From: Flavipsychrobacter sp.
GTDB lineage: Bacteria > Bacteroidota > Bacteroidia > Chitinophagales > Chitinophagaceae
Length of the DNA: 64,000 bases
Direction of reading: 5' to 3'
NCBI GenBank assembly: GCA_024508935.1
Contig: JANINW010000030.1
Span: forward strand, 87,455 to 151,454
Shown here in pieces: positions 1-64,000 of this stretch. The position numbers and the translations under genes were made by a program. Numbering within the stretch: the first letter of the stretch is position 1; each line of letters opens with the position of its first letter. The notes beneath the pieces were generated by a model that did no database searches, was not told the DNA's origin, and saw nothing but the letters and a program-made list of their open reading frames with translations.

Positions 1-234
1 GTTAGTATATGCTCTCCGGTCGAGCCGGCTCATGATTGAATTGATAGCATCCACAAGATTATTGCTTTTCATAAAATACCAATAGGCATCTGATGTAACA
101 GCAAAACCATCCGGCATCAGAATACCTTCACCGGATAAGGTGTTAAATATTTCGCCGACAGAGGCATTTTTACCTCCTACACGTGGTATATCTGAGATAC
201 CAATCTCGCTGAATTTCAGAATATATGCTGCCAT
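1..234 (-). CDS. ppsA: Phosphoenolpyruvate synthase, N-terminal part (cut by window edge)
   Basis: The first 78 residues of a protein that runs off the left edge. Residues about 18-45 read VGGKNASVGEI followed by a glycine-rich stretch and MPDGFAVTSDAYWYF, the N-terminal signature of the PEP-synthase/pyruvate phosphate dikinase nucleotide-binding domain. PEP synthase makes PEP from pyruvate and ATP at the start of gluconeogenesis. The ATG at 234 gives the expected start MAAYILKFSEIG. The gene is divergent from the mla operon and has its own pair of TGA-N6-TCA boxes upstream. Only the N-terminus is visible, so PEP synthase and a PpsA-like paralogue cannot be separated. Confidence 0.8.
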   Translation of the reverse strand, partial: MAAYILKFSEIGISDIPRVGGKNASVGEIFNTLSGEGILMPDGFAVTSDAYWYFMKSNNLVDAINSIMSRLDRRAYTN

Positions 235-295
235 AATAATTTTGTTTAAAGGCGTATCAGCCATCAAAAACGACTTGCTACTTAAATTATTTAAA

Positions 296-360
296 TAAAA
301 TTCCGGTTAATATGGCTGGCGAAACATGACGGCAGTCAACAAAAAATTGATTGTTGTCAG
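296..360 (-). promoter_or_regulatory. Tandem FNR/CRP-type boxes and -7 element for ppsA
   Basis: Two perfect TGA-N6-TCA boxes lie at 327-338 (TGACGGCAGTCA) and 348-359 (TGATTGTTGTCA), centres 21 bp apart. Reading toward ppsA, the nearer centre is 29.5 bp from a weak -7 element GAATTTTA (303 to 296; the consensus is TAnnTTTG). The layout matches twelve other promoters in the window except for 21 bp instead of 22. Assignment to ppsA rests on that geometry. Confidence 0.6.
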
Positions 361-436
361 CCCACGGCCAGGCTATATAATTGCTACATAGCTGAGTAGA
401 AATACGTTACGCCTGCTTCTATAAAGACAGCGGAAG

Positions 437-501
437 GTGAGGTATGTCAAATAACAGCATGACCCAAATCAGCATTAATCGAATATAAGCTGTCTATTTT
501 G
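437..501 (+). promoter_or_regulatory. Tandem FNR/CRP-type boxes and -7 element for mlaEFD
   Basis: Perfect boxes at 438-449 (TGAGGTATGTCA) and 460-471 (TGACCCAAATCA) have centres exactly 22 bp apart. A -7 like TATTTTG begins at 495, which is 29.5 bp past the nearer centre and 23 bases before the mlaE start codon. The -7 is one base shorter than TAnnTTTG, as at the hsp20 promoter. Confidence 0.7.
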
Positions 502-523
502 CAGCTAAAATCAGGCACCACAA

Positions 524-1294
524 ATGGAAATACCCAAAGCAGGAAAGGTCTTTCTGACCGAGGCAGGCGCTTTATCCCGGTTTACCGGATGGTTCTTTCA
601 TGAAGCCTTCCGGCCAAGATATGAATGGCGGGAATTTATACGGCAGTGTTTTATGATAGGTTTTAAATCCCTGCCATTAGTGGCCCTCACCGGTTTTATT
701 ATGGGGCTTGTGCTGACCATGCAGCTAAGACCCACCCTGGTAGACTATGGCGTAGAAGCCAGGATACCGGCTATGGTGGCCCTTTCCATTGTGCGCGAAA
801 TAGGACCGGTAATAACCGCCTTGATATTTGCAGGCAAAATAGGCTCTGGTATAGGTGCGGAGCTCGGCTCTATGCGTGTTACGGAGCAAATTGATGCTAT
901 GGAAGTGTCCGGTACAAACCCATATAAATACCTGGTGGTAACAAGGGTGGCAGCTGCAACTGTTATGCTGCCTTTACTGGTCATCATGTCCGATGCCATC
1001 TCACTATACGGTGGTTACCTGGGTGTCAATATTTCTGCCATTACCAGCTTCGATCTTTATATAACGCAGGTATTCGACACATTACATTTCAGCGACCTAT
1101 TGCCTGCTTTTATAAAAACATTCTTCTTTGGCTTCGCGGTAGGCCTTGTGGGTTGCTACAAAGGATATAATTCGAGCAAAGGAACGGAAGGCGTGGGCAG
1201 ATCAGCAAACTCGGCGGTAGTATTATCGTCGCTGGCTGTGTTCATCATAGATCTATTGGCAGTACAAATAACGGATATATTAGGTATTAACTAA
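524..1294 (+). CDS. mlaE: MlaE-type ABC transporter permease
   Basis: A 256-residue integral membrane protein of the MlaE/YrbE (DUF140) family, the permease of the ABC system that moves phospholipids between inner and outer membrane. The family hallmark is visible around residues 88-125: REIGPVITALIFAGKIGSG, then GAELGSMRVTEQIDAMEVSG. About five hydrophobic segments follow an amphipathic N-terminus. It is the first gene of a tight operon: mlaF starts 3 bases after its stop codon, and mlaD 3 bases after mlaF. The operon sits under a tandem-box promoter, which suggests that its expression responds to the same signal as the cbb3 oxidase. Confidence 0.9.
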   Translation: MEIPKAGKVFLTEAGALSRFTGWFFHEAFRPRYEWREFIRQCFMIGFKSLPLVALTGFIMGLVLTMQLRPTLVDYGVEARIPAMVALSIVREIGPVITALIFAGKIGSGIGAELGSMRVTEQIDAMEVSGTNPYKYLVVTRVAAATVMLPLLVIMSDAISLYGGYLGVNISAITSFDLYITQVFDTLHFSDLLPAFIKTFFFGFAVGLVGCYKGYNSSKGTEGVGRSANSAVVLSSLAVFIIDLLAVQITDILGIN

Positions 1295-1296
1295 CA

Positions 1297-2046
1297 ATGG
1301 TTCAAACGGCAGAAAATAACAACCCGGTCATAACAATCACCAATCTCTGTAAAGCTTTTGGCAAAAACAGGGTATTGGACAATTTCAGTATCACCTTAGA
1401 CCAAAAGGAAAACGTGGTAGTGCTTGGCCGCTCAGGCTCAGGGAAATCAGTACTTATAAAATGTATCATTGGCCTGCTTGCTCCTGATTCAGGCAGCATT
1501 AACGTGTTGGGAGAAGAAATACTCACTATGGACCATGATACGCTTGATAAAATGCGTGTACGAATAGGTTTTCTTTTTCAGAGCAATGCCTTGTACGACT
1601 CTATGACCGTAAGGCAAAACCTAGAGTTCCCTATGCGACGGCACTGGATAGAAATTAGTCAAAAAGAGGCAGAGGACAGGGTTAAAGAAGTATTGGAGAA
1701 TGTAGGACTGGCTCATACTATAGACATGATGCCCTCAGAACTATCAGGCGGCATGCAAAAACGTATAGCACTGGCCCGTACACTCATCCTGAAACCCGAT
1801 ATTATACTTTATGATGAACCCACTGCTGGCCTGGACCCTGTAACAGGGAAAGAAATAAGTAATCTCATAAAACAAGTACGCGAAACCTACAATACATCAT
1901 CAATAATCATCTCACACGACATGAAATGCGTAAAAGCTACGGCAGACAGAATAGGTGTACTCATCAATGGCCAATGTTATGCACAGGGTAGTTATGCAGA
2001 CCTTGCTGCGTCGAATGATAAAAATGTAAACCAATTTTTTGAGTAA
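1297..2046 (+). CDS. mlaF: MlaF-type ABC transporter ATPase
   Basis: A 249-residue ABC ATPase. Walker A is GRSGSGKS (about residues 45-52), the signature is LSGGMQKR (about 149-156), Walker B and the D-loop are ILYDEPTAGLDP, and the switch histidine is in IISHD. The LSGGMQKR form and the pairing with MlaE and an MCE protein identify MlaF, which powers phospholipid transfer through MlaE. It lies between mlaE and mlaD with 2-base gaps, so the three are almost certainly translated from one mRNA. Confidence 0.9.
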   Translation: MVQTAENNNPVITITNLCKAFGKNRVLDNFSITLDQKENVVVLGRSGSGKSVLIKCIIGLLAPDSGSINVLGEEILTMDHDTLDKMRVRIGFLFQSNALYDSMTVRQNLEFPMRRHWIEISQKEAEDRVKEVLENVGLAHTIDMMPSELSGGMQKRIALARTLILKPDIILYDEPTAGLDPVTGKEISNLIKQVRETYNTSSIIISHDMKCVKATADRIGVLINGQCYAQGSYADLAASNDKNVNQFFE

Positions 2047-2048
2047 CT

Positions 2049-3026
2049 ATGGAAAAACAAATCACATCGAATATAAAACTGGGGCTGTTTGTCATCATAG
2101 GCTTGCTCATACTGGTTTTCAGTTTATATATGATAGGCAGGAACAAGAGCTTTTTTGGTTCCAATTTTGAAATAAAAGCCAGGTTCAAAAACGTAAATGG
2201 CCTTATGCGCGGCAACAATGTCCGTTTTTCAGGTATACAGGCCGGCACCGTAAAGGATATTGATATAATAAACGACACTACAATTGAGGTAGTACTTCTT
2301 ATTGATAAGAAGACCAAAGACTATATCCATAAAAATTCGATTGCATCAATAGGCTCCGAAGGGCTTATGGGCAATAAGATCATCAATATACTGCCCAATC
2401 CCGTACCTGCACCTGCTATAGAAGAAGGCGATATGCTGCTGACCCACAAAGAACTTAACGTAGATGATATGCTGGAGACACTGGACAAAACAAATAATAA
2501 TGTAGCTATCATATCCGAAGACCTGATAAGCACTGTGAAAAGGTTCAACAATAGCGCAGTAATATGGGGGTTGCTGGAAGATACAGCAGTATCTGAAAAC
2601 ATAAAATCATCATTGCAAAATATACACCAGGCAAGTAGTAACTTAAACAATATGTCGGCTGAACTGAATACAGCAGTTCATAACATTTCTCAAGGAAAAG
2701 GTTTATTGGGGGTACTGATGGAAGACCCTGAAACTGCTAACGATCTTAAGAACGCAATAAAACAGATAAATGATGTATCGCATAGCGCTAACGCGATTGC
2801 AGCAAAACTCAACAATCTTGTCTCGGCAACAGATACGAATATAAATAACGGCAAAGGTGTAATCACCACCCTGATGAAAGACACGGCTATTGTACAGCAA
2901 CTGCAAAACAGCCTAAATAATATAGAAAAAGGAACGGCAGCGTTTAATGAAGACATGGAAGCCCTGAAACATAATTTCCTGTTAAGAGGCTATTTCCGGA
3001 AGCAGGCTAAAAAAAATAAAAAGTAA
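2049..3026 (+). CDS. mlaD: MCE-family lipid-binding protein (MlaD-like)
   Basis: A 325-residue substrate-binding partner of MlaE/MlaF. One N-terminal membrane helix (about 9-29, LGLFVIIGLLILVFSLYMIG) anchors it to the inner membrane, followed by the MCE domain (about 38-115, with FKNVNGLMRGNNVRFSGIQ). The long helical C-terminus contains two related segments beginning GKGLLGVLMEDPE and GKGVITTLMKDT, and it ends FLLRGYFRKQAKKNKK. It is longer than E. coli MlaD (about 180 residues), as is usual in Bacteroidota, where the helical tail probably extends into the periplasm. It is the last gene of the operon. Confidence 0.85.
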   Translation: MEKQITSNIKLGLFVIIGLLILVFSLYMIGRNKSFFGSNFEIKARFKNVNGLMRGNNVRFSGIQAGTVKDIDIINDTTIEVVLLIDKKTKDYIHKNSIASIGSEGLMGNKIINILPNPVPAPAIEEGDMLLTHKELNVDDMLETLDKTNNNVAIISEDLISTVKRFNNSAVIWGLLEDTAVSENIKSSLQNIHQASSNLNNMSAELNTAVHNISQGKGLLGVLMEDPETANDLKNAIKQINDVSHSANAIAAKLNNLVSATDTNINNGKGVITTLMKDTAIVQQLQNSLNNIEKGTAAFNEDMEALKHNFLLRGYFRKQAKKNKK

Positions 3027-3035
3027 CCGGCTTGT

Positions 3036-3101
3036 GTGACAGGGGTCATAAGCCCGTCTGACGAGTATCAGCATTCGCATAATTGGCAATATGTACATTC
3101 G
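3036..3101 (+). promoter_or_regulatory. Tandem FNR/CRP-type boxes and -7 element for usp
   Basis: Perfect boxes at 3037-3048 (TGACAGGGGTCA) and 3059-3070 (TGACGAGTATCA), centres 22 bp apart. A -7 element TACATTCG starts at 3094, exactly 29.5 bp past the nearer centre. The universal stress gene starts at 3123. Confidence 0.7.
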
Positions 3102-3122
3102 TTCTTCAAATCGAACATAACT

Positions 3123-3944
3123 ATGAAAAAAGTACTTGCACTATTTGACGGGGAACATTTTTCAATGGGTGCTTTCAATTTTGCACGCCAGTTAAATGAA
3201 GCCCAACCCATCCTCCTGACAGGCGTTTTTCTGCCTTCTTTAGACTATACAAAAATATCTATGTACTACCTGGGCGGAATGGTTGGCCCTGTATACGCAC
3301 CTGGCGTGGAAGCAGAACCGGGTATGATAGACAGAAACATACAGACATTTAAAGACCTATGCGTAAAACACGGCATAGAATGCCGGGTACATAGCGTAAT
3401 AGACGGGCCCATACTGGAAAGTATTGCTAAAGAAACCAGGTATGCAGACGTGCTACTTTTAAGCAGCGAGCTTTTTTACAGCAATTTTGGGGAGACATCA
3501 CAAAAAGAATACCTGGAAGACACTATGCATAATGCCGAATGCCCGGTAATAGTAATACCGGAACACTACAATTTCCCACAAAGCATTATTATGGCATATG
3601 ATGGTAGCAAAGCATCGGTATTTGCCATAAAACAATTTGCTTATCTCTTCCCTGAACTTTCAGGAACAAGCACATTGATCGTTTATGCTTCTGAAAAAGA
3701 AAATGAATTCCCCGATCTGTCTTACATTGAAGAATTTGCAGCAAGGCATTTTCAAGACTTATCCTTCTTTAAACTGGATGCAGAGGCCAGGAAATACTTT
3801 AGTACCTGGATAACCGACAAAGGCGACCCGCTGTTGGTAACTGGCGCATATAGCCGCTCATTTTTGTCAGGGTTCTTTAAAAAGAGTTTTGCTGCCGAAG
3901 TAATAGCTGAACATAAACTGCCGGTATTTATAGCACATACCTGA
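3123..3944 (+). CDS. Universal stress protein with two Usp domains
   Basis: A 273-residue cytoplasmic protein with two tandem Usp folds. The first starts MKKVLALFDGEHFSMGAFNFA and the second near residue 154 with SIIMAYDGSKASVFAIKQFA. Duplicated Usp proteins of this size are common in Bacteroidota and bind ATP or act as stress chaperones. I start it at the ATG at 3123, because an upstream in-frame ATG at 3036 would place the tandem regulatory boxes inside the coding region and the extra residues look unlike a Usp N-terminus. The promoter matches that of the cbb3 operon, in line with known induction of Usp proteins under low oxygen in other bacteria. Confidence 0.85.
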   Translation: MKKVLALFDGEHFSMGAFNFARQLNEAQPILLTGVFLPSLDYTKISMYYLGGMVGPVYAPGVEAEPGMIDRNIQTFKDLCVKHGIECRVHSVIDGPILESIAKETRYADVLLLSSELFYSNFGETSQKEYLEDTMHNAECPVIVIPEHYNFPQSIIMAYDGSKASVFAIKQFAYLFPELSGTSTLIVYASEKENEFPDLSYIEEFAARHFQDLSFFKLDAEARKYFSTWITDKGDPLLVTGAYSRSFLSGFFKKSFAAEVIAEHKLPVFIAHT

Positions 3945-4000
3945 TAAATAAACACTTTCGGGCACAGGCTGTTATATTTCAGAGACATACATTCTTCGCA

Positions 4001-5011
4001 CTGGATTCTTTAACACATATCGCCATTGGCGCCTGTATAGGCGAAGCATATCTTGGGAAAAAGATACACAAGAAAGCTATGATATGGGGTGCGCTGGCAC
4101 AAAGTGCGCCAGATATTGATTTCCTGGCAGCTTTGTGGCTAAGTCCCGCAGAAAACCTGCTGGCGCATAGAGGCTTTACACATTCATTGCTGTTCATAGC
4201 CATTATTACACCCTTGTTTGCGCTATCCGCAATGCGGCTGCACAGACCACACAACATACCGTTAAAGAAATGGCTGTTCTTTTTTGGCACACAAGGCCTG
4301 ATACATATAGGACTGGACGGCTTTAATGCTTATGGTGTAGGCTGGCTGGAGCCATTCAGCCACCATCGCTTTTCCTTTAATGTACTTTTTGTTGCAGACC
4401 CGCTCTTTTCCATCTGGCCGGCTATAGCATTGGCAGCGCTCATTATACTCAGAACGGGCAATAAACAAAGAGTGCTCTGGTGGGTCTCCGGCCTGTTGGC
4501 GTCCATTATCTATATGATGTATGCCGTCTCCAACAAAATATATATAGACAGGGCGGTAGATAAGGCCCTAAAATATGACCATATACGTACAGAGCATGTA
4601 CTAACAACCCCTACCCCCTTCAACAACTGGCTATGGTATATAGTAGCCCCGGCACAAAAAGGATATTATATTGGGTACCGCTCAGTGTTCGACACACAAC
4701 CAGGTATTGATTTTCATTTTGTGGCACGCAATGATTCATTGCTAAAGAGCGTTGCTGACCATGAATCACTCCAGCACCTGCTTAAGTTTTCGCAAGGATA
4801 CTACACCGTATCATACGCTAATGACACATTATTGTTTAATGATCTCCGGTTCGGACAGATACTTGGCTGGAAATACCCCAACCAGAAGTTCACTTTCCAT
4901 TATTACCTCCAACACCCTGCAGACAATAAATTTGTAGTGCAGCGCGGCCGCTTTGAAAAATGGGATGCTCAGGAAATAAAAGATTTCCTTATCCGCATTA
5001 AGGGTTATTAA
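4001..5011 (+). CDS. YdjM-like membrane-bound metal-dependent hydrolase, probable CTG start
   Basis: Predicted 336-residue membrane protein of the YdjM/DUF457 family, whose members carry His/Asp clusters thought to bind metal. Visible motifs are THIAIGACIGEAYLG, APDIDFLA, HRGFTHSLLF and HIGLDGFNAYG, followed by several membrane helices and a soluble C-terminal half. The first ATG is at 4079, but it would remove the conserved LDSLTHIAIGACIGE block. That block begins with a CTG codon at 4001, exactly where relatives have Met-Asp-Ser. No ATG, GTG or TTG occurs in frame between the upstream stop and 4001, so a CTG start is inferred. Its 3' end overlaps the convergent cls gene by 14 bp. The biological role is unknown. 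Confidence 0.75.
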   Translation: MDSLTHIAIGACIGEAYLGKKIHKKAMIWGALAQSAPDIDFLAALWLSPAENLLAHRGFTHSLLFIAIITPLFALSAMRLHRPHNIPLKKWLFFFGTQGLIHIGLDGFNAYGVGWLEPFSHHRFSFNVLFVADPLFSIWPAIALAALIILRTGNKQRVLWWVSGLLASIIYMMYAVSNKIYIDRAVDKALKYDHIRTEHVLTTPTPFNNWLWYIVAPAQKGYYIGYRSVFDTQPGIDFHFVARNDSLLKSVADHESLQHLLKFSQGYYTVSYANDTLLFNDLRFGQILGWKYPNQKFTFHYYLQHPADNKFVVQRGRFEKWDAQEIKDFLIRIKGY

Positions 5012-6197
5012 ATGGCTTGTCTTTTTTGAAATAGAACGTAAACAAGTATAAGATCACCTTTATCACCTCATAACACAAATGCTGCCAGAGTTGTTTTATG
5101 CGGCTGGTTGTAGCCAGGTAATTTTCCATTGTTATCTCCAGGCAGTCAGTAGCAATCATTTTTTCAAGCATAGCGTCTACATCTGTAACAAAGGGCTTGC
5201 CCCGCACATCCAGGTTCAGTTCTATGCTTGCGTATTCGCTTATATTATTTACATTATACGACCCTATGGTCATTCTCTTACTGTCTGACGTGGCCACTTT
5301 AGCATGTAGGACAGTTTTTTGGTATTCAAACAGCCGGATATTATTCTGCAATACCCAACGGTATAAAAAGCGTTCGGCATGTTTGGCTATCATTACATCA
5401 GATGGGCCAGCCATTACTATTTTAATAGACACGCCTCTTTTTACAGCAGCAGCCATCAATTTCCTGAATTTCCAACCTGGCAAAAAATAACTGCAAACAA
5501 TCACAATACTATCCTGGGCATTGGCAAACATATCAGCATAAGTTCGCCATACCTGGCTTTTGCGCTTTACCCAGTCATTCATGCGCACCCGCACAGAGGT
5601 GAGCTCCTGCGCCTGTACATCTAAAACAGGGGCGTCTTTTATCTCGGGCAACTTGCATAATTGCGGACTGTAGCTGTCCCATGTTTTACAGCATACAGCA
5701 TTCAACTCTGCTGCTACCGGGCCTTTTACGTACAAGGCCATATCAAACCATGGCACCAGGTGGTCATTACCCTTATACCGCTCAGAGATATTAATGCCTC
5801 CCACCATTGCTTCTATACCATCAACCACCAAAACCTTATAGTGCAGGCGCCGGCCAAAGTAAAAACGAGAGCTTTTGAACAATGGCTCAAACCAGGCAAA
5901 ATGAACACCGACATCTTTCAGCCGGCTTACAAAAGACCGGGATAAATTTTGGGACGCATATCCATCAACCAATAAATAGACCGACACACCTTTTAGCGCA
6001 GCCTGTACCAGCAAATCTGCAATACGTGTACCTGTTTCGTCTTCCTCAAAAATGTAAACCTGTAAATGGATATAATACCTGGCAGAGTGTATTAGCTTTT
6101 CTAACAGATCAAAATATTCCTGCCCTCCCAATACCAATCTTGCTTCGTTCAGCGAATATGCCGCGTGATTTGTTTTCATTTTTGTAACGGCTGGCAT
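4998..6197 (-). CDS. cls: Cardiolipin synthase / phospholipase D-like protein
   Basis: A 399-residue protein with two HKD phosphatidyltransferase motifs: HYKVLVVDGIEAMVGGIN (about residues 121-138) and HAKVATSDSKRMTIGSYN (about 302-319). The pair forms one active site through the two histidines. It lacks the two N-terminal membrane helices of ClsA and so resembles ClsB-type enzymes. The C-terminus is hydrophobic (VIKVILYLFTFYF) and may be a membrane anchor. It would make cardiolipin from phosphatidylglycerol or phosphatidylethanolamine. It is the last gene of a five-gene operon (DUF4342, 53-aa protein, 159-aa membrane protein, AI-2E permease, cls) with gaps of 10-24 bp. Confidence 0.85.
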   Translation of the reverse strand: MPAVTKMKTNHAAYSLNEARLVLGGQEYFDLLEKLIHSARYYIHLQVYIFEEDETGTRIADLLVQAALKGVSVYLLVDGYASQNLSRSFVSRLKDVGVHFAWFEPLFKSSRFYFGRRLHYKVLVVDGIEAMVGGINISERYKGNDHLVPWFDMALYVKGPVAAELNAVCCKTWDSYSPQLCKLPEIKDAPVLDVQAQELTSVRVRMNDWVKRKSQVWRTYADMFANAQDSIVIVCSYFLPGWKFRKLMAAAVKRGVSIKIVMAGPSDVMIAKHAERFLYRWVLQNNIRLFEYQKTVLHAKVATSDSKRMTIGSYNVNNISEYASIELNLDVRGKPFVTDVDAMLEKMIATDCLEITMENYLATTSRIKQLWQHLCYEVIKVILYLFTFYFKKDKPFNNP

Positions 6198-6214
6198 TGG
6201 TTTTTATCTGTTTT

Positions 6215-7264
6215 CTAGGTATCTCTTTTTAGTAAAATATTCACAGCACCTAATTCGGCAATATGATCTGATATTATTTTAAATATCGCTACAAATGGTA
6301 TAAATAAAATCATACCCGAAACGCCCCAAATTATTCCGCCGGCTATAATAACGACCAGGGTAGCCCATGTGCTTACATTTAACTGCGCCCCTACTACCTT
6401 TGGAAATATTACATTAGCTTCAAGATACTGCACAAAAGAGAATACTGCAATAACACCCAGTGGGTACCAAATAGAATCTTTGGTAAGAAAAGCGATAGAA
6501 ACGGGCAATGCAGCACTTACTATAATACCCACGTAAGGAATAATGGTCATAATGGCCGTAAGAATACCAAACAGGAAGGCATGCTTTATACCTAATGCCA
6601 TTAAACCCAGGCTATTTAAGATACCTACGATGATATACACCCGTATCATACCTATTATAAAGCGGTAATAGGTATTAATTGTCTGCTGTAATATCAGGTC
6701 GATCTTTACACCATACTTTCTTGAGAATATCCGGTGCAGGAATTTTACGAAGGTGCCCCTGTGGTACAGGAATAAAGCCGAATAGATAGGCACCAGGAAA
6801 AGACCAAATAATGTACTCACTGTACCGTTTACAAAACCTTGCGCCCAGCCGCCTATATGTGTAGAAACATTTGCTTCCATACCATCTATAAACTTCTGCT
6901 GTGCTTCAAACGAAAGATATAGATGGTCGCTCAGCCATTGCTGCACCGCCGGTATGCCGGGCTTTATTTTTTCTACAAGAGATGGCAGGTCTTCCCGAAA
7001 CATGGTTATTTGCCAGCCAAGCAGCAATACCAATGCTACAAAAAGCACAATAACAACCGACAAGGAAACTAAAATAGCTATCGTCTTACTTATTCTCCTT
7101 TGCTCCAGCCATTTACATACGGGGTATAGTACTATAGCTACCAGCAAACCATAAAACATGGGTATAAATAAAGTGCGGCCAAAATACAGTATTATTCCTC
7201 CGTAAACAAAATACTGCAGGTATCTTATTGCATCTTGTCTTGTCTCCTTGTTCAGTTGGTGCAT
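6215..7264 (-). CDS. AI-2E family transporter (PerM/YdiK-like)
   Basis: A 349-residue integral membrane protein with about eight hydrophobic segments in the AI-2E exporter arrangement. Two or three helices come first (GGIILYFGRTLFIPMFYGLL, then TIAILVSLSVVIVLFVALVLLL), then a soluble part, then a C-terminal block with GILTAIMTIIPYVGIIVSAALP and LEANVIFPKVVGAQLNVSTW. These last two are the recognisable family motifs. Some members move autoinducer-2 or act as Na+/H+ antiporters, but the substrate cannot be inferred here. It sits 17 bp upstream of cls in the tandem-box-controlled stress operon. Confidence 0.85.
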   Translation of the reverse strand: MHQLNKETRQDAIRYLQYFVYGGIILYFGRTLFIPMFYGLLVAIVLYPVCKWLEQRRISKTIAILVSLSVVIVLFVALVLLLGWQITMFREDLPSLVEKIKPGIPAVQQWLSDHLYLSFEAQQKFIDGMEANVSTHIGGWAQGFVNGTVSTLFGLFLVPIYSALFLYHRGTFVKFLHRIFSRKYGVKIDLILQQTINTYYRFIIGMIRVYIIVGILNSLGLMALGIKHAFLFGILTAIMTIIPYVGIIVSAALPVSIAFLTKDSIWYPLGVIAVFSFVQYLEANVIFPKVVGAQLNVSTWATLVVIIAGGIIWGVSGMILFIPFVAIFKIISDHIAELGAVNILLKRDT

Positions 7265-7288
7265 GGTTCTTAGCCTTAATAATTATTC

Positions 7289-7768
7289 TTAACTATACTG
7301 TTTCAATTTCCAAATAAAATCATGTTTACCCTTTCGCATAAGTACATAAAAAGCAATAGCCATAGTTACAGTAGCGGGGAAAGCTGCCCCTACGCCTAGC
7401 GGAGATATAGCAATACCGAATATCATCCCACCCACACAAGCCATATCTACCCAATTTCTATTTAGCAACAGACCCAGAAAAATAAAAAACTGACCTATCG
7501 CTACCTCCGTTACGAATATAGTAATGTGTTTAGCAAAAAAGCCGTTAATAAACTCCTTGTAAAAAGGAACAGGACTTAATGATGCGTAGTCAAGATATAC
7601 TTGTGGATTATTGATTGCTGTTGACGTATTAATACAACAAGCCCATAAAAAGACTGCGGCCAGGAAGAAACGGGCAACTATCGGCATTTTTACAGCAGCG
7701 AGAATGCTTAATCCGAATACAATATTGGATAGTATATAGGGGATAATATATTGCTTTACAGCTTCCAT
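7289..7768 (-). CDS. Hypothetical 159-aa membrane protein
   Basis: A 159-residue protein with four or five hydrophobic segments (about 8-30, 32-50, 84-106, 111-129 and 133-150) and few charged residues outside the C-terminus KGKHDFIWKLKQYS. I do not recognise the family. The spacing and length are reminiscent of DoxX-like small membrane proteins, but no diagnostic motif is visible. It is the third gene of the DUF4342-cls operon, 10 bp after the 53-aa gene and 24 bp before the AI-2E gene, so a role in the membrane stress response is the only contextual clue. Confidence 0.75.
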   Translation of the reverse strand: MEAVKQYIIPYILSNIVFGLSILAAVKMPIVARFFLAAVFLWACCINTSTAINNPQVYLDYASLSPVPFYKEFINGFFAKHITIFVTEVAIGQFFIFLGLLLNRNWVDMACVGGMIFGIAISPLGVGAAFPATVTMAIAFYVLMRKGKHDFIWKLKQYS

Positions 7769-7778
7769 TGCAGCATGA

Positions 7779-7940
7779 CTAGAATTTAATACCTCTTTTC
7801 TTCATTTCCTCAGCAAGCTTACCCGATATCTTGCGGCAGGAACAGTGCTTCTGGTGCTCAAGATGCCAGGCTATCCTTTGCTCCATCGTTGGATTCTTAG
7901 GCATAGGATGGCTTAGATGCCATTCTTTATTCAGCTTCAT
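7779..7940 (-). CDS. Small conserved-looking 53-aa protein
   Basis: A short ORF starting ATG at 7940 and ending TAG at 7779, reading MKLNKEWHLSHPMPKNPTME, then QRIAWHLEHQKHCSCRKISG, then KLAEEMKKRGIKF. It is rich in His, Lys and Glu, with a CSC pair and no hydrophobic segment, so it should be soluble. From memory, small proteins with this MPKNPTxEQRIxWHLEH pattern occur in many bacteria and carry no assigned function. It fills the gap between the DUF4342 gene (10 bp away) and the 159-aa membrane protein gene (10 bp away) in the same operon, which strongly supports it being translated. Confidence 0.8.
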   Translation of the reverse strand: MKLNKEWHLSHPMPKNPTMEQRIAWHLEHQKHCSCRKISGKLAEEMKKRGIKF

Positions 7941-7950
7941 AGTACAAGAT

Positions 7951-8187
7951 TTATTCTCTTTCTACAGTTATAGTACATTCTCCTATTAGTGCGGCTAATG
8001 CCCCTATTGCAGCCAGTACCGGTGCCAGTAATACACCCACCACCCCAAAAGTTAACGGAAAACTCATCAACTCTTTTTCCTCCTTATCGGTAATGGTAAT
8101 TTTACGAACGTTCCCCTCTGCTATTAGCTCCTTAATTTTCGCCAGCAGGTTTTCTCCATTTAAAGAGAAAGATTCTCTATTTGCCAT
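7951..8187 (-). CDS. DUF4342 domain protein, 78 aa
   Basis: Reads MANRESFSLNGENLLAKIKE, an EGNVRKITI block, and a hydrophobic C-terminal half (FGVVGVLLAPVLAAIGALAAL) ending in ECTITVERE. This matches the DUF4342 pattern: a small helical/beta N-terminus and one hydrophobic hairpin. An in-frame ATG at 8250 would extend it by 21 residues into the regulatory boxes, so the ATG at 8187 is preferred. It is the first gene of the stress operon that ends with cls. The function of the family is unknown. Confidence 0.8.
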   Translation of the reverse strand: MANRESFSLNGENLLAKIKELIAEGNVRKITITDKEEKELMSFPLTFGVVGVLLAPVLAAIGALAALIGECTITVERE

Positions 8188-8206
8188 AGTAATTGATTTT
8201 AGAACA

Positions 8207-8272
8207 TAAAAATCCTTGAAATACGCGAGCCAGCGCATGAGGATGGTCATGCATAAAAATGAATTTGGTCAG
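8207..8272 (-). promoter_or_regulatory. Tandem FNR/CRP-type boxes for the DUF4342-cls operon
   Basis: Perfect boxes at 8238-8249 (TGAGGATGGTCA, extended to a GCATGA...TCATGC palindrome at 8235-8252) and 8260-8271 (TGAATTTGGTCA), centres 22 bp apart. Reading minus, the nearer centre is 29.5 bp from GATTTTTA (8214 to 8207), a poor -7 that differs from TAnnTTTG at its first and last bases, as at ppsA. A weak -7 suggests strong dependence on an activator. Confidence 0.65.
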
Positions 8273-8287
8273 CAATACAAGGGCTAA

Positions 8288-9565
8288 TTATAACAATTTG
8301 TAGGTATCTGTGTAATATACCACCCCATTCCCGGCACTATCAGCATCAGCGGTCATATAAATCACAAATACAGGCACAGGTAGTTTTAAATCTTTCGGCA
8401 CAGACTGCTGTCCTTTGATGCATCGCTCCAGGAAGTCTTTATCAACCTGGCCTGGCAGTAAATAATTAGCCAGTTCTACCGGCTTCTCAATGCGTATACA
8501 ACCGTGACTGAAGAAACGCTTATTATTGGAAAATGCGCCCTTCCAGTTAGTATCGTGCAGGTACACACTATAGGGAGAAGTAAGATTGAACTTAATAACG
8601 CCCAAAGCATTGTCGCAGCCTGTGGGCTGTCTGAGTGTATACGGGAAATTGCTTGCATTAAGCAACTTCCAGTTTATTTTGTACGGATCTACTATTTGTC
8701 CCTTGCTGTTGAGTGCTTGTAAATTCTGGCGATTTAATGCGCCTGGACTTCTTTTGCAGGCAGGCAATATCTCTTTAACAGCAATACTACGTGGCACGTG
8801 CCAGTAAGGATAAAAGATAACCTGGTTGCAATGGGCAGCGAAACGAGGTGTCTTAGTTGCGGGTTTGCCCACCACTACTTTCATAGGCAGTTTCAACTGC
8901 TCCTTCTCGTAATACCATAGCATATTGGCTGCTATGTTCACTATTATACACTGCCGAAACTCATAATGAAGTATCCAACGGTACAAATTCAGTGAATGTT
9001 TCAATTGCATCACCTTACGGTTATCACCGTTCAATATTTGTGCGCGCAACTCTGCTTTTAACGCGGAATAAGCGGCAGTGTTAGGCTCGGACATAGCCGC
9101 GAGTTGTTTCAGATCGTTCTCATTCCTGATAGTAAGTAATCCTGCCAGCACAATAGAATCGTCCATCCTCGAGTATCGGGACGATATCTCGTTAAACCCT
9201 ACATAATCATCGACACGATATCCTGTCTTAAGGTCTTTAAAATAGTTAACCAGTCCTTCAATAAATTTTCTTTGCTTCTCATTATCTGCTGTTCCAACCC
9301 CATCTGATAAGGACTTTATAATTGTATAATTATAATCGTACTTATTTAATCCTGTGTACACGCAACTATCCAGCAGATCTTTAAACGAGGTAATTAATAC
9401 CGGCCTGTCGAACCAGGCCGAAACATCTCCCTTTTCAAAAAAAACATCTACCAGTTTCTCATTTCCAGGTTCAGCTGCAGATAAAGCCTGAACATTCAGT
9501 AAGGAAATTATCAAAAGTGGAATAAACATCAGCCGGCGTAACTCGCTTGGGAAAACAGATTTCAT
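8288..9565 (-). CDS. L,D-transpeptidase (YkuD/YcbB type)
   Basis: A 425-residue exported enzyme that cross-links peptidoglycan through meso-diaminopimelate or attaches proteins to it. An N-terminal hydrophobic segment (MFIPLLIISLLNVQALSA) is a signal peptide. The catalytic YkuD motif is near residues 349-358 (RFFSHGCIRIEK, with the nucleophile Cys in SHGC) inside a C-terminal domain of about 160 residues. The long N-terminal part resembles the scaffold of YcbB/LdtD. The putative -7 element ends only 4 bases before the ATG at 9565, so the mRNA would be nearly leaderless; the internal Met13 (9529) is an alternative start. Confidence 0.85.
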   Translation of the reverse strand: MKSVFPSELRRLMFIPLLIISLLNVQALSAAEPGNEKLVDVFFEKGDVSAWFDRPVLITSFKDLLDSCVYTGLNKYDYNYTIIKSLSDGVGTADNEKQRKFIEGLVNYFKDLKTGYRVDDYVGFNEISSRYSRMDDSIVLAGLLTIRNENDLKQLAAMSEPNTAAYSALKAELRAQILNGDNRKVMQLKHSLNLYRWILHYEFRQCIIVNIAANMLWYYEKEQLKLPMKVVVGKPATKTPRFAAHCNQVIFYPYWHVPRSIAVKEILPACKRSPGALNRQNLQALNSKGQIVDPYKINWKLLNASNFPYTLRQPTGCDNALGVIKFNLTSPYSVYLHDTNWKGAFSNNKRFFSHGCIRIEKPVELANYLLPGQVDKDFLERCIKGQQSVPKDLKLPVPVFVIYMTADADSAGNGVVYYTDTYKLL

Positions 9566-9569
9566 GGTT

Positions 9570-9635
9570 CAAATCTATCCATGGTATACATATTTTGTAA
9601 TGATGCGAACCCGTAAATCATATGATTTCCATCAT
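9570..9635 (-). promoter_or_regulatory. FNR/CRP-type boxes and -7 element for the L,D-transpeptidase
   Basis: The distal box at 9623-9634 (TGATTTCCATCA) is perfect. The proximal one at 9601-9612 (TGATGCGAACCC) has one intact half. Centres are 22 bp apart. The -7 element TAGATTTG (9577 to 9570, minus strand) matches TAnnTTTG fully and starts 29.5 bp from the nearer centre. Confidence 0.65.
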
Positions 9636-9655
9636 TTGAGGTAATTTGTCACTGG

Positions 9656-9721
9656 TTGATTAATCTCATGAGCGCAAATGACAGTCATCACCTGATAAAT
9701 TCAATCAGCCTCATATTTTTG
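9656..9721 (+). promoter_or_regulatory. Tandem FNR/CRP-type boxes and -7 element for the coiled-coil / CoA-transferase pair
   Basis: Perfect boxes at 9657-9668 (TGATTAATCTCA) and 9679-9690 (TGACAGTCATCA), centres 22 bp apart. A consensus -7 TATTTTTG starts at 9714, exactly 29.5 bp past the nearer centre. The 127-aa gene begins at 9746. Confidence 0.75.
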
Positions 9722-9745
9722 TAACAACCTTAAAAACAATAAAAA

Positions 9746-10129
9746 ATGGACAAGATCAGCATCACCCACGTTAACAATGCCCACAATGATTGGTTAAGAG
9801 CTTTGGATTTCTACAAACAGGAGATCAGTATATTAAAAAAGAGACTGACTGAAATAGGCGGCAAAAACACGGGGGCAGAAGTATTGAAAGAAGTGGAACA
9901 ATACGAAAACAAGTTTAAAGTACAGGCGGACAATATCGACCGTCTTAACCATGATATCAGGCAAAATATTTCAAATGTTGAAAACCAGCTGAAAGAAGGT
10001 AATGCCGGCTATATAGATAAGGTATTGGTAGCCCAGCACAACAACCTGCAAGAAAGGTACAATACAGAGGAACAGACCATCAACGACATCCGCAGGAACT
10101 TTAATATTTTCGCTGCAAGCTGGATGTAA
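9746..10129 (+). CDS. Hypothetical coiled-coil protein, 127 aa
   Basis: A soluble, almost entirely helical protein rich in Glu, Lys, Asn and Gln with long heptad-like stretches (DWLRALDFYKQEISILKKRL, then VEQYENKF). There is no signal peptide. The overall pattern (W..LDF near the start, K-x-RL-x-E, an E-x-Y-x-N segment, I-x-x-L-x-x-D, and a terminal FN) is shared with the 120-aa protein at 27553-27915, so the two look like diverged paralogues. Both have the same tandem-box promoter. It is followed after 18 bp by the CoA-transferase gene. I do not recognise the family. Confidence 0.8.
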   Translation: MDKISITHVNNAHNDWLRALDFYKQEISILKKRLTEIGGKNTGAEVLKEVEQYENKFKVQADNIDRLNHDIRQNISNVENQLKEGNAGYIDKVLVAQHNNLQERYNTEEQTINDIRRNFNIFAASWM

Positions 10130-10147
10130 TACCAGCACACCAAGAAG

Positions 10148-11440
10148 ATGAACGACAGATATATAACGGCCACACAGGCTGTGAGACTGGTAGAAAATGG
10201 CAATAGGGTATTTGTGCATGGCAGCGCGGCTACCCCATTGCCTATATTACAGGCATTACTGGACAGGGCCGGGGAAATAGAGGATATTGAACTGGTAATG
10301 ATCAGCACCTACGGAAATATAGACTGGAACAAACCTGTAATAAAAAAGAGCTTTTACCTGAATTCACTTTTTGTTTCGGCGAATGTACGGGAATGGGTAA
10401 ACAGCAGCTCGGGAGACTATGTACCGGTTTTCCTTAGTGAAATACCTCAATTATTTGAGCAAAACATACTGCCTTTAGATGTAGCCATCGTGCAGGTATC
10501 TCCGCCCGACAAGCACGGGTATTGTACATTAGGCACATCGGTAGACGCAGCACTGAGTGCAGTACGTTGTGCAAAAAAAGTAATAGCGCAAGTAAACCCA
10601 CTCATGCCACGGGTACTGGGAGACGGCATTATCCATGCATCTAAGTTTGATGCTATGGTGTACCAGGAAATGAATTTGCCGGAAGTAAGCTATGCAGATG
10701 GCTGCGATCAGGCCAAACAGGACATAGGCGAGAAAGTGGCCGCGCTGGTTGAAAACGGGGCTACCCTGCAGTTGGGTATTGGTGCTATTCCCGATGCTGT
10801 TCTAAAACATCTCAGCAATCATAAAGATCTCGGCGTTCATACAGAAATGTTCTCCGACGGTATTATACCACTCATAGAAAACGGCGTGATAACTAATGAG
10901 AAGAAAAATGTCCGTCGTGGCTTATCCGTCACATCATTTGTATTAGGCACACGTAAGCTGTACGATTTTGTTGACGACAATGCCTCCGTAGCCTTTATGA
11001 ACGTAAGTTTTGTAAACAACAGCGATATCATAAGCAGGAACCCCAAAGTAACTGCTATCAACAGCGCTATAGAAATAGATCTTACCGGGCAGGTATGCGC
11101 TGATTCTATAGGTTCATACCAGTATTCCGGCATAGGTGGCCAGATGGATTTCATGCGTGGCGCAGCCTTATCGGAAGGCGGAAAGCCTATCATAGCACTA
11201 CCATCTGTCACCGCCAAAGGAGCATCACGCATAGTCCCAACGTTAAAGCCCGGTGCCGGCGTGGTTACAACACGCGGGCATATCCACCATGTAGTAACAG
11301 AATACGGCTCTGTGAACCTGTATGGCAAAAACATGGAACAGCGTGCGCGGCTGCTGATATCTATTTCGCATCCCGACCACAGGGAAGCACTGGAAGAGGC
11401 ATATTTTAAAAGGTTTGAAAAACTTTATTCAACACCTTAA
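10148..11440 (+). CDS. Acetyl-CoA hydrolase/transferase family protein
   Basis: A 430-residue enzyme of the acetyl-CoA hydrolase/4-hydroxybutyrate CoA-transferase family, cytoplasmic. The N-terminal domain spans about residues 1-170 (with VSPPDKHGYCTLGTS) and the C-terminal domain about 215-425. GIGAIPDAVLKHL is followed by GVHTEMFSDGI, which contains the glutamate expected to form the CoA thioester, and IGSYQYSGIGGQMDFMRGA is another conserved block. It would move CoA between short-chain acids such as acetate, butyrate or 4-hydroxybutyrate; the substrate is not decidable from sequence. Placement under a low-oxygen-type promoter fits a fermentative role. A terminator follows. Confidence 0.85.
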   Translation: MNDRYITATQAVRLVENGNRVFVHGSAATPLPILQALLDRAGEIEDIELVMISTYGNIDWNKPVIKKSFYLNSLFVSANVREWVNSSSGDYVPVFLSEIPQLFEQNILPLDVAIVQVSPPDKHGYCTLGTSVDAALSAVRCAKKVIAQVNPLMPRVLGDGIIHASKFDAMVYQEMNLPEVSYADGCDQAKQDIGEKVAALVENGATLQLGIGAIPDAVLKHLSNHKDLGVHTEMFSDGIIPLIENGVITNEKKNVRRGLSVTSFVLGTRKLYDFVDDNASVAFMNVSFVNNSDIISRNPKVTAINSAIEIDLTGQVCADSIGSYQYSGIGGQMDFMRGAALSEGGKPIIALPSVTAKGASRIVPTLKPGAGVVTTRGHIHHVVTEYGSVNLYGKNMEQRARLLISISHPDHREALEEAYFKRFEKLYSTP

Positions 11441-11462
11441 GTATCATACCATACAAAGGAGG

Positions 11463-11486
11463 AACGGAAGCAGTAGCTTCCGTTTT
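11463..11486 (+). terminator. Intrinsic terminator after the CoA-transferase
   Basis: The stem ACGGAAGC (11464-11471) pairs with GCTTCCGT (11476-11483) across a 4-base loop AGTA, followed by TTT. It separates the convergent CoA-transferase and DUF6544-like genes. Confidence 0.8.
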
Positions 11487-11495
11487 CTATATGAC

Positions 11496-12587
11496 CTATT
11501 CGTGATTATAAGAGATGTCTACCGTATGGAACTGCCCATAACATAGGTCTCCCGTGGGGTACGTATAAATCGTTTCTGCATATCCCGGCAACCGGTAACC
11601 ATTTATATTCCTGTAATCACTTAATGGTGTTGCCCACGGCAATTGTTTCATATCACCATCTACACTCGCATACCTGTCCTCAGAAATGAAATTTACCAGG
11701 TCTCCGTTGTCGCTAAAATACAACCATGCAGAGACAGTAGTTTGATTTGTTGTAAAGCTGGCCTTTACTTTGTTACCATCTGTTTGCAACCATTTTATTC
11801 TTTTATCGACCAGGGTAGCAGGCGCCATACAACACATATCATTGAAAAAAGTAACTGTTTCAGCAATACCCATCTTCATTCCCTCCTCGTACTGTACCCT
11901 AAACAAAGACAAAAGCCTGATGTCCATAAACGCATGGGTATTCCGATAGCTATGAAAACCCGCAACCGGCATGTGAAACATGCTTGCTTTCATAAAAAAC
12001 AGCCTTGTTGGCGTATCCATAAAATTATACTGCTCCGAAGTAAAAGGCATCCATGCCGATTGTTCATTCTTCCTTATCTGCCCGGAGAAAACAACCCTGA
12101 ACCATTTCACTTTGGGCTTACCAACTACACCTGTTCGGTATAAATATTTTTGAACGGGTATGGGCAAGTCCTGCATATCCCGTTCCGTCAAAATCCCGTT
12201 TACGGAAACACTATGCTGCGCAATAAGGGATGCCACTTGATTTTTGTAATTCTTTACAAAACCTGCCGTGTTATAGCTCACCATTATTCCCAGCAGCATA
12301 ATTGCATTGATGACACTTCCATATCGCGCTATTTGCCAATGACCAAAAACAAGGTACTGTGACAGCATTACCCCCAGCAATGCCATTTTCCACCATCCTT
12401 CACTCTTCATATACAGTTGTATAGCTACTACTACAAACAGCACTGCCGCTGTTAGCCATAACACACCCTGCCCTTTGGATATTGGTTGACGGATCTGGTT
12501 GAGCAGGTCGGGGCTGTAGGCCCTGGCAAAACCAAACAGGTGCAGCAATCCATGCAAAAACACCAATACAATAAACGCTATCCGCAT
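11496..12587 (-). CDS. DUF6544/DUF6920-like membrane protein
   Basis: A 363-residue protein. The first 110 residues hold about four hydrophobic segments (IAFIVLVFLHGLLHLFGFA, LTAAVLFVVVAIQLYM, and two more near 70-110). The remaining 250 residues are soluble and probably beta-rich, with VQKYLYRTGVVGKPKVKWFR and a long C-terminal domain that resembles the DUF6544 proteins of Bacteroidota and Actinobacteria. The function is unknown. It follows the YgaP-like gene (12605-12820) by 17 bp and is likely cotranscribed from the promoter at 12878-12943. Confidence 0.7.
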   Translation of the reverse strand: MRIAFIVLVFLHGLLHLFGFARAYSPDLLNQIRQPISKGQGVLWLTAAVLFVVVAIQLYMKSEGWWKMALLGVMLSQYLVFGHWQIARYGSVINAIMLLGIMVSYNTAGFVKNYKNQVASLIAQHSVSVNGILTERDMQDLPIPVQKYLYRTGVVGKPKVKWFRVVFSGQIRKNEQSAWMPFTSEQYNFMDTPTRLFFMKASMFHMPVAGFHSYRNTHAFMDIRLLSLFRVQYEEGMKMGIAETVTFFNDMCCMAPATLVDKRIKWLQTDGNKVKASFTTNQTTVSAWLYFSDNGDLVNFISEDRYASVDGDMKQLPWATPLSDYRNINGYRLPGYAETIYTYPTGDLCYGQFHTVDISYNHE

Positions 12588-12604
12588 AAGAGTCTATCCG
12601 GGTA

Positions 12605-12820
12605 TTATTTATTCTTTGACGGCTTTGGGCAAGTGCTCACACCAAACAATGTATATAATGGACAAAAACTTACAAGGCTGGTCAGCACAAATACTACTGC
12701 CACCACCAGCATAATAATACCTACTACGCCTGTTACCATACCTGTAAAATATAGCGCTGCCATAACTACTGCACCGAGAATGCGAATAGCTTTATCTGTA
12801 TTACCCATGTTCTTTTGCAT
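12605..12820 (-). CDS. YgaP-like DUF2892 membrane protein, 71 aa
   Basis: Reads MQKNMGNTDKAIRILGAVVM, then two membrane helices, then CPLYTLFGVSTCPKPSKNK. This is the DUF2892 (inner-membrane YgaP domain) pattern, with the helical hairpin and the CPLY motif. YgaP itself joins this domain to a rhodanese; here it stands alone, although the window also encodes a rhodanese-containing protein at 22465-23877. An upstream in-frame ATG at 12916 exists, but it would run through a hairpin and the promoter, so 12820 is preferred. Confidence 0.8.
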   Translation of the reverse strand: MQKNMGNTDKAIRILGAVVMAALYFTGMVTGVVGIIMLVVAVVFVLTSLVSFCPLYTLFGVSTCPKPSKNK

Positions 12821-12849
12821 AAAAGTTTGTTTAGACGTTAAATAAAAAA

Positions 12850-12874
12850 CCGGGAACATAAATAATGTTCCCGG
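12850..12874 (-). terminator. Perfect 10-bp hairpin with T-run (end of cco operon, start of DUF2892 mRNA)
   Basis: CCGGGAACAT (12850-12859) and ATGTTCCCGG (12865-12874) form a perfect 10-bp stem with a 5-base loop. On the minus strand it is followed by TTTTTTATTT, so it can terminate transcripts arriving from the cco genes. The DUF2892 -7 element ends at 12878, so transcription from that promoter should begin at or next to the first base of this stem, giving an mRNA with a 5'-terminal hairpin. Confidence 0.75.
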
Positions 12875-12877
12875 CAT

Positions 12878-12943
12878 CAAAACTATATTGTTGACTAACA
12901 GATTAAAATGACCCAAGTCAGTTGTATAGCTGTTTTACATTAC
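12878..12943 (-). promoter_or_regulatory. FNR/CRP-type boxes and -7 element for the DUF2892 gene
   Basis: The proximal box at 12909-12920 (TGACCCAAGTCA) is perfect. The distal one at 12931-12942 (TGTTTTACATTA) has one mismatch in each half. Centres are 22 bp apart. The -7 TAGTTTTG (12885 to 12878, minus strand) matches the consensus and starts 29.5 bp from the nearer centre. Confidence 0.6.
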
Positions 12944-13656
12944 ATATTCTTATGGCAGCAAGATGTTTTTACATGGCCCGACTGCATTTCTACCTTAGGG
13001 CTTAAGTATGGAATACCCAGGTTCATACCTCTCACTACAAATAATGCCCCGAATACGAACATTACTACCGGTACCAGTTTCTTCAGGTGTTGTACATGCA
13101 GGAATTTCGCTCTTGACTTAAATATGGTAACAGCCGCCATCATAGGCACTGTACCGGCCCCAAAGGCATACATCAGCAAAGCTGAATCCATAGCAGTTGG
13201 CGCGGCAACGGTGGCAGACAATGCCATATATTCCAAACCACAAGGTAGTAACCCATTCAGCATTCCTGCCATAAACAAACTAAACATAGAAGGATCACCA
13301 ATAAAACTGCCCAGGTGTTTCTTCACCCAGCCTGCCCATGGCAATGAAATTTTCAACCTGCTATTAGGCATAAATGATACAATACCCGCCAGCAATAGCA
13401 TAACCCCAAGTGCAATGGATATATATTGCTGCCAGGCCGGCACAAACAAACCTTTGAAACTATGCAATAGCAATGCCATAGCAGCATATACACTGATCCG
13501 TGCCGCATGATAAAGGCCGATACCTAACCATTTCCTGCCTCCTTGAAGCAGGCCAAAAGGCATCACCCATACAATAGGGCCGCACATACCCGCACAGTGA
13601 AGACTGCCGGTAAGCCCCATAAGGAAAGCCATTGATAATGTAAGGGTGGTACTCAT
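12940..13656 (-). CDS. SafE/CcdA-like sulfite exporter family membrane protein
   Basis: A 238-residue protein with six to seven membrane segments of the TauE/SafE-UreH-like (DsbD transmembrane) group. Paired cysteine motifs are visible: HCAGMCGPI near residue 20 and LPCG near residue 115, as in CcdA-type thiol transporters. Genes of this group sit after ccoGH in many Bacteroidota and are suspected to handle copper or thiols for cbb3 assembly; that role is inference. It is the last cco-linked gene, 1 bp after ccoH, and is followed by a strong hairpin. Confidence 0.8.
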   Translation of the reverse strand: MSTTLTLSMAFLMGLTGSLHCAGMCGPIVWVMPFGLLQGGRKWLGIGLYHAARISVYAAMALLLHSFKGLFVPAWQQYISIALGVMLLLAGIVSFMPNSRLKISLPWAGWVKKHLGSFIGDPSMFSLFMAGMLNGLLPCGLEYMALSATVAAPTAMDSALLMYAFGAGTVPMMAAVTIFKSRAKFLHVQHLKKLVPVVMFVFGALFVVRGMNLGIPYLSPKVEMQSGHVKTSCCHKNM

Positions 13657-13657
13657 C

Positions 13658-14107
13658 TTATTTCAGGCTCACTTCTGATTCCTGGTAATATTTCTTCCCA
13701 TCCGCTTCCCATTTCAGTTTCACCTTATAATAGTTGCCGGGCAATACATTCCTTGCTATTTCCATAGTATTGTTGCTGGCAGCAATAGCTATTTCTTTAT
13801 CCCAGGCAGCGTGCACAGGCGAATAGAATAATACGGTACCCACTAGTGCCTTGTCTTTAAATTCTGTAGGGAAATTGACCGTAATATTCGACGGTGTTAC
13901 CTGCAATGAAACCGGTGCGGATAAGGCTGACTGGTTTTTTCCTGCATCAATCACCTCCTGGTATTTAATTTCCTGCCCGTAGTAGTCAGGAGCTACCAGG
14001 TCAAAGCTTTGCCGCATACTGCTTGCTACCAATGTAACTATCAGCACTACAAATCCGCCATACAGCAGCGCTATTCTTGTTCCCCAACTCATCTTTACTG
14101 TACTCAT
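13658..14107 (-). CDS. ccoH: FixH/CcoH cbb3 oxidase assembly protein
   Basis: A 149-residue protein with one N-terminal membrane helix (IALLYGGFVVLIVTLVASSM, about 11-30) and a periplasmic beta-rich domain. The segment after the helix (SFDLVAPDYYGQEIKYQEVI) is the FixH hallmark, in which DYY(G/E)QEI is widely conserved. FixH/CcoH is needed for stable assembly of cbb3 oxidase. It sits 11 bp after ccoG and 1 bp before the SafE-like gene. Confidence 0.9.
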   Translation of the reverse strand: MSTVKMSWGTRIALLYGGFVVLIVTLVASSMRQSFDLVAPDYYGQEIKYQEVIDAGKNQSALSAPVSLQVTPSNITVNFPTEFKDKALVGTVLFYSPVHAAWDKEIAIAASNNTMEIARNVLPGNYYKVKLKWEADGKKYYQESEVSLK

Positions 14108-14118
14108 AATTTATCTTT

Positions 14119-15525
14119 TTAATTGGCTGAAAATGGTCCTAAGAATGAAGTATGGATCTCTTTTATTTTCTTACCGTTCTCATACACACCTATAGAAAGT
14201 TTTGTTTTCCTGTGCTTCACTTCTGTTTTATCAAGGTAAATGAACAATGAGCCGGAAGCATAGTTCTCTTTAGGTACTTTCAAAGTCGTTTCTCCAACCA
14301 GTTTAATGCTTCCTTTAAAATCATCCGGTCTTAATTCCAGCGTTTTGTCCTGGTAAGTTTTGTTCAGCAATTTATAGTTATACAAATTGCTCAACTGGTT
14401 ATTGGGTTGCTCCTGGAATAGTTGGCCGGGAGTGCGTAATATAGAAACACCTACATCTGTACGACTAGCCAGTAACCATGCTTCTACACCCAGCAATACC
14501 AACATCACCGCTGTATAAGCACGCATACGGCCGGTGAACCTCAATTTCTTTTTTTGCGTCACCTGGTTTTCTGATGCATAACGTATCAGCCCTGTTGGCA
14601 GGTTTACGGCCGCCATCATTCTATCGCATGCATCCATACAGGCCGTACAGTTGATACATTCCAGCTGGGTACCGTTCCTGATGTCTATACCCGTAGGACA
14701 TACCTTCACACATTGCATACAGTCTATGCAATCACCTATCGTACGCTCTTCATTCTTTTTAAATTTACCCCTTTCCTCTCCGCGTACATGATCATAAGTC
14801 ACTACTATAGAATCCTTATCGAGCAGCACGCCCTGCATACGGCCATAGGGGCATACCGTTGTGCATATCTGCTCACGCATCCATGAATACACGAAGAAAA
14901 ACACCGTAGTAAATATCAGCAGGGCTGCAAAACCGCCGGTATGCTTGCTGATAGGCTCAGATATTACCTGTCTCAACTCATCGATACCTATTACATAAGC
15001 CAGGAAGGTGTTGGCAATAAGAAAGCTGATGACCCAGAACACTAACCATTTAATACCCTTCTTGAATATTTTGTCCGCATCCCAACGTTTATTTTTAAGC
15101 ATACGTTGCTGGGCTGCATCACCTTCTATCCAATATTCTACTTTACGGAATACCATCTCCATAAATATGGTCTGGGGACATATCCAGCCGCAAAACACAC
15201 GGCCAAATACCACTGTAAACAATGCTATGAATACAATGAACAACACCATTCCCAAACCAAAGATGAAAAAATCCTGCGGCCAGAATATCTGGCCGAACAG
15301 GATAAATTTCCTTTCAAGTATATTTATGAGAAACAGCGGGTGTCCTTTTACCTTAATAAAAGGCAGCACAAAAAACACCACTAAATAAAGTACACTTAAA
15401 GCCGTACGTGCATTATAGTACTTTCCTACAGGTTTTTGAGGAAAAATCCAGATGCGCTTACCCGATTGATCTACCGTTGCTACCTTGTCTCTAAACGACC
15501 CACCGTCCAAATTCTTACCGCTCAT
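14119..15525 (-). CDS. ccoG: CcoG/RdxA/FixG polyferredoxin
   Basis: A 468-residue membrane protein with about five helices and two 4Fe-4S clusters. Cluster motifs CIDCMQCVKVCPTGIDIR and CINCTACMDACDR lie around residues 255-300, and the membrane region has the family cysteines CGWICPQTIF and CTTVCPYGRMQ. The C-terminal 130 residues form the immunoglobulin-like FixG domain after a last helix. CcoG reduces Cu(II) to Cu(I) for delivery to the cbb3 active site. Operon order is NO-Q-P-G-H. Confidence 0.92.
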   Translation of the reverse strand: MSGKNLDGGSFRDKVATVDQSGKRIWIFPQKPVGKYYNARTALSVLYLVVFFVLPFIKVKGHPLFLINILERKFILFGQIFWPQDFFIFGLGMVLFIVFIALFTVVFGRVFCGWICPQTIFMEMVFRKVEYWIEGDAAQQRMLKNKRWDADKIFKKGIKWLVFWVISFLIANTFLAYVIGIDELRQVISEPISKHTGGFAALLIFTTVFFFVYSWMREQICTTVCPYGRMQGVLLDKDSIVVTYDHVRGEERGKFKKNEERTIGDCIDCMQCVKVCPTGIDIRNGTQLECINCTACMDACDRMMAAVNLPTGLIRYASENQVTQKKKLRFTGRMRAYTAVMLVLLGVEAWLLASRTDVGVSILRTPGQLFQEQPNNQLSNLYNYKLLNKTYQDKTLELRPDDFKGSIKLVGETTLKVPKENYASGSLFIYLDKTEVKHRKTKLSIGVYENGKKIKEIHTSFLGPFSAN

Positions 15526-15543
15526 CTTTATCCGATCAATTTA

Positions 15544-16734
15544 TTATTTAGATGCAATAGTGCTGTCTTTAGTAGCTGCCCCCTGGTCTGCAGGCACGGC
15601 TTGCCCGTCCTTATCCAATTCGCCCTGTTTTTCTTTTGGTGCAGCAGGTTTGGTTCCTTGCAATGATTTCACGTAGCTTGCCAGCTGCGCCAGCTGAATA
15701 GGAGAAAAATCATCTTTCCAGCTCTTCATGCCTTTATCCACCCAGCCGTATTTAATAGATTTAAACACATCGCTGATCTTGCCGCCGTGCAGCCAGTAAT
15801 CATCTGTCAGGTTAGGCCCTACACCACCACCACCATCTTTGGCATGGCAGGCTGCGCAGGTGGTCTGGAATATATTCTGCCCGGCAGTAATGCCAGCAGC
15901 ATCCAGCATCTTCACCGTATTCTCGTCCACATTATTGGCTGATTTAGCCAGGTAAGCGGCTTTGGCTTCTTCGCCTTTTTGCACCTCAGCTACATATTCA
16001 TCATAAGAGCTTGGCCCGTTACCACCCATATGATAATACCACAGGTAAATAACAGCAGTAACTATTGTAAGGTAAAAACCATACTTCCACCAAGGTGGCA
16101 GGCTGTTATCCAGTTCCCTGATGCCATCATAGTCATGGTCCAGCATGATATCCTGCTCTTTTTCGATAGGCACTACCTTATTGAACCTGTCCCAGAAGGA
16201 TATTTTAATTACTTTCTTAGTCGCTGCAGCTGTTTCTGTTTCCGGCTGTGCATTCAGCAAACGCACTACGGTACGGATAAGTAATGTGAGCGTTATGATC
16301 ACCAGCAGTTCCAGCGTGATGGCGCCCATCAGGAAGTAAAAATCAAACTTAGGTATACCACTAATAAAATTTGAAACAGGTGCTTCAGCGGGTGCTGCTG
16401 CCGCAGCAGCTGCATCCTGCGCCATAGCCATTTTAGATATACCGGTTGCAGCCAGTAAAAGCAAAACGGCCTTTATAGCTCCTGGAGTGCTGCGTTCACT
16501 GCGCATTTTATCGCGGTAAACAAAACCCAGCTGGCGAAGTGTATTGCCCAATATCAATATGGACAACAACAGAATAAGCACGAGACATACCAAGCCGATC
16601 AATACGGCATTAAATGATGTCCACACACTTTTTTCAGCAGGTACAGCAACTGCTGCCTGTTCTGCGGCAAATAGTAAGGCTGGGAAACCCAATCCTAATG
16701 CAGTTAATATGATCTTATGAAAACTGGTACGCAT
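15544..16734 (-). CDS. ccoP: cbb3-type cytochrome c oxidase subunit III (single-haem CcoP)
   Basis: A 396-residue subunit with an N-terminal signal-like helix and three more membrane helices (about 38-58, 133-155, 222-238), followed by a periplasmic cytochrome c domain. Only one CXXCH is visible (CAACH, about residue 293), with GPNLTDDYWLHGG and a methionine ligand in the GMKSW region. Proteobacterial CcoP usually has two haems c; one is usual in Bacteroidota. It passes electrons from a soluble donor to CcoO. The low-complexity tail is rich in Lys, Ala and Gln. Confidence 0.9.
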   Translation of the reverse strand: MRTSFHKIILTALGLGFPALLFAAEQAAVAVPAEKSVWTSFNAVLIGLVCLVLILLLSILILGNTLRQLGFVYRDKMRSERSTPGAIKAVLLLLAATGISKMAMAQDAAAAAAAPAEAPVSNFISGIPKFDFYFLMGAITLELLVIITLTLLIRTVVRLLNAQPETETAAATKKVIKISFWDRFNKVVPIEKEQDIMLDHDYDGIRELDNSLPPWWKYGFYLTIVTAVIYLWYYHMGGNGPSSYDEYVAEVQKGEEAKAAYLAKSANNVDENTVKMLDAAGITAGQNIFQTTCAACHAKDGGGGVGPNLTDDYWLHGGKISDVFKSIKYGWVDKGMKSWKDDFSPIQLAQLASYVKSLQGTKPAAPKEKQGELDKDGQAVPADQGAATKDSTIASK

Positions 16735-16747
16735 TGTGTACTATTTA

Positions 16748-16924
16748 TTAGTTGTTATCGTTGGTATTGGTAAAAGGGAGATTCTTAATAGCGTGGATAT
16801 AATCCTTATTCGCTTTCAGAGCCCATATCGCCAAACCTGTAAAGAATATGAAGAAAATGGACAGTGAGATAAGGGGGTATATCCCTATTCCCGTCATAGT
16901 TTCCAAATAATGCCTGAACTTCAT
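16748..16924 (-). CDS. ccoQ: CcoQ-like small subunit, 58 aa
   Basis: A short ORF between ccoP and ccoNO reading MKFRHYLETMTGIGIYPLIS, a membrane helix (LSIFFIFFTGLAIWALKANK) and a polar tail ending NTNDNN. One helix plus position gives the CcoQ assignment; CcoQ stabilises cbb3 oxidase. Gaps of 13 bp and 16 bp to its neighbours support translation as part of the operon. Confidence 0.85.
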   Translation of the reverse strand: MKFRHYLETMTGIGIYPLISLSIFFIFFTGLAIWALKANKDYIHAIKNLPFTNTNDNN

Positions 16925-16940
16925 TTTACTATAGTGTTAA

Positions 16941-19088
16941 TTAATTGTTTGAGGCTGTTGTAGCTTTTTGTTCCAGCTTAATATCTGTTCCCATACGTTG
17001 CAGGTATGCGATCAGCGCGATGATCTCCCTGTTGCTCTTTATCTCGATCTTGTCGCCTGCCAGGTTTTGTTTAATAGATTCCGCCTGCTTCATCAACTCT
17101 ACGTTAGCTACTTTGTCAAACCCTTCAGGATAAGGCACACCCAGCGTTTGCATAGCACGTATCTTGGCACCCATCACCGCTGTATCTATGTCATTCTCAA
17201 ACAGCCATGGGTAAGAAGGCATTATAGAACCCGGAGACATACTGGATGGCTCGTACATGTGGTTGAAGTGCCAGCTATTCGGGTATTTACCACCTATCCT
17301 TGCCAGGTCCGGACCGGTACGTTTACTACCCCATTGGAATGGGTGATCATATACGAATTCACCGGCTTTGGAATATTCACCATAACGCGCTACCTCGCTG
17401 CGGAATGGCCGTACCATCTGGCTATGGCAGGTATAACAACCTTCACGCACATATATATCACGTCCCTGCAGTTCAAGCGGTGTATAAGGTTTTACACTGC
17501 TGATAGTCGGGATATTTGATTTTACCAGGAAGGTTGGAACGATCTCGATCAAACCACCGATACCTACTACAATAAGGCTTAACACCATCATCTGCATTGG
17601 CCTGCGTTCTATCCAGCGGTGCCAGTGGCTGCCGCTGTGCTCTACATATGTTTTTGCCAGAGGTGCAGCTTCAGCAGCTTCATCGTTTACTGCTTTACCG
17701 GCCCTTATTGTTTTAATAAGGTTGTAAGTCATCATGATAGCACCCAACAGGTATAATGTACCACCTATACTGCGCATCATGTAGAAAGGACGCATTTGTG
17801 TAACTGTTTCCAGGAACTGGTATTTTAGTTGTCCTTCGGGGGTAAACTCTTTCCATGCAAGGCTTTGCATGAAACCTGCCCAGTACATTGGTACGGCATA
17901 GAATACAATACCCAGTGTACCTATCCAGAAGTGCCAGTTAGCCAGTTTCTGAGAGAACAGGTTTGTTTTAAATATTCTTGGTATCAGCCAGTACAGTACA
18001 CCAAATGTCAGGAAGCCATTCCAGCCGAGCGCACCTACGTGCACGTGCGCAATGGTCCAGTCTGTAAAGTGGCTGATGGCATTTACATTTTTCAGGCTCA
18101 GCATAGGTCCTTCGAAAGTGGCCATACCGTATGCAGTTACTGCTACCACTATGAATTTCAGAACGGGGTCTTCACGTACTTTATCCCATGCACCACGCAG
18201 TGTCAGCAAACCGTTCAGCATACCACCCCATGATGGCGCTATCAGCATCACAGAGAATACAGTACCTAATGATTGTGCCCAGTCAGGCAGGGCTGTATAT
18301 AACAGGTGGTGCGGACCGGCCCATATATATAAGAATATCAGCGCCCAGAAGTGTATAATAGATAAACGGTAAGAGTATACAGGGCGATTAGCTATTTTGG
18401 GCAGAAAGTAGTACATAACACCCAGGTAAGGTGTAGTAAGGAAGAACGCAACCGCGTTGTGACCGTACCACCATTGTACCAGCGCATCCTGCACGCCTGC
18501 ATACCATGAGTAAGATTTCATCCATGTAAATGGTATCTCCCACGAGTTAACAATATGCAGCATGGCTACCGTAACGAAAGTGGCTATGTAAAACCATATA
18601 GCTACATACAAGTGGCGTTCGCGGCGCTTGATAATGGTACCGAACATATTGATACCAAATGTTACCCATACCAGTGTAATAAGTATATCAATCGGCCATT
18701 CCAGCTCTGCATATTCCTTACCGGTAGTATAGCCGGCCAGGAGGCTTACCGCCGCACATACGATGATGAGCTGCCAGCCCCAAAAATGCAGTTTACTAAG
18801 GGCATCGCTGAACATCCTGGCTTTACACAGGCGCTGCAGCGAGTAGTATACGCCCATGAATATACCGTTACCCACAAAGGCAAAGATCACCGCATTGGTA
18901 TGCACAGGACGTACACGACCAAACGAGGTGGCTGCCGTATTAAGGTTCAATACGGGGAACACAAGTTGAAGCGCGGCCAGCAAACCGACCAGCATACCTA
19001 CCAATCCCCATAAAATGGTAGCGTATGCAAACCATTTGACAATCTTATTGTCGTAATAGAATTTTTCTGTTTGCAATGTATTATCCAT
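16941..19088 (-). CDS. ccoNO: cbb3-type cytochrome c oxidase, fused subunits I and II (CcoNO)
   Basis: A 715-residue fusion. Residues 1 to about 480 are the haem-copper subunit CcoN with about twelve helices and the ligand histidines in WWYGHNAVAFFLT, WAGPHHLLYT and FTDWTIAHVHVGALGW. Residues about 510-715 are the monohaem cytochrome CcoO, anchored by one helix, with CYTCHSQMVRP (about 551) and MSPGSIMPSYPWLF. The fused form is characteristic of Bacteroidota; in Proteobacteria these are two genes. It catalyses high-affinity O2 reduction coupled to proton pumping. Confidence 0.95.
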   Translation of the reverse strand: MDNTLQTEKFYYDNKIVKWFAYATILWGLVGMLVGLLAALQLVFPVLNLNTAATSFGRVRPVHTNAVIFAFVGNGIFMGVYYSLQRLCKARMFSDALSKLHFWGWQLIIVCAAVSLLAGYTTGKEYAELEWPIDILITLVWVTFGINMFGTIIKRRERHLYVAIWFYIATFVTVAMLHIVNSWEIPFTWMKSYSWYAGVQDALVQWWYGHNAVAFFLTTPYLGVMYYFLPKIANRPVYSYRLSIIHFWALIFLYIWAGPHHLLYTALPDWAQSLGTVFSVMLIAPSWGGMLNGLLTLRGAWDKVREDPVLKFIVVAVTAYGMATFEGPMLSLKNVNAISHFTDWTIAHVHVGALGWNGFLTFGVLYWLIPRIFKTNLFSQKLANWHFWIGTLGIVFYAVPMYWAGFMQSLAWKEFTPEGQLKYQFLETVTQMRPFYMMRSIGGTLYLLGAIMMTYNLIKTIRAGKAVNDEAAEAAPLAKTYVEHSGSHWHRWIERRPMQMMVLSLIVVGIGGLIEIVPTFLVKSNIPTISSVKPYTPLELQGRDIYVREGCYTCHSQMVRPFRSEVARYGEYSKAGEFVYDHPFQWGSKRTGPDLARIGGKYPNSWHFNHMYEPSSMSPGSIMPSYPWLFENDIDTAVMGAKIRAMQTLGVPYPEGFDKVANVELMKQAESIKQNLAGDKIEIKSNREIIALIAYLQRMGTDIKLEQKATTASNN

Positions 19089-19114
19089 GTATCTGCCTTT
19101 TATATTGTTGTCTG

Positions 19115-19267
19115 TTATTGTTTTGTTGGTTCGTCATCCTGCAGCATCCTCAATGCAGCTCCTTTATTGTCTTCAAACTGGTCGTTTCTCACACTCCACA
19201 CATAGGCAGCAAGGAAAAATGCCGCTACCGCTATACTGGCTAAAACGAGGATATATAGTACACTCAT
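19115..19267 (-). CDS. ccoS: CcoS cbb3 oxidase maturation protein, 50 aa
   Basis: Reads MSVLYILVLASIAVAAFFLA, AYVWSVRNDQFEDN, and ends MLQDDEPTKQ. One N-terminal membrane helix followed by an AxxWxxRxxQFxD motif is diagnostic of CcoS, which is needed to insert haem and copper into CcoN. In most bacteria ccoS follows ccoI; here it leads the structural operon. It is the first gene after the tandem-box promoter at 19288-19353. Confidence 0.9.
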   Translation of the reverse strand: MSVLYILVLASIAVAAFFLAAYVWSVRNDQFEDNKGAALRMLQDDEPTKQ

Positions 19268-19287
19268 AGAGCTTTGTTAATTTTATT

Positions 19288-19353
19288 CAAAACTACTTTC
19301 AGCCCGTTGACTGTTCTATGACACCGCTCAAGCGGAGAGATGATTATAATCAT
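19288..19353 (-). promoter_or_regulatory. Tandem FNR/CRP-type boxes and -7 element for the cbb3 oxidase operon
   Basis: Perfect boxes at 19319-19330 (TGACACCGCTCA) and 19341-19352 (TGATTATAATCA, inside the perfect palindrome ATGATTATAATCAT), centres 22 bp apart. The -7 TAGTTTTG (19295 to 19288, minus strand) starts 29.5 bp from the nearer centre, which puts the boxes near -41 and -63, the usual positions for an FNR-type activator. FNR/FixK control of cbb3 genes is well known in Proteobacteria. Confidence 0.8.
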
Positions 19354-19368
19354 CGTTTTCGCTAACCG

Positions 19369-21813
19369 CTATTTTGATTTAAGTGATAACCCTGCCCTTA
19401 GGCCCATTAAACTACCCGCGCCGGTGGTCACCAACACGATGGTAAGGGTACTTAAAGGCATCAGTATGGCTGCAATCATAGGACTCATATTGCCGGTCAT
19501 TGAAATACCGAGCCCTACGAGGTTGTACAATATGGAAATGATAAAACTAAAATATATGATATACCTACCTGATCTTGCCAGCTTCAGCAAGGACGGTAGT
19601 TTTCCAAATTGGCCGGCATCTAATATCGCATCGCACGAAGGCGTAAAATTATTAATATCATCTGCCAAGGTTATTCCTACATTACTTTGCTGCAATGCGC
19701 CGGCATCGTTCAGCCCATCGCCTACCATCAATACTTTGTGATTTGCTTGCTGCAGGTGCTCTATATAGGTAAGCTTATCCAGTGGCTTCTGTTCAAACAG
19801 CAAAACACTTTTCCGGCCAAACAATTCCTGCAGCGTTTTTTCCTGCCTGTTATTATCACCCGATAGTAAAGACAATTCATAATCCTGCGCCAGTAAAGGC
19901 ACCATTTGTGGGATGCTTTCACGAAAAACAGGTGTTATATAAAATGCGGTTACCTCTTCATTAATGCGGATATATGCAGCCGGCTGGCCATCCGGCATAT
20001 CGTCTATTCCCACAAATGCTTTAGAACCTACCCATATACTGTTAGCCCCAACCCTGCCTTTCACACCTTTACCTGCTATTTCTTCCCAACCATCTGCACC
20101 GCTGGCAGGGTATATGCCCAGGGCATTGACCAGGGCCTTGCTGTATGGGTGTGAACTATGCGCAGCAATATTGTATACCCACCCTTTTTCTTCAACAGAG
20201 AGCTGGTGTCCCTTAAAACTATACCGGTTGCTATCCTGGGTTAGTGTACCTGTTTTGTCAAATACTATATGATCAATATTACCGAGCTGCTCAATTACTG
20301 TAGCATCTCTCAGGTACAGCCCGTTGTCGCTGAGAATACGCAACAGGTTCCCGTTGGTATAGGTTGCTGCCAGCAGCAGTGCACAAGGGCAGGCTACTAT
20401 CAGCATTGCAGACACACTCGGCAAGATTTTTGCCGGATCATTAATGGCCCAATAAACGGCTGTAACAGCAGCCATGCCCATCAATATCACGGTAAAATAT
20501 TTACTGAGCTTGTGAATGATGCTGTCACGGTTATTATTATCCGCTTTATCTTTTGTAAAAGCATTATGGTTCCACAAGGATGTCAGGTAGCTGGCAGCAA
20601 CCGGCTTTAACACCTGCACAACCAGTTTTTCACCTTTTTGCCGCCCGCCGGCGTAAAGCATTTTACCCGTCTCTATGGTCACCGGCTCGCTTTCGCCGGT
20701 CACAAAGCTATAATCAACCCTGCCGGTACCTTTTATAATTATGGCATCAGCAGGTATCAGTTCTTCATTGTACACTTCTACTATATCGCGCTCCTTCAGG
20801 TCTTGCAGGTTACGGGTCTCAATACCTGTTGGGGTAACAACATTTACTGCTATAGGGAAATAAGATTTATAATCGCGGTGAAATGAAATAGACTGGTACG
20901 TACGCTCCTGCACTATACGGCCTATGAGCATAAAGAACACTATGCCCGTCATGCTGTCCAGGTACCCGCTGCCTGTGTTTGTGGCTATTTCGTAAATACT
21001 GCGTGAGAACGTGATAATAAGCGCTAAAACGATCGGGGCATCTATGTTCAATATTTTTTGTTTGAGGCCAGCCCATGCCGAAGCAAAAAATTCTGATGCG
21101 CTATAAAAGAATACCGGCAATGCTAATACAAGGTTGAGTATCCTGAACAGGAACGCATATTGATGCTCGATACCCAGGTCTGTAGAAAGGTATTCGGGAA
21201 AGCTCATGAGCATGATATTACCGAAACAAAAACCGGCAACACCCAGCTTGTATATCCGCTGCTTATTGTAGTTCCTGCTCAGCTTACGCTCTGCATCATC
21301 CAGGCTTATATACGGCTCATAGCCAATAGTAGTAAGCAGTTCCACCACCTGCCGGGTTGATATTTTATTTTGGCTGTAGCGGATAGTTACCTCCTTGCTG
21401 GTAAAATTCAGCCTGCTTTCAACTATTCCTTCGTTCAGTTTGTGCATATGCTCCAGCAGCCACATACATGAAGCACAATGCACACCGGGAATATAAAACG
21501 TGACTACTGTATTATTGCCATCGGTAAAACTGTATAGTTTAGATGCAATAGCCTCATTATCCAGGTACGCATACTTATCGTTACGCGTTGGCTTTATCTG
21601 AGACAGTCCCGGGTGAGACTGTAGTTTGTAATAATCGCAAAGGCCATTCTCATTCAATATTTCGAAAACCAGCTTGCAGCCTTCGCAGCAAAACAATTTA
21701 TCATCAATAGCAATGCTATTGGTGATGCATGGAGTACCACAGTGATAACAATTATGATCTTTTTCTTCTTTACGGATGATGATGGTCTTCCGTTCGGTAT
21801 CAGTTATGGGCAT
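19369..21813 (-). CDS. ccoI: CcoI/FixI copper-transporting P1B-type ATPase
   Basis: An 814-residue pump that exports Cu(I) for cbb3 assembly. The N-terminus has a Cys-rich zinc-ribbon-like segment (CYHCGTPC, then FCCEGCKLVFE) and a metal-binding domain with GVHCASCMW. Helix 6 carries the ACPCALLLA copper site, the phosphorylation motif is FDKTGTLTQD, and the hinge is GDGLNDAGAL. I start at the ATG at 21813 (MPITDTERKTIIIRK); an in-frame ATG at 21849 would overlap the upstream gene by 50 bp, while 21813 overlaps it by 14. It is cotranscribed with the 181-aa gene. Confidence 0.92.
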   Translation of the reverse strand: MPITDTERKTIIIRKEEKDHNCYHCGTPCITNSIAIDDKLFCCEGCKLVFEILNENGLCDYYKLQSHPGLSQIKPTRNDKYAYLDNEAIASKLYSFTDGNNTVVTFYIPGVHCASCMWLLEHMHKLNEGIVESRLNFTSKEVTIRYSQNKISTRQVVELLTTIGYEPYISLDDAERKLSRNYNKQRIYKLGVAGFCFGNIMLMSFPEYLSTDLGIEHQYAFLFRILNLVLALPVFFYSASEFFASAWAGLKQKILNIDAPIVLALIITFSRSIYEIATNTGSGYLDSMTGIVFFMLIGRIVQERTYQSISFHRDYKSYFPIAVNVVTPTGIETRNLQDLKERDIVEVYNEELIPADAIIIKGTGRVDYSFVTGESEPVTIETGKMLYAGGRQKGEKLVVQVLKPVAASYLTSLWNHNAFTKDKADNNNRDSIIHKLSKYFTVILMGMAAVTAVYWAINDPAKILPSVSAMLIVACPCALLLAATYTNGNLLRILSDNGLYLRDATVIEQLGNIDHIVFDKTGTLTQDSNRYSFKGHQLSVEEKGWVYNIAAHSSHPYSKALVNALGIYPASGADGWEEIAGKGVKGRVGANSIWVGSKAFVGIDDMPDGQPAAYIRINEEVTAFYITPVFRESIPQMVPLLAQDYELSLLSGDNNRQEKTLQELFGRKSVLLFEQKPLDKLTYIEHLQQANHKVLMVGDGLNDAGALQQSNVGITLADDINNFTPSCDAILDAGQFGKLPSLLKLARSGRYIIYFSFIISILYNLVGLGISMTGNMSPMIAAILMPLSTLTIVLVTTGAGSLMGLRAGLSLKSK

Positions 21814-22345
21814 TGATATTTGTTTGTGCTTCCTGTATTTTTGGTACAAGACTGGATTCTTCGATATAAAACAATTCAGACAGCATGCTTTCTATGCGTG
21901 TAATAGCTTCCCGCAGATCGGTATATGTTTCAGGAAATAAATTATCGAGGTGTACAGATGCCTGCTTTACTTTCAGCAACTTCTCTTTTATTTGTTCCTG
22001 CGACTCCCTGATGGCAATAAGTTTGGCTGCATGTTTGAAACTGCATTGCCCTTCACAACTGCTGCAATTATGGCCTTCGTTCTCTTTAGCATGCAATTCA
22101 TAGATGTATGGCACCACAACACCGGTGCGCATATTTACAAAATCCTGAAGGTGTTTAAGGAATTCTGCACCCGGATTGAGGTATAGTTTTGCAGACGCGT
22201 GAGCATCCTCTGCATTCAACGTTTCATGGTACACCAAAGCGCTATCACATAATGTACTCAGCAGGCTGTAATAATTTTTACCCAAGTCTTCTACGAGGTT
22301 CTTCAGGTCTTTTTGCCTGTAGTCAGAAAAATGCACTTTGCTCAT
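21800..22345 (-). CDS. Hypothetical helical protein with Cys cluster, upstream of ccoI
   Basis: A 181-residue soluble protein predicted to be all-helical, with a compact CSSCEGQCSFKH motif near residues 93-104, followed by a long amphipathic helix (ESQEQIKEKLLKVKQ). The cysteine/histidine cluster could bind a metal; a four-helix-bundle shape like hemerythrin-type proteins is conceivable, but no family is recognised. Its 3' end overlaps ccoI by 14 bp, so translation is coupled, and a link to copper handling or to signal input for cbb3 assembly is a reasonable guess. Confidence 0.75.
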   Translation of the reverse strand: MSKVHFSDYRQKDLKNLVEDLGKNYYSLLSTLCDSALVYHETLNAEDAHASAKLYLNPGAEFLKHLQDFVNMRTGVVVPYIYELHAKENEGHNCSSCEGQCSFKHAAKLIAIRESQEQIKEKLLKVKQASVHLDNLFPETYTDLREAITRIESMLSELFYIEESSLVPKIQEAQTNINAHN

Positions 22346-22358
22346 GAATCATTTTTTA

Positions 22359-22424
22359 CGAAATTATTTTAGGAAGGACAGCCGGGATATGACCATAGGT
22401 AAGCAAAGGCATGATCTTCGTCAT
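22359..22424 (-). promoter_or_regulatory. FNR/CRP-type boxes and -7 element for the 181-aa gene and ccoI
   Basis: The distal box at 22412-22423 (TGATCTTCGTCA) is perfect and lies in an extended palindrome GGCATGA-N6-TCATGCC. The proximal one at 22390-22401 (TGACCATAGGTA) keeps one half. Centres are 22 bp apart. The -7 TAATTTCG (22366 to 22359, minus strand) starts 29.5 bp from the nearer centre. The extended palindrome could also act as a terminator for the gene ending at 22465. Confidence 0.6.
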
Positions 22425-22464
22425 GCCCTTGCTATTTGTTTTGTTTGGTTGTTTTGTTTGTTGC

Positions 22465-23877
22465 TTATGAAAATGCGGGGATCTCCCTGTCAATATTAAA
22501 CCTGCCGCTGGCTTTTATAGCTTCGTAGCCGCTGGTTACATTTACCAGGTGCTCAAAACCGCGCGCCATAAGAATAGAAATAAAAATTACCGACCGGTAC
22601 CCGGCTGCACAGTGAATGTAATAAGTAGCATCACGGTCTAATTTATCCATACTTGTATTGATCTCGTCCAAAGGCAGGTTTTCTGCACCTGCTATGTGGC
22701 CTGCATCATATTCTTTTTTTGTTCTTACATCCAATACCGTCGCTACGGGGTGTTCTTCCAGCCTGTCGGCCAGTTCATCCACTGTAATGCAATCAATGGT
22801 GTTTAATTCGTTACCGGCAGCTTTCCAGGCTTCTATGCCCCCCTCTATATAACCTATACAATTATCATAGCCTACACGAGATAAACGCTTGATGGTTTCT
22901 GTTTCATTGCCTTTATCTGTGATCAATACTATTGGTTGCTTAATATCAGATATCAAAGCACCTACCCATGGAGCAAATGCACCGTTCAAACCAATATTAA
23001 TAGAACCGGGTATGAATCCCTTCAGGAAATCATTTCCATCTCTTGTATCCAGTATCAAAGCTTCTGATTCTATGATAGCAGTCTCAAACGCAGCCGGCGA
23101 TAATTTTTGCAAGCCTTTGTTTATCACTTCAGCGGTCGGTGCATACCCTTTCTTATTCAGCATTACATTGAACGGAAAATATTGGGGTGGCTTTGGCAGT
23201 CCAGATGTCACCTCTTTAATAAATTCATCGCGGGTCATATCTGCCCTCAATGCGTAATTGGTTTGCTTCTGGTGCCCCAGTGTATCAAACCTGTCGTTAC
23301 TTAAATTCTTACCGCAGGCACTGCCGGCACCGTGAGAAGGATAAACAATAATATCATCCTTCAGCGGCATTATCTTATGCCTTAAAGAATCGAACAATAA
23401 CCCGGCAAGCTGATCTGTAGTAAGACCTGATGCTTTTTGTGCCAGGTCAGGACGGCCTACATCTCCCAGGAAAAGTGTGTCTCCTGAAAACAACGCAACA
23501 TCTTTTCCCTGTTCATCCTGTAGCAGGTAACAACAGCTTTCCATGGTATGGCCAGGGGTATGCAGCACTTTAAAATTTATATCTCCAACTTTCAATATTT
23601 GTCCGTCTTCTGCAATCACAGCACTATAATCCGGCTGTGCCGTTGGTCCGTATACTATTTTTGCTCCTGTACGGTTAGCCAGTTCCACGTGCCCCGATAC
23701 AAAATCTGCATGAAAATGGGTTTCAAGCACATATTTAATTACACAACCATCTTTTTCTGCTTTCTGTATATAGCTGTCTACATCTCTCAACGGGTCTATT
23801 ACTACCGCCTCTCCTGCAGATGTAATATAATATGCGCCCTGGGCCAGGCAGCCGGTATATACCTGCTCTATATTCAT
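22465..23877 (-). CDS. Metallo-beta-lactamase fold protein with two rhodanese domains (persulfide dioxygenase-like)
   Basis: A 470-residue protein. Residues 1 to about 250 form a glyoxalase-II-type beta-lactamase fold with the metal motif THFHADFVSGH (about 53-63), the later ligand HTPGH and FSGDTLF. Residues about 260-350 and 370-465 are rhodanese domains. The second has an active-site loop HCAAGYRS with the cysteine; the first shows ITDKGNE at that point and probably lacks activity. Similar fusions oxidise glutathione persulfide or related persulfides to sulfite during sulfide detoxification. It is monocistronic, with its own tandem-box promoter. Confidence 0.88.
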   Translation of the reverse strand: MNIEQVYTGCLAQGAYYITSAGEAVVIDPLRDVDSYIQKAEKDGCVIKYVLETHFHADFVSGHVELANRTGAKIVYGPTAQPDYSAVIAEDGQILKVGDINFKVLHTPGHTMESCCYLLQDEQGKDVALFSGDTLFLGDVGRPDLAQKASGLTTDQLAGLLFDSLRHKIMPLKDDIIVYPSHGAGSACGKNLSNDRFDTLGHQKQTNYALRADMTRDEFIKEVTSGLPKPPQYFPFNVMLNKKGYAPTAEVINKGLQKLSPAAFETAIIESEALILDTRDGNDFLKGFIPGSINIGLNGAFAPWVGALISDIKQPIVLITDKGNETETIKRLSRVGYDNCIGYIEGGIEAWKAAGNELNTIDCITVDELADRLEEHPVATVLDVRTKKEYDAGHIAGAENLPLDEINTSMDKLDRDATYYIHCAAGYRSVIFISILMARGFEHLVNVTSGYEAIKASGRFNIDREIPAFS

Positions 23878-23897
23878 ACAATTAAGATTTGAAGAAC

Positions 23898-23963
23898 CAA
23901 AAGTAGTATGGCCTTACCGGGAGGGTAATGATGGGCGTCATTACCCTGTATGATTGTCATTAG
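23898..23963 (-). promoter_or_regulatory. FNR/CRP-type boxes and -7 element for the persulfide dioxygenase-like gene
   Basis: The proximal box at 23929-23940 (TGATGGGCGTCA) is perfect and extends to the palindrome GGGTAATGA-N6-TCATTACCC (23923-23946). The distal box at 23951-23962 (TGATTGTCATTA) has one mismatch. Centres are 22 bp apart. The -7 TACTTTTG (23905 to 23898, minus strand) is consensus and starts 29.5 bp from the nearer centre. Confidence 0.7.
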
Positions 23964-24022
23964 CAGGGCTGCTACATAACTTTGCCATCCATTACCTTTG
24001 CGCTCATTGTAAAAAACGGTGT

Positions 24023-25264
24023 ATGAAATACTGGAAAAAGATATCACATACGGAACAAGACAGGATCATTACAGAAGCACTTAGCCAGAATATAGATTAC
24101 AGAAAAAATGTATCGTTGGGGCTGCCTGCCAGCCGGCTTGATGAAACCGTATTTTATGACCAGGCACCGTTTTTGAAAGACGCACCTTTATTGCGCGCGT
24201 ATGTTCAAAACCCTAACCATATCGGGTGCCATACGCTTGGCGATTCTGAAGCTTATTTTCGCGGCACCCAGTTGCTGGAAACAGAAGTAATAGAACTGCT
24301 TAGCACCGATGTACTGAAAGCAGCCCCCGGCACCTGCGATGGCTATGTAGCAGCCGGTGGTACAGAAGCCAATATACAGGCAGCGTGGGTATACCGCAAT
24401 TATTTTATCAATGAAATGAATGCCAGGCCCGATGAAATTGCATTATTCGGATCGGCAGATACACATTATTCTATAGCCAAAGCAGCCAACTTGCTGCAAT
24501 TAAAATGGTATAGTATACCTGTCAATGACAATACAAGAGTCATCATCTCCGAAGAGCTGGGCAATATTATAGCACACGCCAAGCAACAGGGCATAAAATA
24601 CGCTGTCATCATATCCAATATGGCTACTACCATGTTTGGCAGTGTAGATGACCCTATGACTTATGTTCATGCATTTCAAAAAAGCGAAATGCCCTTCAAG
24701 CTGCACCTTGACGGTGCTTTCGGTGGTTTTATATATCCGATAAGCCATCCGGAAAGCGATGTGAATTTTGCAAATGAGCATGTATCATCTGTAACGCTTG
24801 ACGCCCATAAAATGCTGCAGGCTCCTTATGGCACAGGTATTTTCATTATCAGGAAGGGATTGATGGAACAGGTGTATACTAAAGAAGCCCAATATGTAAA
24901 TGGCATGGACATTACACTTAGCGGCAGCCGTTCGGGTGCTAATGCTATTGCCATATGGATGATATTAATGACCTACGGGCCACATGGCTGGTTTGAGAAA
25001 ATAAATAAACTACTCTATAGGACAGATTGGCTCTGCAAACAACTGGACAATATGGGTATTGTCTACTACCGCTACCCGAAAATGAATATTGTAACCATGC
25101 GTGCCAATAATATACCGCATACCCTGGCAGAGAAATTTGGCCTGGTGCCCGATTCCCACGAAGCTGATCCAGCCTGGTATAAAATAGTAGTGATGGACCA
25201 CGTAGAGGTTGAACACCTGGAGCAATTTATTGAGGACTTAAACAATATATTAAGTCTTAAGTAG
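24023..25264 (+). CDS. Pyridoxal-phosphate-dependent decarboxylase (group II type)
   Basis: A 413-residue fold-type I PLP enzyme, cytoplasmic. GTEANIQAAWVYRNYF binds the cofactor phosphate region, LHLDGAFGGFIYP carries the Asp that pairs with the pyridine nitrogen, and TLDAHKMLQAPYGTG contains the Schiff-base lysine. This fits group II decarboxylases (glutamate, histidine, aromatic amino acids) or related aspartate decarboxylases; the substrate cannot be fixed. The ATG at 24023 is preferred to one at 23954, which lies in the promoter region. Two possible -7 elements exist (TAACTTTG at 23977, TACCTTTG at 23993), but neither is at the standard distance from the boxes upstream. Confidence 0.85.
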   Translation: MKYWKKISHTEQDRIITEALSQNIDYRKNVSLGLPASRLDETVFYDQAPFLKDAPLLRAYVQNPNHIGCHTLGDSEAYFRGTQLLETEVIELLSTDVLKAAPGTCDGYVAAGGTEANIQAAWVYRNYFINEMNARPDEIALFGSADTHYSIAKAANLLQLKWYSIPVNDNTRVIISEELGNIIAHAKQQGIKYAVIISNMATTMFGSVDDPMTYVHAFQKSEMPFKLHLDGAFGGFIYPISHPESDVNFANEHVSSVTLDAHKMLQAPYGTGIFIIRKGLMEQVYTKEAQYVNGMDITLSGSRSGANAIAIWMILMTYGPHGWFEKINKLLYRTDWLCKQLDNMGIVYYRYPKMNIVTMRANNIPHTLAEKFGLVPDSHEADPAWYKIVVMDHVEVEHLEQFIEDLNNILSLK

Positions 25265-25329
25265 ACCTCTTTACAATTCGTGTTTATCTAATTATCTTTA
25301 TCTTGGCTTTTTCGTAAGCCTGTATACTC

Positions 25330-26514
25330 ATGCCAAACACGCACCTGGAATACGAAGCATTATTCAACAATGCTTCGATTGGTATTATTACAGTTAATGG
25401 TAAGGGCGAAATAGTCCTGATCAATGATTTTGCATTAAAGCAATTCGATTATGATTCTGCAAAAGAATTATTAGGATCAAAAATAGAGGTCCTTATCCCG
25501 TCCCGGTACAAAGAGCGGCATACTTCTCACAGGTCAAATTATATAGGCCATAACCCACATAGCCGGCCTATGGGCCTGGGTTTAGACCTGTATGGAAAGA
25601 AGAAAGGAGGTATAGAATTTCCGGTAGAGGTAAGCTTAAGTACATATAAAATTGGCGAAGAAACCTATGCGCTGGCTTTTGTAAGCGATATTTCGGTACG
25701 TAAGGAATCTGAAAATGCTTTGGTGCAGCTTAATGCCCAACTCGAACAAAAGGTAGAAGAGCGCACCCAATCGCTGGCAGATGCGCTGGCTAAGGAGAAA
25801 GAACTAAACGAACTAAAGTCCAGGTTTGTCTCTATGGCTTCTCATGAATTCCGTACGCCGCTAAGCACTATCCTATCCTCCCTGTACCTAATAACCAAAT
25901 ATGACACCACAGAAGACCAACCTAAACGCGAAAAACATATTACCCGTTCAATAGCATCGGTAAATATGCTTACCGATATTTTGAATGACTTCCTGTCTGT
26001 TGGCAAAATTGAAGAAGGAAAGATACAGGTGAGATTATCAAATTTCGATATAAAAGCCAGTATCAATGCTACCATAAATGAACTGAAAGACATAGCCAAA
26101 CCAGGCCAGACTATTGAATATGAGCATTATGGCGATACAGAAGTGATATTGGATATTTCTTTGTTTAAGCATATTGTGATGAACCTGGTATCCAATGCCA
26201 TCAAATTCTCACCAGAGAATAGTGCCATCCGGGTTACCTCTTCAAATAATAATAGAGAATTGTCACTCATTGTGCAGGATAGCGGCATAGGTATACCGGA
26301 AGAGGATCAGCAGCACTTGTTCGAACGATTCTTCAGGGCTTCCAATGTGACCAGTATACAGGGTACCGGCCTTGGTTTGCATATTGTAAGTAAATATGTA
26401 GATTTGATGAACGGCACCATAGCCTGCAGCAGCCAGTACGGCAAGGGCACCGCCTTTACAATTAACTTTAAATTTTCAAATACCACCCCCGATGAAGAAA
26501 GTACTACTCATTGA
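25330..26514 (+). CDS. Sensor histidine kinase with FixL-like PAS domain
   Basis: A 394-residue soluble kinase without membrane helices. A PAS domain (about 5-125) is followed by a short coiled coil (128-162), the dimerisation box with MASHEFRTPLST (His172) and an ATPase domain with the N box (NLVSNAIKFSPE), DSGIGIPEEDQ and GTGLGLHIV. In the PAS domain, RYKERHTSHRSNY and RPMGLGLDLYGKK align with the FixL haem pocket: His64 falls at FixL His200, while FixL Arg220 is replaced by Leu85. It may therefore sense O2, NO or redox, though related PAS domains do not all bind haem. It overlaps the next gene by 23 bp, which indicates a cognate pair. Confidence 0.88.
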   Translation: MPNTHLEYEALFNNASIGIITVNGKGEIVLINDFALKQFDYDSAKELLGSKIEVLIPSRYKERHTSHRSNYIGHNPHSRPMGLGLDLYGKKKGGIEFPVEVSLSTYKIGEETYALAFVSDISVRKESENALVQLNAQLEQKVEERTQSLADALAKEKELNELKSRFVSMASHEFRTPLSTILSSLYLITKYDTTEDQPKREKHITRSIASVNMLTDILNDFLSVGKIEEGKIQVRLSNFDIKASINATINELKDIAKPGQTIEYEHYGDTEVILDISLFKHIVMNLVSNAIKFSPENSAIRVTSSNNNRELSLIVQDSGIGIPEEDQQHLFERFFRASNVTSIQGTGLGLHIVSKYVDLMNGTIACSSQYGKGTAFTINFKFSNTTPDEESTTH

Positions 26515-27550
26515 AGACAACGATGACATCAGGGAAAATACAGCCGAGATATTAGAGCTTTCCAATTACCAGGTGTACAAAGCTGCAAATGGTAAAGAAG
26601 GGGTAGAACAGGCTATTTCTCATAAGCCCGATCTTATAATTTGCGACATTATGATGCCCGTACTGGACGGCTATGGTGTGTTGCATATGATCCATAAAAA
26701 CCCGGAACTACAGCATATTCCATTTATATTTCTTACAGCCAAGGCCGAACGGGTGGAAATAAGGAAAGGTATGGAGCTGGGGGCCGATGATTATATCACC
26801 AAACCATTTAATGGCACCGAATTGCTGAATGCCATTGAAGTCAGGCTGAAAAAATCGGAACAGCTAAGCCAAACAATGTCGTCGGGCCTTACCGGGCTGA
26901 ATACATTGCTTGATATAGCCACAGAGGGCAAATCTTTGGAATCATTAACTGAAGACCGCTCTACCAATAAATATAAAAAAAAGCAGGTCATTTATTCTGA
27001 AGGCAACCATCCATCCCGCTTGTTCTATGTTTTATCTGGCAAGGTACGCACCTTTAAAATGAATGACGACGGGAAAGAATTAGTGGTTGGACTATATAAC
27101 GAAGGAGATTTCCTGGGCCATATTGCTTTGCTCGAAGGAGGTACATATAAAGACACAGCAGAAGCCCTTGCCGATACCGAGCTGGCTATTATACCTAAAA
27201 GCGATTTTGAAGCACTAATAAATAATAATCCCGTAGTAGCTCAGAAACTGATACAATTGTTGGCAAGAAATATTACAGAAATGGAGCAGCAGTTGCTGAA
27301 TCTTGCATACAGTTCGCTCCGCAAAAAGGTGGCCGAAGCACTGGTAGCACTTTATAAGAAGTATAACCCCAAAGGGGAAGAAGGCTTTGCTATAGATCTT
27401 AGCCGGGAAAACCTTGCTGCGATTGCCGGTACAGCTAAAGAATCTATGATACGCACCCTGGGCGATTTCAAAGATGAGAAACTGATTGATATTAAAGACG
27501 GGGCGATCGTTGTTTTAAACATTAAAAAATTAGAGAACCTGATCAATTAG
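26492..27550 (+). CDS. Response regulator: receiver domain fused to CRP/FNR-type DNA-binding module
   Basis: A 352-residue hybrid. Residues 1-120 are a receiver with the phospho-acceptor Asp52 (DLIICDIMMP), Thr82 and Lys104. Residues about 155-270 are a cyclic-nucleotide-type sensor fold (YSEGNHPSRLFYVLSGKVR, GDFLGHIALLEGG). Residues about 280-350 are a CRP-type winged helix. The recognition helix contains K-E-S-M-I-R: its Glu and Arg match Glu181/Arg185 of CRP and Glu209/Arg213 of FNR, which read TGA. No N-terminal Fe-S cysteines are present, so control should come through phosphorylation. It is the best candidate to bind the TGA-N6-TCA boxes in this window. Confidence 0.88.
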   Translation: MKKVLLIEDNDDIRENTAEILELSNYQVYKAANGKEGVEQAISHKPDLIICDIMMPVLDGYGVLHMIHKNPELQHIPFIFLTAKAERVEIRKGMELGADDYITKPFNGTELLNAIEVRLKKSEQLSQTMSSGLTGLNTLLDIATEGKSLESLTEDRSTNKYKKKQVIYSEGNHPSRLFYVLSGKVRTFKMNDDGKELVVGLYNEGDFLGHIALLEGGTYKDTAEALADTELAIIPKSDFEALINNNPVVAQKLIQLLARNITEMEQQLLNLAYSSLRKKVAEALVALYKKYNPKGEEGFAIDLSRENLAAIAGTAKESMIRTLGDFKDEKLIDIKDGAIVVLNIKKLENLIN

Positions 27551-27552
27551 TA

Positions 27553-27915
27553 TCAGGAGGCTTTCATAAGATAATTATTGAAATCGAACCTGAGTTTGCT
27601 GAACTCCTGTTCCAGTTTTTTTACCTCGTCCCTCAATTTATTTTGATTACCGGCAAGCAGCATAGGTACCGTATCTCCGCATTGCTTTAGCTTATTTATA
27701 TGCTCCACTACATCTTTGCGGTATAAAGCGAAGGTGATATCCTTGGTTATAAGCATATTCTGGTAATCCTCAATTTCACTAATAGCATCCTTGCTGGAGA
27801 AACGTATCATTTCAGCCAACCTGCTTTTCATAGCCACGTTCTCAGCCTGTAGAAAATCCAATAATCTTTTCCACGAACTGCACTCTTCTATTAGCTGTTC
27901 AATCTTCTTTAACAT
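27553..27915 (-). CDS. Hypothetical coiled-coil protein, 120 aa (paralogue of the 127-aa protein)
   Basis: A soluble helical protein without signal or membrane segments. It begins MLKKIEQLIEECSSWKRLLD and has heptad-like stretches (NKLRDEVKKLEQEFSKLRFD). Alignment by eye with the protein at 9746-10129 gives shared positions W..LDF, K-x-RL-x-E, I-x-x-x-E-x-Y-x-N and a terminal FN, plus similar length. Both genes have the same regulated promoter, and this one is next to the presumed regulator, ending 2 bases from its stop in convergent orientation. The function is unknown. Confidence 0.78.
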   Translation of the reverse strand: MLKKIEQLIEECSSWKRLLDFLQAENVAMKSRLAEMIRFSSKDAISEIEDYQNMLITKDITFALYRKDVVEHINKLKQCGDTVPMLLAGNQNKLRDEVKKLEQEFSKLRFDFNNYLMKAS

Positions 27916-27976
27916 GCCTGTTATATATCAATAGTGATCTACCCCCGGAAATATCTTTTACCGGAGATAGATGGTT

Positions 27977-28042
27977 CAAAAATATTATTTGCGTCCCGCT
28001 GTCCGGGTAACCATTATCAACCAAAAAGATGATTGCCGTCAT
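27977..28042 (-). promoter_or_regulatory. FNR/CRP-type boxes and -7 element for the 120-aa gene
   Basis: The distal box at 28030-28041 (TGATTGCCGTCA) is perfect. The proximal one at 28008-28019 (TAACCATTATCA) has one mismatch. Centres are 22 bp apart. The -7 TATTTTTG (27984 to 27977, minus strand) is consensus and starts 29.5 bp from the nearer centre. Confidence 0.7.
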
Positions 28043-28052
28043 TCATTTAGCT

Positions 28053-28607
28053 TTAACGCTCCTTGGGAGAGCTGTTTTTTATAGTATTTTTTATCTCATC
28101 CATCATTTCTACCTGTACATTTTGCAACTCAAACAAGGTTTTCATTTGCTCTGCTATCAGCAGATCCAGTTTTTGGTGTACATTTCTTATCTCTATTTCA
28201 GCTTTCAGATTCACCAGGTAGTCATTCACGGCCCTTTCGCGGTCCTTATCTTCCTTCCTGTTCTGGCTCATGAGTATGATAGGCGCCTGTATAGCTGCCA
28301 GGGTAGACAATAACAGATTCAGTAATATGAAGGGATATGGGTCGAAATGGGGACCCTTTGGAACGATATTGAATACTATCCAAAGGACCATAAAGACAAA
28401 AAAACTAAATATAAAATTCCAACTCCCACCAAATGAGGCCACCTTATCTGCTACCCTATGGCTAAATGACACATTTTTATCCTCGAAAGAGTACAATTTC
28501 TGCGAGATCAATTTCTCTTCCTCCAGTGCATTGAGGACGATCTTATTGAGCTTCTGCAAATGCTCGCTTTCCGTAAACAATAGATCTGCCATGTTATTCT
28601 TCGCCAT
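28053..28607 (-). CDS. DUF1003 membrane protein
   Basis: A 184-residue protein of the DUF1003 family. Two membrane helices lie near 62-82 (WNFIFSFFVFMVLWIVFNIV) and 92-116 (PFILLNLLLSTLAAIQAPIIL). Between and after them are the family motifs ADKVASFGGSW, FDPYPFILLN and MSQNRKEDKDR, and the C-terminal tail is a charged coiled coil. The function is unknown. It is monocistronic and divergent from hsp20, with its own tandem-box promoter. Confidence 0.88.
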   Translation of the reverse strand: MAKNNMADLLFTESEHLQKLNKIVLNALEEEKLISQKLYSFEDKNVSFSHRVADKVASFGGSWNFIFSFFVFMVLWIVFNIVPKGPHFDPYPFILLNLLLSTLAAIQAPIILMSQNRKEDKDRERAVNDYLVNLKAEIEIRNVHQKLDLLIAEQMKTLFELQNVQVEMMDEIKNTIKNSSPKER

Positions 28608-28613
28608 ACATTA

Positions 28614-28679
28614 CAAAAGTATATACCCGGTATGCCCTTATAAATGACCTTCATGTGTGGGAATACTGATTTACATCAC
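28614..28679 (-). promoter_or_regulatory. FNR/CRP-type boxes and -7 element for DUF1003
   Basis: The distal box at 28667-28678 (TGATTTACATCA) is perfect. The proximal one at 28645-28656 (TGACCTTCATGT) keeps one half. Centres are 22 bp apart. The -7 TACTTTTG (28621 to 28614, minus strand) is consensus and starts 29.5 bp from the nearer centre. Confidence 0.65.
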
Positions 28680-28691
28680 CATTTCTCAGAC

Positions 28692-28757
28692 CTACTTTCT
28701 GTCACGGTATACATTGATTTCCATCATAGATTGTGAGACTTAAGCTTGGTACTTTGC
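28692..28757 (+). promoter_or_regulatory. FNR/CRP-type boxes and -7 element for hsp20
   Basis: The proximal box at 28715-28726 (TGATTTCCATCA, preceded by T as in the FNR consensus TTGAT-N4-ATCAA) is perfect. The distal one at 28693-28704 (TACTTTCTGTCA) keeps one half. Centres are 22 bp apart. A short -7 TACTTTG begins at 28750, 29.5 bp past the nearer centre, 24 bases before the gene. Confidence 0.6.
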
Positions 28758-28773
28758 AGTTTCAATCAACGGT

Positions 28774-29163
28774 ATGGCTAAGACAATAAGGATCATTCAA
28801 AACACCAATCCCGAATCCTTTATCGACCGGCTTTCGGTAAACCTTATTAAGTGTAATACTAAAAGGGTTTGTGTGTTTCCGCCCACGAATATATATGAGA
28901 CTGACAACCGCTATATAATTATGCTTGCTGCACCTGGCTACAGCGAACATGATTTTACAGTACATACGCATACCAATAAGATCGTAATTACAGCAGTACA
29001 CAGGTCTATATGGGGTGTAAACGGGAAAATGATCAGGAAAGAATTTGATGTACCGAATTTTACACGCAATTATATTTTGCCTGCCCAATATGTTGCGGGT
29101 AGTTTCTCTTATCAATATGAAAATGGATTACTAACCGTTTATGTTCATAAAAAGCAACATTAA
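28774..29163 (+). CDS. Hsp20/alpha-crystallin-like small heat shock protein
   Basis: A 129-residue protein whose residues about 38-128 follow the alpha-crystallin pattern: IYETDNRYIIMLAAPGYSEH, strands with FTVHTHTNKIVITAVH, and SYQYENGLLTVYVHKK at the end. The A-x-x-x-n-G-x-L motif appears as YENGLLTV. The C-terminal I-x-I tail that drives oligomer assembly in typical small Hsps is missing, because the protein stops just after the last strand. It is likely a stress chaperone with altered oligomerisation. Its promoter carries the window-wide boxes, so induction by low oxygen is predicted. Confidence 0.82.
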   Translation: MAKTIRIIQNTNPESFIDRLSVNLIKCNTKRVCVFPPTNIYETDNRYIIMLAAPGYSEHDFTVHTHTNKIVITAVHRSIWGVNGKMIRKEFDVPNFTRNYILPAQYVAGSFSYQYENGLLTVYVHKKQH

Positions 29164-29213
29164 CAGGCTCCGGTTTATGTGTTTCATAACTTTGTTGTGA
29201 ACCATCACCATCC

Positions 29214-29804
29214 ATGAACAACCAGCATTTATACCTTATTGCATTATTGCCGCCGGCAACTGTTACCAACCAGATAAACAATGTAAAACAGGCGTTTTCC
29301 GAAAAATATCTTTGCTATAAAGCCTTACGCACATTACCCCACCTGACGCTGATACCACCCATACAATCAGATACATCTTTTGAAACACACCTGTTTTCTT
29401 TAAACGACTGGATAGCACGACAACAAACATTTACTATCTCTCTTCGCAATTTTAATTTCTTTAAAAACCCGCAACACCCTGTTGTATTTATTGACGTGAT
29501 GAAAAATGCACTGCTTAACGAACTTTATACAGGCCTGCGTAAGCAATTGAAACAATACTTGCCTTTGGCCGCCAAAACTCCGCCCTTTCACCCGCATTTC
29601 ACAGTAGGTTACCGGGATGTGCCGCCACAAAAATTTCCTGAAATCATGAAAGACTATGCCATGCAACGGTTCCAGGCCAATTTTGAAGTAAAGAGCATTT
29701 ACCTTCTTAAACACAATACCAGGGAATGGAAAGTATTTCATGAGTTCCCTATGGGAACGGCAAACCAAGAAACACCGGGACTGCAGGGAAGCTTATTTGA
29801 CTAA
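29214..29804 (+). CDS. 2'-5' RNA ligase / cyclic phosphodiesterase-like protein
   Basis: A 196-residue two-histidine phosphoesterase-fold protein. Two H-x-T/S motifs are spaced as expected: HLTLIPP near residue 43 and HFTVGYRD near residue 135. The family (LigT/ThpR, 2H) opens or forms 2',5' RNA phosphodiester bonds or hydrolyses cyclic phosphates; the true substrate is unknown. It lies 50 bp after hsp20, with a separate -7 like TAACTTTG just upstream, so it may be transcribed alone. It ends in a bidirectional terminator. Confidence 0.85.
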   Translation: MNNQHLYLIALLPPATVTNQINNVKQAFSEKYLCYKALRTLPHLTLIPPIQSDTSFETHLFSLNDWIARQQTFTISLRNFNFFKNPQHPVVFIDVMKNALLNELYTGLRKQLKQYLPLAAKTPPFHPHFTVGYRDVPPQKFPEIMKDYAMQRFQANFEVKSIYLLKHNTREWKVFHEFPMGTANQETPGLQGSLFD

Positions 29805-29842
29805 TAAAACTAATGGCCGCTGATGTGGCCATTAGTTTTATT
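29803..29842. terminator. Bidirectional terminator overlapping two stop codons
   Basis: A perfect 16-bp inverted repeat (29803-29818 with 29827-29842, loop 8 bases) carries A-rich and T-rich arms. It covers the stop codon of the RNA ligase gene and the stop codon of the convergent acetyltransferase gene, so it serves both. Confidence 0.9.
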
Positions 29843-30962
29843 AAAACATCTTGCGGAAACAGCGTTTACGCTTGTGCTGAATATGATCGTAATTCTTCCA
29901 GTGATTGATAGCTTTTTCATTAGTCTCTATCATACCTGTAGTCTCTACATATTCAACCCCATGTTTTTGCATTACTTTTTGCAGCTCTGTTATCAATAAG
30001 GCACTAACACCTTGCGCCTGCCAGTCGGGGTGAATGCCTGTCAGCAACAGGTCTACAACCTTTGGCTTTTTCAACGCCTGCATGATATGATACCAACCCA
30101 AAGGAAATAAGATACCTTTTGCTTTCTGCATAGCCTCGCTGAGAGAAGGCAGGCTAATGATAAACCCGATCACATTTGCATGCTGGTCTTCGATCACTTT
30201 TACAAATTCAGGGTTCAGAATATTGAAGTACTTATTGATGTAGAAGTCCGATAATTCTTTATCCATACTCACAAAGCTGAACAGGTCTCCAAAAGCTGTA
30301 TTCAGCAATTCAAATACCTTCGGCGCATAAGTTTTCATTTCCTCCCTGTTCTGGAAATGAATAACTTTCAGGTTGTACCGCCTTTGAATCATGTCATTCA
30401 GCTTCAGCGCCTTTTCAGGTATTTCCTTTTCCAGTTTCAGGCGAAATTCTACCCAATCCATTTCCTTATCATAACCGGCGGCTTCGAAGTGCGAACGGTA
30501 ATACGGCAAATGATATTCTGAAGCAATAGATGGCAAATGGTCGAACCCTTCTATCAGTACAGCCTGGTGATCCAGGTTGGTAAAACCTAACGGCCCGTGG
30601 ATACCAGCCATGCCTTTTTCTTTAGCCCATTGCTCTACTGTATCAAACAGTGCCTGGCTCACTTCTTTATCATCTATAAATTCTATACGGCTGATGCGCG
30701 CCAGGTTCTCACCCGTCTTTTGGTTATATGCTTTATTAATAATGCCCCCTACCCGTCCGGCTACTTTGCCATCTTTAAGGGCTATCCAGAATTTTGCATC
30801 ACTCACCCTGTATGCAGGGTTGGTAGCCGGTTGCAAAGACTTTAGTTCATCATCTTTCATTGGGGGCACCCAATACCTGTTACTCTTATAAAGATCGTAT
30901 GGAAATTGTACGAACTTCTTCAGGTCATTTACGTTATCGCACGCTTTTATCACAACAGCCAT
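29841..30962 (-). CDS. GNAT-like acetyltransferase family protein
   Basis: A 373-residue cytoplasmic protein with a C-terminal GNAT-like half. The motif LLLTGIHPDWQAQGVSALLI (about 310-329) resembles the acetyl-CoA-binding R/Q-x-x-G-x-A/G loop, and YVETTGMIETNEKAINHWKNY follows in the usual order. The N-terminus reads KFVQFPYDLYKSNRYWVPPM, known in a conserved Bacteroidota protein family of this length. Neither substrate nor role is known. The ATG at 30962 (MAVVIKACDNVNDL) is preferred over one at 30998. Confidence 0.75.
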   Translation of the reverse strand: MAVVIKACDNVNDLKKFVQFPYDLYKSNRYWVPPMKDDELKSLQPATNPAYRVSDAKFWIALKDGKVAGRVGGIINKAYNQKTGENLARISRIEFIDDKEVSQALFDTVEQWAKEKGMAGIHGPLGFTNLDHQAVLIEGFDHLPSIASEYHLPYYRSHFEAAGYDKEMDWVEFRLKLEKEIPEKALKLNDMIQRRYNLKVIHFQNREEMKTYAPKVFELLNTAFGDLFSFVSMDKELSDFYINKYFNILNPEFVKVIEDQHANVIGFIISLPSLSEAMQKAKGILFPLGWYHIMQALKKPKVVDLLLTGIHPDWQAQGVSALLITELQKVMQKHGVEYVETTGMIETNEKAINHWKNYDHIQHKRKRCFRKMF

Positions 30963-31182
30963 TAATATAAAATAGGGGATTAAAACTATTTGTGCCACAA
31001 TATACTTTTTACAGCGCTTGTTTGCAAAATGCCGGCCTTACAGCCTCAACATTAACAGTTTTATAAATACAGAACGGCACAATTTTAGCTTTATTCACAT
31101 ATACATGTGGATGTAAAAAGATTGCTATCTATTGCGCCCATTGTTATATTGTCATAAATTAGATAAACCAAACCTTTGGATT

Positions 31183-31902
31183 ATGCAATTGAGCGAAACA
31201 TGGTTTATAGAAGGGTATATAGATTTTGAATTGCAGAAATACAGGCTACTCGCTTACCTAAATGAGGTAAACCAATACTTTAACGAAAGCAAGCTTTACC
31301 CTAAACTTTCCGACACGGTTTTTCATTACAATAACCTTATGTCTTTCAGGGATAATAAAAAGTTTCTGCAGGATAAATTCCCGCGGCAACTGACACAGGT
31401 AAACCTGCAGAAAGTAGAGCTGGTATATGAACAAATGCTGCAGGATAATGAGATCATGCAGGAGCTGGAGAATATTACCAATTTTGCCCTTGAAAAATTT
31501 AAGACTACGATAGAAAGCGGCGCAGAATTATATGACCTGGTAGAAAAGCAGATTCATATAGAACCGGTAGGCATTATGCCGCTATATAAAAATGAGGGCT
31601 ATGTATTGCTGCGCTTTGGCCCGCATACCGAAATAAGAGCGTATAACTATACTATCACGCTCTTCGAACATCAGCATGCACGCTACAAAGGCCTTAAAAT
31701 GCAGTATGTAGATAGCTGGAGCGGAACCATAACTCATACATACGAAAGCATCAAGCGCGATATTATACGCAGCATACGTACATTACCCAACCCCGCGGTA
31801 TATAGCGTAGAAACACCGCTTGCACTGCCACTGGATGAAACACTACTACCAATAGCCAAGCGTTGCCTGGTGAGGTATATTGAAACAGATAAGGCTGCTT
31901 AG
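31183..31902 (+). CDS. Hypothetical 239-aa protein
   Basis: A soluble protein starting MQLSETWFIEGYIDFELQKY, with helical stretches in the first 130 residues and a more beta-like second half (GYVLLRFGPHTEIRAYNYTI). It ends in a Leu/Pro-rich segment and RCLVRYIETDKAA. There is no signal peptide or membrane helix. I do not recognise the family; the tidy start and balanced composition suggest a real conserved protein. The ATG at 31183 is preferred to 31132. A strong bidirectional terminator follows at once. Confidence 0.75.
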   Translation: MQLSETWFIEGYIDFELQKYRLLAYLNEVNQYFNESKLYPKLSDTVFHYNNLMSFRDNKKFLQDKFPRQLTQVNLQKVELVYEQMLQDNEIMQELENITNFALEKFKTTIESGAELYDLVEKQIHIEPVGIMPLYKNEGYVLLRFGPHTEIRAYNYTITLFEHQHARYKGLKMQYVDSWSGTITHTYESIKRDIIRSIRTLPNPAVYSVETPLALPLDETLLPIAKRCLVRYIETDKAA

Positions 31903-31904
31903 TT

Positions 31905-31954
31905 TACGGCATAAAAAAACATCCCACAAATGCGGGATGTTTTTTTATGCCGTA
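31905..31954. terminator. Bidirectional terminator with perfect 21-bp stem
   Basis: A perfect inverted repeat of 21 bp (31905-31925 with 31934-31954), 8-base loop. The core CATCCC/GGGATG is flanked by runs of A and T, so it acts as a terminator in both directions between the 239-aa gene and the convergent DUF6580 gene. Confidence 0.92.
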
Positions 31955-31962
31955 GGAAAATC

Positions 31963-32535
31963 TTAAGCTTTCTGTGTCTTTGGTTTCAATACCGGTTGCA
32001 GCATGAAATAAGCGCCGAACAAGATACCACTGAATACCAGGTCGCCTACAAAGCTATTAATGAACAACTGTGTACCGAAAGTAGTATAGAATGGTAATGC
32101 CATAATGAAGGTTGTCTTCAGCCCATTCAGGTCAAAACCGTAATACCCTTGCATATATACCCCAAAATTGGATACAAGGAAGAAAATAGCTGAGCCGGCT
32201 ATTGAATATCCGGCAATTTTCAACGGGCGAACCTGGCCCATTTTAGTACCTAATAAAGTTACCAGCAACATACCTGCGTACGTAAACACCTGTGATATGC
32301 CGTAGAAGCCCTGCATATGCGTAAACACCTGGATATACGCATCAGAGATAAATTGCGCTAATAAAGTGAAAAGGAATGCCAGTCGCTTGTCTTTCACTAC
32401 TGCACCGCTGAAAAGGCCTAATGCGGCCACCGGTGCCAGGTGATACAATCCTGCTTCCTGGTTGATAATACGTGATGCTGCAGCCAGTAAAATAAGACCA
32501 GCAGCCAACAAAATATTTGTGTAGTTACGTTTCAT
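31963..32535 (-). CDS. DUF6580 family putative transporter component
   Basis: A 190-residue membrane protein with about six hydrophobic segments. The N-terminal block is NILLAAGLILLAAASRII, then APVAALGLFSGAVVKDKR, where the APVAAxxLFxG motif is typical of the DUF6580/ECF-S-like group. Such proteins resemble substrate-binding subunits of vitamin importers, but no ECF ATPase genes are nearby, so the substrate is unknown. Confidence 0.8.
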   Translation of the reverse strand: MKRNYTNILLAAGLILLAAASRIINQEAGLYHLAPVAALGLFSGAVVKDKRLAFLFTLLAQFISDAYIQVFTHMQGFYGISQVFTYAGMLLVTLLGTKMGQVRPLKIAGYSIAGSAIFFLVSNFGVYMQGYYGFDLNGLKTTFIMALPFYTTFGTQLFINSFVGDLVFSGILFGAYFMLQPVLKPKTQKA

Positions 32536-32803
32536 AAAGTCCCCAAAAGTAAAAACTAGATACTAAATAGCCAAGAGCTAATATTTAAACAATGTACGAA
32601 TCTATTTACCATATTGTTATTAATACTCTTAAATCTTTAAAAAACAATAATACCTGGATTATCGTTTGTTTTTACGATACAGCAGGGCCCCTATTCCCAA
32701 TTAGGCAATTTTAAGGAAACAATAATGATGCTGGAACAATATTTGAACTATTTCCCCCTGATAATTCCGTAGAGGATATTTTTTCATTATTAAACACAGG
32801 AGT

Positions 32804-33505
32804 ATGAGACATTCCATTTTATTATCTGTAGCTATTATTTTAGGTTTAACAGTAACATCGTGCAAGAAAAACGATAACAGTTATAACGGGAACACGCCCA
32901 CAGCTGCGCAAAAGCCTCAAATGAATTACCAACTGGTAGCAGCCAATCCCAATGGCAGCGTTCAAAAAGGAACAGCGGTAGCCAACCTGCAGTGGACGAC
33001 AGGCTTCGCAAACCCAAGCATGGTAAAATTTGAAGCCAAACAGGGAGGTACTGAAATTGAATATAAATCTACAACCGACCAGCAAATTGACCTGATGTCT
33101 TCTGTAGCGCTGACCTTTGGCAATTTTACGATACCGCCGGGCACTTATGATGAGATCGAATTAAAAATAGAGCTGGATAAACGTGGCTCGGGCCCGGCAT
33201 TACAGTTAAGCGGTCAATATAGCGATGGAACGACTACCCTGCCGGTATTGGTACAGATAGACGAGAACATTGAAATAAAAACTGAATTGGAAGATGTAAT
33301 TATAACCGACAACAGTTCTTTTACTGCCGTAACTACTATTGACCTGGATATATTTACCTCAAACCTTACCACTGCTCAAATACTGAATGCAACACTTACA
33401 AACGGCACACTGGTTATTTCATCTCACTCAAACAAAGCATTATACCTTGCTATTGTAAACAGCTTCAGGAACAAACGCCATCATTGCGAATTCCACCATC
33501 ATTAA
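32804..33505 (+). CDS. Outer-membrane lipoprotein, DUF4382-like
   Basis: A 233-residue lipoprotein. The signal peptide MRHSILLSVAIILGLTVTSC ends in a lipobox cysteine followed by KKNDN, a common Bacteroidota start. The mature part is beta-rich: FGNFTIPPGTYDEIELKIEL resembles DUF4382-type repeats that describe folded sheets with PG-turns, and IDLDIFTSNLTTAQILNATL is another strand-rich part. It ends in a His-rich tail (RNKRHHCEFHHH), which may bind metal. The function is unknown. A terminator follows at 33529-33553. Confidence 0.75.
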   Translation: MRHSILLSVAIILGLTVTSCKKNDNSYNGNTPTAAQKPQMNYQLVAANPNGSVQKGTAVANLQWTTGFANPSMVKFEAKQGGTEIEYKSTTDQQIDLMSSVALTFGNFTIPPGTYDEIELKIELDKRGSGPALQLSGQYSDGTTTLPVLVQIDENIEIKTELEDVIITDNSSFTAVTTIDLDIFTSNLTTAQILNATLTNGTLVISSHSNKALYLAIVNSFRNKRHHCEFHHH

Positions 33506-33528
33506 TTGTTAGCATAGCATACACAAAG

Positions 33529-33553
33529 AAAGGCCGGTCATTGACCGGCCTTT
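33529..33553. terminator. Bidirectional terminator between lipoprotein and secA
   Basis: AAAGGCCGGTCA (33529-33540) and TGACCGGCCTTT (33542-33553) form a perfect palindrome with T-runs on both sides. It sits between the convergent lipoprotein and secA genes. Although it contains TCA and TGA, they are in the opposite order to the regulatory boxes. Confidence 0.9.
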
Positions 33554-33578
33554 TTATATCAGTAGCTTTTAAGCTTGA

Positions 33579-36500
33579 TTATAAACCCTTTCCGTGGCAG
33601 CTCTTATACTTTTTGCCGCTTCCGCAAGGACAAGGGTCGTTGCGGCCGATTTTAGGGCCTGCCTGTACAGGCGTACGCTTTACAGCTGTTTCTGCATCAT
33701 CATATACGTCATGCTCATCAGCAGCATAATCCTGGCCGGCAGCATCTATCTCATCTTTGTTCATGCGCATCTGGCTCATATCTGTTTGCTGCGGTAATTC
33801 CTGTGCAGCCTGCGGTGGTGCTTCCTGCATTGGTATGCCGGCACGCAATAAGAAAGAAACTATCTTCCTGTTGGTTTCAGCCATCATTTGCTGGTACAGG
33901 TTGAAGGCTTCGAACTTGTAGATAAGCAGCGGATCTTTTTGCTCATAAGAAGCCATGCGTACAGACTGGCGCAGATCATCCATAGCACGCAGGTGATCCT
34001 TCCATGCATCATCTATCAGCGCGAGGGTCATTCCTTTTTCCAGTGCCTGTATTACCGGGCGTCCTTCATTTGCCACTGTTTCCTTCAGATTGGCGTATAC
34101 CTGCAATCCATGCATACCATCTGTAAATGGTATCACTATATTTTCTACCCTCTCGCCATTCTCTGCCAGTATCTGGTTGAGCGTAGGCAGGATATTTTCG
34201 CGTATCGCGGTTGTTTTACGTACATAGAAATCTTTTGCCTGGTGGTACAATATATCACCAACCTCTGTAAGATTTCCTTTGGCAAATGTTTCAGCACTTA
34301 CTTCCGGCTCTATAGCCAGGTGCTTCATCACCTCTATTTTAAATGCTTCGAAATCACGGTTGTCTTCAAACTGCGTAGCAATGTCAACACAGGCACCATA
34401 CATAGCATTATCTATGTCTATAGCCAGCCTGTCTCCAAACAGCGCATTGCGGCGGCGTTTGTAGATAACATTACGCTGGGTGTTCATCACGTCATCATAT
34501 TCCAGCAGGTTTTTACGGATACCGAAGTTATTTTCCTCTACTTTCTTTTGTGCCCGCTCAATAGACTTGGTGATCATGCTGTGTTGCAATACCTCACCTT
34601 CTTTGTGGCCCATTTTATCCATCAGTGATGCGATACGCTCTGAACCGAACAGGCGCATAAGATCATCTTCCAGCGACACGAAGAACTGTGAAGTACCCGG
34701 GTCGCCCTGGCGACCGGCACGACCACGCAACTGGCGGTCTACGCGGCGGCTTTCGTGGCGTTCTGTACCTATGATAGATAAGCCACCTGCTTCCTTCACA
34801 CCAGGCCCCAGCTTGATGTCCGTACCACGGCCGGCCATGTTGGTAGCTATGGTTACAGCACCGCTCAAACCGGCTTCCTGCACTATCTGTGCTTCGCGGG
34901 AGTGCTGTTTGGCGTTCAATACATTATGCGGTATTTTCTTTTGCTGCAGCATACGGCTCAGCAATTCAGACACCTCTACCGATGTAGTACCCACCAGTAC
35001 CGGGCGACCTATGCCACGTAATGCTTCTATCTCGTCGATAACAGCCTTATATTTTTCACGTTTGGTTTTATATACCAGGTCTTGCTGGTCTTTACGGGAA
35101 ATAGGTTTGTTGGTAGGTATAGCTACTACATCCAGTTTATATATCTCCCAAAATTCACCTGCTTCTGTTTCGGCAGTACCGGTCATACCACCCAGTTTGT
35201 GGTACATACGGAAATAGTTTTGCAGCGTAACTGTTGCAAAAGTTTGTGTAGCAGCTTCTACTTCTACATTTTCCTTAGCTTCTATAGCCTGGTGCAAGCC
35301 ATCGCTATAGCGGCGTCCATCCAGTATACGGCCCGTCTGTTCGTCCACTATTTTCACTTTACCTTCCATCACCACATATTCTACGTCTTTTTCAAACATA
35401 GTATATGCTTTCAGCAATTGCTGTATAGAATGGATACGGTCAGCTTTTACAGCATATTCCTGCAGCAAGGCATCCTTGCGCTGTGCTTTTTCTTCAGGTG
35501 CTACTTCCAGCTTTTCAATAGCACTTAATTCCGTTGCTATATCGGGCAGGATAAAAAAGTTAGGATCTTCTCCTGATTGTGTAATAAGCGCCAGGCCTTT
35601 TTCTGTAAGGTCTACGCTCTTATTCTGTTCTTCTATGGTAAAATACAGCTCCGCATCTACCTTGGGCATATTGCGTTTCTGTTCACTTATGTAGTAGTTC
35701 TCAGATTTTTGCATGATAAGCCTGTTACCTTCTTCGCTCAGGAACTTTATCAACGCACTATTCTTAGGCAAACCACGCGCGGCACGGAATAAATGCAAGC
35801 CACCGGTATCCTTATCTGTTTTACCTTCCGCAATCAGTTTCTTTGCTTCGGTAAGACTTTGGTTTACTATACGCTTCTGCGCTTCAAGCAATTTTTCAAT
35901 ACGTGGTTTCAGTTGATGGAACTGTTGTTCATCTCCTTTAGGCACAGGGCCTGAAATGATAAGCGGTGTACGGGCATCATCTACCAATACACTATCCACC
36001 TCATCCACCATGGCAAAGTGGTGTTTACGTTGCACCATTTCTTCTGGTTGGTGCACCATGTTATCACGCAGGTAGTCAAAACCGAATTCGTTATTGGTAC
36101 CATAGGTAATATCAGCCATATAAGCTTTGCGGCGCATAGGCGAATTAGGCTGGTGTTTATCAATACAGTCTACGGTAATACCCAGGAATTCAAAAAGAGG
36201 GCCGTTCCATTCCTGGTCACGACGGGCCAGGTAATCATTCACGGTTACCAGGTGTACGCCTTCTCCCGCCAGGGCATTCAGGTAAGATGGCAATGTTGAT
36301 ACCAACGTTTTACCCTCACCCGTAGCCATTTCTGCTATTTTACCTTCGTGCAGTGTGATACCGCCTATAAGCTGCACATCATAGTGCACCATATTCCAAG
36401 TAACGGTATTGCCTGCTGCCTGCCATGTATTCTTATAAATGGCTTTATCACCATCTATACGCACGTTGTCGCGCTCCAGTGCCAGGTCTTTGTCCATTTC

Positions 36501-36902
36501 CGTAGCAGTTACCACCAGTTCCTCGTTCTCTGTAAAACGACGGGCGGTTTCTTTTACTACTGCAAAGGCTTCCGGCAATATTTGTTCAAGTACCTGCTCT
36601 ATTTGTTCGTCGCGCTTTTTTATCAGCTTGTCAACTTCATTATAGATGGCCTCACGAGTCTGCAATTCAGCTTCGGGGTGATCGTCAGCCTGTGCTTTCT
36701 GCGCAGCAATTTCAGCATCTATATCTTTCAAATGCTCTTTTATACGCTGGCGAAACTCTTGTGTTTTATTACGAAGCTGATCGTGCGACAGGGATTGTAA
36801 CTCACCGTATATACGGTTGATCTCAGCAACAATAGGCTGTAAACGCTTTACATCTTTATCAGACTTACTGCCGCCGAATAATTTTGAAAGGAAACCAATC
36901 AT
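33579..36902 (-). CDS. secA: Preprotein translocase ATPase SecA
   Basis: A 1107-residue motor that drives proteins through SecYEG. Nucleotide-binding domain 1 has the Walker A loop [13 protein letters not shown] and Walker [21 protein letters not shown]. Domain 2 has [17 protein letters not shown] and [20 protein letters not shown]. The C-terminus carries the zinc motif [14 protein letters not shown] that binds SecB or lipids. Length over 1000 residues, with insertions near the start and around residues 330-420, is usual for Bacteroidota. It is monocistronic. Confidence 0.97.
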
Positions 36903-37127
36903 TTTAAATAAGTTATAGTCTATATTTATATGTCAATCAAAAAGCGGATGAGATTGACGATTTAAGCAATAACATCTGCTGCAAGGTATTAAGTATCAAA
37001 CACCGTGCAATTTTATATAACTGACAGGCTGGCACTTAAAGGGGCTCAAAACTACGCCAAATGCAGGATTTGAACAAGGATAAACTGCTAATTAAAAGGG
37101 CTTCAAAAAAAAATTTGAGCAAAGCAC

Positions 37128-37159
37128 TTGCAAGGCAAGAAAATTTTTATGTATTTTGG
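37128..37159 (+). promoter_or_regulatory. Bacteroidota-type promoter for the 179-aa exported protein
   Basis: TTG at 37128-37130, a 21-base spacer, then TATTTTGG at 37152-37159. The -7 element starts 36 bases before the ATG at 37188. No TGA-N6-TCA box is present. Confidence 0.55.
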
Positions 37160-37187
37160 AAACAATTTAGAAAAAACGCGCTCAATT

Positions 37188-37727
37188 ATGAAAAAAACCT
37201 TCATCCTCGTTTCAACTGTGTTGGCTTCGGTTTTTGCTGCAAATAAAGGTTTTGCCCAAAGCGATGAACTTATAAAAGTATATCGTTGGTACAACCCACA
37301 AGACCAAAACTACATAACAGTTGTAGAAGGAGAATACCAGGAGGGCCAAATGCTAAACTGGAACTGGAAAGACAAAACTTATATGTTTGTTGGCTATCGC
37401 AACCCGGGCCCCGGCCGCGTAGGGGTTTTTAGCTGGTACAATCCTGACACTAAGGATTATGCAAGCATAGCTGAGGATGAGTTTACCGACGACCAAATGA
37501 TAAAAATGGGTTATACAAATAAGCATATCCAATTTTATGCTTTAACCCGCCGCGGTGCTAATACTATCGCTGTTTATCGCTGGTATATTCCTAAAAACCA
37601 CGACTGGGTAACTATCCCTGAAGAAGGTAATACAGACGCTTATTTCAAAAAAGGATATCGTCGTAAGGCTTACCAATACTACGGTATACCTCGCAATAGC
37701 GATGTACAGATATACAACCAGCTGTAA
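37188..37727 (+). CDS. Exported protein with three W-Y-x-P repeats
   Basis: A 179-residue protein. The signal peptide MKKTFILVSTVLASVFAANK ends near FAQ-SDE. The mature part has three repeats of about 47 residues: VYRWYNPQDQNYITVVEGEY, VFSWYNPDTKDYASIAEDEF and VYRWYIPKNHDWVTIPEEGN. In each, W-Y-x-P-x-x-x-(D/N)-(Y/W) is kept and followed by a segment with aromatic residues. The pattern recalls the DUF5648 beta-trefoil repeat (VYRFYN...), so a trefoil-like secreted domain is possible; this is by eye only. The ATG at 37188 gives a clean signal peptide. A terminator follows. Confidence 0.78.
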   Translation: MKKTFILVSTVLASVFAANKGFAQSDELIKVYRWYNPQDQNYITVVEGEYQEGQMLNWNWKDKTYMFVGYRNPGPGRVGVFSWYNPDTKDYASIAEDEFTDDQMIKMGYTNKHIQFYALTRRGANTIAVYRWYIPKNHDWVTIPEEGNTDAYFKKGYRRKAYQYYGIPRNSDVQIYNQL

Positions 37728-37751
37728 ATCTTACAGTTAACTTATATAAGA

Positions 37752-37780
37752 AGAGGCTACCAATGGTAGCCTCTCTTTTT
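37752..37780 (+). terminator. Intrinsic terminator after the repeat protein
   Basis: The arms AGAGGCTACCA (37752-37762) and TGGTAGCCTCT (37764-37774) form a perfect inverted repeat around one central base, followed by CTTTTTT. Confidence 0.88.
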
Positions 37781-37795
37781 TGCACTTTATTTGAG

Positions 37796-38968
37796 TTATA
37801 TAACCTGGACTATCAGAAACTTCAGGTATTGTGTAGTCGGAACATGCCACAATATAGGGTGATCGGAAGCCTGGGTTTGCCAGGTTACCTGTCTTATTTT
37901 GCGGCGGGCATCTTTAGCAGCCATTTCTATCGTTTTCAGGAACATATCCGGGGGAACAAGGTTGGTACAGGAAGCCGTTACTAGGAAACCGCCCGGTTTA
38001 GTCAGCTTCATCCCCCGCAGGTTGATCTCCTTATAACCTGTTATAGCCTTTTGTATATTCTCACGGCTTTTGGTAAACGCAGGCGGATCAAGCATTACAA
38101 CATCATACCGTTTACCATCTTTTACCCATTGCTTCAGCACATCAAACGCGTTAACGGCTTCAAATTTGCATTTATCACCAAACCCGTTCAATTCGGCATT
38201 GCGGCGGGCTGTATTTACCGCATTTTCAGAAATATCAAGGCCCAGCACTGATTTTGCCCCATAATGAGCGGCATGCATTGAAAAAGTTCCGGTATAGCAG
38301 AATGCCTCTAATACATCGGCCCCCTTTACTATGTGCTGTATAGCGCGGCGATTATCCTGCTGGTCGAGAAAATAGCCGGTTTTCTGGCCATTCTCTATAT
38401 CTACATGAAACTTTAACCCATTTTCATTAAGGATAATATTTGTATCGAATGGTGCCGACAGAAAACCTTTTTGCTGTGCAAGCCCTTCCAATTCCCGCAC
38501 TGGTACATCGTTTCTTTCATAGATACCTTTAGGCTTAAATATTTTTTCAATGGCAGCCACTATGGCAGGTTTCCACTTATCTATACCTAAAGCAAGTGTC
38601 TGAATGACAAAATAATCATTGAATTTATCAATGATGAGTGCCGGCAACTGGTCAGCCTCGCCAAATATCAGCCTGCAATTTTCTATATAGCCTATTTGCT
38701 GGCGGTATTCCCAGGCCTCTTTAATGCGATTATAAAAAAACTGGTCATTTACCACCTCATCTTTGTCACGGGTTACCAGCCTGATGCGTATCTGCGAAGC
38801 GGGGTTTATATACCCCTTGCCTATAAAAGAACCATTATAAGAATAGACTTCTACAATATCTCCTGCCTCAAATTGACCTTCGCTATCCCCAATTTCATTT
38901 CCAAATATCCAGGGATGCCCGTTTACTACCCTATCTCCTACTTTTTTCCTTAAAAAGAATTTAGCCAT
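37796..38968 (-). CDS. RlmI-type rRNA cytosine methyltransferase (class I SAM, PUA domain)
   Basis: A 390-residue RNA methyltransferase. An N-terminal PUA domain (about 1-75, MAKFFLRKKVGDRVVNGHPW) precedes a Rossmann domain with GYFLDQQDNRRAI, the SAM-binding loop LEAFCYTGTFSMHA, acidic loop GLDISENAV and catalytic-site VMLDPPAFTKSR. This order is that of E. coli RlmI (m5C1962 in 23S rRNA). The ATG at 38968 is chosen rather than 38986 because relatives begin at MAKFFL or close to it. It is divergent from recN. Confidence 0.9.
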   Translation of the reverse strand: MAKFFLRKKVGDRVVNGHPWIFGNEIGDSEGQFEAGDIVEVYSYNGSFIGKGYINPASQIRIRLVTRDKDEVVNDQFFYNRIKEAWEYRQQIGYIENCRLIFGEADQLPALIIDKFNDYFVIQTLALGIDKWKPAIVAAIEKIFKPKGIYERNDVPVRELEGLAQQKGFLSAPFDTNIILNENGLKFHVDIENGQKTGYFLDQQDNRRAIQHIVKGADVLEAFCYTGTFSMHAAHYGAKSVLGLDISENAVNTARRNAELNGFGDKCKFEAVNAFDVLKQWVKDGKRYDVVMLDPPAFTKSRENIQKAITGYKEINLRGMKLTKPGGFLVTASCTNLVPPDMFLKTIEMAAKDARRKIRQVTWQTQASDHPILWHVPTTQYLKFLIVQVI

Positions 38969-39014
38969 CCGGCAAAAATAAACCACATTCTACAGCTTAC
39001 AACGAACAGTTAAT

Positions 39015-39022
39015 TATTTTTG
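39015..39022 (+). promoter_or_regulatory. Probable -7 element for recN
   Basis: TATTTTTG matches TAnnTTTG and starts 25 bases before the recN ATG. No clear TTG at -33. Confidence 0.5.
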
Positions 39023-39039
39023 CGAGGTTCTAACTCATC

Positions 39040-40698
39040 ATGCTGCAGAAATTAGCCATTCATAACTACGCCATTATTGACCACCTGGTACTGGAACCGG
39101 ATACACACCTGAATACCGTAACAGGAGAAACAGGTGCCGGCAAAAGTATCATACTCGGTGCATTATCACTTATTTTAGGCGATAGAGCAGACACTTCGGT
39201 ACTTATCAATAAAGACGAAAAATGTGTTATTGAGGCATATTTTGATGTAAGGGACAATTCGGATTTCCGGAAAGCCCTGCTTGCGGCAGAACTAGACGAC
39301 GAAATGCAATGCATAATTCGCCGCGAAATAAACGCATCCGGAAAATCAAGGGCGTTTATCAATGATACCCCGGTCACATTAAACACACTGAACGAGCTCA
39401 CCTCTCTTCTCGTAGACCTGCAACAACAGTTTGGGCACCTGGCATTGCAGGAAGATAATTTCCAGATGGATGTAGTAGATGCCGTGGCACAAAATGGCAG
39501 CCTGCGGAAAGAATATTATAATCTGTATAGCTCCTACAAAAAACTAACCCAGGAGCTTTCTTCATTAAAGCAACAGCAGGCGCAATTTCAAAAAGAGGCT
39601 GATTATAAAAAATTTCTTTACGACGAACTGGAACTGGCAGCCTTCAAAGAACATGAGATAGAAGAAGCCGAACAGCAGCTTAAGCAAATGGCCCATGCAG
39701 AGCGCATACTCAATACCCTGCAAACGGCAAGAATGGCCCTGGAAGAGGGAGAACAGCCGCTACTGAATGAGCTAAAACGTATCGGGCAACAAATGCAGGG
39801 AATCGCAGATGTCATGCCTGACATCAATACTTTACAGGAGCGGATGGCATCTTCACTAGCTGAATTGAAAGACATCGCCGGTGAGCTTGAAGGACTTGAA
39901 AACAAGGTAAATCTTGACCCCGCATTAATGCAGCAACTGCAGGAACGCATAGACACCGGGTATAAGCTTCTAAAAAAACACGCACTACAAAATACAGTCG
40001 ACCTGATAGCGCTGCAGGTACAACTTGCCGACGAGCTTAAGGCTAGCTTTGACCTTGAAGACAAGATCCATGCACTAGCCCAAAAAACAGAAACAGTATT
40101 TGCAGATGTAATTGCAAAGGCAGAGAAATTATCTGCCGCGCGCAAAAAAGCCATTCCGCAAATTGTAAAACGCGTTAACGAATTGCTGGCCCTGGTAGGT
40201 ATGCCCAATGCACAAATTCAAATTGCGCAGAAGAAAACCGAACAACCTGCCGCTACCGGCACAGACGAGGTTCATTTCTTGCTGGATGCAAATAAAAGCG
40301 GCCAGTTCCTACCCATACACAAAGCTGCCTCAGGCGGTGAAATGAGCCGTATCATGCTGTGCATAAAATCGCTGACAGCGCAGGCGATGCAATTACCCAC
40401 GCTGATATTTGATGAGGTAGATACCGGCATTTCCGGTGAAGCAGCCAAGCAAGTAGGAATACTTTTACAGCAACTGGGTGCACACCACCAGGTAATCTGC
40501 ATTACCCATCAGCCGCAGGTAGCAGCCAAAGGCAACAGGCATTTTTATGTTTTCAAAGAAGCACAAAAAGGGCGCATCATTACACAAGTGCGCATACTAC
40601 AACCTGAGGAACGCATATTAGCTATTGCCCGCATGATAGGAGGAGAACAACCGGGTGATGCAGCTATGCAACATGCGAAAGAACTGGTAGCAACGTAA
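39040..40698 (+). CDS. recN: DNA repair protein RecN
   Basis: A 552-residue SMC-like ATPase for double-strand-break repair. Walker A GETGAGKSIILGALSL (about 29-44), central coiled coils with a hinge, then the signature GGEMSRIMLCIK (about 436-447) and Walker B LIFDEVDTGISGE (about 458-470). The N-terminus MLQKLAIHNYAIIDHL is that of RecN. Length and domain order are normal. Confidence 0.95.
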   Translation: MLQKLAIHNYAIIDHLVLEPDTHLNTVTGETGAGKSIILGALSLILGDRADTSVLINKDEKCVIEAYFDVRDNSDFRKALLAAELDDEMQCIIRREINASGKSRAFINDTPVTLNTLNELTSLLVDLQQQFGHLALQEDNFQMDVVDAVAQNGSLRKEYYNLYSSYKKLTQELSSLKQQQAQFQKEADYKKFLYDELELAAFKEHEIEEAEQQLKQMAHAERILNTLQTARMALEEGEQPLLNELKRIGQQMQGIADVMPDINTLQERMASSLAELKDIAGELEGLENKVNLDPALMQQLQERIDTGYKLLKKHALQNTVDLIALQVQLADELKASFDLEDKIHALAQKTETVFADVIAKAEKLSAARKKAIPQIVKRVNELLALVGMPNAQIQIAQKKTEQPAATGTDEVHFLLDANKSGQFLPIHKAASGGEMSRIMLCIKSLTAQAMQLPTLIFDEVDTGISGEAAKQVGILLQQLGAHHQVICITHQPQVAAKGNRHFYVFKEAQKGRIITQVRILQPEERILAIARMIGGEQPGDAAMQHAKELVAT

Positions 40699-40703
40699 AC
40701 AGG

Positions 40704-41225
40704 TTATGGTCCCTGCACGTCTTTCAACTGTTTGAATTTGTTCACCGGCAACGCCTGCCATTTGGTATCATTCAGCAACTGAAAAAACAACGTATTCTTT
40801 GCCTGTGCAGGTATCTCCGCAGGTGTAGCAAAACGTCCGCCTGACACAGGTATTAATTCAATTGTATCATTTTTCTTTACTTTCTCAGGAGCTATCTCTG
40901 CTGCTGTATACCACAATTCTTCCGTTTCTTTATTGACAAATCTTTGCTTCTTATGCACTTCGTTTACCAAACAGTTTATCCAGCCATCCTCACCACGCCA
41001 AAAAAATGACTGCGGCACTTTGGTGCTTTTCCATATCACCAGTACCCGGTAGTTATTGATTGGTTGAGCCCCGGGCATAGCTGATACAAGTCTTTGCCTG
41101 CGCGCTTCCAACACAGTTGCGTATACAGACTGCTTTTTTGAAGAAGTCTTTTTAGGCTGGGCACAGGCGTTCATTGCTACAGCTAAGCAGACCGCCAACA
41201 GCAAGGTGACTAGTTTATCAGGCAT
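40704..41225 (-). CDS. Hypothetical lipoprotein, 173 aa
   Basis: The signal peptide MPDKLVTLLLAVCLAVAMNAC ends in a lipobox cysteine (M-N-A-C) followed by AQPKKTSSKK. The mature part has WKSTKVPQSFFWRGEDGWIN, with short strands and basic stretches. It contains no recognisable domain. It is convergent with recN (5 bp apart) and downstream of the S46 peptidase gene, separated by a terminator. Confidence 0.7.
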   Translation of the reverse strand: MPDKLVTLLLAVCLAVAMNACAQPKKTSSKKQSVYATVLEARRQRLVSAMPGAQPINNYRVLVIWKSTKVPQSFFWRGEDGWINCLVNEVHKKQRFVNKETEELWYTAAEIAPEKVKKNDTIELIPVSGGRFATPAEIPAQAKNTLFFQLLNDTKWQALPVNKFKQLKDVQGP

Positions 41226-41240
41226 ATATACTAAAGATAC

Positions 41241-41269
41241 AAAAGGCGGCTATTGAAAAGCCGCCTTTT
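41241..41269 (-). terminator. Intrinsic terminator after the S46 peptidase gene
   Basis: AAAAGGCGGC (41241-41250) pairs with GCCGCCTTTT (41260-41269), loop 9 bases. It ends transcripts of the peptidase gene on the minus strand. Confidence 0.88.
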
Positions 41270-41284
41270 GTTTTATGCACTATT

Positions 41285-43450
41285 TTATTTCTGTACGATC
41301 TTCATTTCTTTTAGCAACCATCCGGCGCCCCCAAACTTTTCTATAATAAACAGTGTATACCGCACATCCAGGGTTATATTCCTGCATACCCTCGGGTCGA
41401 AATACAGATCGCTCATGGTACCTTCCCATACCCTGTCAAAATTGGTGCCTATCAGTTGCCCCTTGGCATTCAGCACAGGGCTACCCGAATTGCCGCCGGA
41501 AGTATGGTTTACTGCAGTGAAAGCGATAGGCACTGTGCCATTTACCGCCCAGCGCCCATAATCCTTGGCCTGGTACAGATCCCTGAGTTTTTGCGGCATA
41601 TTAAACTCTTCTACACCAGGGTTATGCTTTGCCACTGCTTCGTCAAGGTTTGTCTGGAAGGCATAAGGTGCCGGGCCATCAGGATCAATACCTTTTACAT
41701 TGCCATAGGTAAGGCGCAGTGTAAAATTCGCATCGGGGTAAAATGCCTTTGAGCGGTCCAGTTTCATCTGTGCATTCATATACAGGCGGTTCAAATAAGC
41801 CATATCTTCATTATACTTCGACAGGACAGGCAGCACATGATATTTACGATAATTACTTACCCCGGTATATAATTGCCAAACAGGGTCACCCAATATTTTC
41901 AACGTATCGGCAGGATTACCCGACAATGCCAATTGCCTAAGTTTAGCCGCGTCTGCCGCCGGCGAACTAAAAACATAATCGGCCCATTTTGCATAATCAC
42001 TACCCTGTTCTGCATACTGCCGGGTAAATGCCCCCGGTATATAGCCTTCGCATTTATCAAAATACATTGGCATCAATGCCATAAATACATCCTTATCCGT
42101 AGCAGCATCATAATTCCGGTAAAAACCGTTCCAGCTATCGGCCAGCTTTGTCAGTGTATCCGTATTAGCCTTTCCGGTCCTGTATAATTGCAGTATTTTA
42201 TCAAGTGCTGCGCCCTGAGATATCAACTCTACACCATACACAGCCTCTTTTATATATTCATCTGCCTTCAGCAATTCATTCACCGCCAAAGATCTTGCAC
42301 CTATTTGAGAGACCAGCTCGTCTGCATAAGGCACCGTCTCATCTTTTGCAGCCCAGGCCTGGAATAGTTTTTCGTAATCCTGTTTAAGCCCCAGCACACC
42401 ATTATTCTCCAGGCCTCTTACTTCTCCCTGCCATTTCTTCCATCCGTTGGCTACACCGGCCCTTTTCGAAGTATATTTCAAAAAGACAGCACGGTCATTT
42501 TGCATGTGTTCTTTCCAAATATTCAGCCTTACGGTACGTACTGAAATACGAACGGGATCGGTAATATTCAATACCTGGTTGAGTTGGTAAGAAGATATAT
42601 ATTCATTTGTATAGGCCGGGAAGCCATAAACCATCGTAAAGTCTCCTTCTTTATAGCCGGAGGTGTTAATGGTAAAGAACTGCTGGGGATTATATGGTTT
42701 ATTGTCTTTTGAATAATCGGCCGGTTTATTGGCCTTATTGCTGTAGATGCGGAACATACTGAAATCGCCGGTATGGCGTGGAAACATCCAGTTATCCGCG
42801 TCACCGCCAAAAGAACCTATGCCATTAGGAGGGAATCCCACCAGGCGTATATCGCGGAACGTTTCGGTGAGCGCTACCCAATATTGATTCCCATTATAAT
42901 AAGGCTTTATATTAGCATCGTAGCCGCTGGCAAACTTAAAACCACGCTCCAGGTTTTTAATTCTTACAGATATAAGGCTATCTCTGCCCATTTCAGATAA
43001 AGTATCTGCTATACCAAACAGTATTTTGTCTGTCACATTTTCCATTTTGCGCACAAAAGTGACGGTAAGACCAGGACATGGTAGTTCTTCCTGCATGCTT
43101 TTTGCCCAAAAACCTGCAGCAAAATAGTCATGTTCCTTACTACTCAGCCCTTGTACAGTTCCATAACCGCAGTGGTGATTGGTGAGTAAAAGCCCTTTTG
43201 AGGAAATCAGCTCGCCAGTACAGCCTTTACCAAAAAGGACGATAGCATTGTTAAGGCCGGTGCCATTCTCATTGTATAGGTGCTCTACAGGTATTTCCAG
43301 GCCATTCGCCTTCATATCGGCTTCCCGGGATTTTAGCGTGGCGGGCACCCACATACCCTCTTTGGCGGTTGCAGTTGGCAAAAAACCAACCATTGAACAG
43401 AAAAAAGCGGTCTTTAGAAGTAAAGAACCACATCGCATTGTAGCGGACAT
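41285..43450 (-). CDS. S46 family dipeptidyl-peptidase (DPP11-like)
   Basis: A 721-residue periplasmic serine exopeptidase that releases dipeptides. A signal peptide occupies about residues 1-29. The chymotrypsin-like triad is visible: His in LLTNHHCGYG (about 93), Asp in the GDADNWMFPRHTGD region and Ser in GGNSGSPVLN (about 656). Downstream, NFDRVWE has an Arg at the position that is Gly in DPP7 and Arg in DPP11, so specificity for Asp/Glu at P1 is likely. It supports amino acid utilisation from peptides. Confidence 0.88.
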   Translation of the reverse strand: MSATMRCGSLLLKTAFFCSMVGFLPTATAKEGMWVPATLKSREADMKANGLEIPVEHLYNENGTGLNNAIVLFGKGCTGELISSKGLLLTNHHCGYGTVQGLSSKEHDYFAAGFWAKSMQEELPCPGLTVTFVRKMENVTDKILFGIADTLSEMGRDSLISVRIKNLERGFKFASGYDANIKPYYNGNQYWVALTETFRDIRLVGFPPNGIGSFGGDADNWMFPRHTGDFSMFRIYSNKANKPADYSKDNKPYNPQQFFTINTSGYKEGDFTMVYGFPAYTNEYISSYQLNQVLNITDPVRISVRTVRLNIWKEHMQNDRAVFLKYTSKRAGVANGWKKWQGEVRGLENNGVLGLKQDYEKLFQAWAAKDETVPYADELVSQIGARSLAVNELLKADEYIKEAVYGVELISQGAALDKILQLYRTGKANTDTLTKLADSWNGFYRNYDAATDKDVFMALMPMYFDKCEGYIPGAFTRQYAEQGSDYAKWADYVFSSPAADAAKLRQLALSGNPADTLKILGDPVWQLYTGVSNYRKYHVLPVLSKYNEDMAYLNRLYMNAQMKLDRSKAFYPDANFTLRLTYGNVKGIDPDGPAPYAFQTNLDEAVAKHNPGVEEFNMPQKLRDLYQAKDYGRWAVNGTVPIAFTAVNHTSGGNSGSPVLNAKGQLIGTNFDRVWEGTMSDLYFDPRVCRNITLDVRYTLFIIEKFGGAGWLLKEMKIVQK

Positions 43451-43552
43451 ATTAAAATTGGATTTTAAAGAAATAAATATACTGTATTGCTATAAAAGTT
43501 TTTAGCAAATCGTTATATTAGCCCAATAGAAAGTGAAATTCTGTTCAGTATT

Positions 43553-45592
43553 ATGAGAAAACGTCTACTGCTAGTGGCACTATTAATTGTGTCGCAGGTG
43601 AATGCTTTGTTTGCCCAGGGTGGTCTTTTTGATGCTCCCGATACGGTTTGCGCCAAACAGCTGGTACACCTGAAAAGCAATGTGCCCAACTCTGCCACCC
43701 ACTACTGGGGCTTTTGTTCAGCCTACACGCTCAACAATGCCACCGGTATTAACATGGGGCATGTAACAGACAATCAAAACCCAAATGCGATAGAAATAGC
43801 CAAAGATGGCGACAACTATTACGGGTTTGTATTGAGTACTGACCAGCGTTCTTTCCTGCGACTGGACTTTGGTAAAAGCCTGGCCAATACGCCAAAGGTT
43901 ACCAATTATGGCAACATGGACAGTGTTTTGCCTTACAAACCAGCGTCTCTGTACATTGTTAAAGACAGCGCAAAGAACAACTGGCACATATTTGTAAGTG
44001 GTGGTGAGGATGCAACTAATTCTACACTGGCACGTATAGACTATGGTCATTCTCTGAGCAATATTCCCAACATTGTAAACTTTGGCAACTATAATAACAT
44101 ACTGGCTAACCCGGTAGGTGTTTTTGTAGCAAAAGAAGATACCAGCTGGTATGGCTTTGTACTGAACCGTTTTACTAACAAATTAGTACGAATAGACTTC
44201 GGAAGCAATATATCATATACACCATCGCTGGTAGATGACATTGGCGGCCCTGCTGTAAATGCTTTCATTTTTACCCCTAACGATATGACCGTAGCTAAAG
44301 AGAACGGTTTATGGTATTTTTTCTATACCAATGAAGCTACTTCTACCGTAGGGCTGATACAAATGGGTAATACTTTGACAAATACGGCTCCTACAGCTGG
44401 TTCTGTAGGTAACGCTGCTGTTATTGATTTCGGTGACAATCCTACCGGTATCACTTACCTGAAAGATTGCGACAGCATGCACCTGTTCGTAACTAAAAAA
44501 GCTACGCACGAACTGGTACGCATAGACATGGATGCACCGACAGGACCGTACAGGGGAACCAACTTCTCAAAATTTGCAGGCATGTTGTCTCCGGGCGCGC
44601 TTTCACAATTCATGCGCGACAGGGATAATATTTATTCTTTCGTACCGAACGTTGGTGACACGACGGTATCACGCATTAACCTGCTGCAATGCCAGAATGC
44701 TAATATCCAATTCTCTACTACCAACCAGCCGCCTGCTTACTCATACGATAGCGCGGGTTTATACAATATTTACTATGCTGTAAACGAGGGACAACCCGAT
44801 ATGCAGATACAGTGTAAACTGATACGCGTATTGCCTATCCCTCCAATGCTGGTAACGAATGATACCTCTATTTGCCAGGGTGATACTATCGGCCTGCGTA
44901 TCATATCTGTAAACGCATTAAGCTTTACATGGACACCTAATTACAATATCTCCAGCACCAGCCAGAACCAGGTAATTGCATGGCCTCGTTACTCTACTAC
45001 TTACCATGTAACCATGCCTTTCCCGCACGGATGTATTGTAGATACAGACCTGCACGTAACGGTAAACAAGGTTAATGCCGATGCCGGACCTGACCGGACA
45101 TTGAAAGATGGTGAAACGACTATACTGGGCGGCCCTTACACTTCTTTAGGCCCTATACAACAATATTTTTATGTATGGTCTCCTAACCAGTTCCTGAGCG
45201 ACAGGTATTCACTTAATCCTACCGCAAATCCGCCTTACGATTTCACTTATTACCTGACAGTTACCGATTCGTCTAATTGCGTTTCTGTTGATACGGTTGT
45301 AGTGCATGTGGATTGCAATGACCTGAACCTGCCCAATGCGTTTATGCCGGAAAGCGTAGGCAGCACTGCCCGTTTCGGCCTTTCCAATTCACAGATAGTA
45401 AAACTGAATTCTTTCACTATCTACGACCGCTGGGGTGTACAGGTATTCTCTACTAAAGATGCTACTCACCAATGGGATGGTAAAGTGAACGGTAAAGACG
45501 CCCCAATGGGTGTATATGTGTGGGAGGCTGATGGTTTCTGTACCTCGGGCAAGCGGTTTAGCAAGTCGGGGAATGTTACCTTAGTACGATGA
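43553..45592 (+). CDS. Secreted protein with type B type-IX secretion sorting domain
   Basis: A 679-residue exported protein. A signal peptide (about 1-21, LLLVALLIVSQVNALFAQGG) is followed by a beta-propeller-like stretch of six or so repeats of about 55-60 residues with the pattern LVRIDFG / NxxxIVNFGN (about 60-380), then an Ig/PKD-like part and a C-terminal gliding-motility-type domain (NAFMPESVG, FTIYDRWGVQVFSTKD, WDGKVNGKDAPMGVYVWEA). The last domain sends the protein through the type IX system to the cell surface. The role is unknown; adhesion is plausible. Confidence 0.9.
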   Translation: MRKRLLLVALLIVSQVNALFAQGGLFDAPDTVCAKQLVHLKSNVPNSATHYWGFCSAYTLNNATGINMGHVTDNQNPNAIEIAKDGDNYYGFVLSTDQRSFLRLDFGKSLANTPKVTNYGNMDSVLPYKPASLYIVKDSAKNNWHIFVSGGEDATNSTLARIDYGHSLSNIPNIVNFGNYNNILANPVGVFVAKEDTSWYGFVLNRFTNKLVRIDFGSNISYTPSLVDDIGGPAVNAFIFTPNDMTVAKENGLWYFFYTNEATSTVGLIQMGNTLTNTAPTAGSVGNAAVIDFGDNPTGITYLKDCDSMHLFVTKKATHELVRIDMDAPTGPYRGTNFSKFAGMLSPGALSQFMRDRDNIYSFVPNVGDTTVSRINLLQCQNANIQFSTTNQPPAYSYDSAGLYNIYYAVNEGQPDMQIQCKLIRVLPIPPMLVTNDTSICQGDTIGLRIISVNALSFTWTPNYNISSTSQNQVIAWPRYSTTYHVTMPFPHGCIVDTDLHVTVNKVNADAGPDRTLKDGETTILGGPYTSLGPIQQYFYVWSPNQFLSDRYSLNPTANPPYDFTYYLTVTDSSNCVSVDTVVVHVDCNDLNLPNAFMPESVGSTARFGLSNSQIVKLNSFTIYDRWGVQVFSTKDATHQWDGKVNGKDAPMGVYVWEADGFCTSGKRFSKSGNVTLVR

Positions 45593-45621
45593 TATCAATA
45601 ACATACTTCAAATAGATAAGT

Positions 45622-45644
45622 CCCGCCATCAAGCGGGACTTTTT
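45622..45644. terminator. First copy of the duplicated terminator
   Basis: GTCCCGC...GCGGGAC with a loop of 6 bases, followed by TTTTTATT. It ends the sorting-domain protein gene. Confidence 0.8.
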
Positions 45645-45733
45645 ATTATTATCATTATTTCTACACAGCAAATACTTCCACGCTATCCGGAAAGAAGATA
45701 TCAGGCTGCCAAATAACATACTTCAAATAGATA

Positions 45734-45757
45734 AGTCCCGCCATCAAGGCGGGACTT
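45734..45757. terminator. Second copy of the duplicated terminator
   Basis: AGTCCCGCC...GGCGGGACT with a 5-base loop; one extra base compared with copy 1 lengthens the stem. It lies before the stop of the convergent kinase gene. Confidence 0.8.
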
Positions 45758-45813
45758 ATAATTATCATTATTTCAACATAGCAAACACTTCAACCCTATC
45801 CGGAAAGAAGATA

Positions 45814-47088
45814 TCAGGCTGCCAGGGGAATAAATATGGTGAATGTGCTGCCTTTACCTAAAGTGCTTTCTACTCTGACTTTGCCATTGTGGGCCTCTGT
45901 TATAGCCTTAACATAGCTAAGCCCCAATCCAAAGCCTTTTACATTGTGCAGGTTACCTGTGTGGGCACGATAGAATTTCTCAAATACACGCATTTGCGTT
46001 TCCCGGTTCATACCAATACCGTTATCCTTCACCCTTATGGCCAGCATGTCGTTAAATACAGCCGTTTCTATTTCTATTTCAGGGTTATCTTTTGAATACT
46101 TAATAGCGTTATCCAACAGGTTAAAAATGATATTTGAAAAGTGTACATCATCTGCCTCCACCTTATGCTTTGCAGCATCCAGCCTGAGGTTTAATTTTCC
46201 ATTGCGCTCTTGTATCTGCAGCAGTAAATTATCGGCTATTTTCTTGATCACTTCATGGGCATCTATTTCCTGCAGGTTGAGTTTAATATCCTGTTTCTCT
46301 ATTCTTGCAGCCTGCAATATTTTTTCAACCTGTTTATTCATGCGCTTGTTCTCATCTTTTATCATAGCGCTGTAGTACTTTATCTTATCTGTATCATGTA
46401 TCACTTTTTCATTAGTGAGAGCATCTATAGCCAGCGAGATAGTGGCCAGTGGTGTCTTCAACTCATGGGTCATATTATTGATAAAGTCAGACTTGATCTC
46501 CGATAATTTCTTCTGGGTAAATAGCGTCCGCACCGTAAGCGTGAAGGCAGAAATGATTATTATAGTAAAGATGACCGAGGCTATGATCATCCACCCCATC
46601 GAGCTCAGTATATAATTGCGGTCCTCGTTAATAAAGAGGTACAAGGTTTCCTTGTAAGTGGCCTTATCTGTAGTCAACACTACCTCCACCGCATTGGCCT
46701 GGTATTCGGGTTTATAGCCAGGAGAAGCTGCTATAGAGCTTCGGAAGATATTGGTAATGGAGAATTGAAAAGAATCTTTGATATTATACTTTCTCAGGGA
46801 TTGGGTAATGATATCGTCTATCTCCTCACTGGTAAATATCTGTGTTGTAAAGTTCCGCAGGTAATATTCTTTGCTATCCTCATCGGGGAAAACATCCATA
46901 TTACCTGTTTTTTTCAGGTAGGCATTCCTTACCGATTCTTTTATCTGGGCGGCAGCTGCAGCAATATCCTGGGCATGCTGTTTTTGCCTGAGCTTAATGG
47001 CATCCCGTATCCACGACATCTGTATAAGGATAATTCCCAATACAGAGAATGTGATAAGGACCACAAGCAATGGAAAAATTCGTTTCAT
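45814..47088 (-). CDS. Membrane-bound sensor histidine kinase
   Basis: A 424-residue kinase with two membrane helices (about 7-26 and 152-177) flanking a periplasmic sensor of about 125 residues of unknown ligand, then a dimerisation box (FINNMTHELKTPLATISLAI, His about 213) and an ATPase domain with NLLDNAIKYS, VKDNGIGM and GFGLGLSYV. The neighbouring genes encode no response regulator, so the partner must be elsewhere. The C-terminal codons lie in the duplicated segment. Its promoter is not recognised. Confidence 0.9.
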   Translation of the reverse strand: MKRIFPLLVVLITFSVLGIILIQMSWIRDAIKLRQKQHAQDIAAAAAQIKESVRNAYLKKTGNMDVFPDEDSKEYYLRNFTTQIFTSEEIDDIITQSLRKYNIKDSFQFSITNIFRSSIAASPGYKPEYQANAVEVVLTTDKATYKETLYLFINEDRNYILSSMGWMIIASVIFTIIIISAFTLTVRTLFTQKKLSEIKSDFINNMTHELKTPLATISLAIDALTNEKVIHDTDKIKYYSAMIKDENKRMNKQVEKILQAARIEKQDIKLNLQEIDAHEVIKKIADNLLLQIQERNGKLNLRLDAAKHKVEADDVHFSNIIFNLLDNAIKYSKDNPEIEIETAVFNDMLAIRVKDNGIGMNRETQMRVFEKFYRAHTGNLHNVKGFGLGLSYVKAITEAHNGKVRVESTLGKGSTFTIFIPLAA

Positions 47089-47271
47089 CTTGTAACAAAA
47101 TTACGTTTGCAGCAACGGCAGGGCGCAGCCACAGGGCTTAGTTTAACTACGATTTAACGCACCGTAGTACGAATACAATCACGAAAAATACAATAGTTTT
47201 TCACCCTTTGAAAATATTAACTGCTTTATTAACACAAAAAAATAAACCCGGCTCCTGCTCTTACTGTTACT

Positions 47272-48216
47272 TTGCAGAATAATATACCAGGTTTGAAACC
47301 CATTATAGAAGCAAGGAACCTCACTAAGCGTTTTACCAACATTAATGCTGTAGAAGACCTGTCTTTTTGTATAAGACCGGGAGATGTATATGGCTTCCTG
47401 GGGGAGAATGGCGCAGGGAAAAGCACTACTATGCGCATGCTGCTGGGGCTGATCCATCCAACTTCAGGGAGTGTATACATAAATGATACGCTTTTCAATA
47501 ATAATAACCGGCAGTTATTAACACATATCGGCGCTATCATTGAACGGCCGGACCTGTATCTCTATCTGTCCGGCTGGGACAACCTGCGCTTTTTTGCAAA
47601 CCTGAGCGGCAAACATATACCCGGCAAAAGGCTTACAGAAGTATTGGATATTGTAGGCCTTACAGGCCGGGAGAAAGACAAAGTAAAAGCCTATTCGCAA
47701 GGCATGAAACAAAGACTGGGCATTGCCATCGCCATGGTTCATGATCCATCTTTGCTGATACTGGACGAACCGACAAACGGCCTCGACCCTCAAGGCATTG
47801 CTGAAATGCGCCAGCTCATCATCAGCCTTAGTAAAGACCATGGGAAAACAATTTTAATATCGTCTCACCTGCTGTATGAAATAGAACAGGTGGCTACGCG
47901 TATGCTCATTATACACAAAGGGAAAAAAATGGCCGAGGGCACTGTTGCTGAACTGCTGGACCCTTCCCGCACTATTACCGAAATAGCATACGCAGAGGCT
48001 GACAGGATTGTTCCTGCTATACAGCAATCGGCATGGGCAGGATATGTTCAATCGGTGACAGCAAGCAAGCTATTAGTAAAAATGCGTCCTACAGATATAC
48101 CAGGACTGAACCGCTGGCTGGTAGAGCAGGATATTCAAGTATACCAGATAGAATCCAAGCATTCACTGGAAGACTATTTTTTATCACTTACAACAGCACC
48201 GCATGTTCAGGCTTGA
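47272..48216 (+). CDS. ABC-2 type exporter ATPase
   Basis: A 314-residue ABC ATPase. Walker A GENGAGKSTTMRMLLGL (about 43-59), signature YSQGMKQRLGIA (about 143-154), Walker B and D-loop LLILDEPTNGLDPQG, and H-loop ISSHLL. The last 100 residues are a small regulatory domain. There is no in-frame ATG near the start: I use the TTG at 47272, but the TTG at 47293 (M-K-P-I-I-E-A-R) is equally good. It overlaps the permease gene by 14 bp. Confidence 0.85.
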   Translation: MQNNIPGLKPIIEARNLTKRFTNINAVEDLSFCIRPGDVYGFLGENGAGKSTTMRMLLGLIHPTSGSVYINDTLFNNNNRQLLTHIGAIIERPDLYLYLSGWDNLRFFANLSGKHIPGKRLTEVLDIVGLTGREKDKVKAYSQGMKQRLGIAIAMVHDPSLLILDEPTNGLDPQGIAEMRQLIISLSKDHGKTILISSHLLYEIEQVATRMLIIHKGKKMAEGTVAELLDPSRTITEIAYAEADRIVPAIQQSAWAGYVQSVTASKLLVKMRPTDIPGLNRWLVEQDIQVYQIESKHSLEDYFLSLTTAPHVQA

Positions 48217-49030
48217 GCTTTATAAAATATTCCGGCGTCCACGTACCTATATCAGCTTTGGCATTATACTGGCTATTGCTTTGCTGATACAGGTAGCCAT
48301 GCTGTTTGACGGCCAAACATTTCTTGGATTTATGTTGCAGGGTGTTGAGCAGTTTGATATACAGGGTAATGTGCTGAACGGGTATCTCATTACCTACATT
48401 ATACTCCAGACATTACTCATTCACATCCCGCTGCTGGTGGCCTTGGTTGCAGGAGATGCTATTGCCGGCGAAGCCAATATGGGCACGCTGAGGTTACTTC
48501 TTACCAAACCCATATCCCGGCCGCGCATTATACTGGTAAAATTTGCAGCAAGTGTATTTTACTCGCTTTGCCTGATCATTTGGCTGGCCATAGTAGGCCT
48601 CACTATCTCGCTGATGTTATTTGGGAAAGGCGATATGATCAACCTGAAAAGCGATGCTTTTGTAATGATACTGAAGGATGACGTAATGTGGCGGTATACA
48701 GCAGCATTTGGCTTTGCCGCATTAGCCATGACTACCGTTGCAGCATTGTCTATATTACTGTCCGTATTTGCAGATAACTCCATCGGACCCATTATGGGCA
48801 CTATGGGCATTATTGTAGTGCTCACTATCTTTTCAACCTTGGGCCTGCCTATTTTCGATAATATAAAGCCATACCTTTTCACCACCCATATGATAGGCTG
48901 GAAAGGCTTTTTCGATGACCCGGTTCCGTATACTGCAATAGGGCGGTCGGCAGGAATACTAGCAGGCTATATTGTACTTTTCATAGGGTCGGCTATTTAC
49001 TTCTTCAGTAAAAAAGACATTCAATCATGA
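48203..49030 (+). CDS. ABC-2 type exporter permease
   Basis: A 275-residue membrane protein with six hydrophobic segments. It begins MFRLELYKIFRRPRTYISFG and has LVALVAGDAIAGEANMGTLR, the conserved GE...GTL motif of NatB/ABC-2 permeases, near residue 92. It pairs with the ATPase just upstream and overlaps the LolA-like gene by 4 bp (ATGA). The substrate is unknown. Confidence 0.88.
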   Translation: MFRLELYKIFRRPRTYISFGIILAIALLIQVAMLFDGQTFLGFMLQGVEQFDIQGNVLNGYLITYIILQTLLIHIPLLVALVAGDAIAGEANMGTLRLLLTKPISRPRIILVKFAASVFYSLCLIIWLAIVGLTISLMLFGKGDMINLKSDAFVMILKDDVMWRYTAAFGFAALAMTTVAALSILLSVFADNSIGPIMGTMGIIVVLTIFSTLGLPIFDNIKPYLFTTHMIGWKGFFDDPVPYTAIGRSAGILAGYIVLFIGSAIYFFSKKDIQS

Positions 49031-49755
49031 TGCGTTTTTTTAGCATATTTTTTCTATCAATATTATTGTTCACTGTTTCTAATACAGCTCACGCTGCAGA
49101 TAGTGACGCGGCAGCATTGTTTTATAAAATGCGTGAACGGCTTAATTATGTAAAAGATTATGTGGCCGATGTGCGGATGAAAATTGATGTCAGCTTTATG
49201 CGCATACCTACCGTGCAAGGGAAACTTTATTACAAAGCTCCCGACAAACTGAAACTGGAGCGTAACGGAGGCATTGCCATACTTCCTAAAAAAAATATCA
49301 ATCTTACCCTCAGCAACCTGGTACCTGCTGGCAATACGACGGTTATTGATGCCGGGTATGACATAATAGACAATCAGAAAGTACACATTATCAAGGTGGT
49401 TCCTGAACAAGAACAGAACGATATAGTGCTGACCAAGATATGGATCGATGAAGCTCATCTCCTGGCCTTACGAACAGAAACTACTACCCGCGATAACGGC
49501 ACTATAAAAATGGACCTCCGCTTTGGCAAATATGCAGATGTTGCCTTACCGGACAAAGTGATATTTTATATAGACGTAAAAGAGTATAAACTGCCTAAAG
49601 GGGTTACGATGGATTATGATGGTAATGAAAGCATAGCAGGGGCACAACCCGCAAAAGGATCAAAAGCGCGCAAAGGCAAAATACAAATTGAATATCTTTC
49701 CTATATTATAAACAAAGGCATTCCCGACGAAATATTTGCAGAAAAGGCTAAATAA
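49027..49755 (+). CDS. LolA-like outer-membrane lipoprotein carrier homologue
   Basis: A 242-residue periplasmic protein. The signal peptide (about 1-23, FSIFFLSILLFTVSNTAHA) precedes a domain of half-barrel type: YKMRERLNYVKDYVADVRMK, GKLYYKAPDKLKLERNGGIA and LPDKVIFYIDV. These match LolA/DUF4292-like proteins. The position after an ABC-2 exporter pair suggests that it takes up whatever that exporter hands over. Start and end overlap or adjoin the permease gene. Confidence 0.78.
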   Translation: MMRFFSIFFLSILLFTVSNTAHAADSDAAALFYKMRERLNYVKDYVADVRMKIDVSFMRIPTVQGKLYYKAPDKLKLERNGGIAILPKKNINLTLSNLVPAGNTTVIDAGYDIIDNQKVHIIKVVPEQEQNDIVLTKIWIDEAHLLALRTETTTRDNGTIKMDLRFGKYADVALPDKVIFYIDVKEYKLPKGVTMDYDGNESIAGAQPAKGSKARKGKIQIEYLSYIINKGIPDEIFAEKAK

Positions 49756-49815
49756 TAGCCGCCAATTCTTTTGCAACATCAAGATATTGATTAGTTTTAG
49801 GTGTTTAATCGATTA

Positions 49816-50325
49816 ATGAGTATGAAATATTGCTTACTATTTCTGTCTGCCATCCTTATCATAGCATCATGTAAAAAGACAGAGGTACCTGCTTCTAAAC
49901 AAGATGTATTGCGCGGCAGTGGTGGTACCACTTGGCGTATGGATACGGCGACTATCACTTACAGGCTGCCTGCCGGTAACGATACAACTACCAGCGCATG
50001 GGGAAACCAGCAAAGGCCAACCTGCAAATTTGACGACTACCTGATATTCCGCGACGGTAATATTGGTGCATTAAATACAGGTGACCTGAAATGCCCTAAT
50101 GGCGAAACACAGGAAATAGCCACTAAATGGGGCATTACAGATAACGATACTAAAATGTATATCTATGACGCAGGAGACATGTTCTTTGGCGCGGATGTTA
50201 ATGCTCAATTGGCCGATTTCTCAGACAGCAAATTTGTACTGAAGTTCCCTTTGTATAATGTAACATTCAACAATCAATTCATTGTTGATACGGTACACTA
50301 TACGGTAACTATGAAGAAACGCTAA
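49816..50325 (+). CDS. Small lipoprotein of unknown function
   Basis: A 169-residue protein with a lipoprotein signal: MSMKYCLLFLSAILIIASC, cysteine followed by KKTEV. The mature part resembles lipocalin-like (DUF5004/DUF4923) Bacteroidota proteins: GSGGTTWRMDTATITYRL, CKFDDYLIFRDGN and VNAQLADFSDSKFVLKF, with two cysteines likely in a disulfide. The start could be 49816 or 49822. A GC-rich terminator follows. Confidence 0.75.
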   Translation: MSMKYCLLFLSAILIIASCKKTEVPASKQDVLRGSGGTTWRMDTATITYRLPAGNDTTTSAWGNQQRPTCKFDDYLIFRDGNIGALNTGDLKCPNGETQEIATKWGITDNDTKMYIYDAGDMFFGADVNAQLADFSDSKFVLKFPLYNVTFNNQFIVDTVHYTVTMKKR

Positions 50326-50346
50326 CAGGCACGGAAGATATTTATA

Positions 50347-50372
50347 CCCGCCGGCCTGCCGGCGGGTTTTTT
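50347..50372 (+). terminator. GC-rich intrinsic terminator
   Basis: CCCGCCGGC (50347-50355) pairs with GCCGGCGGG (50358-50366) over a 2-base loop, followed by six Ts. Confidence 0.92.
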
Positions 50373-50403
50373 ATTAATAGATTTTCCATAGCTTATCAAT
50401 CAT

Positions 50404-50411
50404 TACCTTTG
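50404..50411 (+). promoter_or_regulatory. Probable -7 element for thrS
   Basis: TACCTTTG matches TAnnTTTG; it starts 40 bases before the thrS ATG. A TTG at -33 is not clear. Confidence 0.5.
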
Positions 50412-50443
50412 CAACTAATTTTTTAAGATACACAAGCTCATAT

Positions 50444-52402
50444 ATGATACGTATTACTTTACCGGATGGTGCAGTTCGCGAATATGAACCCGGCATTTCT
50501 GCAATGGATGTAGCAAGATCCATCGGCGAAGGGCTGGCGCGTAAAGTGCTTGCCGCCGAAGTGAATGGTGAAGTATGGGATGCTTCACGCCCCATTAATA
50601 ACGATGCATCTCTAAAACTGCTTACCTGGGGCGAAAAGGGCGCCAAATCTACTTTCTGGCATTCTTCTGCCCACCTCATGGCAGAGGCGCTGGAAGCCTT
50701 ATACCCCGGCGTAAAACTGGGCATAGGCCCTTCTATTGAAAATGGCTTTTACTACGACATAGATCTAGGCGACCGCACTATTGGCGAGGATGACCTGAAA
50801 AAGATAGAAGATAAAATGAAAGAGCTGGCTAAAAACAATAGTGTTTACCAGCGTGTAGATATGCCTAAAGATAAGGCTATAGCTTATTTCACAGAAAAAC
50901 AAGATCCATATAAACTGGAATTACTGCAGGACCTACAGGATGGCCAGATTACTTTTTATACCCAGGGCAATTTTACCGACCTATGCCGTGGCCCGCATAT
51001 ACCCAACACCGGTTTCATCAAAGCTATAAAGCTGATGAACATTGCCGGCGCTTACTGGCGGGGTAACGAGAAGAATAAAATGCTGACCCGTATTTACGGC
51101 ATTACCTTCCCTGCACAGAAAGAGTTGGATGAATACCTGGCATTACTGGAAGAAGCTAAAAAACGCGACCACCGTAAGCTGGGTCGTGAACTGGAACTGT
51201 TTACGTTCTCAGAAAAAGTAGGCAGCGGTTTACCTATGTGGCTGCCCAAAGGCGCCATGATGCGCGAACGCCTGCAACAGTTCTTACAGAAGGCTCAAAT
51301 GGAAAGCGGCTATGTACCGGTTATTACGCCACACATAGGCAGTAAACAACTGTATGTTACTTCAGGACACTGGGAAAAATATGGCAAGGATAGTTTCCGT
51401 CCTATTACTACCCCGCAGGAAGGCGAAGAGTTTATGCTGAAACCCATGAACTGCCCGCACCACTGCGAGATATATAAATCATCACCGCGTTCATACAAAG
51501 ATTTGCCGCTGCGCCTTGCAGAGTTTGGAACTGTTTATCGTTACGAACAATCGGGCGAATTGCACGGCCTTACACGTGTGCGTGGTTTTACACAGGATGA
51601 TGCCCACTTATTCTGTCGCCCAGAACAGGTGAAAGATGAGTTTAAAAAAGTAATAGACCTGGTACTATTCGTATTGAATTCACTGGATTTCCCTGATTTT
51701 ACCGCCCAGATATCCCTGCGTGACCAGGAAGATCGCAGTAAATACATTGGCAGTGAAGAAAACTGGCAAATAGCCGAACAAGCGATTATAGAGGCCGCTA
51801 CAGAAAAGCAGCTAAAAACAGTAGTAGAATATGGAGAAGCGGCTTTCTATGGCCCTAAGCTCGACTTTATGGTAAAGGATGCGCTGGGACGTAGCTGGCA
51901 GTTAGGTACCATCCAGGTAGATTATAACCTGCCTGAGCGTTTTGAACTGGAATATGTAGACTCTGACAATAGCCGCAAACGCCCGGTAATGATACACCGT
52001 GCACCGTTTGGCTCTATGGAGCGCTTCATAGCCGTACTGCTGGAACACTGCGGTGGTAATTTGCCTTTCTGGCTGTCACCTTTACAGGTAAAAGTATTGC
52101 CAATAAGCGATAAGTTTGGTGAATATTCAGAAAAAGTAGCTGCAGCACTCAGGGAAGCAGATATACGTGCAGAAGTAGACGACCGCAATGAAAAAATAGG
52201 CAAGAAGATACGTGATACTGAACTGATGAAAGTGCCATATATGCTGGTTGTTGGCGAAAAGGAAATGAACGAAGGGAAAGTGGCCGTACGCAAACATGGC
52301 GAAGGCGATAAAGGCACGCTGCTGCTGGATGAATTTATTGACGAAATAAAAGCCCTTGTAAAAGCACAAACCAGCGGCAAAAGAACAACTGCAGTGGCAT
52401 AA
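50444..52402 (+). CDS. thrS: Threonyl-tRNA synthetase
   Basis: A 652-residue class II synthetase. The TGS domain is at about 1-65, the editing domain carries [12 protein letters not shown] and [10 protein letters not shown], and the catalytic core has the zinc ligands in [10 protein letters not shown], motif 2 ([20 protein letters not shown]) and motif 3 ([18 protein letters not shown]). The C-terminal anticodon-binding domain ends the protein. Length and domains are normal. It is 72 bp upstream of infC. Confidence 0.97.
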
Positions 52403-52474
52403 GTTTTATATAAAGGCTATATACATTTGAATTGCAAATACATTATTTTTGCCCCATTATTTTAAAAACCATTA

Positions 52475-53029
52475 ATGCAGAAAAGAAGCAAAGCTCCTTA
52501 TTTTAAGCCAAGACAAAAAGAGAACGAACATCGTTTAAACCGTGAAATAACTGTACCTGAAGTGCGCCTGATAGGGGAAGGAATAGAGCCTGGTGTATAC
52601 CCCATAGCAGAAGCTTTACGTATGGCCCAGGAACAGGAAGTAGACCTTGTAGAAGTATCTCCGAATGCAGTACCACCGGTGTGCAGGCTTATCGATTACA
52701 AGAAATTCCTTTACGAAAAGAAGAAAAAAGATAAAGAACAAAAGGCAAAAGCAAAGCAGTCTGAAGTAAAAGAAATTCGTTTTACACCGAATACGGATGA
52801 CCACGATTTTGACTTTAAAGCAAAACATGCCGAGAAATTCCTACAGGATGGTAATAAAGTAAAATGCTATGTACAGTTCAAAGGGCGTGCTATCATGTTC
52901 CAGGAAAGGGGAGAGCTTTTATTACTGAAATTTGCTGAAAGGCTTGCTGAAGTAGGTGCATTGGAATCGATGCCGAAGATGGAAGGCCGACGTATGTTTG
53001 CTATCTTCACGCCCAAGAAGAAAAAATAA
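52475..53029 (+). CDS. infC: Translation initiation factor IF-3
   Basis: A 184-residue IF-3. The N-domain has LNREITVPEVRLIG and LVEVSPNAVPPVCRLIDYKK, the linker is Lys-rich, and the C-domain has VKEIRFTPNTDDHDFDFKAK and KVKCYVQFKGRAIM. The start is the ATG at 52475, preceded by the -7 like TATTTTTG at 52444. In many bacteria infC is followed by rpmI and rplT; here neither follows. Confidence 0.96.
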   Translation: MQKRSKAPYFKPRQKENEHRLNREITVPEVRLIGEGIEPGVYPIAEALRMAQEQEVDLVEVSPNAVPPVCRLIDYKKFLYEKKKKDKEQKAKAKQSEVKEIRFTPNTDDHDFDFKAKHAEKFLQDGNKVKCYVQFKGRAIMFQERGELLLLKFAERLAEVGALESMPKMEGRRMFAIFTPKKKK

Positions 53030-53126
53030 TATGACAGATTGCTGACAATTGCAGAAAACTTAAAGCAACCTGTTGGAGACCAATATTTTATACATAGGTA
53101 AGAGCAAAAAAAAAAATTGAATAAAC

Positions 53127-53158
53127 TTGTAAAAATCAAAAATTAGTTCTTACCTTTG
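53127..53158 (+). promoter_or_regulatory. Promoter of the first 53.2-kb RNA element
   Basis: TTG at 53127-53129, exactly 21 bases, then TACCTTTG at 53151-53158, a full match to the Bacteroidota promoter. Transcription should begin near 53162. Confidence 0.65.
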
Positions 53159-53161
53159 TAC

Positions 53162-53272
53162 CAACAAAAGATAATAGAAATTTCATCGCAAATTAATTTT
53201 GCGTTTGTATAAAGAGGTTTTCATGGTGATAGGGTTTATAGGGGCTGGCCTGTTCTCAGGCTGGCTTTTTTA
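53162..53272 (+). ncRNA. Candidate small RNA, copy 1 (terminator-ended)
   Basis: A predicted transcript of about 110 nt from the promoter at 53127-53158. It holds one small hairpin (CGCAAA/TTTGCG, 53187-53203), a conserved 55-bp block (53217-53271) and a terminator stem: GCTGGCCTG (53244-53252) pairs with CAGGCTGGC (53257-53265) across TTCT, followed by six Ts. No convincing ORF lies in it. The block is repeated 144 bp downstream with three differences, two of which exchange G-U and G-C pairs so that the stem is kept. Confidence 0.55.
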
Positions 53273-53347
53273 TTTGTATCAATTCATGCCCCTGTAACTT
53301 TAAGATTTTGTTAGGCAAATCAATCATGTCGATACATTGTTCATCTG

Positions 53348-53416
53348 TATCTTTGTAAAAGTTTTCATAGTGATAGGGTTTATAGGGGCTGGCCTGTTCT
53401 CAGGTCGGCTTTTTTT
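53348..53416 (+). ncRNA. Candidate small RNA or leader attenuator, copy 2
   Basis: The -7 like TATCTTTG (53348-53355) is followed by the second copy of the 55-bp block (53361-53415), ending in GCTGGCCTG/CAGGTCGGC and seven Ts. The transcript would be only about 58 nt and terminate 29 bases before the ATG of the 360-aa gene. It is either a second short RNA or a transcription attenuator in that gene's leader. The gene may also use a separate -7 (TATTTTG at 53420). Confidence 0.5.
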
Positions 53417-53444
53417 ATTTATTTTGAGCATCAAAACACACGCT

Positions 53445-54527
53445 ATGCGCTTGAAACAAGCGGCACTTTTAGTTTTCGCCCTAGTCTATACCATTTACAG
53501 TTATGCCCAGCCCCTATCCGTTTTTGTAAATATGCAAAACCAGGTGATGGTATGGGATAATGGCTTCATTCGCAAAGTAGATTACCTGCCGCCACAAGAA
53601 ATGAAAACCGGCCGCATAGCTATTCCTTACCTCGACAATTCCCGATCATTTAAAATATACTATAAAGGCGGTGTACGCACGATCAATTCAGGTTTTACCA
53701 ATGAATTCCAGGTGAGCGATAACCTGGTTGCTTTCCTTAATAATAAATCGCTGAACGTATTTGACAAAGGCAATATCAAAAACCTTTCCAGCTTTTGTTC
53801 GCAATATTTCCTTGGCGATAGCGTCATCATGTTCTTTGACGGTATACGCAATGAATATAAAGCCTATTATAATGGCCAGGTATACCCTATTGAAAATTTT
53901 CTTGCAGGCAATCCGCTGGATGTGGTAAAGGTATCGGACAATATAGCTGCATACGATAACTATGCAAACCAGTTCCGCCTGTTCTACCAGGGTAATATCA
54001 TTCAGCAGGAAGAATATGCAGTAAGCAGCTTTGAAATAGGCCGCAATACGGTTGCTTATGTTGATATCAACCGCCAGTTCAAAATATTTCATAACGGTGA
54101 TTCTTATGTAGTAGAAGATTTTCCGCCCAGCGCTTTCCAGGCAGGTGATAATGTAGTAGCCTATGTATCGAACGATGGATACTTCAAGGTATTTTATGCA
54201 GATAGTGTACGCAGCATTGGTTTCTTTACACCTGATTTTAAGGTAACGGATAATATGGTTGCCTATCGCGATCCAAGCGGGTATTTCAAACTGTTCTATA
54301 AAGGCGAGATCTATACACTCGAAAGCTACTATCCTGATAAAATTGTTATGCAATATAATTCGGTTGCTTATGTGAACCGGACCAATACACTACGCCTGTT
54401 TACAGAAGGAGAAACTTACGATGTAACAAACATTGACCTGGAAAGCTGGGAACTAAGCTATGATGTGCTTAAGTACCAGATAGGAAAGAACATGTTCCGC
54501 ATTTACTACAAGGGAATAGAATACTGA
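53445..54527 (+). CDS. Exported repeat protein, probable beta-propeller
   Basis: A 360-residue protein. The signal peptide (about 1-22, LKQAALLVFALVYTIYSYAQ) is followed by about seven repeats of roughly 42 residues, each with the pattern (V/I)-x-D-N-x-(V/A)-A-Y, then Y-F-K-(L/V)-F-Y-x-G-(E/N/D), for example VSDNIAAYDNYANQFRLFYQ, TDNMVAYRDPSGYFKLFYKG and GDNVVAYVSNDGYFKVFYAD. Seven such units fit a beta-propeller. The longer reading frame from 53337 would include the terminator of the RNA element, so the ATG at 53445 is used. The function is unknown. Confidence 0.8.
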   Translation: MRLKQAALLVFALVYTIYSYAQPLSVFVNMQNQVMVWDNGFIRKVDYLPPQEMKTGRIAIPYLDNSRSFKIYYKGGVRTINSGFTNEFQVSDNLVAFLNNKSLNVFDKGNIKNLSSFCSQYFLGDSVIMFFDGIRNEYKAYYNGQVYPIENFLAGNPLDVVKVSDNIAAYDNYANQFRLFYQGNIIQQEEYAVSSFEIGRNTVAYVDINRQFKIFHNGDSYVVEDFPPSAFQAGDNVVAYVSNDGYFKVFYADSVRSIGFFTPDFKVTDNMVAYRDPSGYFKLFYKGEIYTLESYYPDKIVMQYNSVAYVNRTNTLRLFTEGETYDVTNIDLESWELSYDVLKYQIGKNMFRIYYKGIEY

Positions 54528-54533
54528 TCTGCT

Positions 54534-55319
54534 TTAGAAAAACCGTTTTATCATTCTCAGCTTGTGAGTGCGTTTGCGTAACGACACACTCACAATACCT
54601 TCCTGGTCTATTTTATCTATTACTACCCTGCCACTGGTATCTGTAGCGTGAATGATATGATGATTATCCAACAGTATACCCACATGGACAATTTTCCCAT
54701 CAGCATTTTCAAAAAAAGCAAGATCCCCGCAACGTGCGTGCTGTAAGAAATCTACATCTTCACCTTGTGTGGCCTGTTGCGCTGCGTCGCGCAGTATGGC
54801 CTTACCACATAGCTTAAAAGCCATTTGGGTCAACCCCGAGCAATCGATACCTGCCAGTGTGCGCCCGCCCCACAAATACGGAGCATTCATATACTCCATA
54901 GCTGCTGCTTTCAGTTTATCGCAATCCAGTTCCAGATCTTTTACTGCCAGCTTTTTACCTTTATACTTACCCGTTTGTCCTAATATGGTAATCTTGCCGC
55001 CCTTCATGCCGAAAAGGTCACAGCCGATAGGCATCCATTGCTCACTCTTATCAAAAACCAGCTTGTCGGTATGTTTAGCGGCTAAAAACTTAGCGTCTTT
55101 ACGGTATTCTTTACGGGTTATTATAGCCAGCTGGCCGAATTTACACCACCCTTCATAATCATCCCAGTGGAGACGCACCCGTGCCCAGTCTTTTTCATTT
55201 AACTCCAGTACCTCTACCCTTTCACCAAATAAAATTTCGCTCACTTGTTCCGAGCTATGTGCCGGCTCCTTGCGCAAAGGCATACGCGACACATTACAAA
55301 AAGCATAAGATAATACCAT
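54534..55319 (-). CDS. NlpC/P60 (C40) peptidase with SH3 domain
   Basis: A 261-residue cell-wall hydrolase. The N-terminal SH3b-like region (about 1-100) contains PLRKEPAHSSEQVSEILFGE, a second SH3-like part follows, and the C-terminal NlpC/P60 domain has the catalytic Cys in GIDCSGLTQMAF (about 161) and His in KIVHVGILLDN (about 210). Relatives such as YkfC cleave gamma-D-Glu-diamino acid bonds in cell-wall peptides. No strong signal peptide is visible, which fits a cytoplasmic murein-peptide recycling role. The -7 TAATTTTG (55346 to 55339) precedes it. Confidence 0.87.
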   Translation of the reverse strand: MVLSYAFCNVSRMPLRKEPAHSSEQVSEILFGERVEVLELNEKDWARVRLHWDDYEGWCKFGQLAIITRKEYRKDAKFLAAKHTDKLVFDKSEQWMPIGCDLFGMKGGKITILGQTGKYKGKKLAVKDLELDCDKLKAAAMEYMNAPYLWGGRTLAGIDCSGLTQMAFKLCGKAILRDAAQQATQGEDVDFLQHARCGDLAFFENADGKIVHVGILLDNHHIIHATDTSGRVVIDKIDQEGIVSVSLRKRTHKLRMIKRFF

Positions 55320-55511
55320 ATAATCCTCCTGGGTGCAACAAAATTACACTGCAATGCCCAAAACTGTCCTATATAAGCGGTTTAGTTTCCCCCAAATCTT
55401 TTTACTAACTTAGCACGCTAAATTATGCCCCAACCATATTATATTATTTTTAATAATGCGGCCGGCTGATTAAGATGAACAATTTAAACGGATTAAAAAG
55501 TCACACACATT

Positions 55512-57086
55512 ATGGATTCAACAATTATCGTTGCCGTTGTTGCGGTAGCGGCTATATTAATAGGTATTTTTCTAGGTAAATTCATTTTCGCTAAAAACAC
55601 TCAAAAACAAGTAGACGACGCCAACGAACAAGCAAAAAAACTGGTAGAAGAAGCTAAGGCACATGCAGAAACAATAAAAGAAAAGAAAGTACTGGAAGCT
55701 AAAGAACACTTCCTGCAACTGAAAAGCGAACACGAAAAAGACACCAACCAGAGAAACCAGAAATTAGCCGAAGCGGAAGCACGCATTAAACAGCAGCAGC
55801 AAAGCGTGAATGACAAGAACGCTTCACTTCAGAAACAAATAAACGAATACCAGGCGCAAAAGGAAAACCTTGATAAGCAACTGGAAGTTGTAAATATTAA
55901 GCGTACCGAACTGGAACGCCACCAGGAAGAACATATTAAACGCCTGGAAAAAGTAGCCAGCCTTTCTGCTGAAGAAGCAAAAGCTGAACTGATGGAAGCG
56001 GTGAAAGAAGAAGCACGTACGCAGGCCATGGCCCATGTGAAAGAGATAATGGAGGAAGCTAAGGCCAATGCTACCAAAGAGGCTAAGAAAATTATCATAC
56101 AGACCATACAACGTACCGGTGCAGAGCAGACCATAGAAAATGCCATCACAGTATTTAACCTGGAAAGCGACGAAATAAAAGGACAGATCATTGGTCGTGA
56201 AGGCCGTAATATCCGTGCGCTGGAAGCCGCAACAGGTGTAGACCTGATCATAGATGATACCCCTGAAGCTATTGTGTTAAGCTGTTTCGACCCGCTGCGC
56301 CGCGAGGTAGCACGCTTGTCGCTGCAACGCCTCGTACAAGACGGCCGTATACACCCTGCACGTATTGAAGAAGTAGTTGAAAAGACCAAAAAGCAACTGG
56401 AAGAGCAGGTGATGGAAATAGGCGAACGCACTATCATTGAATTGGGTATTCACGGCCTGCATAAAGACCTGGTGCGCATGGTAGGTAAAATGCGTTTCCG
56501 TTCTTCTTACGGCCAAAACCTGCTGATGCACTCGAAGGAAACTGCTAATCTTTGCGGTATCATGGCTGCAGAGCTCGGACTGGGTCAGAAAGTTGTGAAA
56601 CTGGCTAAACGCGCCGGCCTGCTGCACGATATTGGTAAAGTACCTGATGAGGAAACAGAACTGAGCCACGCATTGCTGGGTGCCAAGCTTGCTGAAAAAA
56701 GCGGCGAACATCCTGCTATCATCAACGCTATTGGTGCACACCACGACGAGATGGAAATGACTTATATCATTTCACCGATCGTTCAGGCTTGTGACGCGAT
56801 AAGTGGTGCACGCCCGGGCGCACGCCGCGAAATGATGCAAAGCTACCTGCAGCGTATCAAAGACCTGGAAGGCCTGGCAATGGCTTACAATGGTGTAGAA
56901 AAAGCATACGCAATACAAGCAGGCCGCGAACTGCGTGTAATAGTGGAAGCAGACAAAGTAAGCGATGCAGACAGCGATCGTTTGTCTTTTGAAATAGCGG
57001 ATAAAATTCAGAAAGAGATGCAATACCCCGGCCAGGTAAAAGTAACCGTGATACGGGAACTGAGAGCGGTAAACATAGCACGTTAA
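55512..57086 (+). CDS. rny: Ribonuclease Y
   Basis: A 524-residue endoribonuclease. An N-terminal membrane helix (about 5-26, [20 protein letters not shown]) precedes a long coiled coil (about 30-200), a KH domain ([20 protein letters not shown] near 235-260) and an HD domain with [12 protein letters not shown] and AIGAHHDE (about 375-420). It starts bulk mRNA decay. It lies 192 bp from the divergent NlpC gene and is monocistronic. Confidence 0.96.
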
Positions 57087-57103
57087 TACAAAGTATAAAA
57101 ATG

Positions 57104-57130
57104 AAAAGGTGGGCCGTTGCCCACCTTTTT
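57104..57130 (+). terminator. Intrinsic terminator after rny
   Basis: AAAAGGTGGGC (57104-57114) pairs with GCCCACCTTTT (57119-57129), loop CGTT. Confidence 0.92.
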
Positions 57131-57206
57131 CTATTCAACCAACCTGCTACAACAAGGGCGGCAGGATGAACCCGCCACCCTTTCTCCTAATTAACCAAAA
57201 CCAATT

Positions 57207-58163
57207 TTATAACGCATCGATTTGCGCCTTGAAGGCTGCCGGATCAACCTTTGCCACGTTCACCGTATAATTTCCGCCATTTGCCGGGGTAGCCGCCGCT
57301 ATGCCCCCGTAAAAATGACCGTCAACCACCAGCATCACAACAAAGTGTACCGGTATATCCGGCACATGGCCTTCTGTAACAATATTCCCACTCCTGCTAA
57401 GCATGGGCCACAAACCATTGTAGTTATTATATAGCGCAGTAGCGGAAACTGTTGTGCCTGTGGGAATAGTTACGCCGGCTATAGCAACCGTGAAATTCTG
57501 GTAGTTGGGATTAGATAAAAACCTGTCGGCATTGCAATAACCTACGCTATCACAAAACATAGACAATGTATCTCCGTTGACTACAACCCATCCAAAACCA
57601 TTTTGATGTGACGAATCTTTTTGCGCCGGCATCCAGTTCACCCCGTTTGCTGCATTGTTTTCCAAAGTCTCTCCTACAAACAATTTCATATTAGGGTCTG
57701 CAGTACCTTTTTGCGGAAGATTGGCCTGGAACATATTACCATTCTTCAATAGCAGCCTTTGCCCGTTTTGTGTTGCATTAAAATATACTTCGCCTCCTGA
57801 AACCAGCGGCTCACCACCGCTAACCGGCAGTACTTTAGAAAATAGCATATCCCCACGCTTCAGGTATTCCCGTACTTCTATATCTACATTACCGGTCACA
57901 TTAGTACCATCTTCTTTCATAAAGGCATTAGCAGGAATTACAAACCGGGTGCCACTGGTGCCGTAAAACGAGGCCCCTGCAGCTGCATCTATGGTCTTCT
58001 TCTGTGATTTTACCATGGCATTCTGCATCACAGATTCCAGTGTACCGTATTGTCCCAGGGTAGGATTATTAGTATTCCCGTTACTTGTAACCGGGTCTTT
58101 ATCTTTAGTGCAAGCTGCGAAGAACGCAGCCATCACTATTATTGGTAGCATGATCTTTTTCAT
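57207..58163 (-). CDS. Lipoprotein of unknown function, 318 aa
   Basis: A lipoprotein starting MKKIMLPIIVMAAFFAAC, cysteine followed by TKDKDPVTSNGNTNN. The mature part has GTRFVIPANAFMKEDGTNVT, NVDIEVREYLKRGDMLFSKV and several extended strands, reminiscent of carboxypeptidase-regulatory-like Ig folds. The protein ends VDPAAFKAQIDAL. It probably sits on the outer membrane. The start at 58163 is chosen over 58232 because it creates a clean lipoprotein signal. Confidence 0.78.
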   Translation of the reverse strand: MKKIMLPIIVMAAFFAACTKDKDPVTSNGNTNNPTLGQYGTLESVMQNAMVKSQKKTIDAAAGASFYGTSGTRFVIPANAFMKEDGTNVTGNVDIEVREYLKRGDMLFSKVLPVSGGEPLVSGGEVYFNATQNGQRLLLKNGNMFQANLPQKGTADPNMKLFVGETLENNAANGVNWMPAQKDSSHQNGFGWVVVNGDTLSMFCDSVGYCNADRFLSNPNYQNFTVAIAGVTIPTGTTVSATALYNNYNGLWPMLSRSGNIVTEGHVPDIPVHFVVMLVVDGHFYGGIAAATPANGGNYTVNVAKVDPAAFKAQIDAL

Positions 58164-58417
58164 AAAGTAGGTGTTATTTAGTGAAGGAATTTTTTTTCGG
58201 AACCGGTTCCTTTGGCTCAATCCAAAAAACATACCATTTCCTTTACCTCTCTTCTACAAAACACCTGCTTAAAGCCTGAAACGCTTTACCAGCTTGCATT
58301 AAATTTTTTTGTCATGAAATTGACATTTCAAAAACCAATAAATACTATTTAACCTGCTATTAATATTTTCAGGAACCAGCGAACGTCCGATACCAACAAA
58401 AGCAAGCTTTAAACCGT

Positions 58418-58425
58418 TAATTTTG
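58418..58425 (+). promoter_or_regulatory. Probable -7 element for uvrA
   Basis: TAATTTTG matches TAnnTTTG and ends 12 bases before the uvrA ATG, so the leader is very short. Confidence 0.55.
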
Positions 58426-58437
58426 TAAGCATAGCAT

Positions 58438-61278
58438 ATGGCAACGAAGAAAACGGCTACAGCCGCGAAAGAGCAGAACAAAAAGACCTCCCTGAAAACA
58501 GCAGATGACCGGCAGCACAAGGATGATGAGATATTCATCAAAGGTGCGCGCATGCATAATCTTAAAAATGTTGATGTAGCCATCCCACGTAACAAACTGG
58601 TAGTAGTTACAGGTGTATCGGGCAGCGGCAAAAGCAGCCTGACCATGGATACGCTTTTTGCAGAAGGGCAGCGCCGCTATGCAGAAAGCCTTAGCGCTTA
58701 TGCCCGCCAGTTCCTGATGCGCATGGATAAACCTGACGTGGATTACATAAAGGGCATTTGTCCGGCAATAGCTATTGAGCAAAAAGTAACCACCCGCACG
58801 CCACGTAGTACCGTGGGCAGCATGACAGAGATATACGATTACCTGCGTTTGCTATTTTCACGTATTGGCCGCACTTATTCGCCAGTAAGCGGCATGGAAG
58901 TAAAGAAAGACAGTGTGAGCGATGTGGTAGACTATATAAAAAAACTGGGCAAAGGCGTAAAGGTGCAAATAGTAGTGCCGCTGGTAACCCGCTACGGGCG
59001 CAGCGTACAAGAGGAACTAAACATATTGATGCAAAAAGGCTTCAGCCGCGTATACGCAAAAGGGCATGATGAAAAACCAGTGCGTATTGAGGAGGTGCTA
59101 AATGGTGATTATAAACTACCGGCAAAAGACTTGTACCTGCTGATAGACCGCATTGTCACTAAAGAATTTGACGAGGATGACCTCCACAGACTGGCCGATA
59201 GTATCCAGACCGCGTTTTATGAAAGTGAAGGTGAATGCTGGCTGGAACTGGACGGCAAAAAAATGCAGAGCTTCAACAACCGGTTTGAAGCAGATGGCAT
59301 GACCTTTGAAGAACCTACACCTAACTTATTTTCATTCAATAATCCTTATGGTGCGTGCCCTCATTGCGAAGGCTTTGGGCAGGTATTGGGTATAGATGAA
59401 GACCTGGTGATACCCGATAAACGCCTGAGTGTATACGAAGGTGCAGTGGCCTGCTGGCGTGGTGATAAGATGAGCGAATGGAAAGATTCTTTTGTGCGCA
59501 CAGTAGCTAAGTATGACTTTCCCGTACACAAGCCTGTTGCTGACCTTACAGAAAGTGAGCACGAATTGCTATGGGAGGGCAATAGCCGCGTAAATGGTAT
59601 TCGTGACTTTTTCCAGATGGTAGAACAGAACCTGTACAAGGTACAATATCGCGTGATGCAAGCCCGCTACCGCGGCCGCACGCTTTGCCCTACCTGCAAA
59701 GGCACGCGCCTGCGTAAAGAAGCCGGTTATGTAAAAGTGAGCAACGCCACCATAGGTAACCTGATGATGATGCCGGCATCAGACCTGAACGAATGGTTCC
59801 AGCATATGGAATTGACTGCTAATGAAAAACAAATAGCCAAACGCATACTTATAGAAATAAACCAGCGGATAAAAACCCTGTTGGATGTAGGATTGGGATA
59901 CCTGACGCTGAACCGCCTTGCCAATACATTGAGCGGTGGTGAAAGTCAGCGTATACAGCTTACCAAATTCCTGGGCAGCAACCTTACCGATTCGCTATAC
60001 ATACTGGATGAGCCGAGTATAGGGCTGCATACCCGCGATACGGAACGGCTGATAAGCGTATTGAAATCATTGCGCGACCTGGGCAATACAGTGGTGGTGG
60101 TAGAGCACGATGATATGATGATGCGTGAAGCAGACTACATCATAGACATGGGACCATTGGCCAGCCACCTGGGAGGAGAAGTAATAGCTGCAGGCCCATA
60201 TAAAGAACTCATCAAAAACAAAATGAGCCTTACCGGGCAATACCTGAGTGGGGCATTGCAGATAGAGATACCTGCGAAAAAACGTAAGCCTCGTGGCAGT
60301 ATTCGCATGGAAGGTTGCAAACAACACAATCTCAAAAACATTGATGTAGACTTTCCGCTAAATGTGATGTGCGTAGTGACCGGCGTGAGTGGTAGTGGTA
60401 AAACGACGCTGGTAAAACAAACGCTGTACCCTGCCCTCCAAAAACACTACGGTGAAGGCACTGACAGGCCAGGCCTGCATAAATACCTGGGCGGCGACCT
60501 GGACAATATTGCGCATGTGGAAATGATAGACCAAAACCCTATCGGCAAATCATCCCGCAGCAACCCGGTTACTTATATCAAGGCATGGGATGAAGTACGC
60601 AAGCTGTTTACTAAACAGCCTTTGGCGAAAATGCGCGGCTTTGCAGAGAAACACTTTTCCTTCAATACAGATGGCGGTCGATGCGATACCTGCAAGGGTG
60701 AAGGGGAAGTGATCGTAGAAATGCAATTCCTGGCAGATGTGCACCTGCTATGCGAAAGCTGCAAGGGGAAACGATTTAAAGACGAGGTGCTGGAAGTTAC
60801 CTACCGGGAGAAGAATGTATTTGATGTGTTGGAAATGGGTGTAGACGATGCTATTGCTTTCTTTAAAGATGAAAAGAAAATAGCCACCGCATTACAGCCT
60901 TTAAGCGATGTAGGGCTGGGTTATGTGAAACTGGGCCAAAGCAGTGATACCCTGAGCGGTGGCGAGGCGCAACGCGTAAAGCTGGCATCATTCCTGGGCA
61001 AGGGCGCGGCCAAGGAGAAAGTATTATTCATCTTCGACGAACCTACCACCGGCCTGCATTTCCACGATATAAAAAAATTGCTGGGTTCTTTTGACGCGCT
61101 GATAGAGCAAGGGCATAGCATCATAGTAATAGAACACAACACAGATGTGATAAAAAGCGCCGACTGGGTAATAGACCTGGGCCCTGAAGGCGGAGCCGGG
61201 GGCGGCCATCTTTTATATGAAGGCGAACCGGAAGGTTTGAAAAAAGTAAAAGAAAGTTATACCGGGAAATACATGTGA
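58438..61278 (+). CDS. uvrA: Excinuclease ABC subunit A
   Basis: A 946-residue DNA-damage sensor for nucleotide excision repair. Two ABC modules are seen: Walker A GVSGSGKSSL (about 60) and GVSGSGKTTL (about 650), signatures LSGGESQRIQLTKFLG and LSGGEAQRVKLASFLG, and Walker B ILDEPSIGLH and IFDEPTTGLH. Zinc-ligand cysteines are in CPHCEGFG, CPTCKGTR and CDTCKGEGEV. A basic N-terminal tail (MATKKTATAAKEQNKKTSLK) precedes the first module. Confidence 0.96.
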   Translation: MATKKTATAAKEQNKKTSLKTADDRQHKDDEIFIKGARMHNLKNVDVAIPRNKLVVVTGVSGSGKSSLTMDTLFAEGQRRYAESLSAYARQFLMRMDKPDVDYIKGICPAIAIEQKVTTRTPRSTVGSMTEIYDYLRLLFSRIGRTYSPVSGMEVKKDSVSDVVDYIKKLGKGVKVQIVVPLVTRYGRSVQEELNILMQKGFSRVYAKGHDEKPVRIEEVLNGDYKLPAKDLYLLIDRIVTKEFDEDDLHRLADSIQTAFYESEGECWLELDGKKMQSFNNRFEADGMTFEEPTPNLFSFNNPYGACPHCEGFGQVLGIDEDLVIPDKRLSVYEGAVACWRGDKMSEWKDSFVRTVAKYDFPVHKPVADLTESEHELLWEGNSRVNGIRDFFQMVEQNLYKVQYRVMQARYRGRTLCPTCKGTRLRKEAGYVKVSNATIGNLMMMPASDLNEWFQHMELTANEKQIAKRILIEINQRIKTLLDVGLGYLTLNRLANTLSGGESQRIQLTKFLGSNLTDSLYILDEPSIGLHTRDTERLISVLKSLRDLGNTVVVVEHDDMMMREADYIIDMGPLASHLGGEVIAAGPYKELIKNKMSLTGQYLSGALQIEIPAKKRKPRGSIRMEGCKQHNLKNIDVDFPLNVMCVVTGVSGSGKTTLVKQTLYPALQKHYGEGTDRPGLHKYLGGDLDNIAHVEMIDQNPIGKSSRSNPVTYIKAWDEVRKLFTKQPLAKMRGFAEKHFSFNTDGGRCDTCKGEGEVIVEMQFLADVHLLCESCKGKRFKDEVLEVTYREKNVFDVLEMGVDDAIAFFKDEKKIATALQPLSDVGLGYVKLGQSSDTLSGGEAQRVKLASFLGKGAAKEKVLFIFDEPTTGLHFHDIKKLLGSFDALIEQGHSIIVIEHNTDVIKSADWVIDLGPEGGAGGGHLLYEGEPEGLKKVKESYTGKYM

Positions 61279-61282
61279 TACT

Positions 61283-61340
61283 AATTGCAAAGGGCAAAAT
61301 TCAAAATGGGAAACTGTTTTGAATTTTGCCCTTTGCAATT
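61283..61340. repeat. Perfect 24-bp inverted repeat after uvrA
   Basis: Arms 61283-61306 and 61317-61340 are exact reverse complements of 24 bases, with a 10-base loop. The stem is A/T-rich (AATTGCAAAGGGCAAAATTC at the outside). It may end uvrA transcription, but it lacks a proper T-run and is longer than other terminators here, so it could instead be a small repeat element. Confidence 0.75.
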
Positions 61341-61407
61341 CTTTAGAAACAAAGCTGGCTTTGACCCTATTTAAGATATAATCAATATTTTGTTCGGAAG
61401 TTTCATA

Positions 61408-62045
61408 TTACCAGAATTTCCACCAGGGCTTGTACTCTTTAGGCTTAGACTCACTTGTATAAAAATACAATGTCGGCACAACTATATTTTTTAGCATTTC
61501 TTCAACAACCTTATCCTGGTCTTTCCAAGACGCCTGATTAGCCAACGTGTAATTTTTGTACACACTTAAAAAATCCATGAAACTTTGTTCTAACCTGGAT
61601 ATAAAACCTACATCACTCATGAAGGACAAATCAAAGCTATATTGATAATCACCTATAAGGACTGATTCATCATCAAACACTAAAACATTACCATCTTCTC
61701 CAAGGTCATTCAACCATGTAGTAAGCTTATACCAATCCATTTTATCTTTTAGAGGCGTCTCATATAATTTGCACAGTATAACACCAATAGGTACTTGGGG
61801 AGATATGTGAGTTACTGCACCATAATTAGCATATAGAAATTCGGAAAAACAACTAAAAATTTCCTTTATATTTTTTGCAAGTGATAGTTCTATAAAAAAA
61901 TAATCAGGCTCCTGGCCCTTGCAATAAAGTTATCAGCCCATTCCACTATATCATTTCGTGTAACTATCCCACCCTGCATACAGGTGTAGAACAAGAGTAT
62001 TTCCTGGATATGTTCTTTAGGCTTCGAAGTTTTCATCCTGTCCAT
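61408..62045 (-). pseudogene. Frameshifted gene for a hypothetical protein of about 210 aa
   Basis: Two reading frames on the minus strand belong together. The first, from ATG 62045 to TAG 61890 (51 codons, MDRMKTSKPKEHIQEILLFY, then GGIVTRNDIVEWADNFIA), breaks off. The second is open from 61929 to 61408 and continues PDYFFIELSLAKNIKEIF, through the ATG at 61740 (MDWYKLTTWLNDLGEDGNVL) to a Trp/Lys-rich end. One missing base in the GCAAGG run near 61920 would join them as ADNFIAKGQEPDYFFIELSL, a natural protein sequence. It is AT-richer than its neighbours. I cannot tell pseudogene, programmed shift or sequencing error apart. The fold may be immunity-protein-like, but that is a guess. Confidence 0.65.
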
Positions 62046-62049
62046 GGAA

Positions 62050-63186
62050 TTACAACACTGGCAACACACGGTTCTGAACTGCGTATACCATTTTTATAGA
62101 CATAGTATGCAACTGGGTTTTGCTATGCGCATTCCGCTCTATATAGTAAATGGTATCGGTTATCAGTTTTACCATACTGGCGAATACCTCAAGAGGCACC
62201 TGCATTGCTGCCAGCTTTTGTACAAACTGCCCTTCTTCCTGTGGTAATGCCGGCGGCACTTGTGGCAAGTACCGTACACGTATAGCCTGTTCCAGCAATT
62301 GTATAATATAGTGCAGGAAATTCTTTTGCTGTTCGCGACCTGCCTTACTCCACTCCTCAGCCCATTTCGCAATAGCAATACCGTTGTTTGTAAACAGCGC
62401 ATTGAAATAATTACGAACATCAGGAAACAAATCATTCTGTGCGTGTCTTGCCAGGCGTAAGGCTTCGGTAAAACTGCCTTGCGACAAATGAGCTACCTGG
62501 GCAGCCTTCCGGTCGTCTGCCAGGCCACGTTGCATAAGCGCATTAGCTATGTCCTGTTCAGGCACGGGGGCCAGGCGCACTATTTGAGTGCGCGATAAAA
62601 TAGTTGGTAGGATATCTTCGGTGTTTTCTGCTACAAATATCAGTATAGTGTCGGCAGGCGGCTCTTCTATCAGCTTCAGCAATATATTTCCTTCCTTACC
62701 CAGGTATTCGGGCCGCCAGATGATCTGTATCTTTTTGCCTCCTTCATACGATTTCAGGTTGAGTGTATCAATGATCTCCCGGCATTCTTCCGCTGTAATA
62801 TTACCCTGTTTGTTTTCGGCATTTATAAACTGGAGCCAGTCATAAGTTGTGCCGTAGGGTGTTTGCAACACATACTCGCGAAAGTCTTTAATAAAATGAC
62901 GACTCATTGCTTTTACGCCCGGCTTAGGGGGTATAGACGGGAAACTGAAATGCAGGTCGGCATGCTCCAGTTTAGACACTTTACCGCAGTTGGGACAATG
63001 CCCGCAAGCATCAGTAGCCGTTTTAGCCTCACAGAAAATATATTGCGCCAGGGCTAAAGCAAGGGGTAAACCTCCCGTTCCTTCATTCCCGCATAAAAGC
63101 AAAGCATGGGGGAAATGCCCGCTCTGCCACATATTTAATAACCCTTGCTTAGCACTTTGCTGTCCTACTATATTACTGAATTGCAT
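62050..63186 (-). CDS. holB: DNA polymerase III subunit delta'
   Basis: A 378-residue clamp-loader subunit. The start MQFSNIVGQQSAKQGLLNMW and the degenerate P-loop GNEGTGGLPLALAL fit delta' proteins, which do not hydrolyse ATP. The zinc site CEAKTATDACGHCPNCGK (about 51-68), the KIQIIWRPEYLGKEGNILLK block and EEPPADTILIF follow in order. It is 4 bp upstream of the frameshifted gene, so the two are likely cotranscribed. Confidence 0.93.
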   Translation of the reverse strand: MQFSNIVGQQSAKQGLLNMWQSGHFPHALLLCGNEGTGGLPLALALAQYIFCEAKTATDACGHCPNCGKVSKLEHADLHFSFPSIPPKPGVKAMSRHFIKDFREYVLQTPYGTTYDWLQFINAENKQGNITAEECREIIDTLNLKSYEGGKKIQIIWRPEYLGKEGNILLKLIEEPPADTILIFVAENTEDILPTILSRTQIVRLAPVPEQDIANALMQRGLADDRKAAQVAHLSQGSFTEALRLARHAQNDLFPDVRNYFNALFTNNGIAIAKWAEEWSKAGREQQKNFLHYIIQLLEQAIRVRYLPQVPPALPQEEGQFVQKLAAMQVPLEVFASMVKLITDTIYYIERNAHSKTQLHTMSIKMVYAVQNRVLPVL

Positions 63187-63250
63187 GCTTCTGTGTCCTT
63201 ACATCCAAAAGTAAAGAGGAAACGGGGCTTGCAGTAGGAAGAAAAGATTT

Positions 63251-63283
63251 TTTGGAAGTAATATTTTTTCTTGCATATCTTTG
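63251..63283 (+). promoter_or_regulatory. Bacteroidota-type promoter for the SPFH gene
   Basis: TTTG at 63251-63254, 21 bases, then TATCTTTG at 63276-63283, a full consensus match. The gene starts at 63329. Confidence 0.7.
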
Positions 63284-63328
63284 TGATATCAAAATAATAT
63301 CATTTAGAATTTATTAAAAACACACTAT

Positions 63329-64000
63329 ATGGAAAAGATCATCAAACCCATGAACGGATACCTTGCATTACTCATTTCATTAGTATTGCTGGGTGTTGCC
63401 ATCTATCTCTTTACACAGGGCCCAGAGAACCCTGTAATGATAGCGCCCGGTATTATATCGTTTGGCCTGGCATTGTTCCTGCTGAAAGGCCTTATGATCA
63501 TTCAACCCAACCATGCGCGCATACTTAACTTCTTCGGTAAATACTCCGGTACGGTAAAAGACAACGGGCTTTTCTTTGTAAACCCATTATATGCTACTAT
63601 TAAAGTGACACAACGTGCGCAAAACCTGGCTACCCCTACCCTGAAAGTGAATGATAAAATGGGTAATCCAATAGAAATTGGCGCGGTGATAGTATGGCAG
63701 ATCAATGATACCTATAAAGCGGCCTATGATGTGGCAGACTATATGATCTATGTTAAGACCCAGAGCGAGGCTGCTCTGCGCAACCTTGCTACCAGCTTTG
63801 CCTACGATAATATTGAGGATGAAACAGCGACCATCACCCTACGCGATGGCGGGCAAAAAGTAAATGAATTGCTGGAAGAAGAACTGGCTAACCGCTTGTC
63901 CAATGCCGGCATTATCATACAGGAAGCACGTATCAGCCACCTGGCCTATTCGCAGGAGATAGCCGGAGCGATGCTGCAACGCCAGCAGGCTACCGCTATA
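63329..64000 (+). CDS. SPFH domain protein, N-terminal 224 residues (cut by window edge)
   Basis: An open frame from ATG 63329 to the window end with no stop. MEKIIKPMNGYLALLISLVL starts two membrane helices (about 9-29 and 36-54), then an SPFH/band-7 domain with IQPNHARILNFFGKYSGTVK, NGLFFVNPLYATIKVTQRAQ and AVIVWQINDTYKAAYDVADY. The final visible part (RISHLAYSQEIAGAMLQRQQ) is the helical tail that drives oligomerisation. Proteins of this type scaffold membrane microdomains or regulate proteases. The C-terminus is not visible. Confidence 0.9.
   Translation, partial: MEKIIKPMNGYLALLISLVLLGVAIYLFTQGPENPVMIAPGIISFGLALFLLKGLMIIQPNHARILNFFGKYSGTVKDNGLFFVNPLYATIKVTQRAQNLATPTLKVNDKMGNPIEIGAVIVWQINDTYKAAYDVADYMIYVKTQSEAALRNLATSFAYDNIEDETATITLRDGGQKVNELLEEELANRLSNAGIIIQEARISHLAYSQEIAGAMLQRQQATAI

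Follow-up and report, generated by a model that had tools for sequence, protein, structure and literature searches.

A double-site promoter layout at low-oxygen and stress genes of a Flavipsychrobacter species and its candidate REC-CRP activator

The locus and its promoters

The window, meaning the whole stretch of 64,000 nucleotides of Flavipsychrobacter sp. DNA that was analysed, holds in its first 29 kb thirteen promoters of one layout together with the genes of a histidine kinase and a CRP-type response regulator (REC-CRP). Each promoter combines a distal and a proximal box of the form TGA-N6-TCA with a -7 element. Below, boxes are scored over six bases and -7 elements against TAnnTTTG.

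296 to 359, minus strand: ppsA promoter; two perfect boxes, spacing 21; -7 GAATTTTA (4/6)
438 to 502, plus strand: mlaE-ABC-mlaD promoter; two perfect boxes, spacing 22; -7 TATTTTGC at 495 to 502 (TAnnTTGY type)
3037 to 3101, plus strand: 'usp' promoter; two perfect boxes; -7 TACATTCG (5/6)
8207 to 8271, minus strand: DUF4342 promoter; two perfect boxes; -7 GATTTTTA (4/6)
9570 to 9634, minus strand: L,D-transpeptidase (YkuD; LDT) promoter; distal box perfect, proximal 4/6; -7 TAGATTTG (6/6)
9657 to 9721, plus strand: promoter of the 127-aa gene / CoA-transferase; two perfect boxes; -7 TATTTTTG (6/6)
12878 to 12942, minus strand: promoter of a YgaP-like TM protein; distal box 4/6, proximal perfect; -7 TAGTTTTG
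19288 to 19352, minus strand: ccoNO operon promoter; two perfect boxes; -7 TAGTTTTG (6/6)
22359 to 22423, minus strand: promoter of the 181-aa gene / metal-transporting ATPase; distal box perfect, proximal 4/6; -7 TAATTTCG (5/6)
23898 to 23962, minus strand: MBL-rhodanese promoter; distal box 5/6, proximal perfect; -7 TACTTTTG
25330 to 26514, plus strand: PAS histidine kinase with a FixL-like PAS (Pfam); gene overlaps the REC-CRP gene
26492 to 27550, plus strand: REC-CRP response regulator, 352 aa; receiver, cNMP-binding-like fold and Crp-type HTH (Pfam)
27977 to 28041, minus strand: promoter of the 120-aa gene; distal box perfect, proximal 5/6; -7 TATTTTTG
28614 to 28678, minus strand: DUF1003 promoter; distal box perfect, proximal 4/6; -7 TACTTTTG
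28693 to 28757, plus strand: HSP20 promoter; distal box 4/6, proximal perfect; -7 TACTTTGC (TAnnTTGY type)

The ppsA ORF (801 aa) contains pyruvate phosphate dikinase and PEP-utiliser domains, and the mlaE-ABC-mlaD genes match Pfam MlaE, ABC_tran and MlaD. The name 'usp' is that of the preliminary description, and the Pfam Usp match lies below its cut-off; this protein starts at 3123.

Thirty perfect boxes were found in the window. The 23 in 1–29 kb include 19 inside the thirteen promoters, the number that the preliminary description had counted, and the seven in 29–64 kb all fall within listed ORFs, in agreement with its claim that the intergenic DNA there has none. The common layout that it proposed was also recovered in all thirteen promoters. 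Six have two perfect boxes, as described, five at a spacing of 22 bp and ppsA at 21, and the remaining seven pair a perfect box with a degenerate partner at the expected place that scores 4/6 (LDT, YgaP-like, 181-aa, DUF1003 and HSP20) or 5/6 (MBL-rhodanese and 120-aa). The -7 element matches TAnnTTTG at 6/6 in seven promoters, at 5/6 in two (usp and 181-aa) and at 4/6 in four (ppsA, mla, DUF4342 and HSP20), with the mla and HSP20 elements matching TAnnTTGY instead. Its distance from the boxes had been claimed to be fixed, and the summed -7 score over 14 rows (the thirteen promoters and the opposite direction of the pair at 23929) is 70/84 at 23 nt past the proximal box, or 29.5 from the box centre, compared with 12–39 at 59 other distances. 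The pair at 23929 has an in-register -7 element only on the minus side, toward MBL-rhodanese, and none on the side of the divergent PLP decarboxylase gene.

A transcription start site map of F. psychrophilum (PMC9723704) places the sigma-ABfr element TAnnTTTG at -12 to -5 and a TAnnTTGY variant at the same place, the latter mirrored here at mla and HSP20. Since the first base of the element is -12 in that map, and all 13 promoters carry a -7 element of at least 4/6 that begins 29.5 bp away from the centre of the proximal box, this box is predicted to lie near -41.5, the class II position.

At spacing 22, 1–29 kb contains 13 composites that reach 15/18 or more, and these cover 11 of the 13 promoters; two of the pairs do so in either direction, while ppsA drops out by its spacing of 21 and HSP20 by its score of 14. 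No such composite was found in 29–64 kb or in the reversed window, and 0.08 are expected from 50 Markov sequences.

Box consensus and the relation of the two boxes

FNR/FixK-type activators bind TTGA-N6-TCAA sites near -41.5, and the promoters had been likened to these. The likeness stands for FNR/FixK-like boxes and for the class II position. It does not extend to the TTGA consensus, which is rejected since T precedes TGA in 0.12 of the distal and 0.24 of the proximal boxes (0.19 pooled); the consensus is roughly (A/C)TGA(T/C)-N4-(A/G)TCA(T/G).

In a set of sites selected on total score, the distal box is the better conserved, with an information content of 1.66–1.83 per core base compared with 1.21–1.62 for the proximal box. 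Where a perfect proximal box and a -7 element are present, the distal place scores 4.42 on average at spacing 22, and no other spacing from 12 to 49 exceeds a mean of 2.29. The proximal box is perfect at 137 class II sites; 42 of these (~31%) score 0–3 distally, which is to say that they have no recognisable distal partner. Conversely, a perfect distal box with a -7 element is accompanied by a proximal box of at least 4/6 at 132 of 147 sites, a match that the background offers at about 5% of places.

The regulon across the genome and in relatives

Scanning the whole genome, as the preliminary description had suggested, identified 28 perfect pairs at spacings of 12–42, and these are not equally common at random positions: 15 stand at spacing 22 and 13 are scattered over the 30 other spacings, while the reversed genome holds three in all. 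Outside the window, eight of ten perfect spacing-22 pairs show, on one strand or both, a -7 element that stands exactly in register and scores 5/6 or better. With up to two mismatches over 18 positions, the full promoter gives 27 hits at 25 sites, ten of which are in the window (three of the thirteen window promoters miss this cut); with up to three, 39 hits were obtained compared with six in the reversed genome. Thus, the "thirteen-promoter regulon" of the preliminary description is real as a regulon and larger than thirteen in size. Predicted targets elsewhere in the genome include a universal stress protein, a peroxiredoxin and an archaeo-eukaryotic release-factor-like protein.

The layout is conserved upstream of orthologues, as assessed in 80 loci (1.38 Mb), the best 80 of at least 586 confirmed relatives, all of which hold REC-CRP by construction. 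Spacing 22 dominates the perfect pairs of these best 80, with 83 pairs compared with 57 over 48 other spacings; there are two at 21, five at 23 and no more than five at any other spacing from 12 to 60. A -7 element of at least 5/6 stands at 23 nt on 44.8% of 165 strand-sides and on at most 3.6% at other distances from 15 to 34, and 67 of the 83 pairs have one on at least one side. A promoter scoring 15 was absent from 4 of 20 stretches around REC-CRP in relatives (L045, L054, L055 and L062), and the full promoter was not found in 4 of 21 named loci, of which 13–21 kb each were searched. Low-oxygen and stress genes of a soil and water bacterial group seem to be switched on through rigid double-site promoters.

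The REC-CRP regulator and the adjoining kinase

REC-CRP matches the receiver (PF00072, E 6.9e-29), cNMP-binding (PF00027, E 1.4e-22) and Crp-type HTH (PF13545, E 1.5e-13) families of Pfam, the latter two placing it in the CRP/FNR family. It has the phosphoacceptor aspartate, acidic pair, lysine and adjoining kinase gene of a two-component response regulator. E8, D9, D52 and K104 of the receiver and E317 and R321 of the HTH are invariant in 28 aligned REC-CRP proteins. The recognition helix reads E-S-x-I-R, in which E317 and R321 correspond to the TGA-reading Glu and Arg of CRP and FNR. The N-terminal Cys cluster of FNR was not found in REC-CRP, its single Cys being at position 51 in the receiver. 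Nor are the residues kept that contact cAMP in CRP, as CRP GELGLFEEGQERSA aligns with GHIALLEGGTYKDT and both Glu and Arg are gone. Sensing of cAMP or through an Fe-S cluster by REC-CRP itself is therefore not supported.

A kinase ORF ends less than 300 nt from the start of REC-CRP in 72 of the 80 loci (the best 80 of at least 586). The PAS domain of the window kinase has FixL as top PDB matches (E 1e-11) with the haem His aligned. Of the 64 ungapped rows in an alignment of 73, 61 have His at this position; the motif is also present in PAS domains that are not known to be haem-binding. The window PAS carries N and L in place of FixL Arg206 and Arg220, the Arg residues near bound oxygen, and because of this replacement its binding of haem and oxygen is putative. 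An IGIGRE stretch like that of FixL is found in the REC-CRP-adjacent kinases of L187, L195 and L214.

Co-occurrence with candidate regulators

In 59 genomes, including that of the window as one with REC-CRP only, pairs average 5.22 per genome with REC-CRP only (n = 27), 8.33 with REC-CRP and a stand-alone FNR-like protein (n = 12), 2.0 with FNR only (n = 6) and 0.71 with neither (n = 14; 0.57 expected). FNR-positive denotes at least 215 bits to the FNR of G053, and three genomes (G020, G034 and G042) are included on that basis though the Cys pattern is unmatched in them. In a phylum sample of 247 genomes, REC-CRP at E <= 1e-60 occurs in 38, all in the class of the window and with a mean of 3.68 pairs, compared with 0.61 in the 23 class members without it. 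Full promoters with up to two mismatches number 6–22 per genome with REC-CRP only, 16–33 with both, 1–8 with FNR only and 0–2 with neither among 24 genomes hand-picked from the 59; the reversed control gave nine in all 24 together. The six REC-CRP-only genomes among these 24 hold 6–14 perfect pairs each, more than the REC-CRP-only average. Ten genomes with a weakly similar REC-CRP (below 300 bits) average only 0.8 pairs. Pairs are lacking altogether in three genomes with a stronger REC-CRP (G162, G237 and G253) and, within the set of 59, in 3 of the 39 that have REC-CRP.

The layout also adjoins the gene of a Cys-motif FNR and cco genes in G006, G012, G053 and G205, where REC-CRP was not found, and two of the genomes with this arrangement belong to the genus of the window. 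REC-CRP is thus not the sole user of the layout, and co-occurrence alone cannot tell which protein binds. The earlier proposal of REC-CRP as the likely activator is supported, with the qualification that stand-alone FNR-like proteins accompany the layout as well. The base preceding TGA in FNR-only genomes showed no clear difference (36 versus 60 flank positions).

The window genome encodes five CRP-family proteins, REC-CRP and C2, C62, C97 and C19. The recognition helices of C2, C62 and C97 are other than E-S-x-I-R. C19 has an E-T-V-I-R helix and, judging from it, could also read TGA. Since relatives of C19 (E <= 1e-25) occur in only 10 of the 59 genomes and are absent from several pair-rich ones (G009, G014, G019, G034 and G037), C19 is not supported as a general reader. 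C2, the nearest FNR-type protein of the window genome, has the helix TTRETATR and a Lys in place of the last Cys of the motif. In a tree of 26 proteins without a receiver (the FNR of G011 left out), it forms its own branch (100/99) inside the FNR group, with four of its N-terminal residues masked.

Discussion

With layout, register, conservation and co-occurrence established by computation, the explanation that we consider probable as a whole is that the REC-CRP at 26492–27550, phosphorylated by the FixL-like kinase, activates a regulon larger than the thirteen promoters through paired dimers. The kinase (25330–26514) would sense low oxygen and, from the invariant receiver residues, phosphorylate Asp52 of REC-CRP, whose CRP-type module would then become able to bind DNA. 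Two dimers may sit side by side at -41.5 and -63.5. The dimer at -41.5 would contact RNA polymerase as a class II activator and substitute for a -33 element; the abutting dimer at -63.5 would stabilise the first and may touch the alpha subunit. Transcription would proceed from the sigma-ABfr -7 element in its single register. The output is expected to be a microaerobic and stress programme of cbb3 oxidase and its assembly, stress proteins, HSP20 and a PEP synthase-like enzyme, and also of MBL-rhodanese, CoA transferase and L,D-transpeptidase. Where relatives lack REC-CRP, the layout at the core cco genes is accompanied by an FNR-like protein that stands alone and has an N-terminal Cys motif.

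That such a stand-alone CRP/FNR protein binds the promoters here as well, with REC-CRP merely a neighbour, is unlikely. The four genomes with the layout beside a Cys-motif FNR gene, the mean of 2.0 pairs in FNR-only genomes and the four other CRP-family genes of the window genome, C19 with its E-T-V-I-R helix among them, would all fit; however, 27 of the 59 genomes, that of the window included, average 5.22 pairs without such an FNR, C2 has diverged in helix, Cys motif and branch, and C19 relatives are confined to ten genomes. That the pattern arose by chance or from sequence composition, through inspection of many intergenic regions by eye, has next to no probability. Seven promoters do rely on a degenerate box of a kind met at about 5% of background places, but reversed, shuffled, other-spacing and other-genome controls rule it out, the reversed and shuffled ones being near zero and the rest of the genome and the 80 loci (best of at least 586) serving as out-of-sample tests.

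It is quite improbable that the proximal box alone is functional and that the distal box acts independently or in competition, for instance by letting another CRP-family protein repress. E. coli has upstream FNR sites capable of repression, and the 42 of 137 class II sites scoring just 0–3 distally are in keeping with this. Against it stand the base-exact spacing in the 80 best loci (83 at 22 beside two at 21 and five at 23), the better conservation of the distal box in the set selected on total score, and the proximal box at 132 of 147 sites with a perfect distal box. Beyond activation by REC-CRP, a broader proposal lies midway between probable and improbable: that one rigid grammar, two CRP-type dimers 22 bp apart and fixed to a sigma-ABfr -7 element, is read by both Cys-motif FNR and phosphorylated REC-CRP, that the regulator was exchanged within one genus at the cco and MBL-rhodanese promoters (and at that of the 181-aa gene in one genome), and that activation is by dimer-dimer cooperation.

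The FixL-FixJ-FixK system of alphaproteobacteria likewise combines a PAS kinase, a receiver, a CRP/FNR-type activator, cbb3 targets and the class II position. It differs in that the sites here are paired 22 bp apart, the -7 element is of the sigma-ABfr rather than the sigma-70 type, and the equivalents of FixL Arg206 and Arg220 are lost. Since receiver and CRP module are in one protein, the FixJ and FixK steps merge into one. Class II and tandem-bound FNR promoters of E. coli also have a CRP/FNR box at -41.5 and a second site upstream, the tandem-bound ones reportedly described by Barnard, Green and Busby in 2003. Tandem FNR sites of E. coli are found at individual promoters and differ in spacing, whereas here one spacing and one register run throughout a regulon and across families. 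The DosR/DosST dormancy regulon of Mycobacterium tuberculosis shares a kinase of haem type, putative in the present case, a response regulator, paired boxes and universal stress and HSP20-like targets; however, the NarL-type DNA-binding domain of DosR is unrelated to that of REC-CRP, making it a functional analogue only.

In F. psychrophilum, the cbb3 oxidase is up under oxygen limitation according to the start site map (PMC9723704); "Fnr" and "Crp" are absent from its main text and thus no such activator sites are described in it. Searches of open-licence literature brought up no account of the tandem layout or of regulators of the REC-CRP type, which is weak evidence of absence, and no mapped activator of this kind for Chitinophagaceae and related families. 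The parts belong to known types. What looks novel is the rigid layout of two sites, along with its use by two lineages of regulator.

For Chitinophagaceae and related families, the layout describes a low-oxygen and stress regulon by a rule that is exact to the base and can be tested, and by which regulons would be predictable from sequence. It also hints at how class II activators may act on -7-type promoters, and would be a naturally occurring example of two different sensing proteins serving one promoter layout. If the haem kinase is confirmed, the locus would represent a one-step version of the FixL-FixJ-FixK cascade.

Promoter layout within the window

Thirteen promoters between 296 and 28757 of the window carry paired TGA-N6-TCA boxes whose centres lie 22 bp from each other (21 at ppsA) and a -7 element in one register, as the preliminary description had proposed. 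Perfect boxes (6/6) number 30 across the window, 23 of them in the first 29 kb. The 13 promoters account for 19 of these 23, the number originally counted, and two perfect boxes were indeed found at six promoters, with a spacing of 22 in five and 21 at ppsA. The fixed distance to the -7 was also borne out: a TAnnTTTG-like element lies 23 nt 3' of the proximal box, with a summed score of 70/84 versus 12–39 elsewhere (14 rows for 13 promoters, the pair at 23929 being scored both ways). Seven promoters match TAnnTTTG at 6/6, two at 5/6 and four at 4/6; mla (-7 at 495–502) and HSP20 (28750–28757), both among the last four, present TAnnTTGY at the same register. TAnnTTTG spans -12 to -5 in Flavobacterium psychrophilum, where the TAnnTTGY variant occupies the same position and forms a motif class of its own (PMC9723704). 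When this register is applied, the box centres fall at -41.5 and -63.5. CcoN and CcoO are fused in the window as a single 715-aa protein (16941–19088, NF011053).

A composite score of at least 15/18 over both boxes and the -7 occurred 13 times in 1–29 kb, at 11 promoters, and zero times in both 29–64 kb and the reversed window; Markov sequences gave 0.08.

Extent of the regulon in the genome

The genome-wide scan that had been suggested revealed enrichment at spacing 22: of 28 perfect pairs at spacings 12–42 in the whole 3.76-Mb genome, 15 had this spacing, versus 3 pairs altogether for the reversed pattern. Ten of the 15 lie outside the window, and eight of these have, on one strand or both, a -7 (at least 5/6) exactly in register. 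The exceptions are the pair at C7:35738, where the -7 is shifted by one base, and that at C62:80491, which is without one. Searching the genome for the full promoter with three mismatches allowed returned 39 matches versus 6 in the control. With two or fewer there were 27 matches, representing 25 distinct pairs, and the 29-kb stretch contains 10 of the 27 against an expectation of 0.2. Thus, the regulon extends beyond the window and the 13 promoters are its densest part.

Among the targets outside the window are a universal stress protein, a peroxiredoxin, an SDR oxidoreductase, a release-factor-like baeRF protein and protein families without a known function. On the window's contig, about 64–67 kb upstream of it, four regulon promoters form a second cluster with a universal stress protein (L037, C30:17800–23000, and C30:23650). 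The pair upstream of a baeRF family 3 protein (L220, C93:19178) has a perfect -7 in both directions; this target may connect the regulon with control of the ribosome or of translation. Two stretches of the genome (L040, L239) contain short runs of X or N.

Conservation in other genomes

An alignment of 28 REC-CRP proteins was searched against a collection of species genomes, and the best 80 of at least 586 confirmed relatives were analysed (1.38 Mb; Chitinophaga, Niastella, Sediminibacterium, Spirosoma, Rufibacter, Adhaeribacter, Emticicia and many metagenome bins). In these best 80 loci the layout is conserved, as the preliminary description would require, with 83 perfect pairs at spacing 22, five at 23, two at 21 and a maximum of four at any other spacing from 12 to 60. 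In the same loci, no peak at spacing 22 was seen with any of four control palindromes. A -7 of at least 5/6 was present at 23 nt on 44.8% of strand-sides and on no more than 3.6% at other distances from 15 to 34; 67 of the 83 pairs are flanked by such a -7 on one side or both, three more have TAnnTTGY and 13 have neither.

The consensus of 156 promoters is (A/C)TGA(T/C)-N4-(A/G)TCA(T/G), repeated at 22 bp and followed by the -7, with the distal box better conserved between the two than the proximal. Where the distal box is perfect and the -7 present, the proximal box scores at least 4/6 in 132/147. With a perfect proximal box, the distal one scores at least 4/6 in 95/137 and 0–3 in 42/137. Lone boxes also show a small -7 excess at the same register (34 versus about 9 at other distances). 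From the last two results, the tandem form is the rule and not the exclusive form. Three perfect boxes follow one another in 22-bp steps at L094 (G205:C5:324937–324992) and at G028:C2:2518584–2518639, as if three dimers could stack.

The downstream ORF matches a window protein at 68 of 157 promoters in the best 80 of at least 586 loci. Among these 157, ccoNO is downstream at 14 of the 21 loci with a homologue and the metal ATPase at 11 of 19; other matches are a PAS kinase (14), HSP20 (9), usp (7), the 120-aa gene (4) and the 181-aa gene (1), with two matches apiece for REC-CRP itself, the 127-aa gene and the YgaP-like gene. The layout was not found in 4/20 stretches around REC-CRP in relatives (L045, L054, L055, L062) or in 4/21 named loci (Larkinella, Dyadobacter sediminis, Jiulongibacter, Arsenicibacter).

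The kinase and its signal

25330–26514 (+), PAS histidine kinase
26492–27550 (+), REC-CRP, receiver and CRP/FNR-type module

The two genes overlap in the window; in 72 of the best 80 of at least 586 loci, the REC-CRP start lies no more than 300 nt from the end of a kinase ORF. Among solved structures, the best match to the kinase PAS is FixL (E 1e-11), and the two align at the haem His; this residue is present in 61/64 ungapped alignment rows. The positions equivalent to Arg206 and Arg220, in FixL numbering, are N and L in the window kinase. At L187, L195 and L214, the kinase beside REC-CRP has a FixL-like IGIGRE stretch in its PAS. The receiver residues of REC-CRP are invariant among the 28 aligned proteins, its Cys is single, and the cAMP contacts of CRP are not kept when the two are aligned. 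Together with the cbb3 targets, these features suggest that oxygen is the signal of the system.

The component parts (FixL-like kinase, receiver, CRP/FNR module, class II position and sigma-ABfr -7) are already known. A search of open-licence papers found neither a CRP/FNR regulon whose paired sites keep a single spacing and register, nor a described REC-CRP regulator, nor one promoter layout common to a Cys-motif FNR and REC-CRP.

Which regulator reads the layout

Spacing-22 pairs and full promoters by regulator content (reversed control for the full promoters, 9 over all 24 genomes)
Regulators	Perfect pairs per genome (59 genomes)	Full promoters, two or fewer mismatches (24 hand-picked genomes)
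REC-CRP only	5.22 (n=27, window's genome included)	6–22 (six genomes)
REC-CRP and stand-alone FNR	8.33 (n=12)	16–33 (five)
Stand-alone FNR only	2.0 (n=6)	1–8 (six)
Neither	0.71 (n=14; 0.57 predicted from other spacings)	0–2 (seven)

Of 247 genomes sampled from the phylum, 38 have REC-CRP; all belong to the window's class, and they average 3.68 pairs versus 0.61 in 23 class members without it; however, the ten REC-CRP genomes of weakest similarity average just 0.8.

The window's genome encodes four CRP-family proteins besides REC-CRP. C2 groups with FNRs in the tree, yet its helix is TTRETATR; those of C62 and C97 are TTRENVTR and SREVITR. The fifth family member, C19 (L105, C19:222737–223357), might read the same bases as REC-CRP because its helix is VETVIR. 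Its relatives occur in just 10/59 genomes and were not found in G009, G014, G019, G034 and G037, each with 14 to 18 pairs. The helix of REC-CRP, AKESMIR, is similar to the GTATE(S/T)xIR of the FNR-like proteins found beside cco genes in genomes without REC-CRP. From the co-occurrence, the helices and the rarity of C19 relatives, REC-CRP is the likely reader of the tandem promoters in the window's genome.

In four genomes (G006, G012, G053, G205), the layout is present, REC-CRP was not found and cco genes, identified as such by FixS and ccoNO matches, adjoin the gene of an FNR-like protein that bears the GTATE(S/T)xIR helix and a Cys motif at its N terminus. In G006 and G012, the layout precedes both the cco and the MBL-rhodanese genes; G006 also has it before the 181-aa homologue. 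In the tree, a single branch (100/99) unites the CRP modules of the 28 REC-CRP proteins and is separate from 26 receiver-less proteins. Same-genus relatives have both regulators or FNR only (L052/L053 in G009; L096/L097 in G012 and G006), with the same layout before their cco and MBL-rhodanese genes. In close relatives, another regulator lineage probably serves this layout, and the differences within one genus point to a possible regulator exchange.
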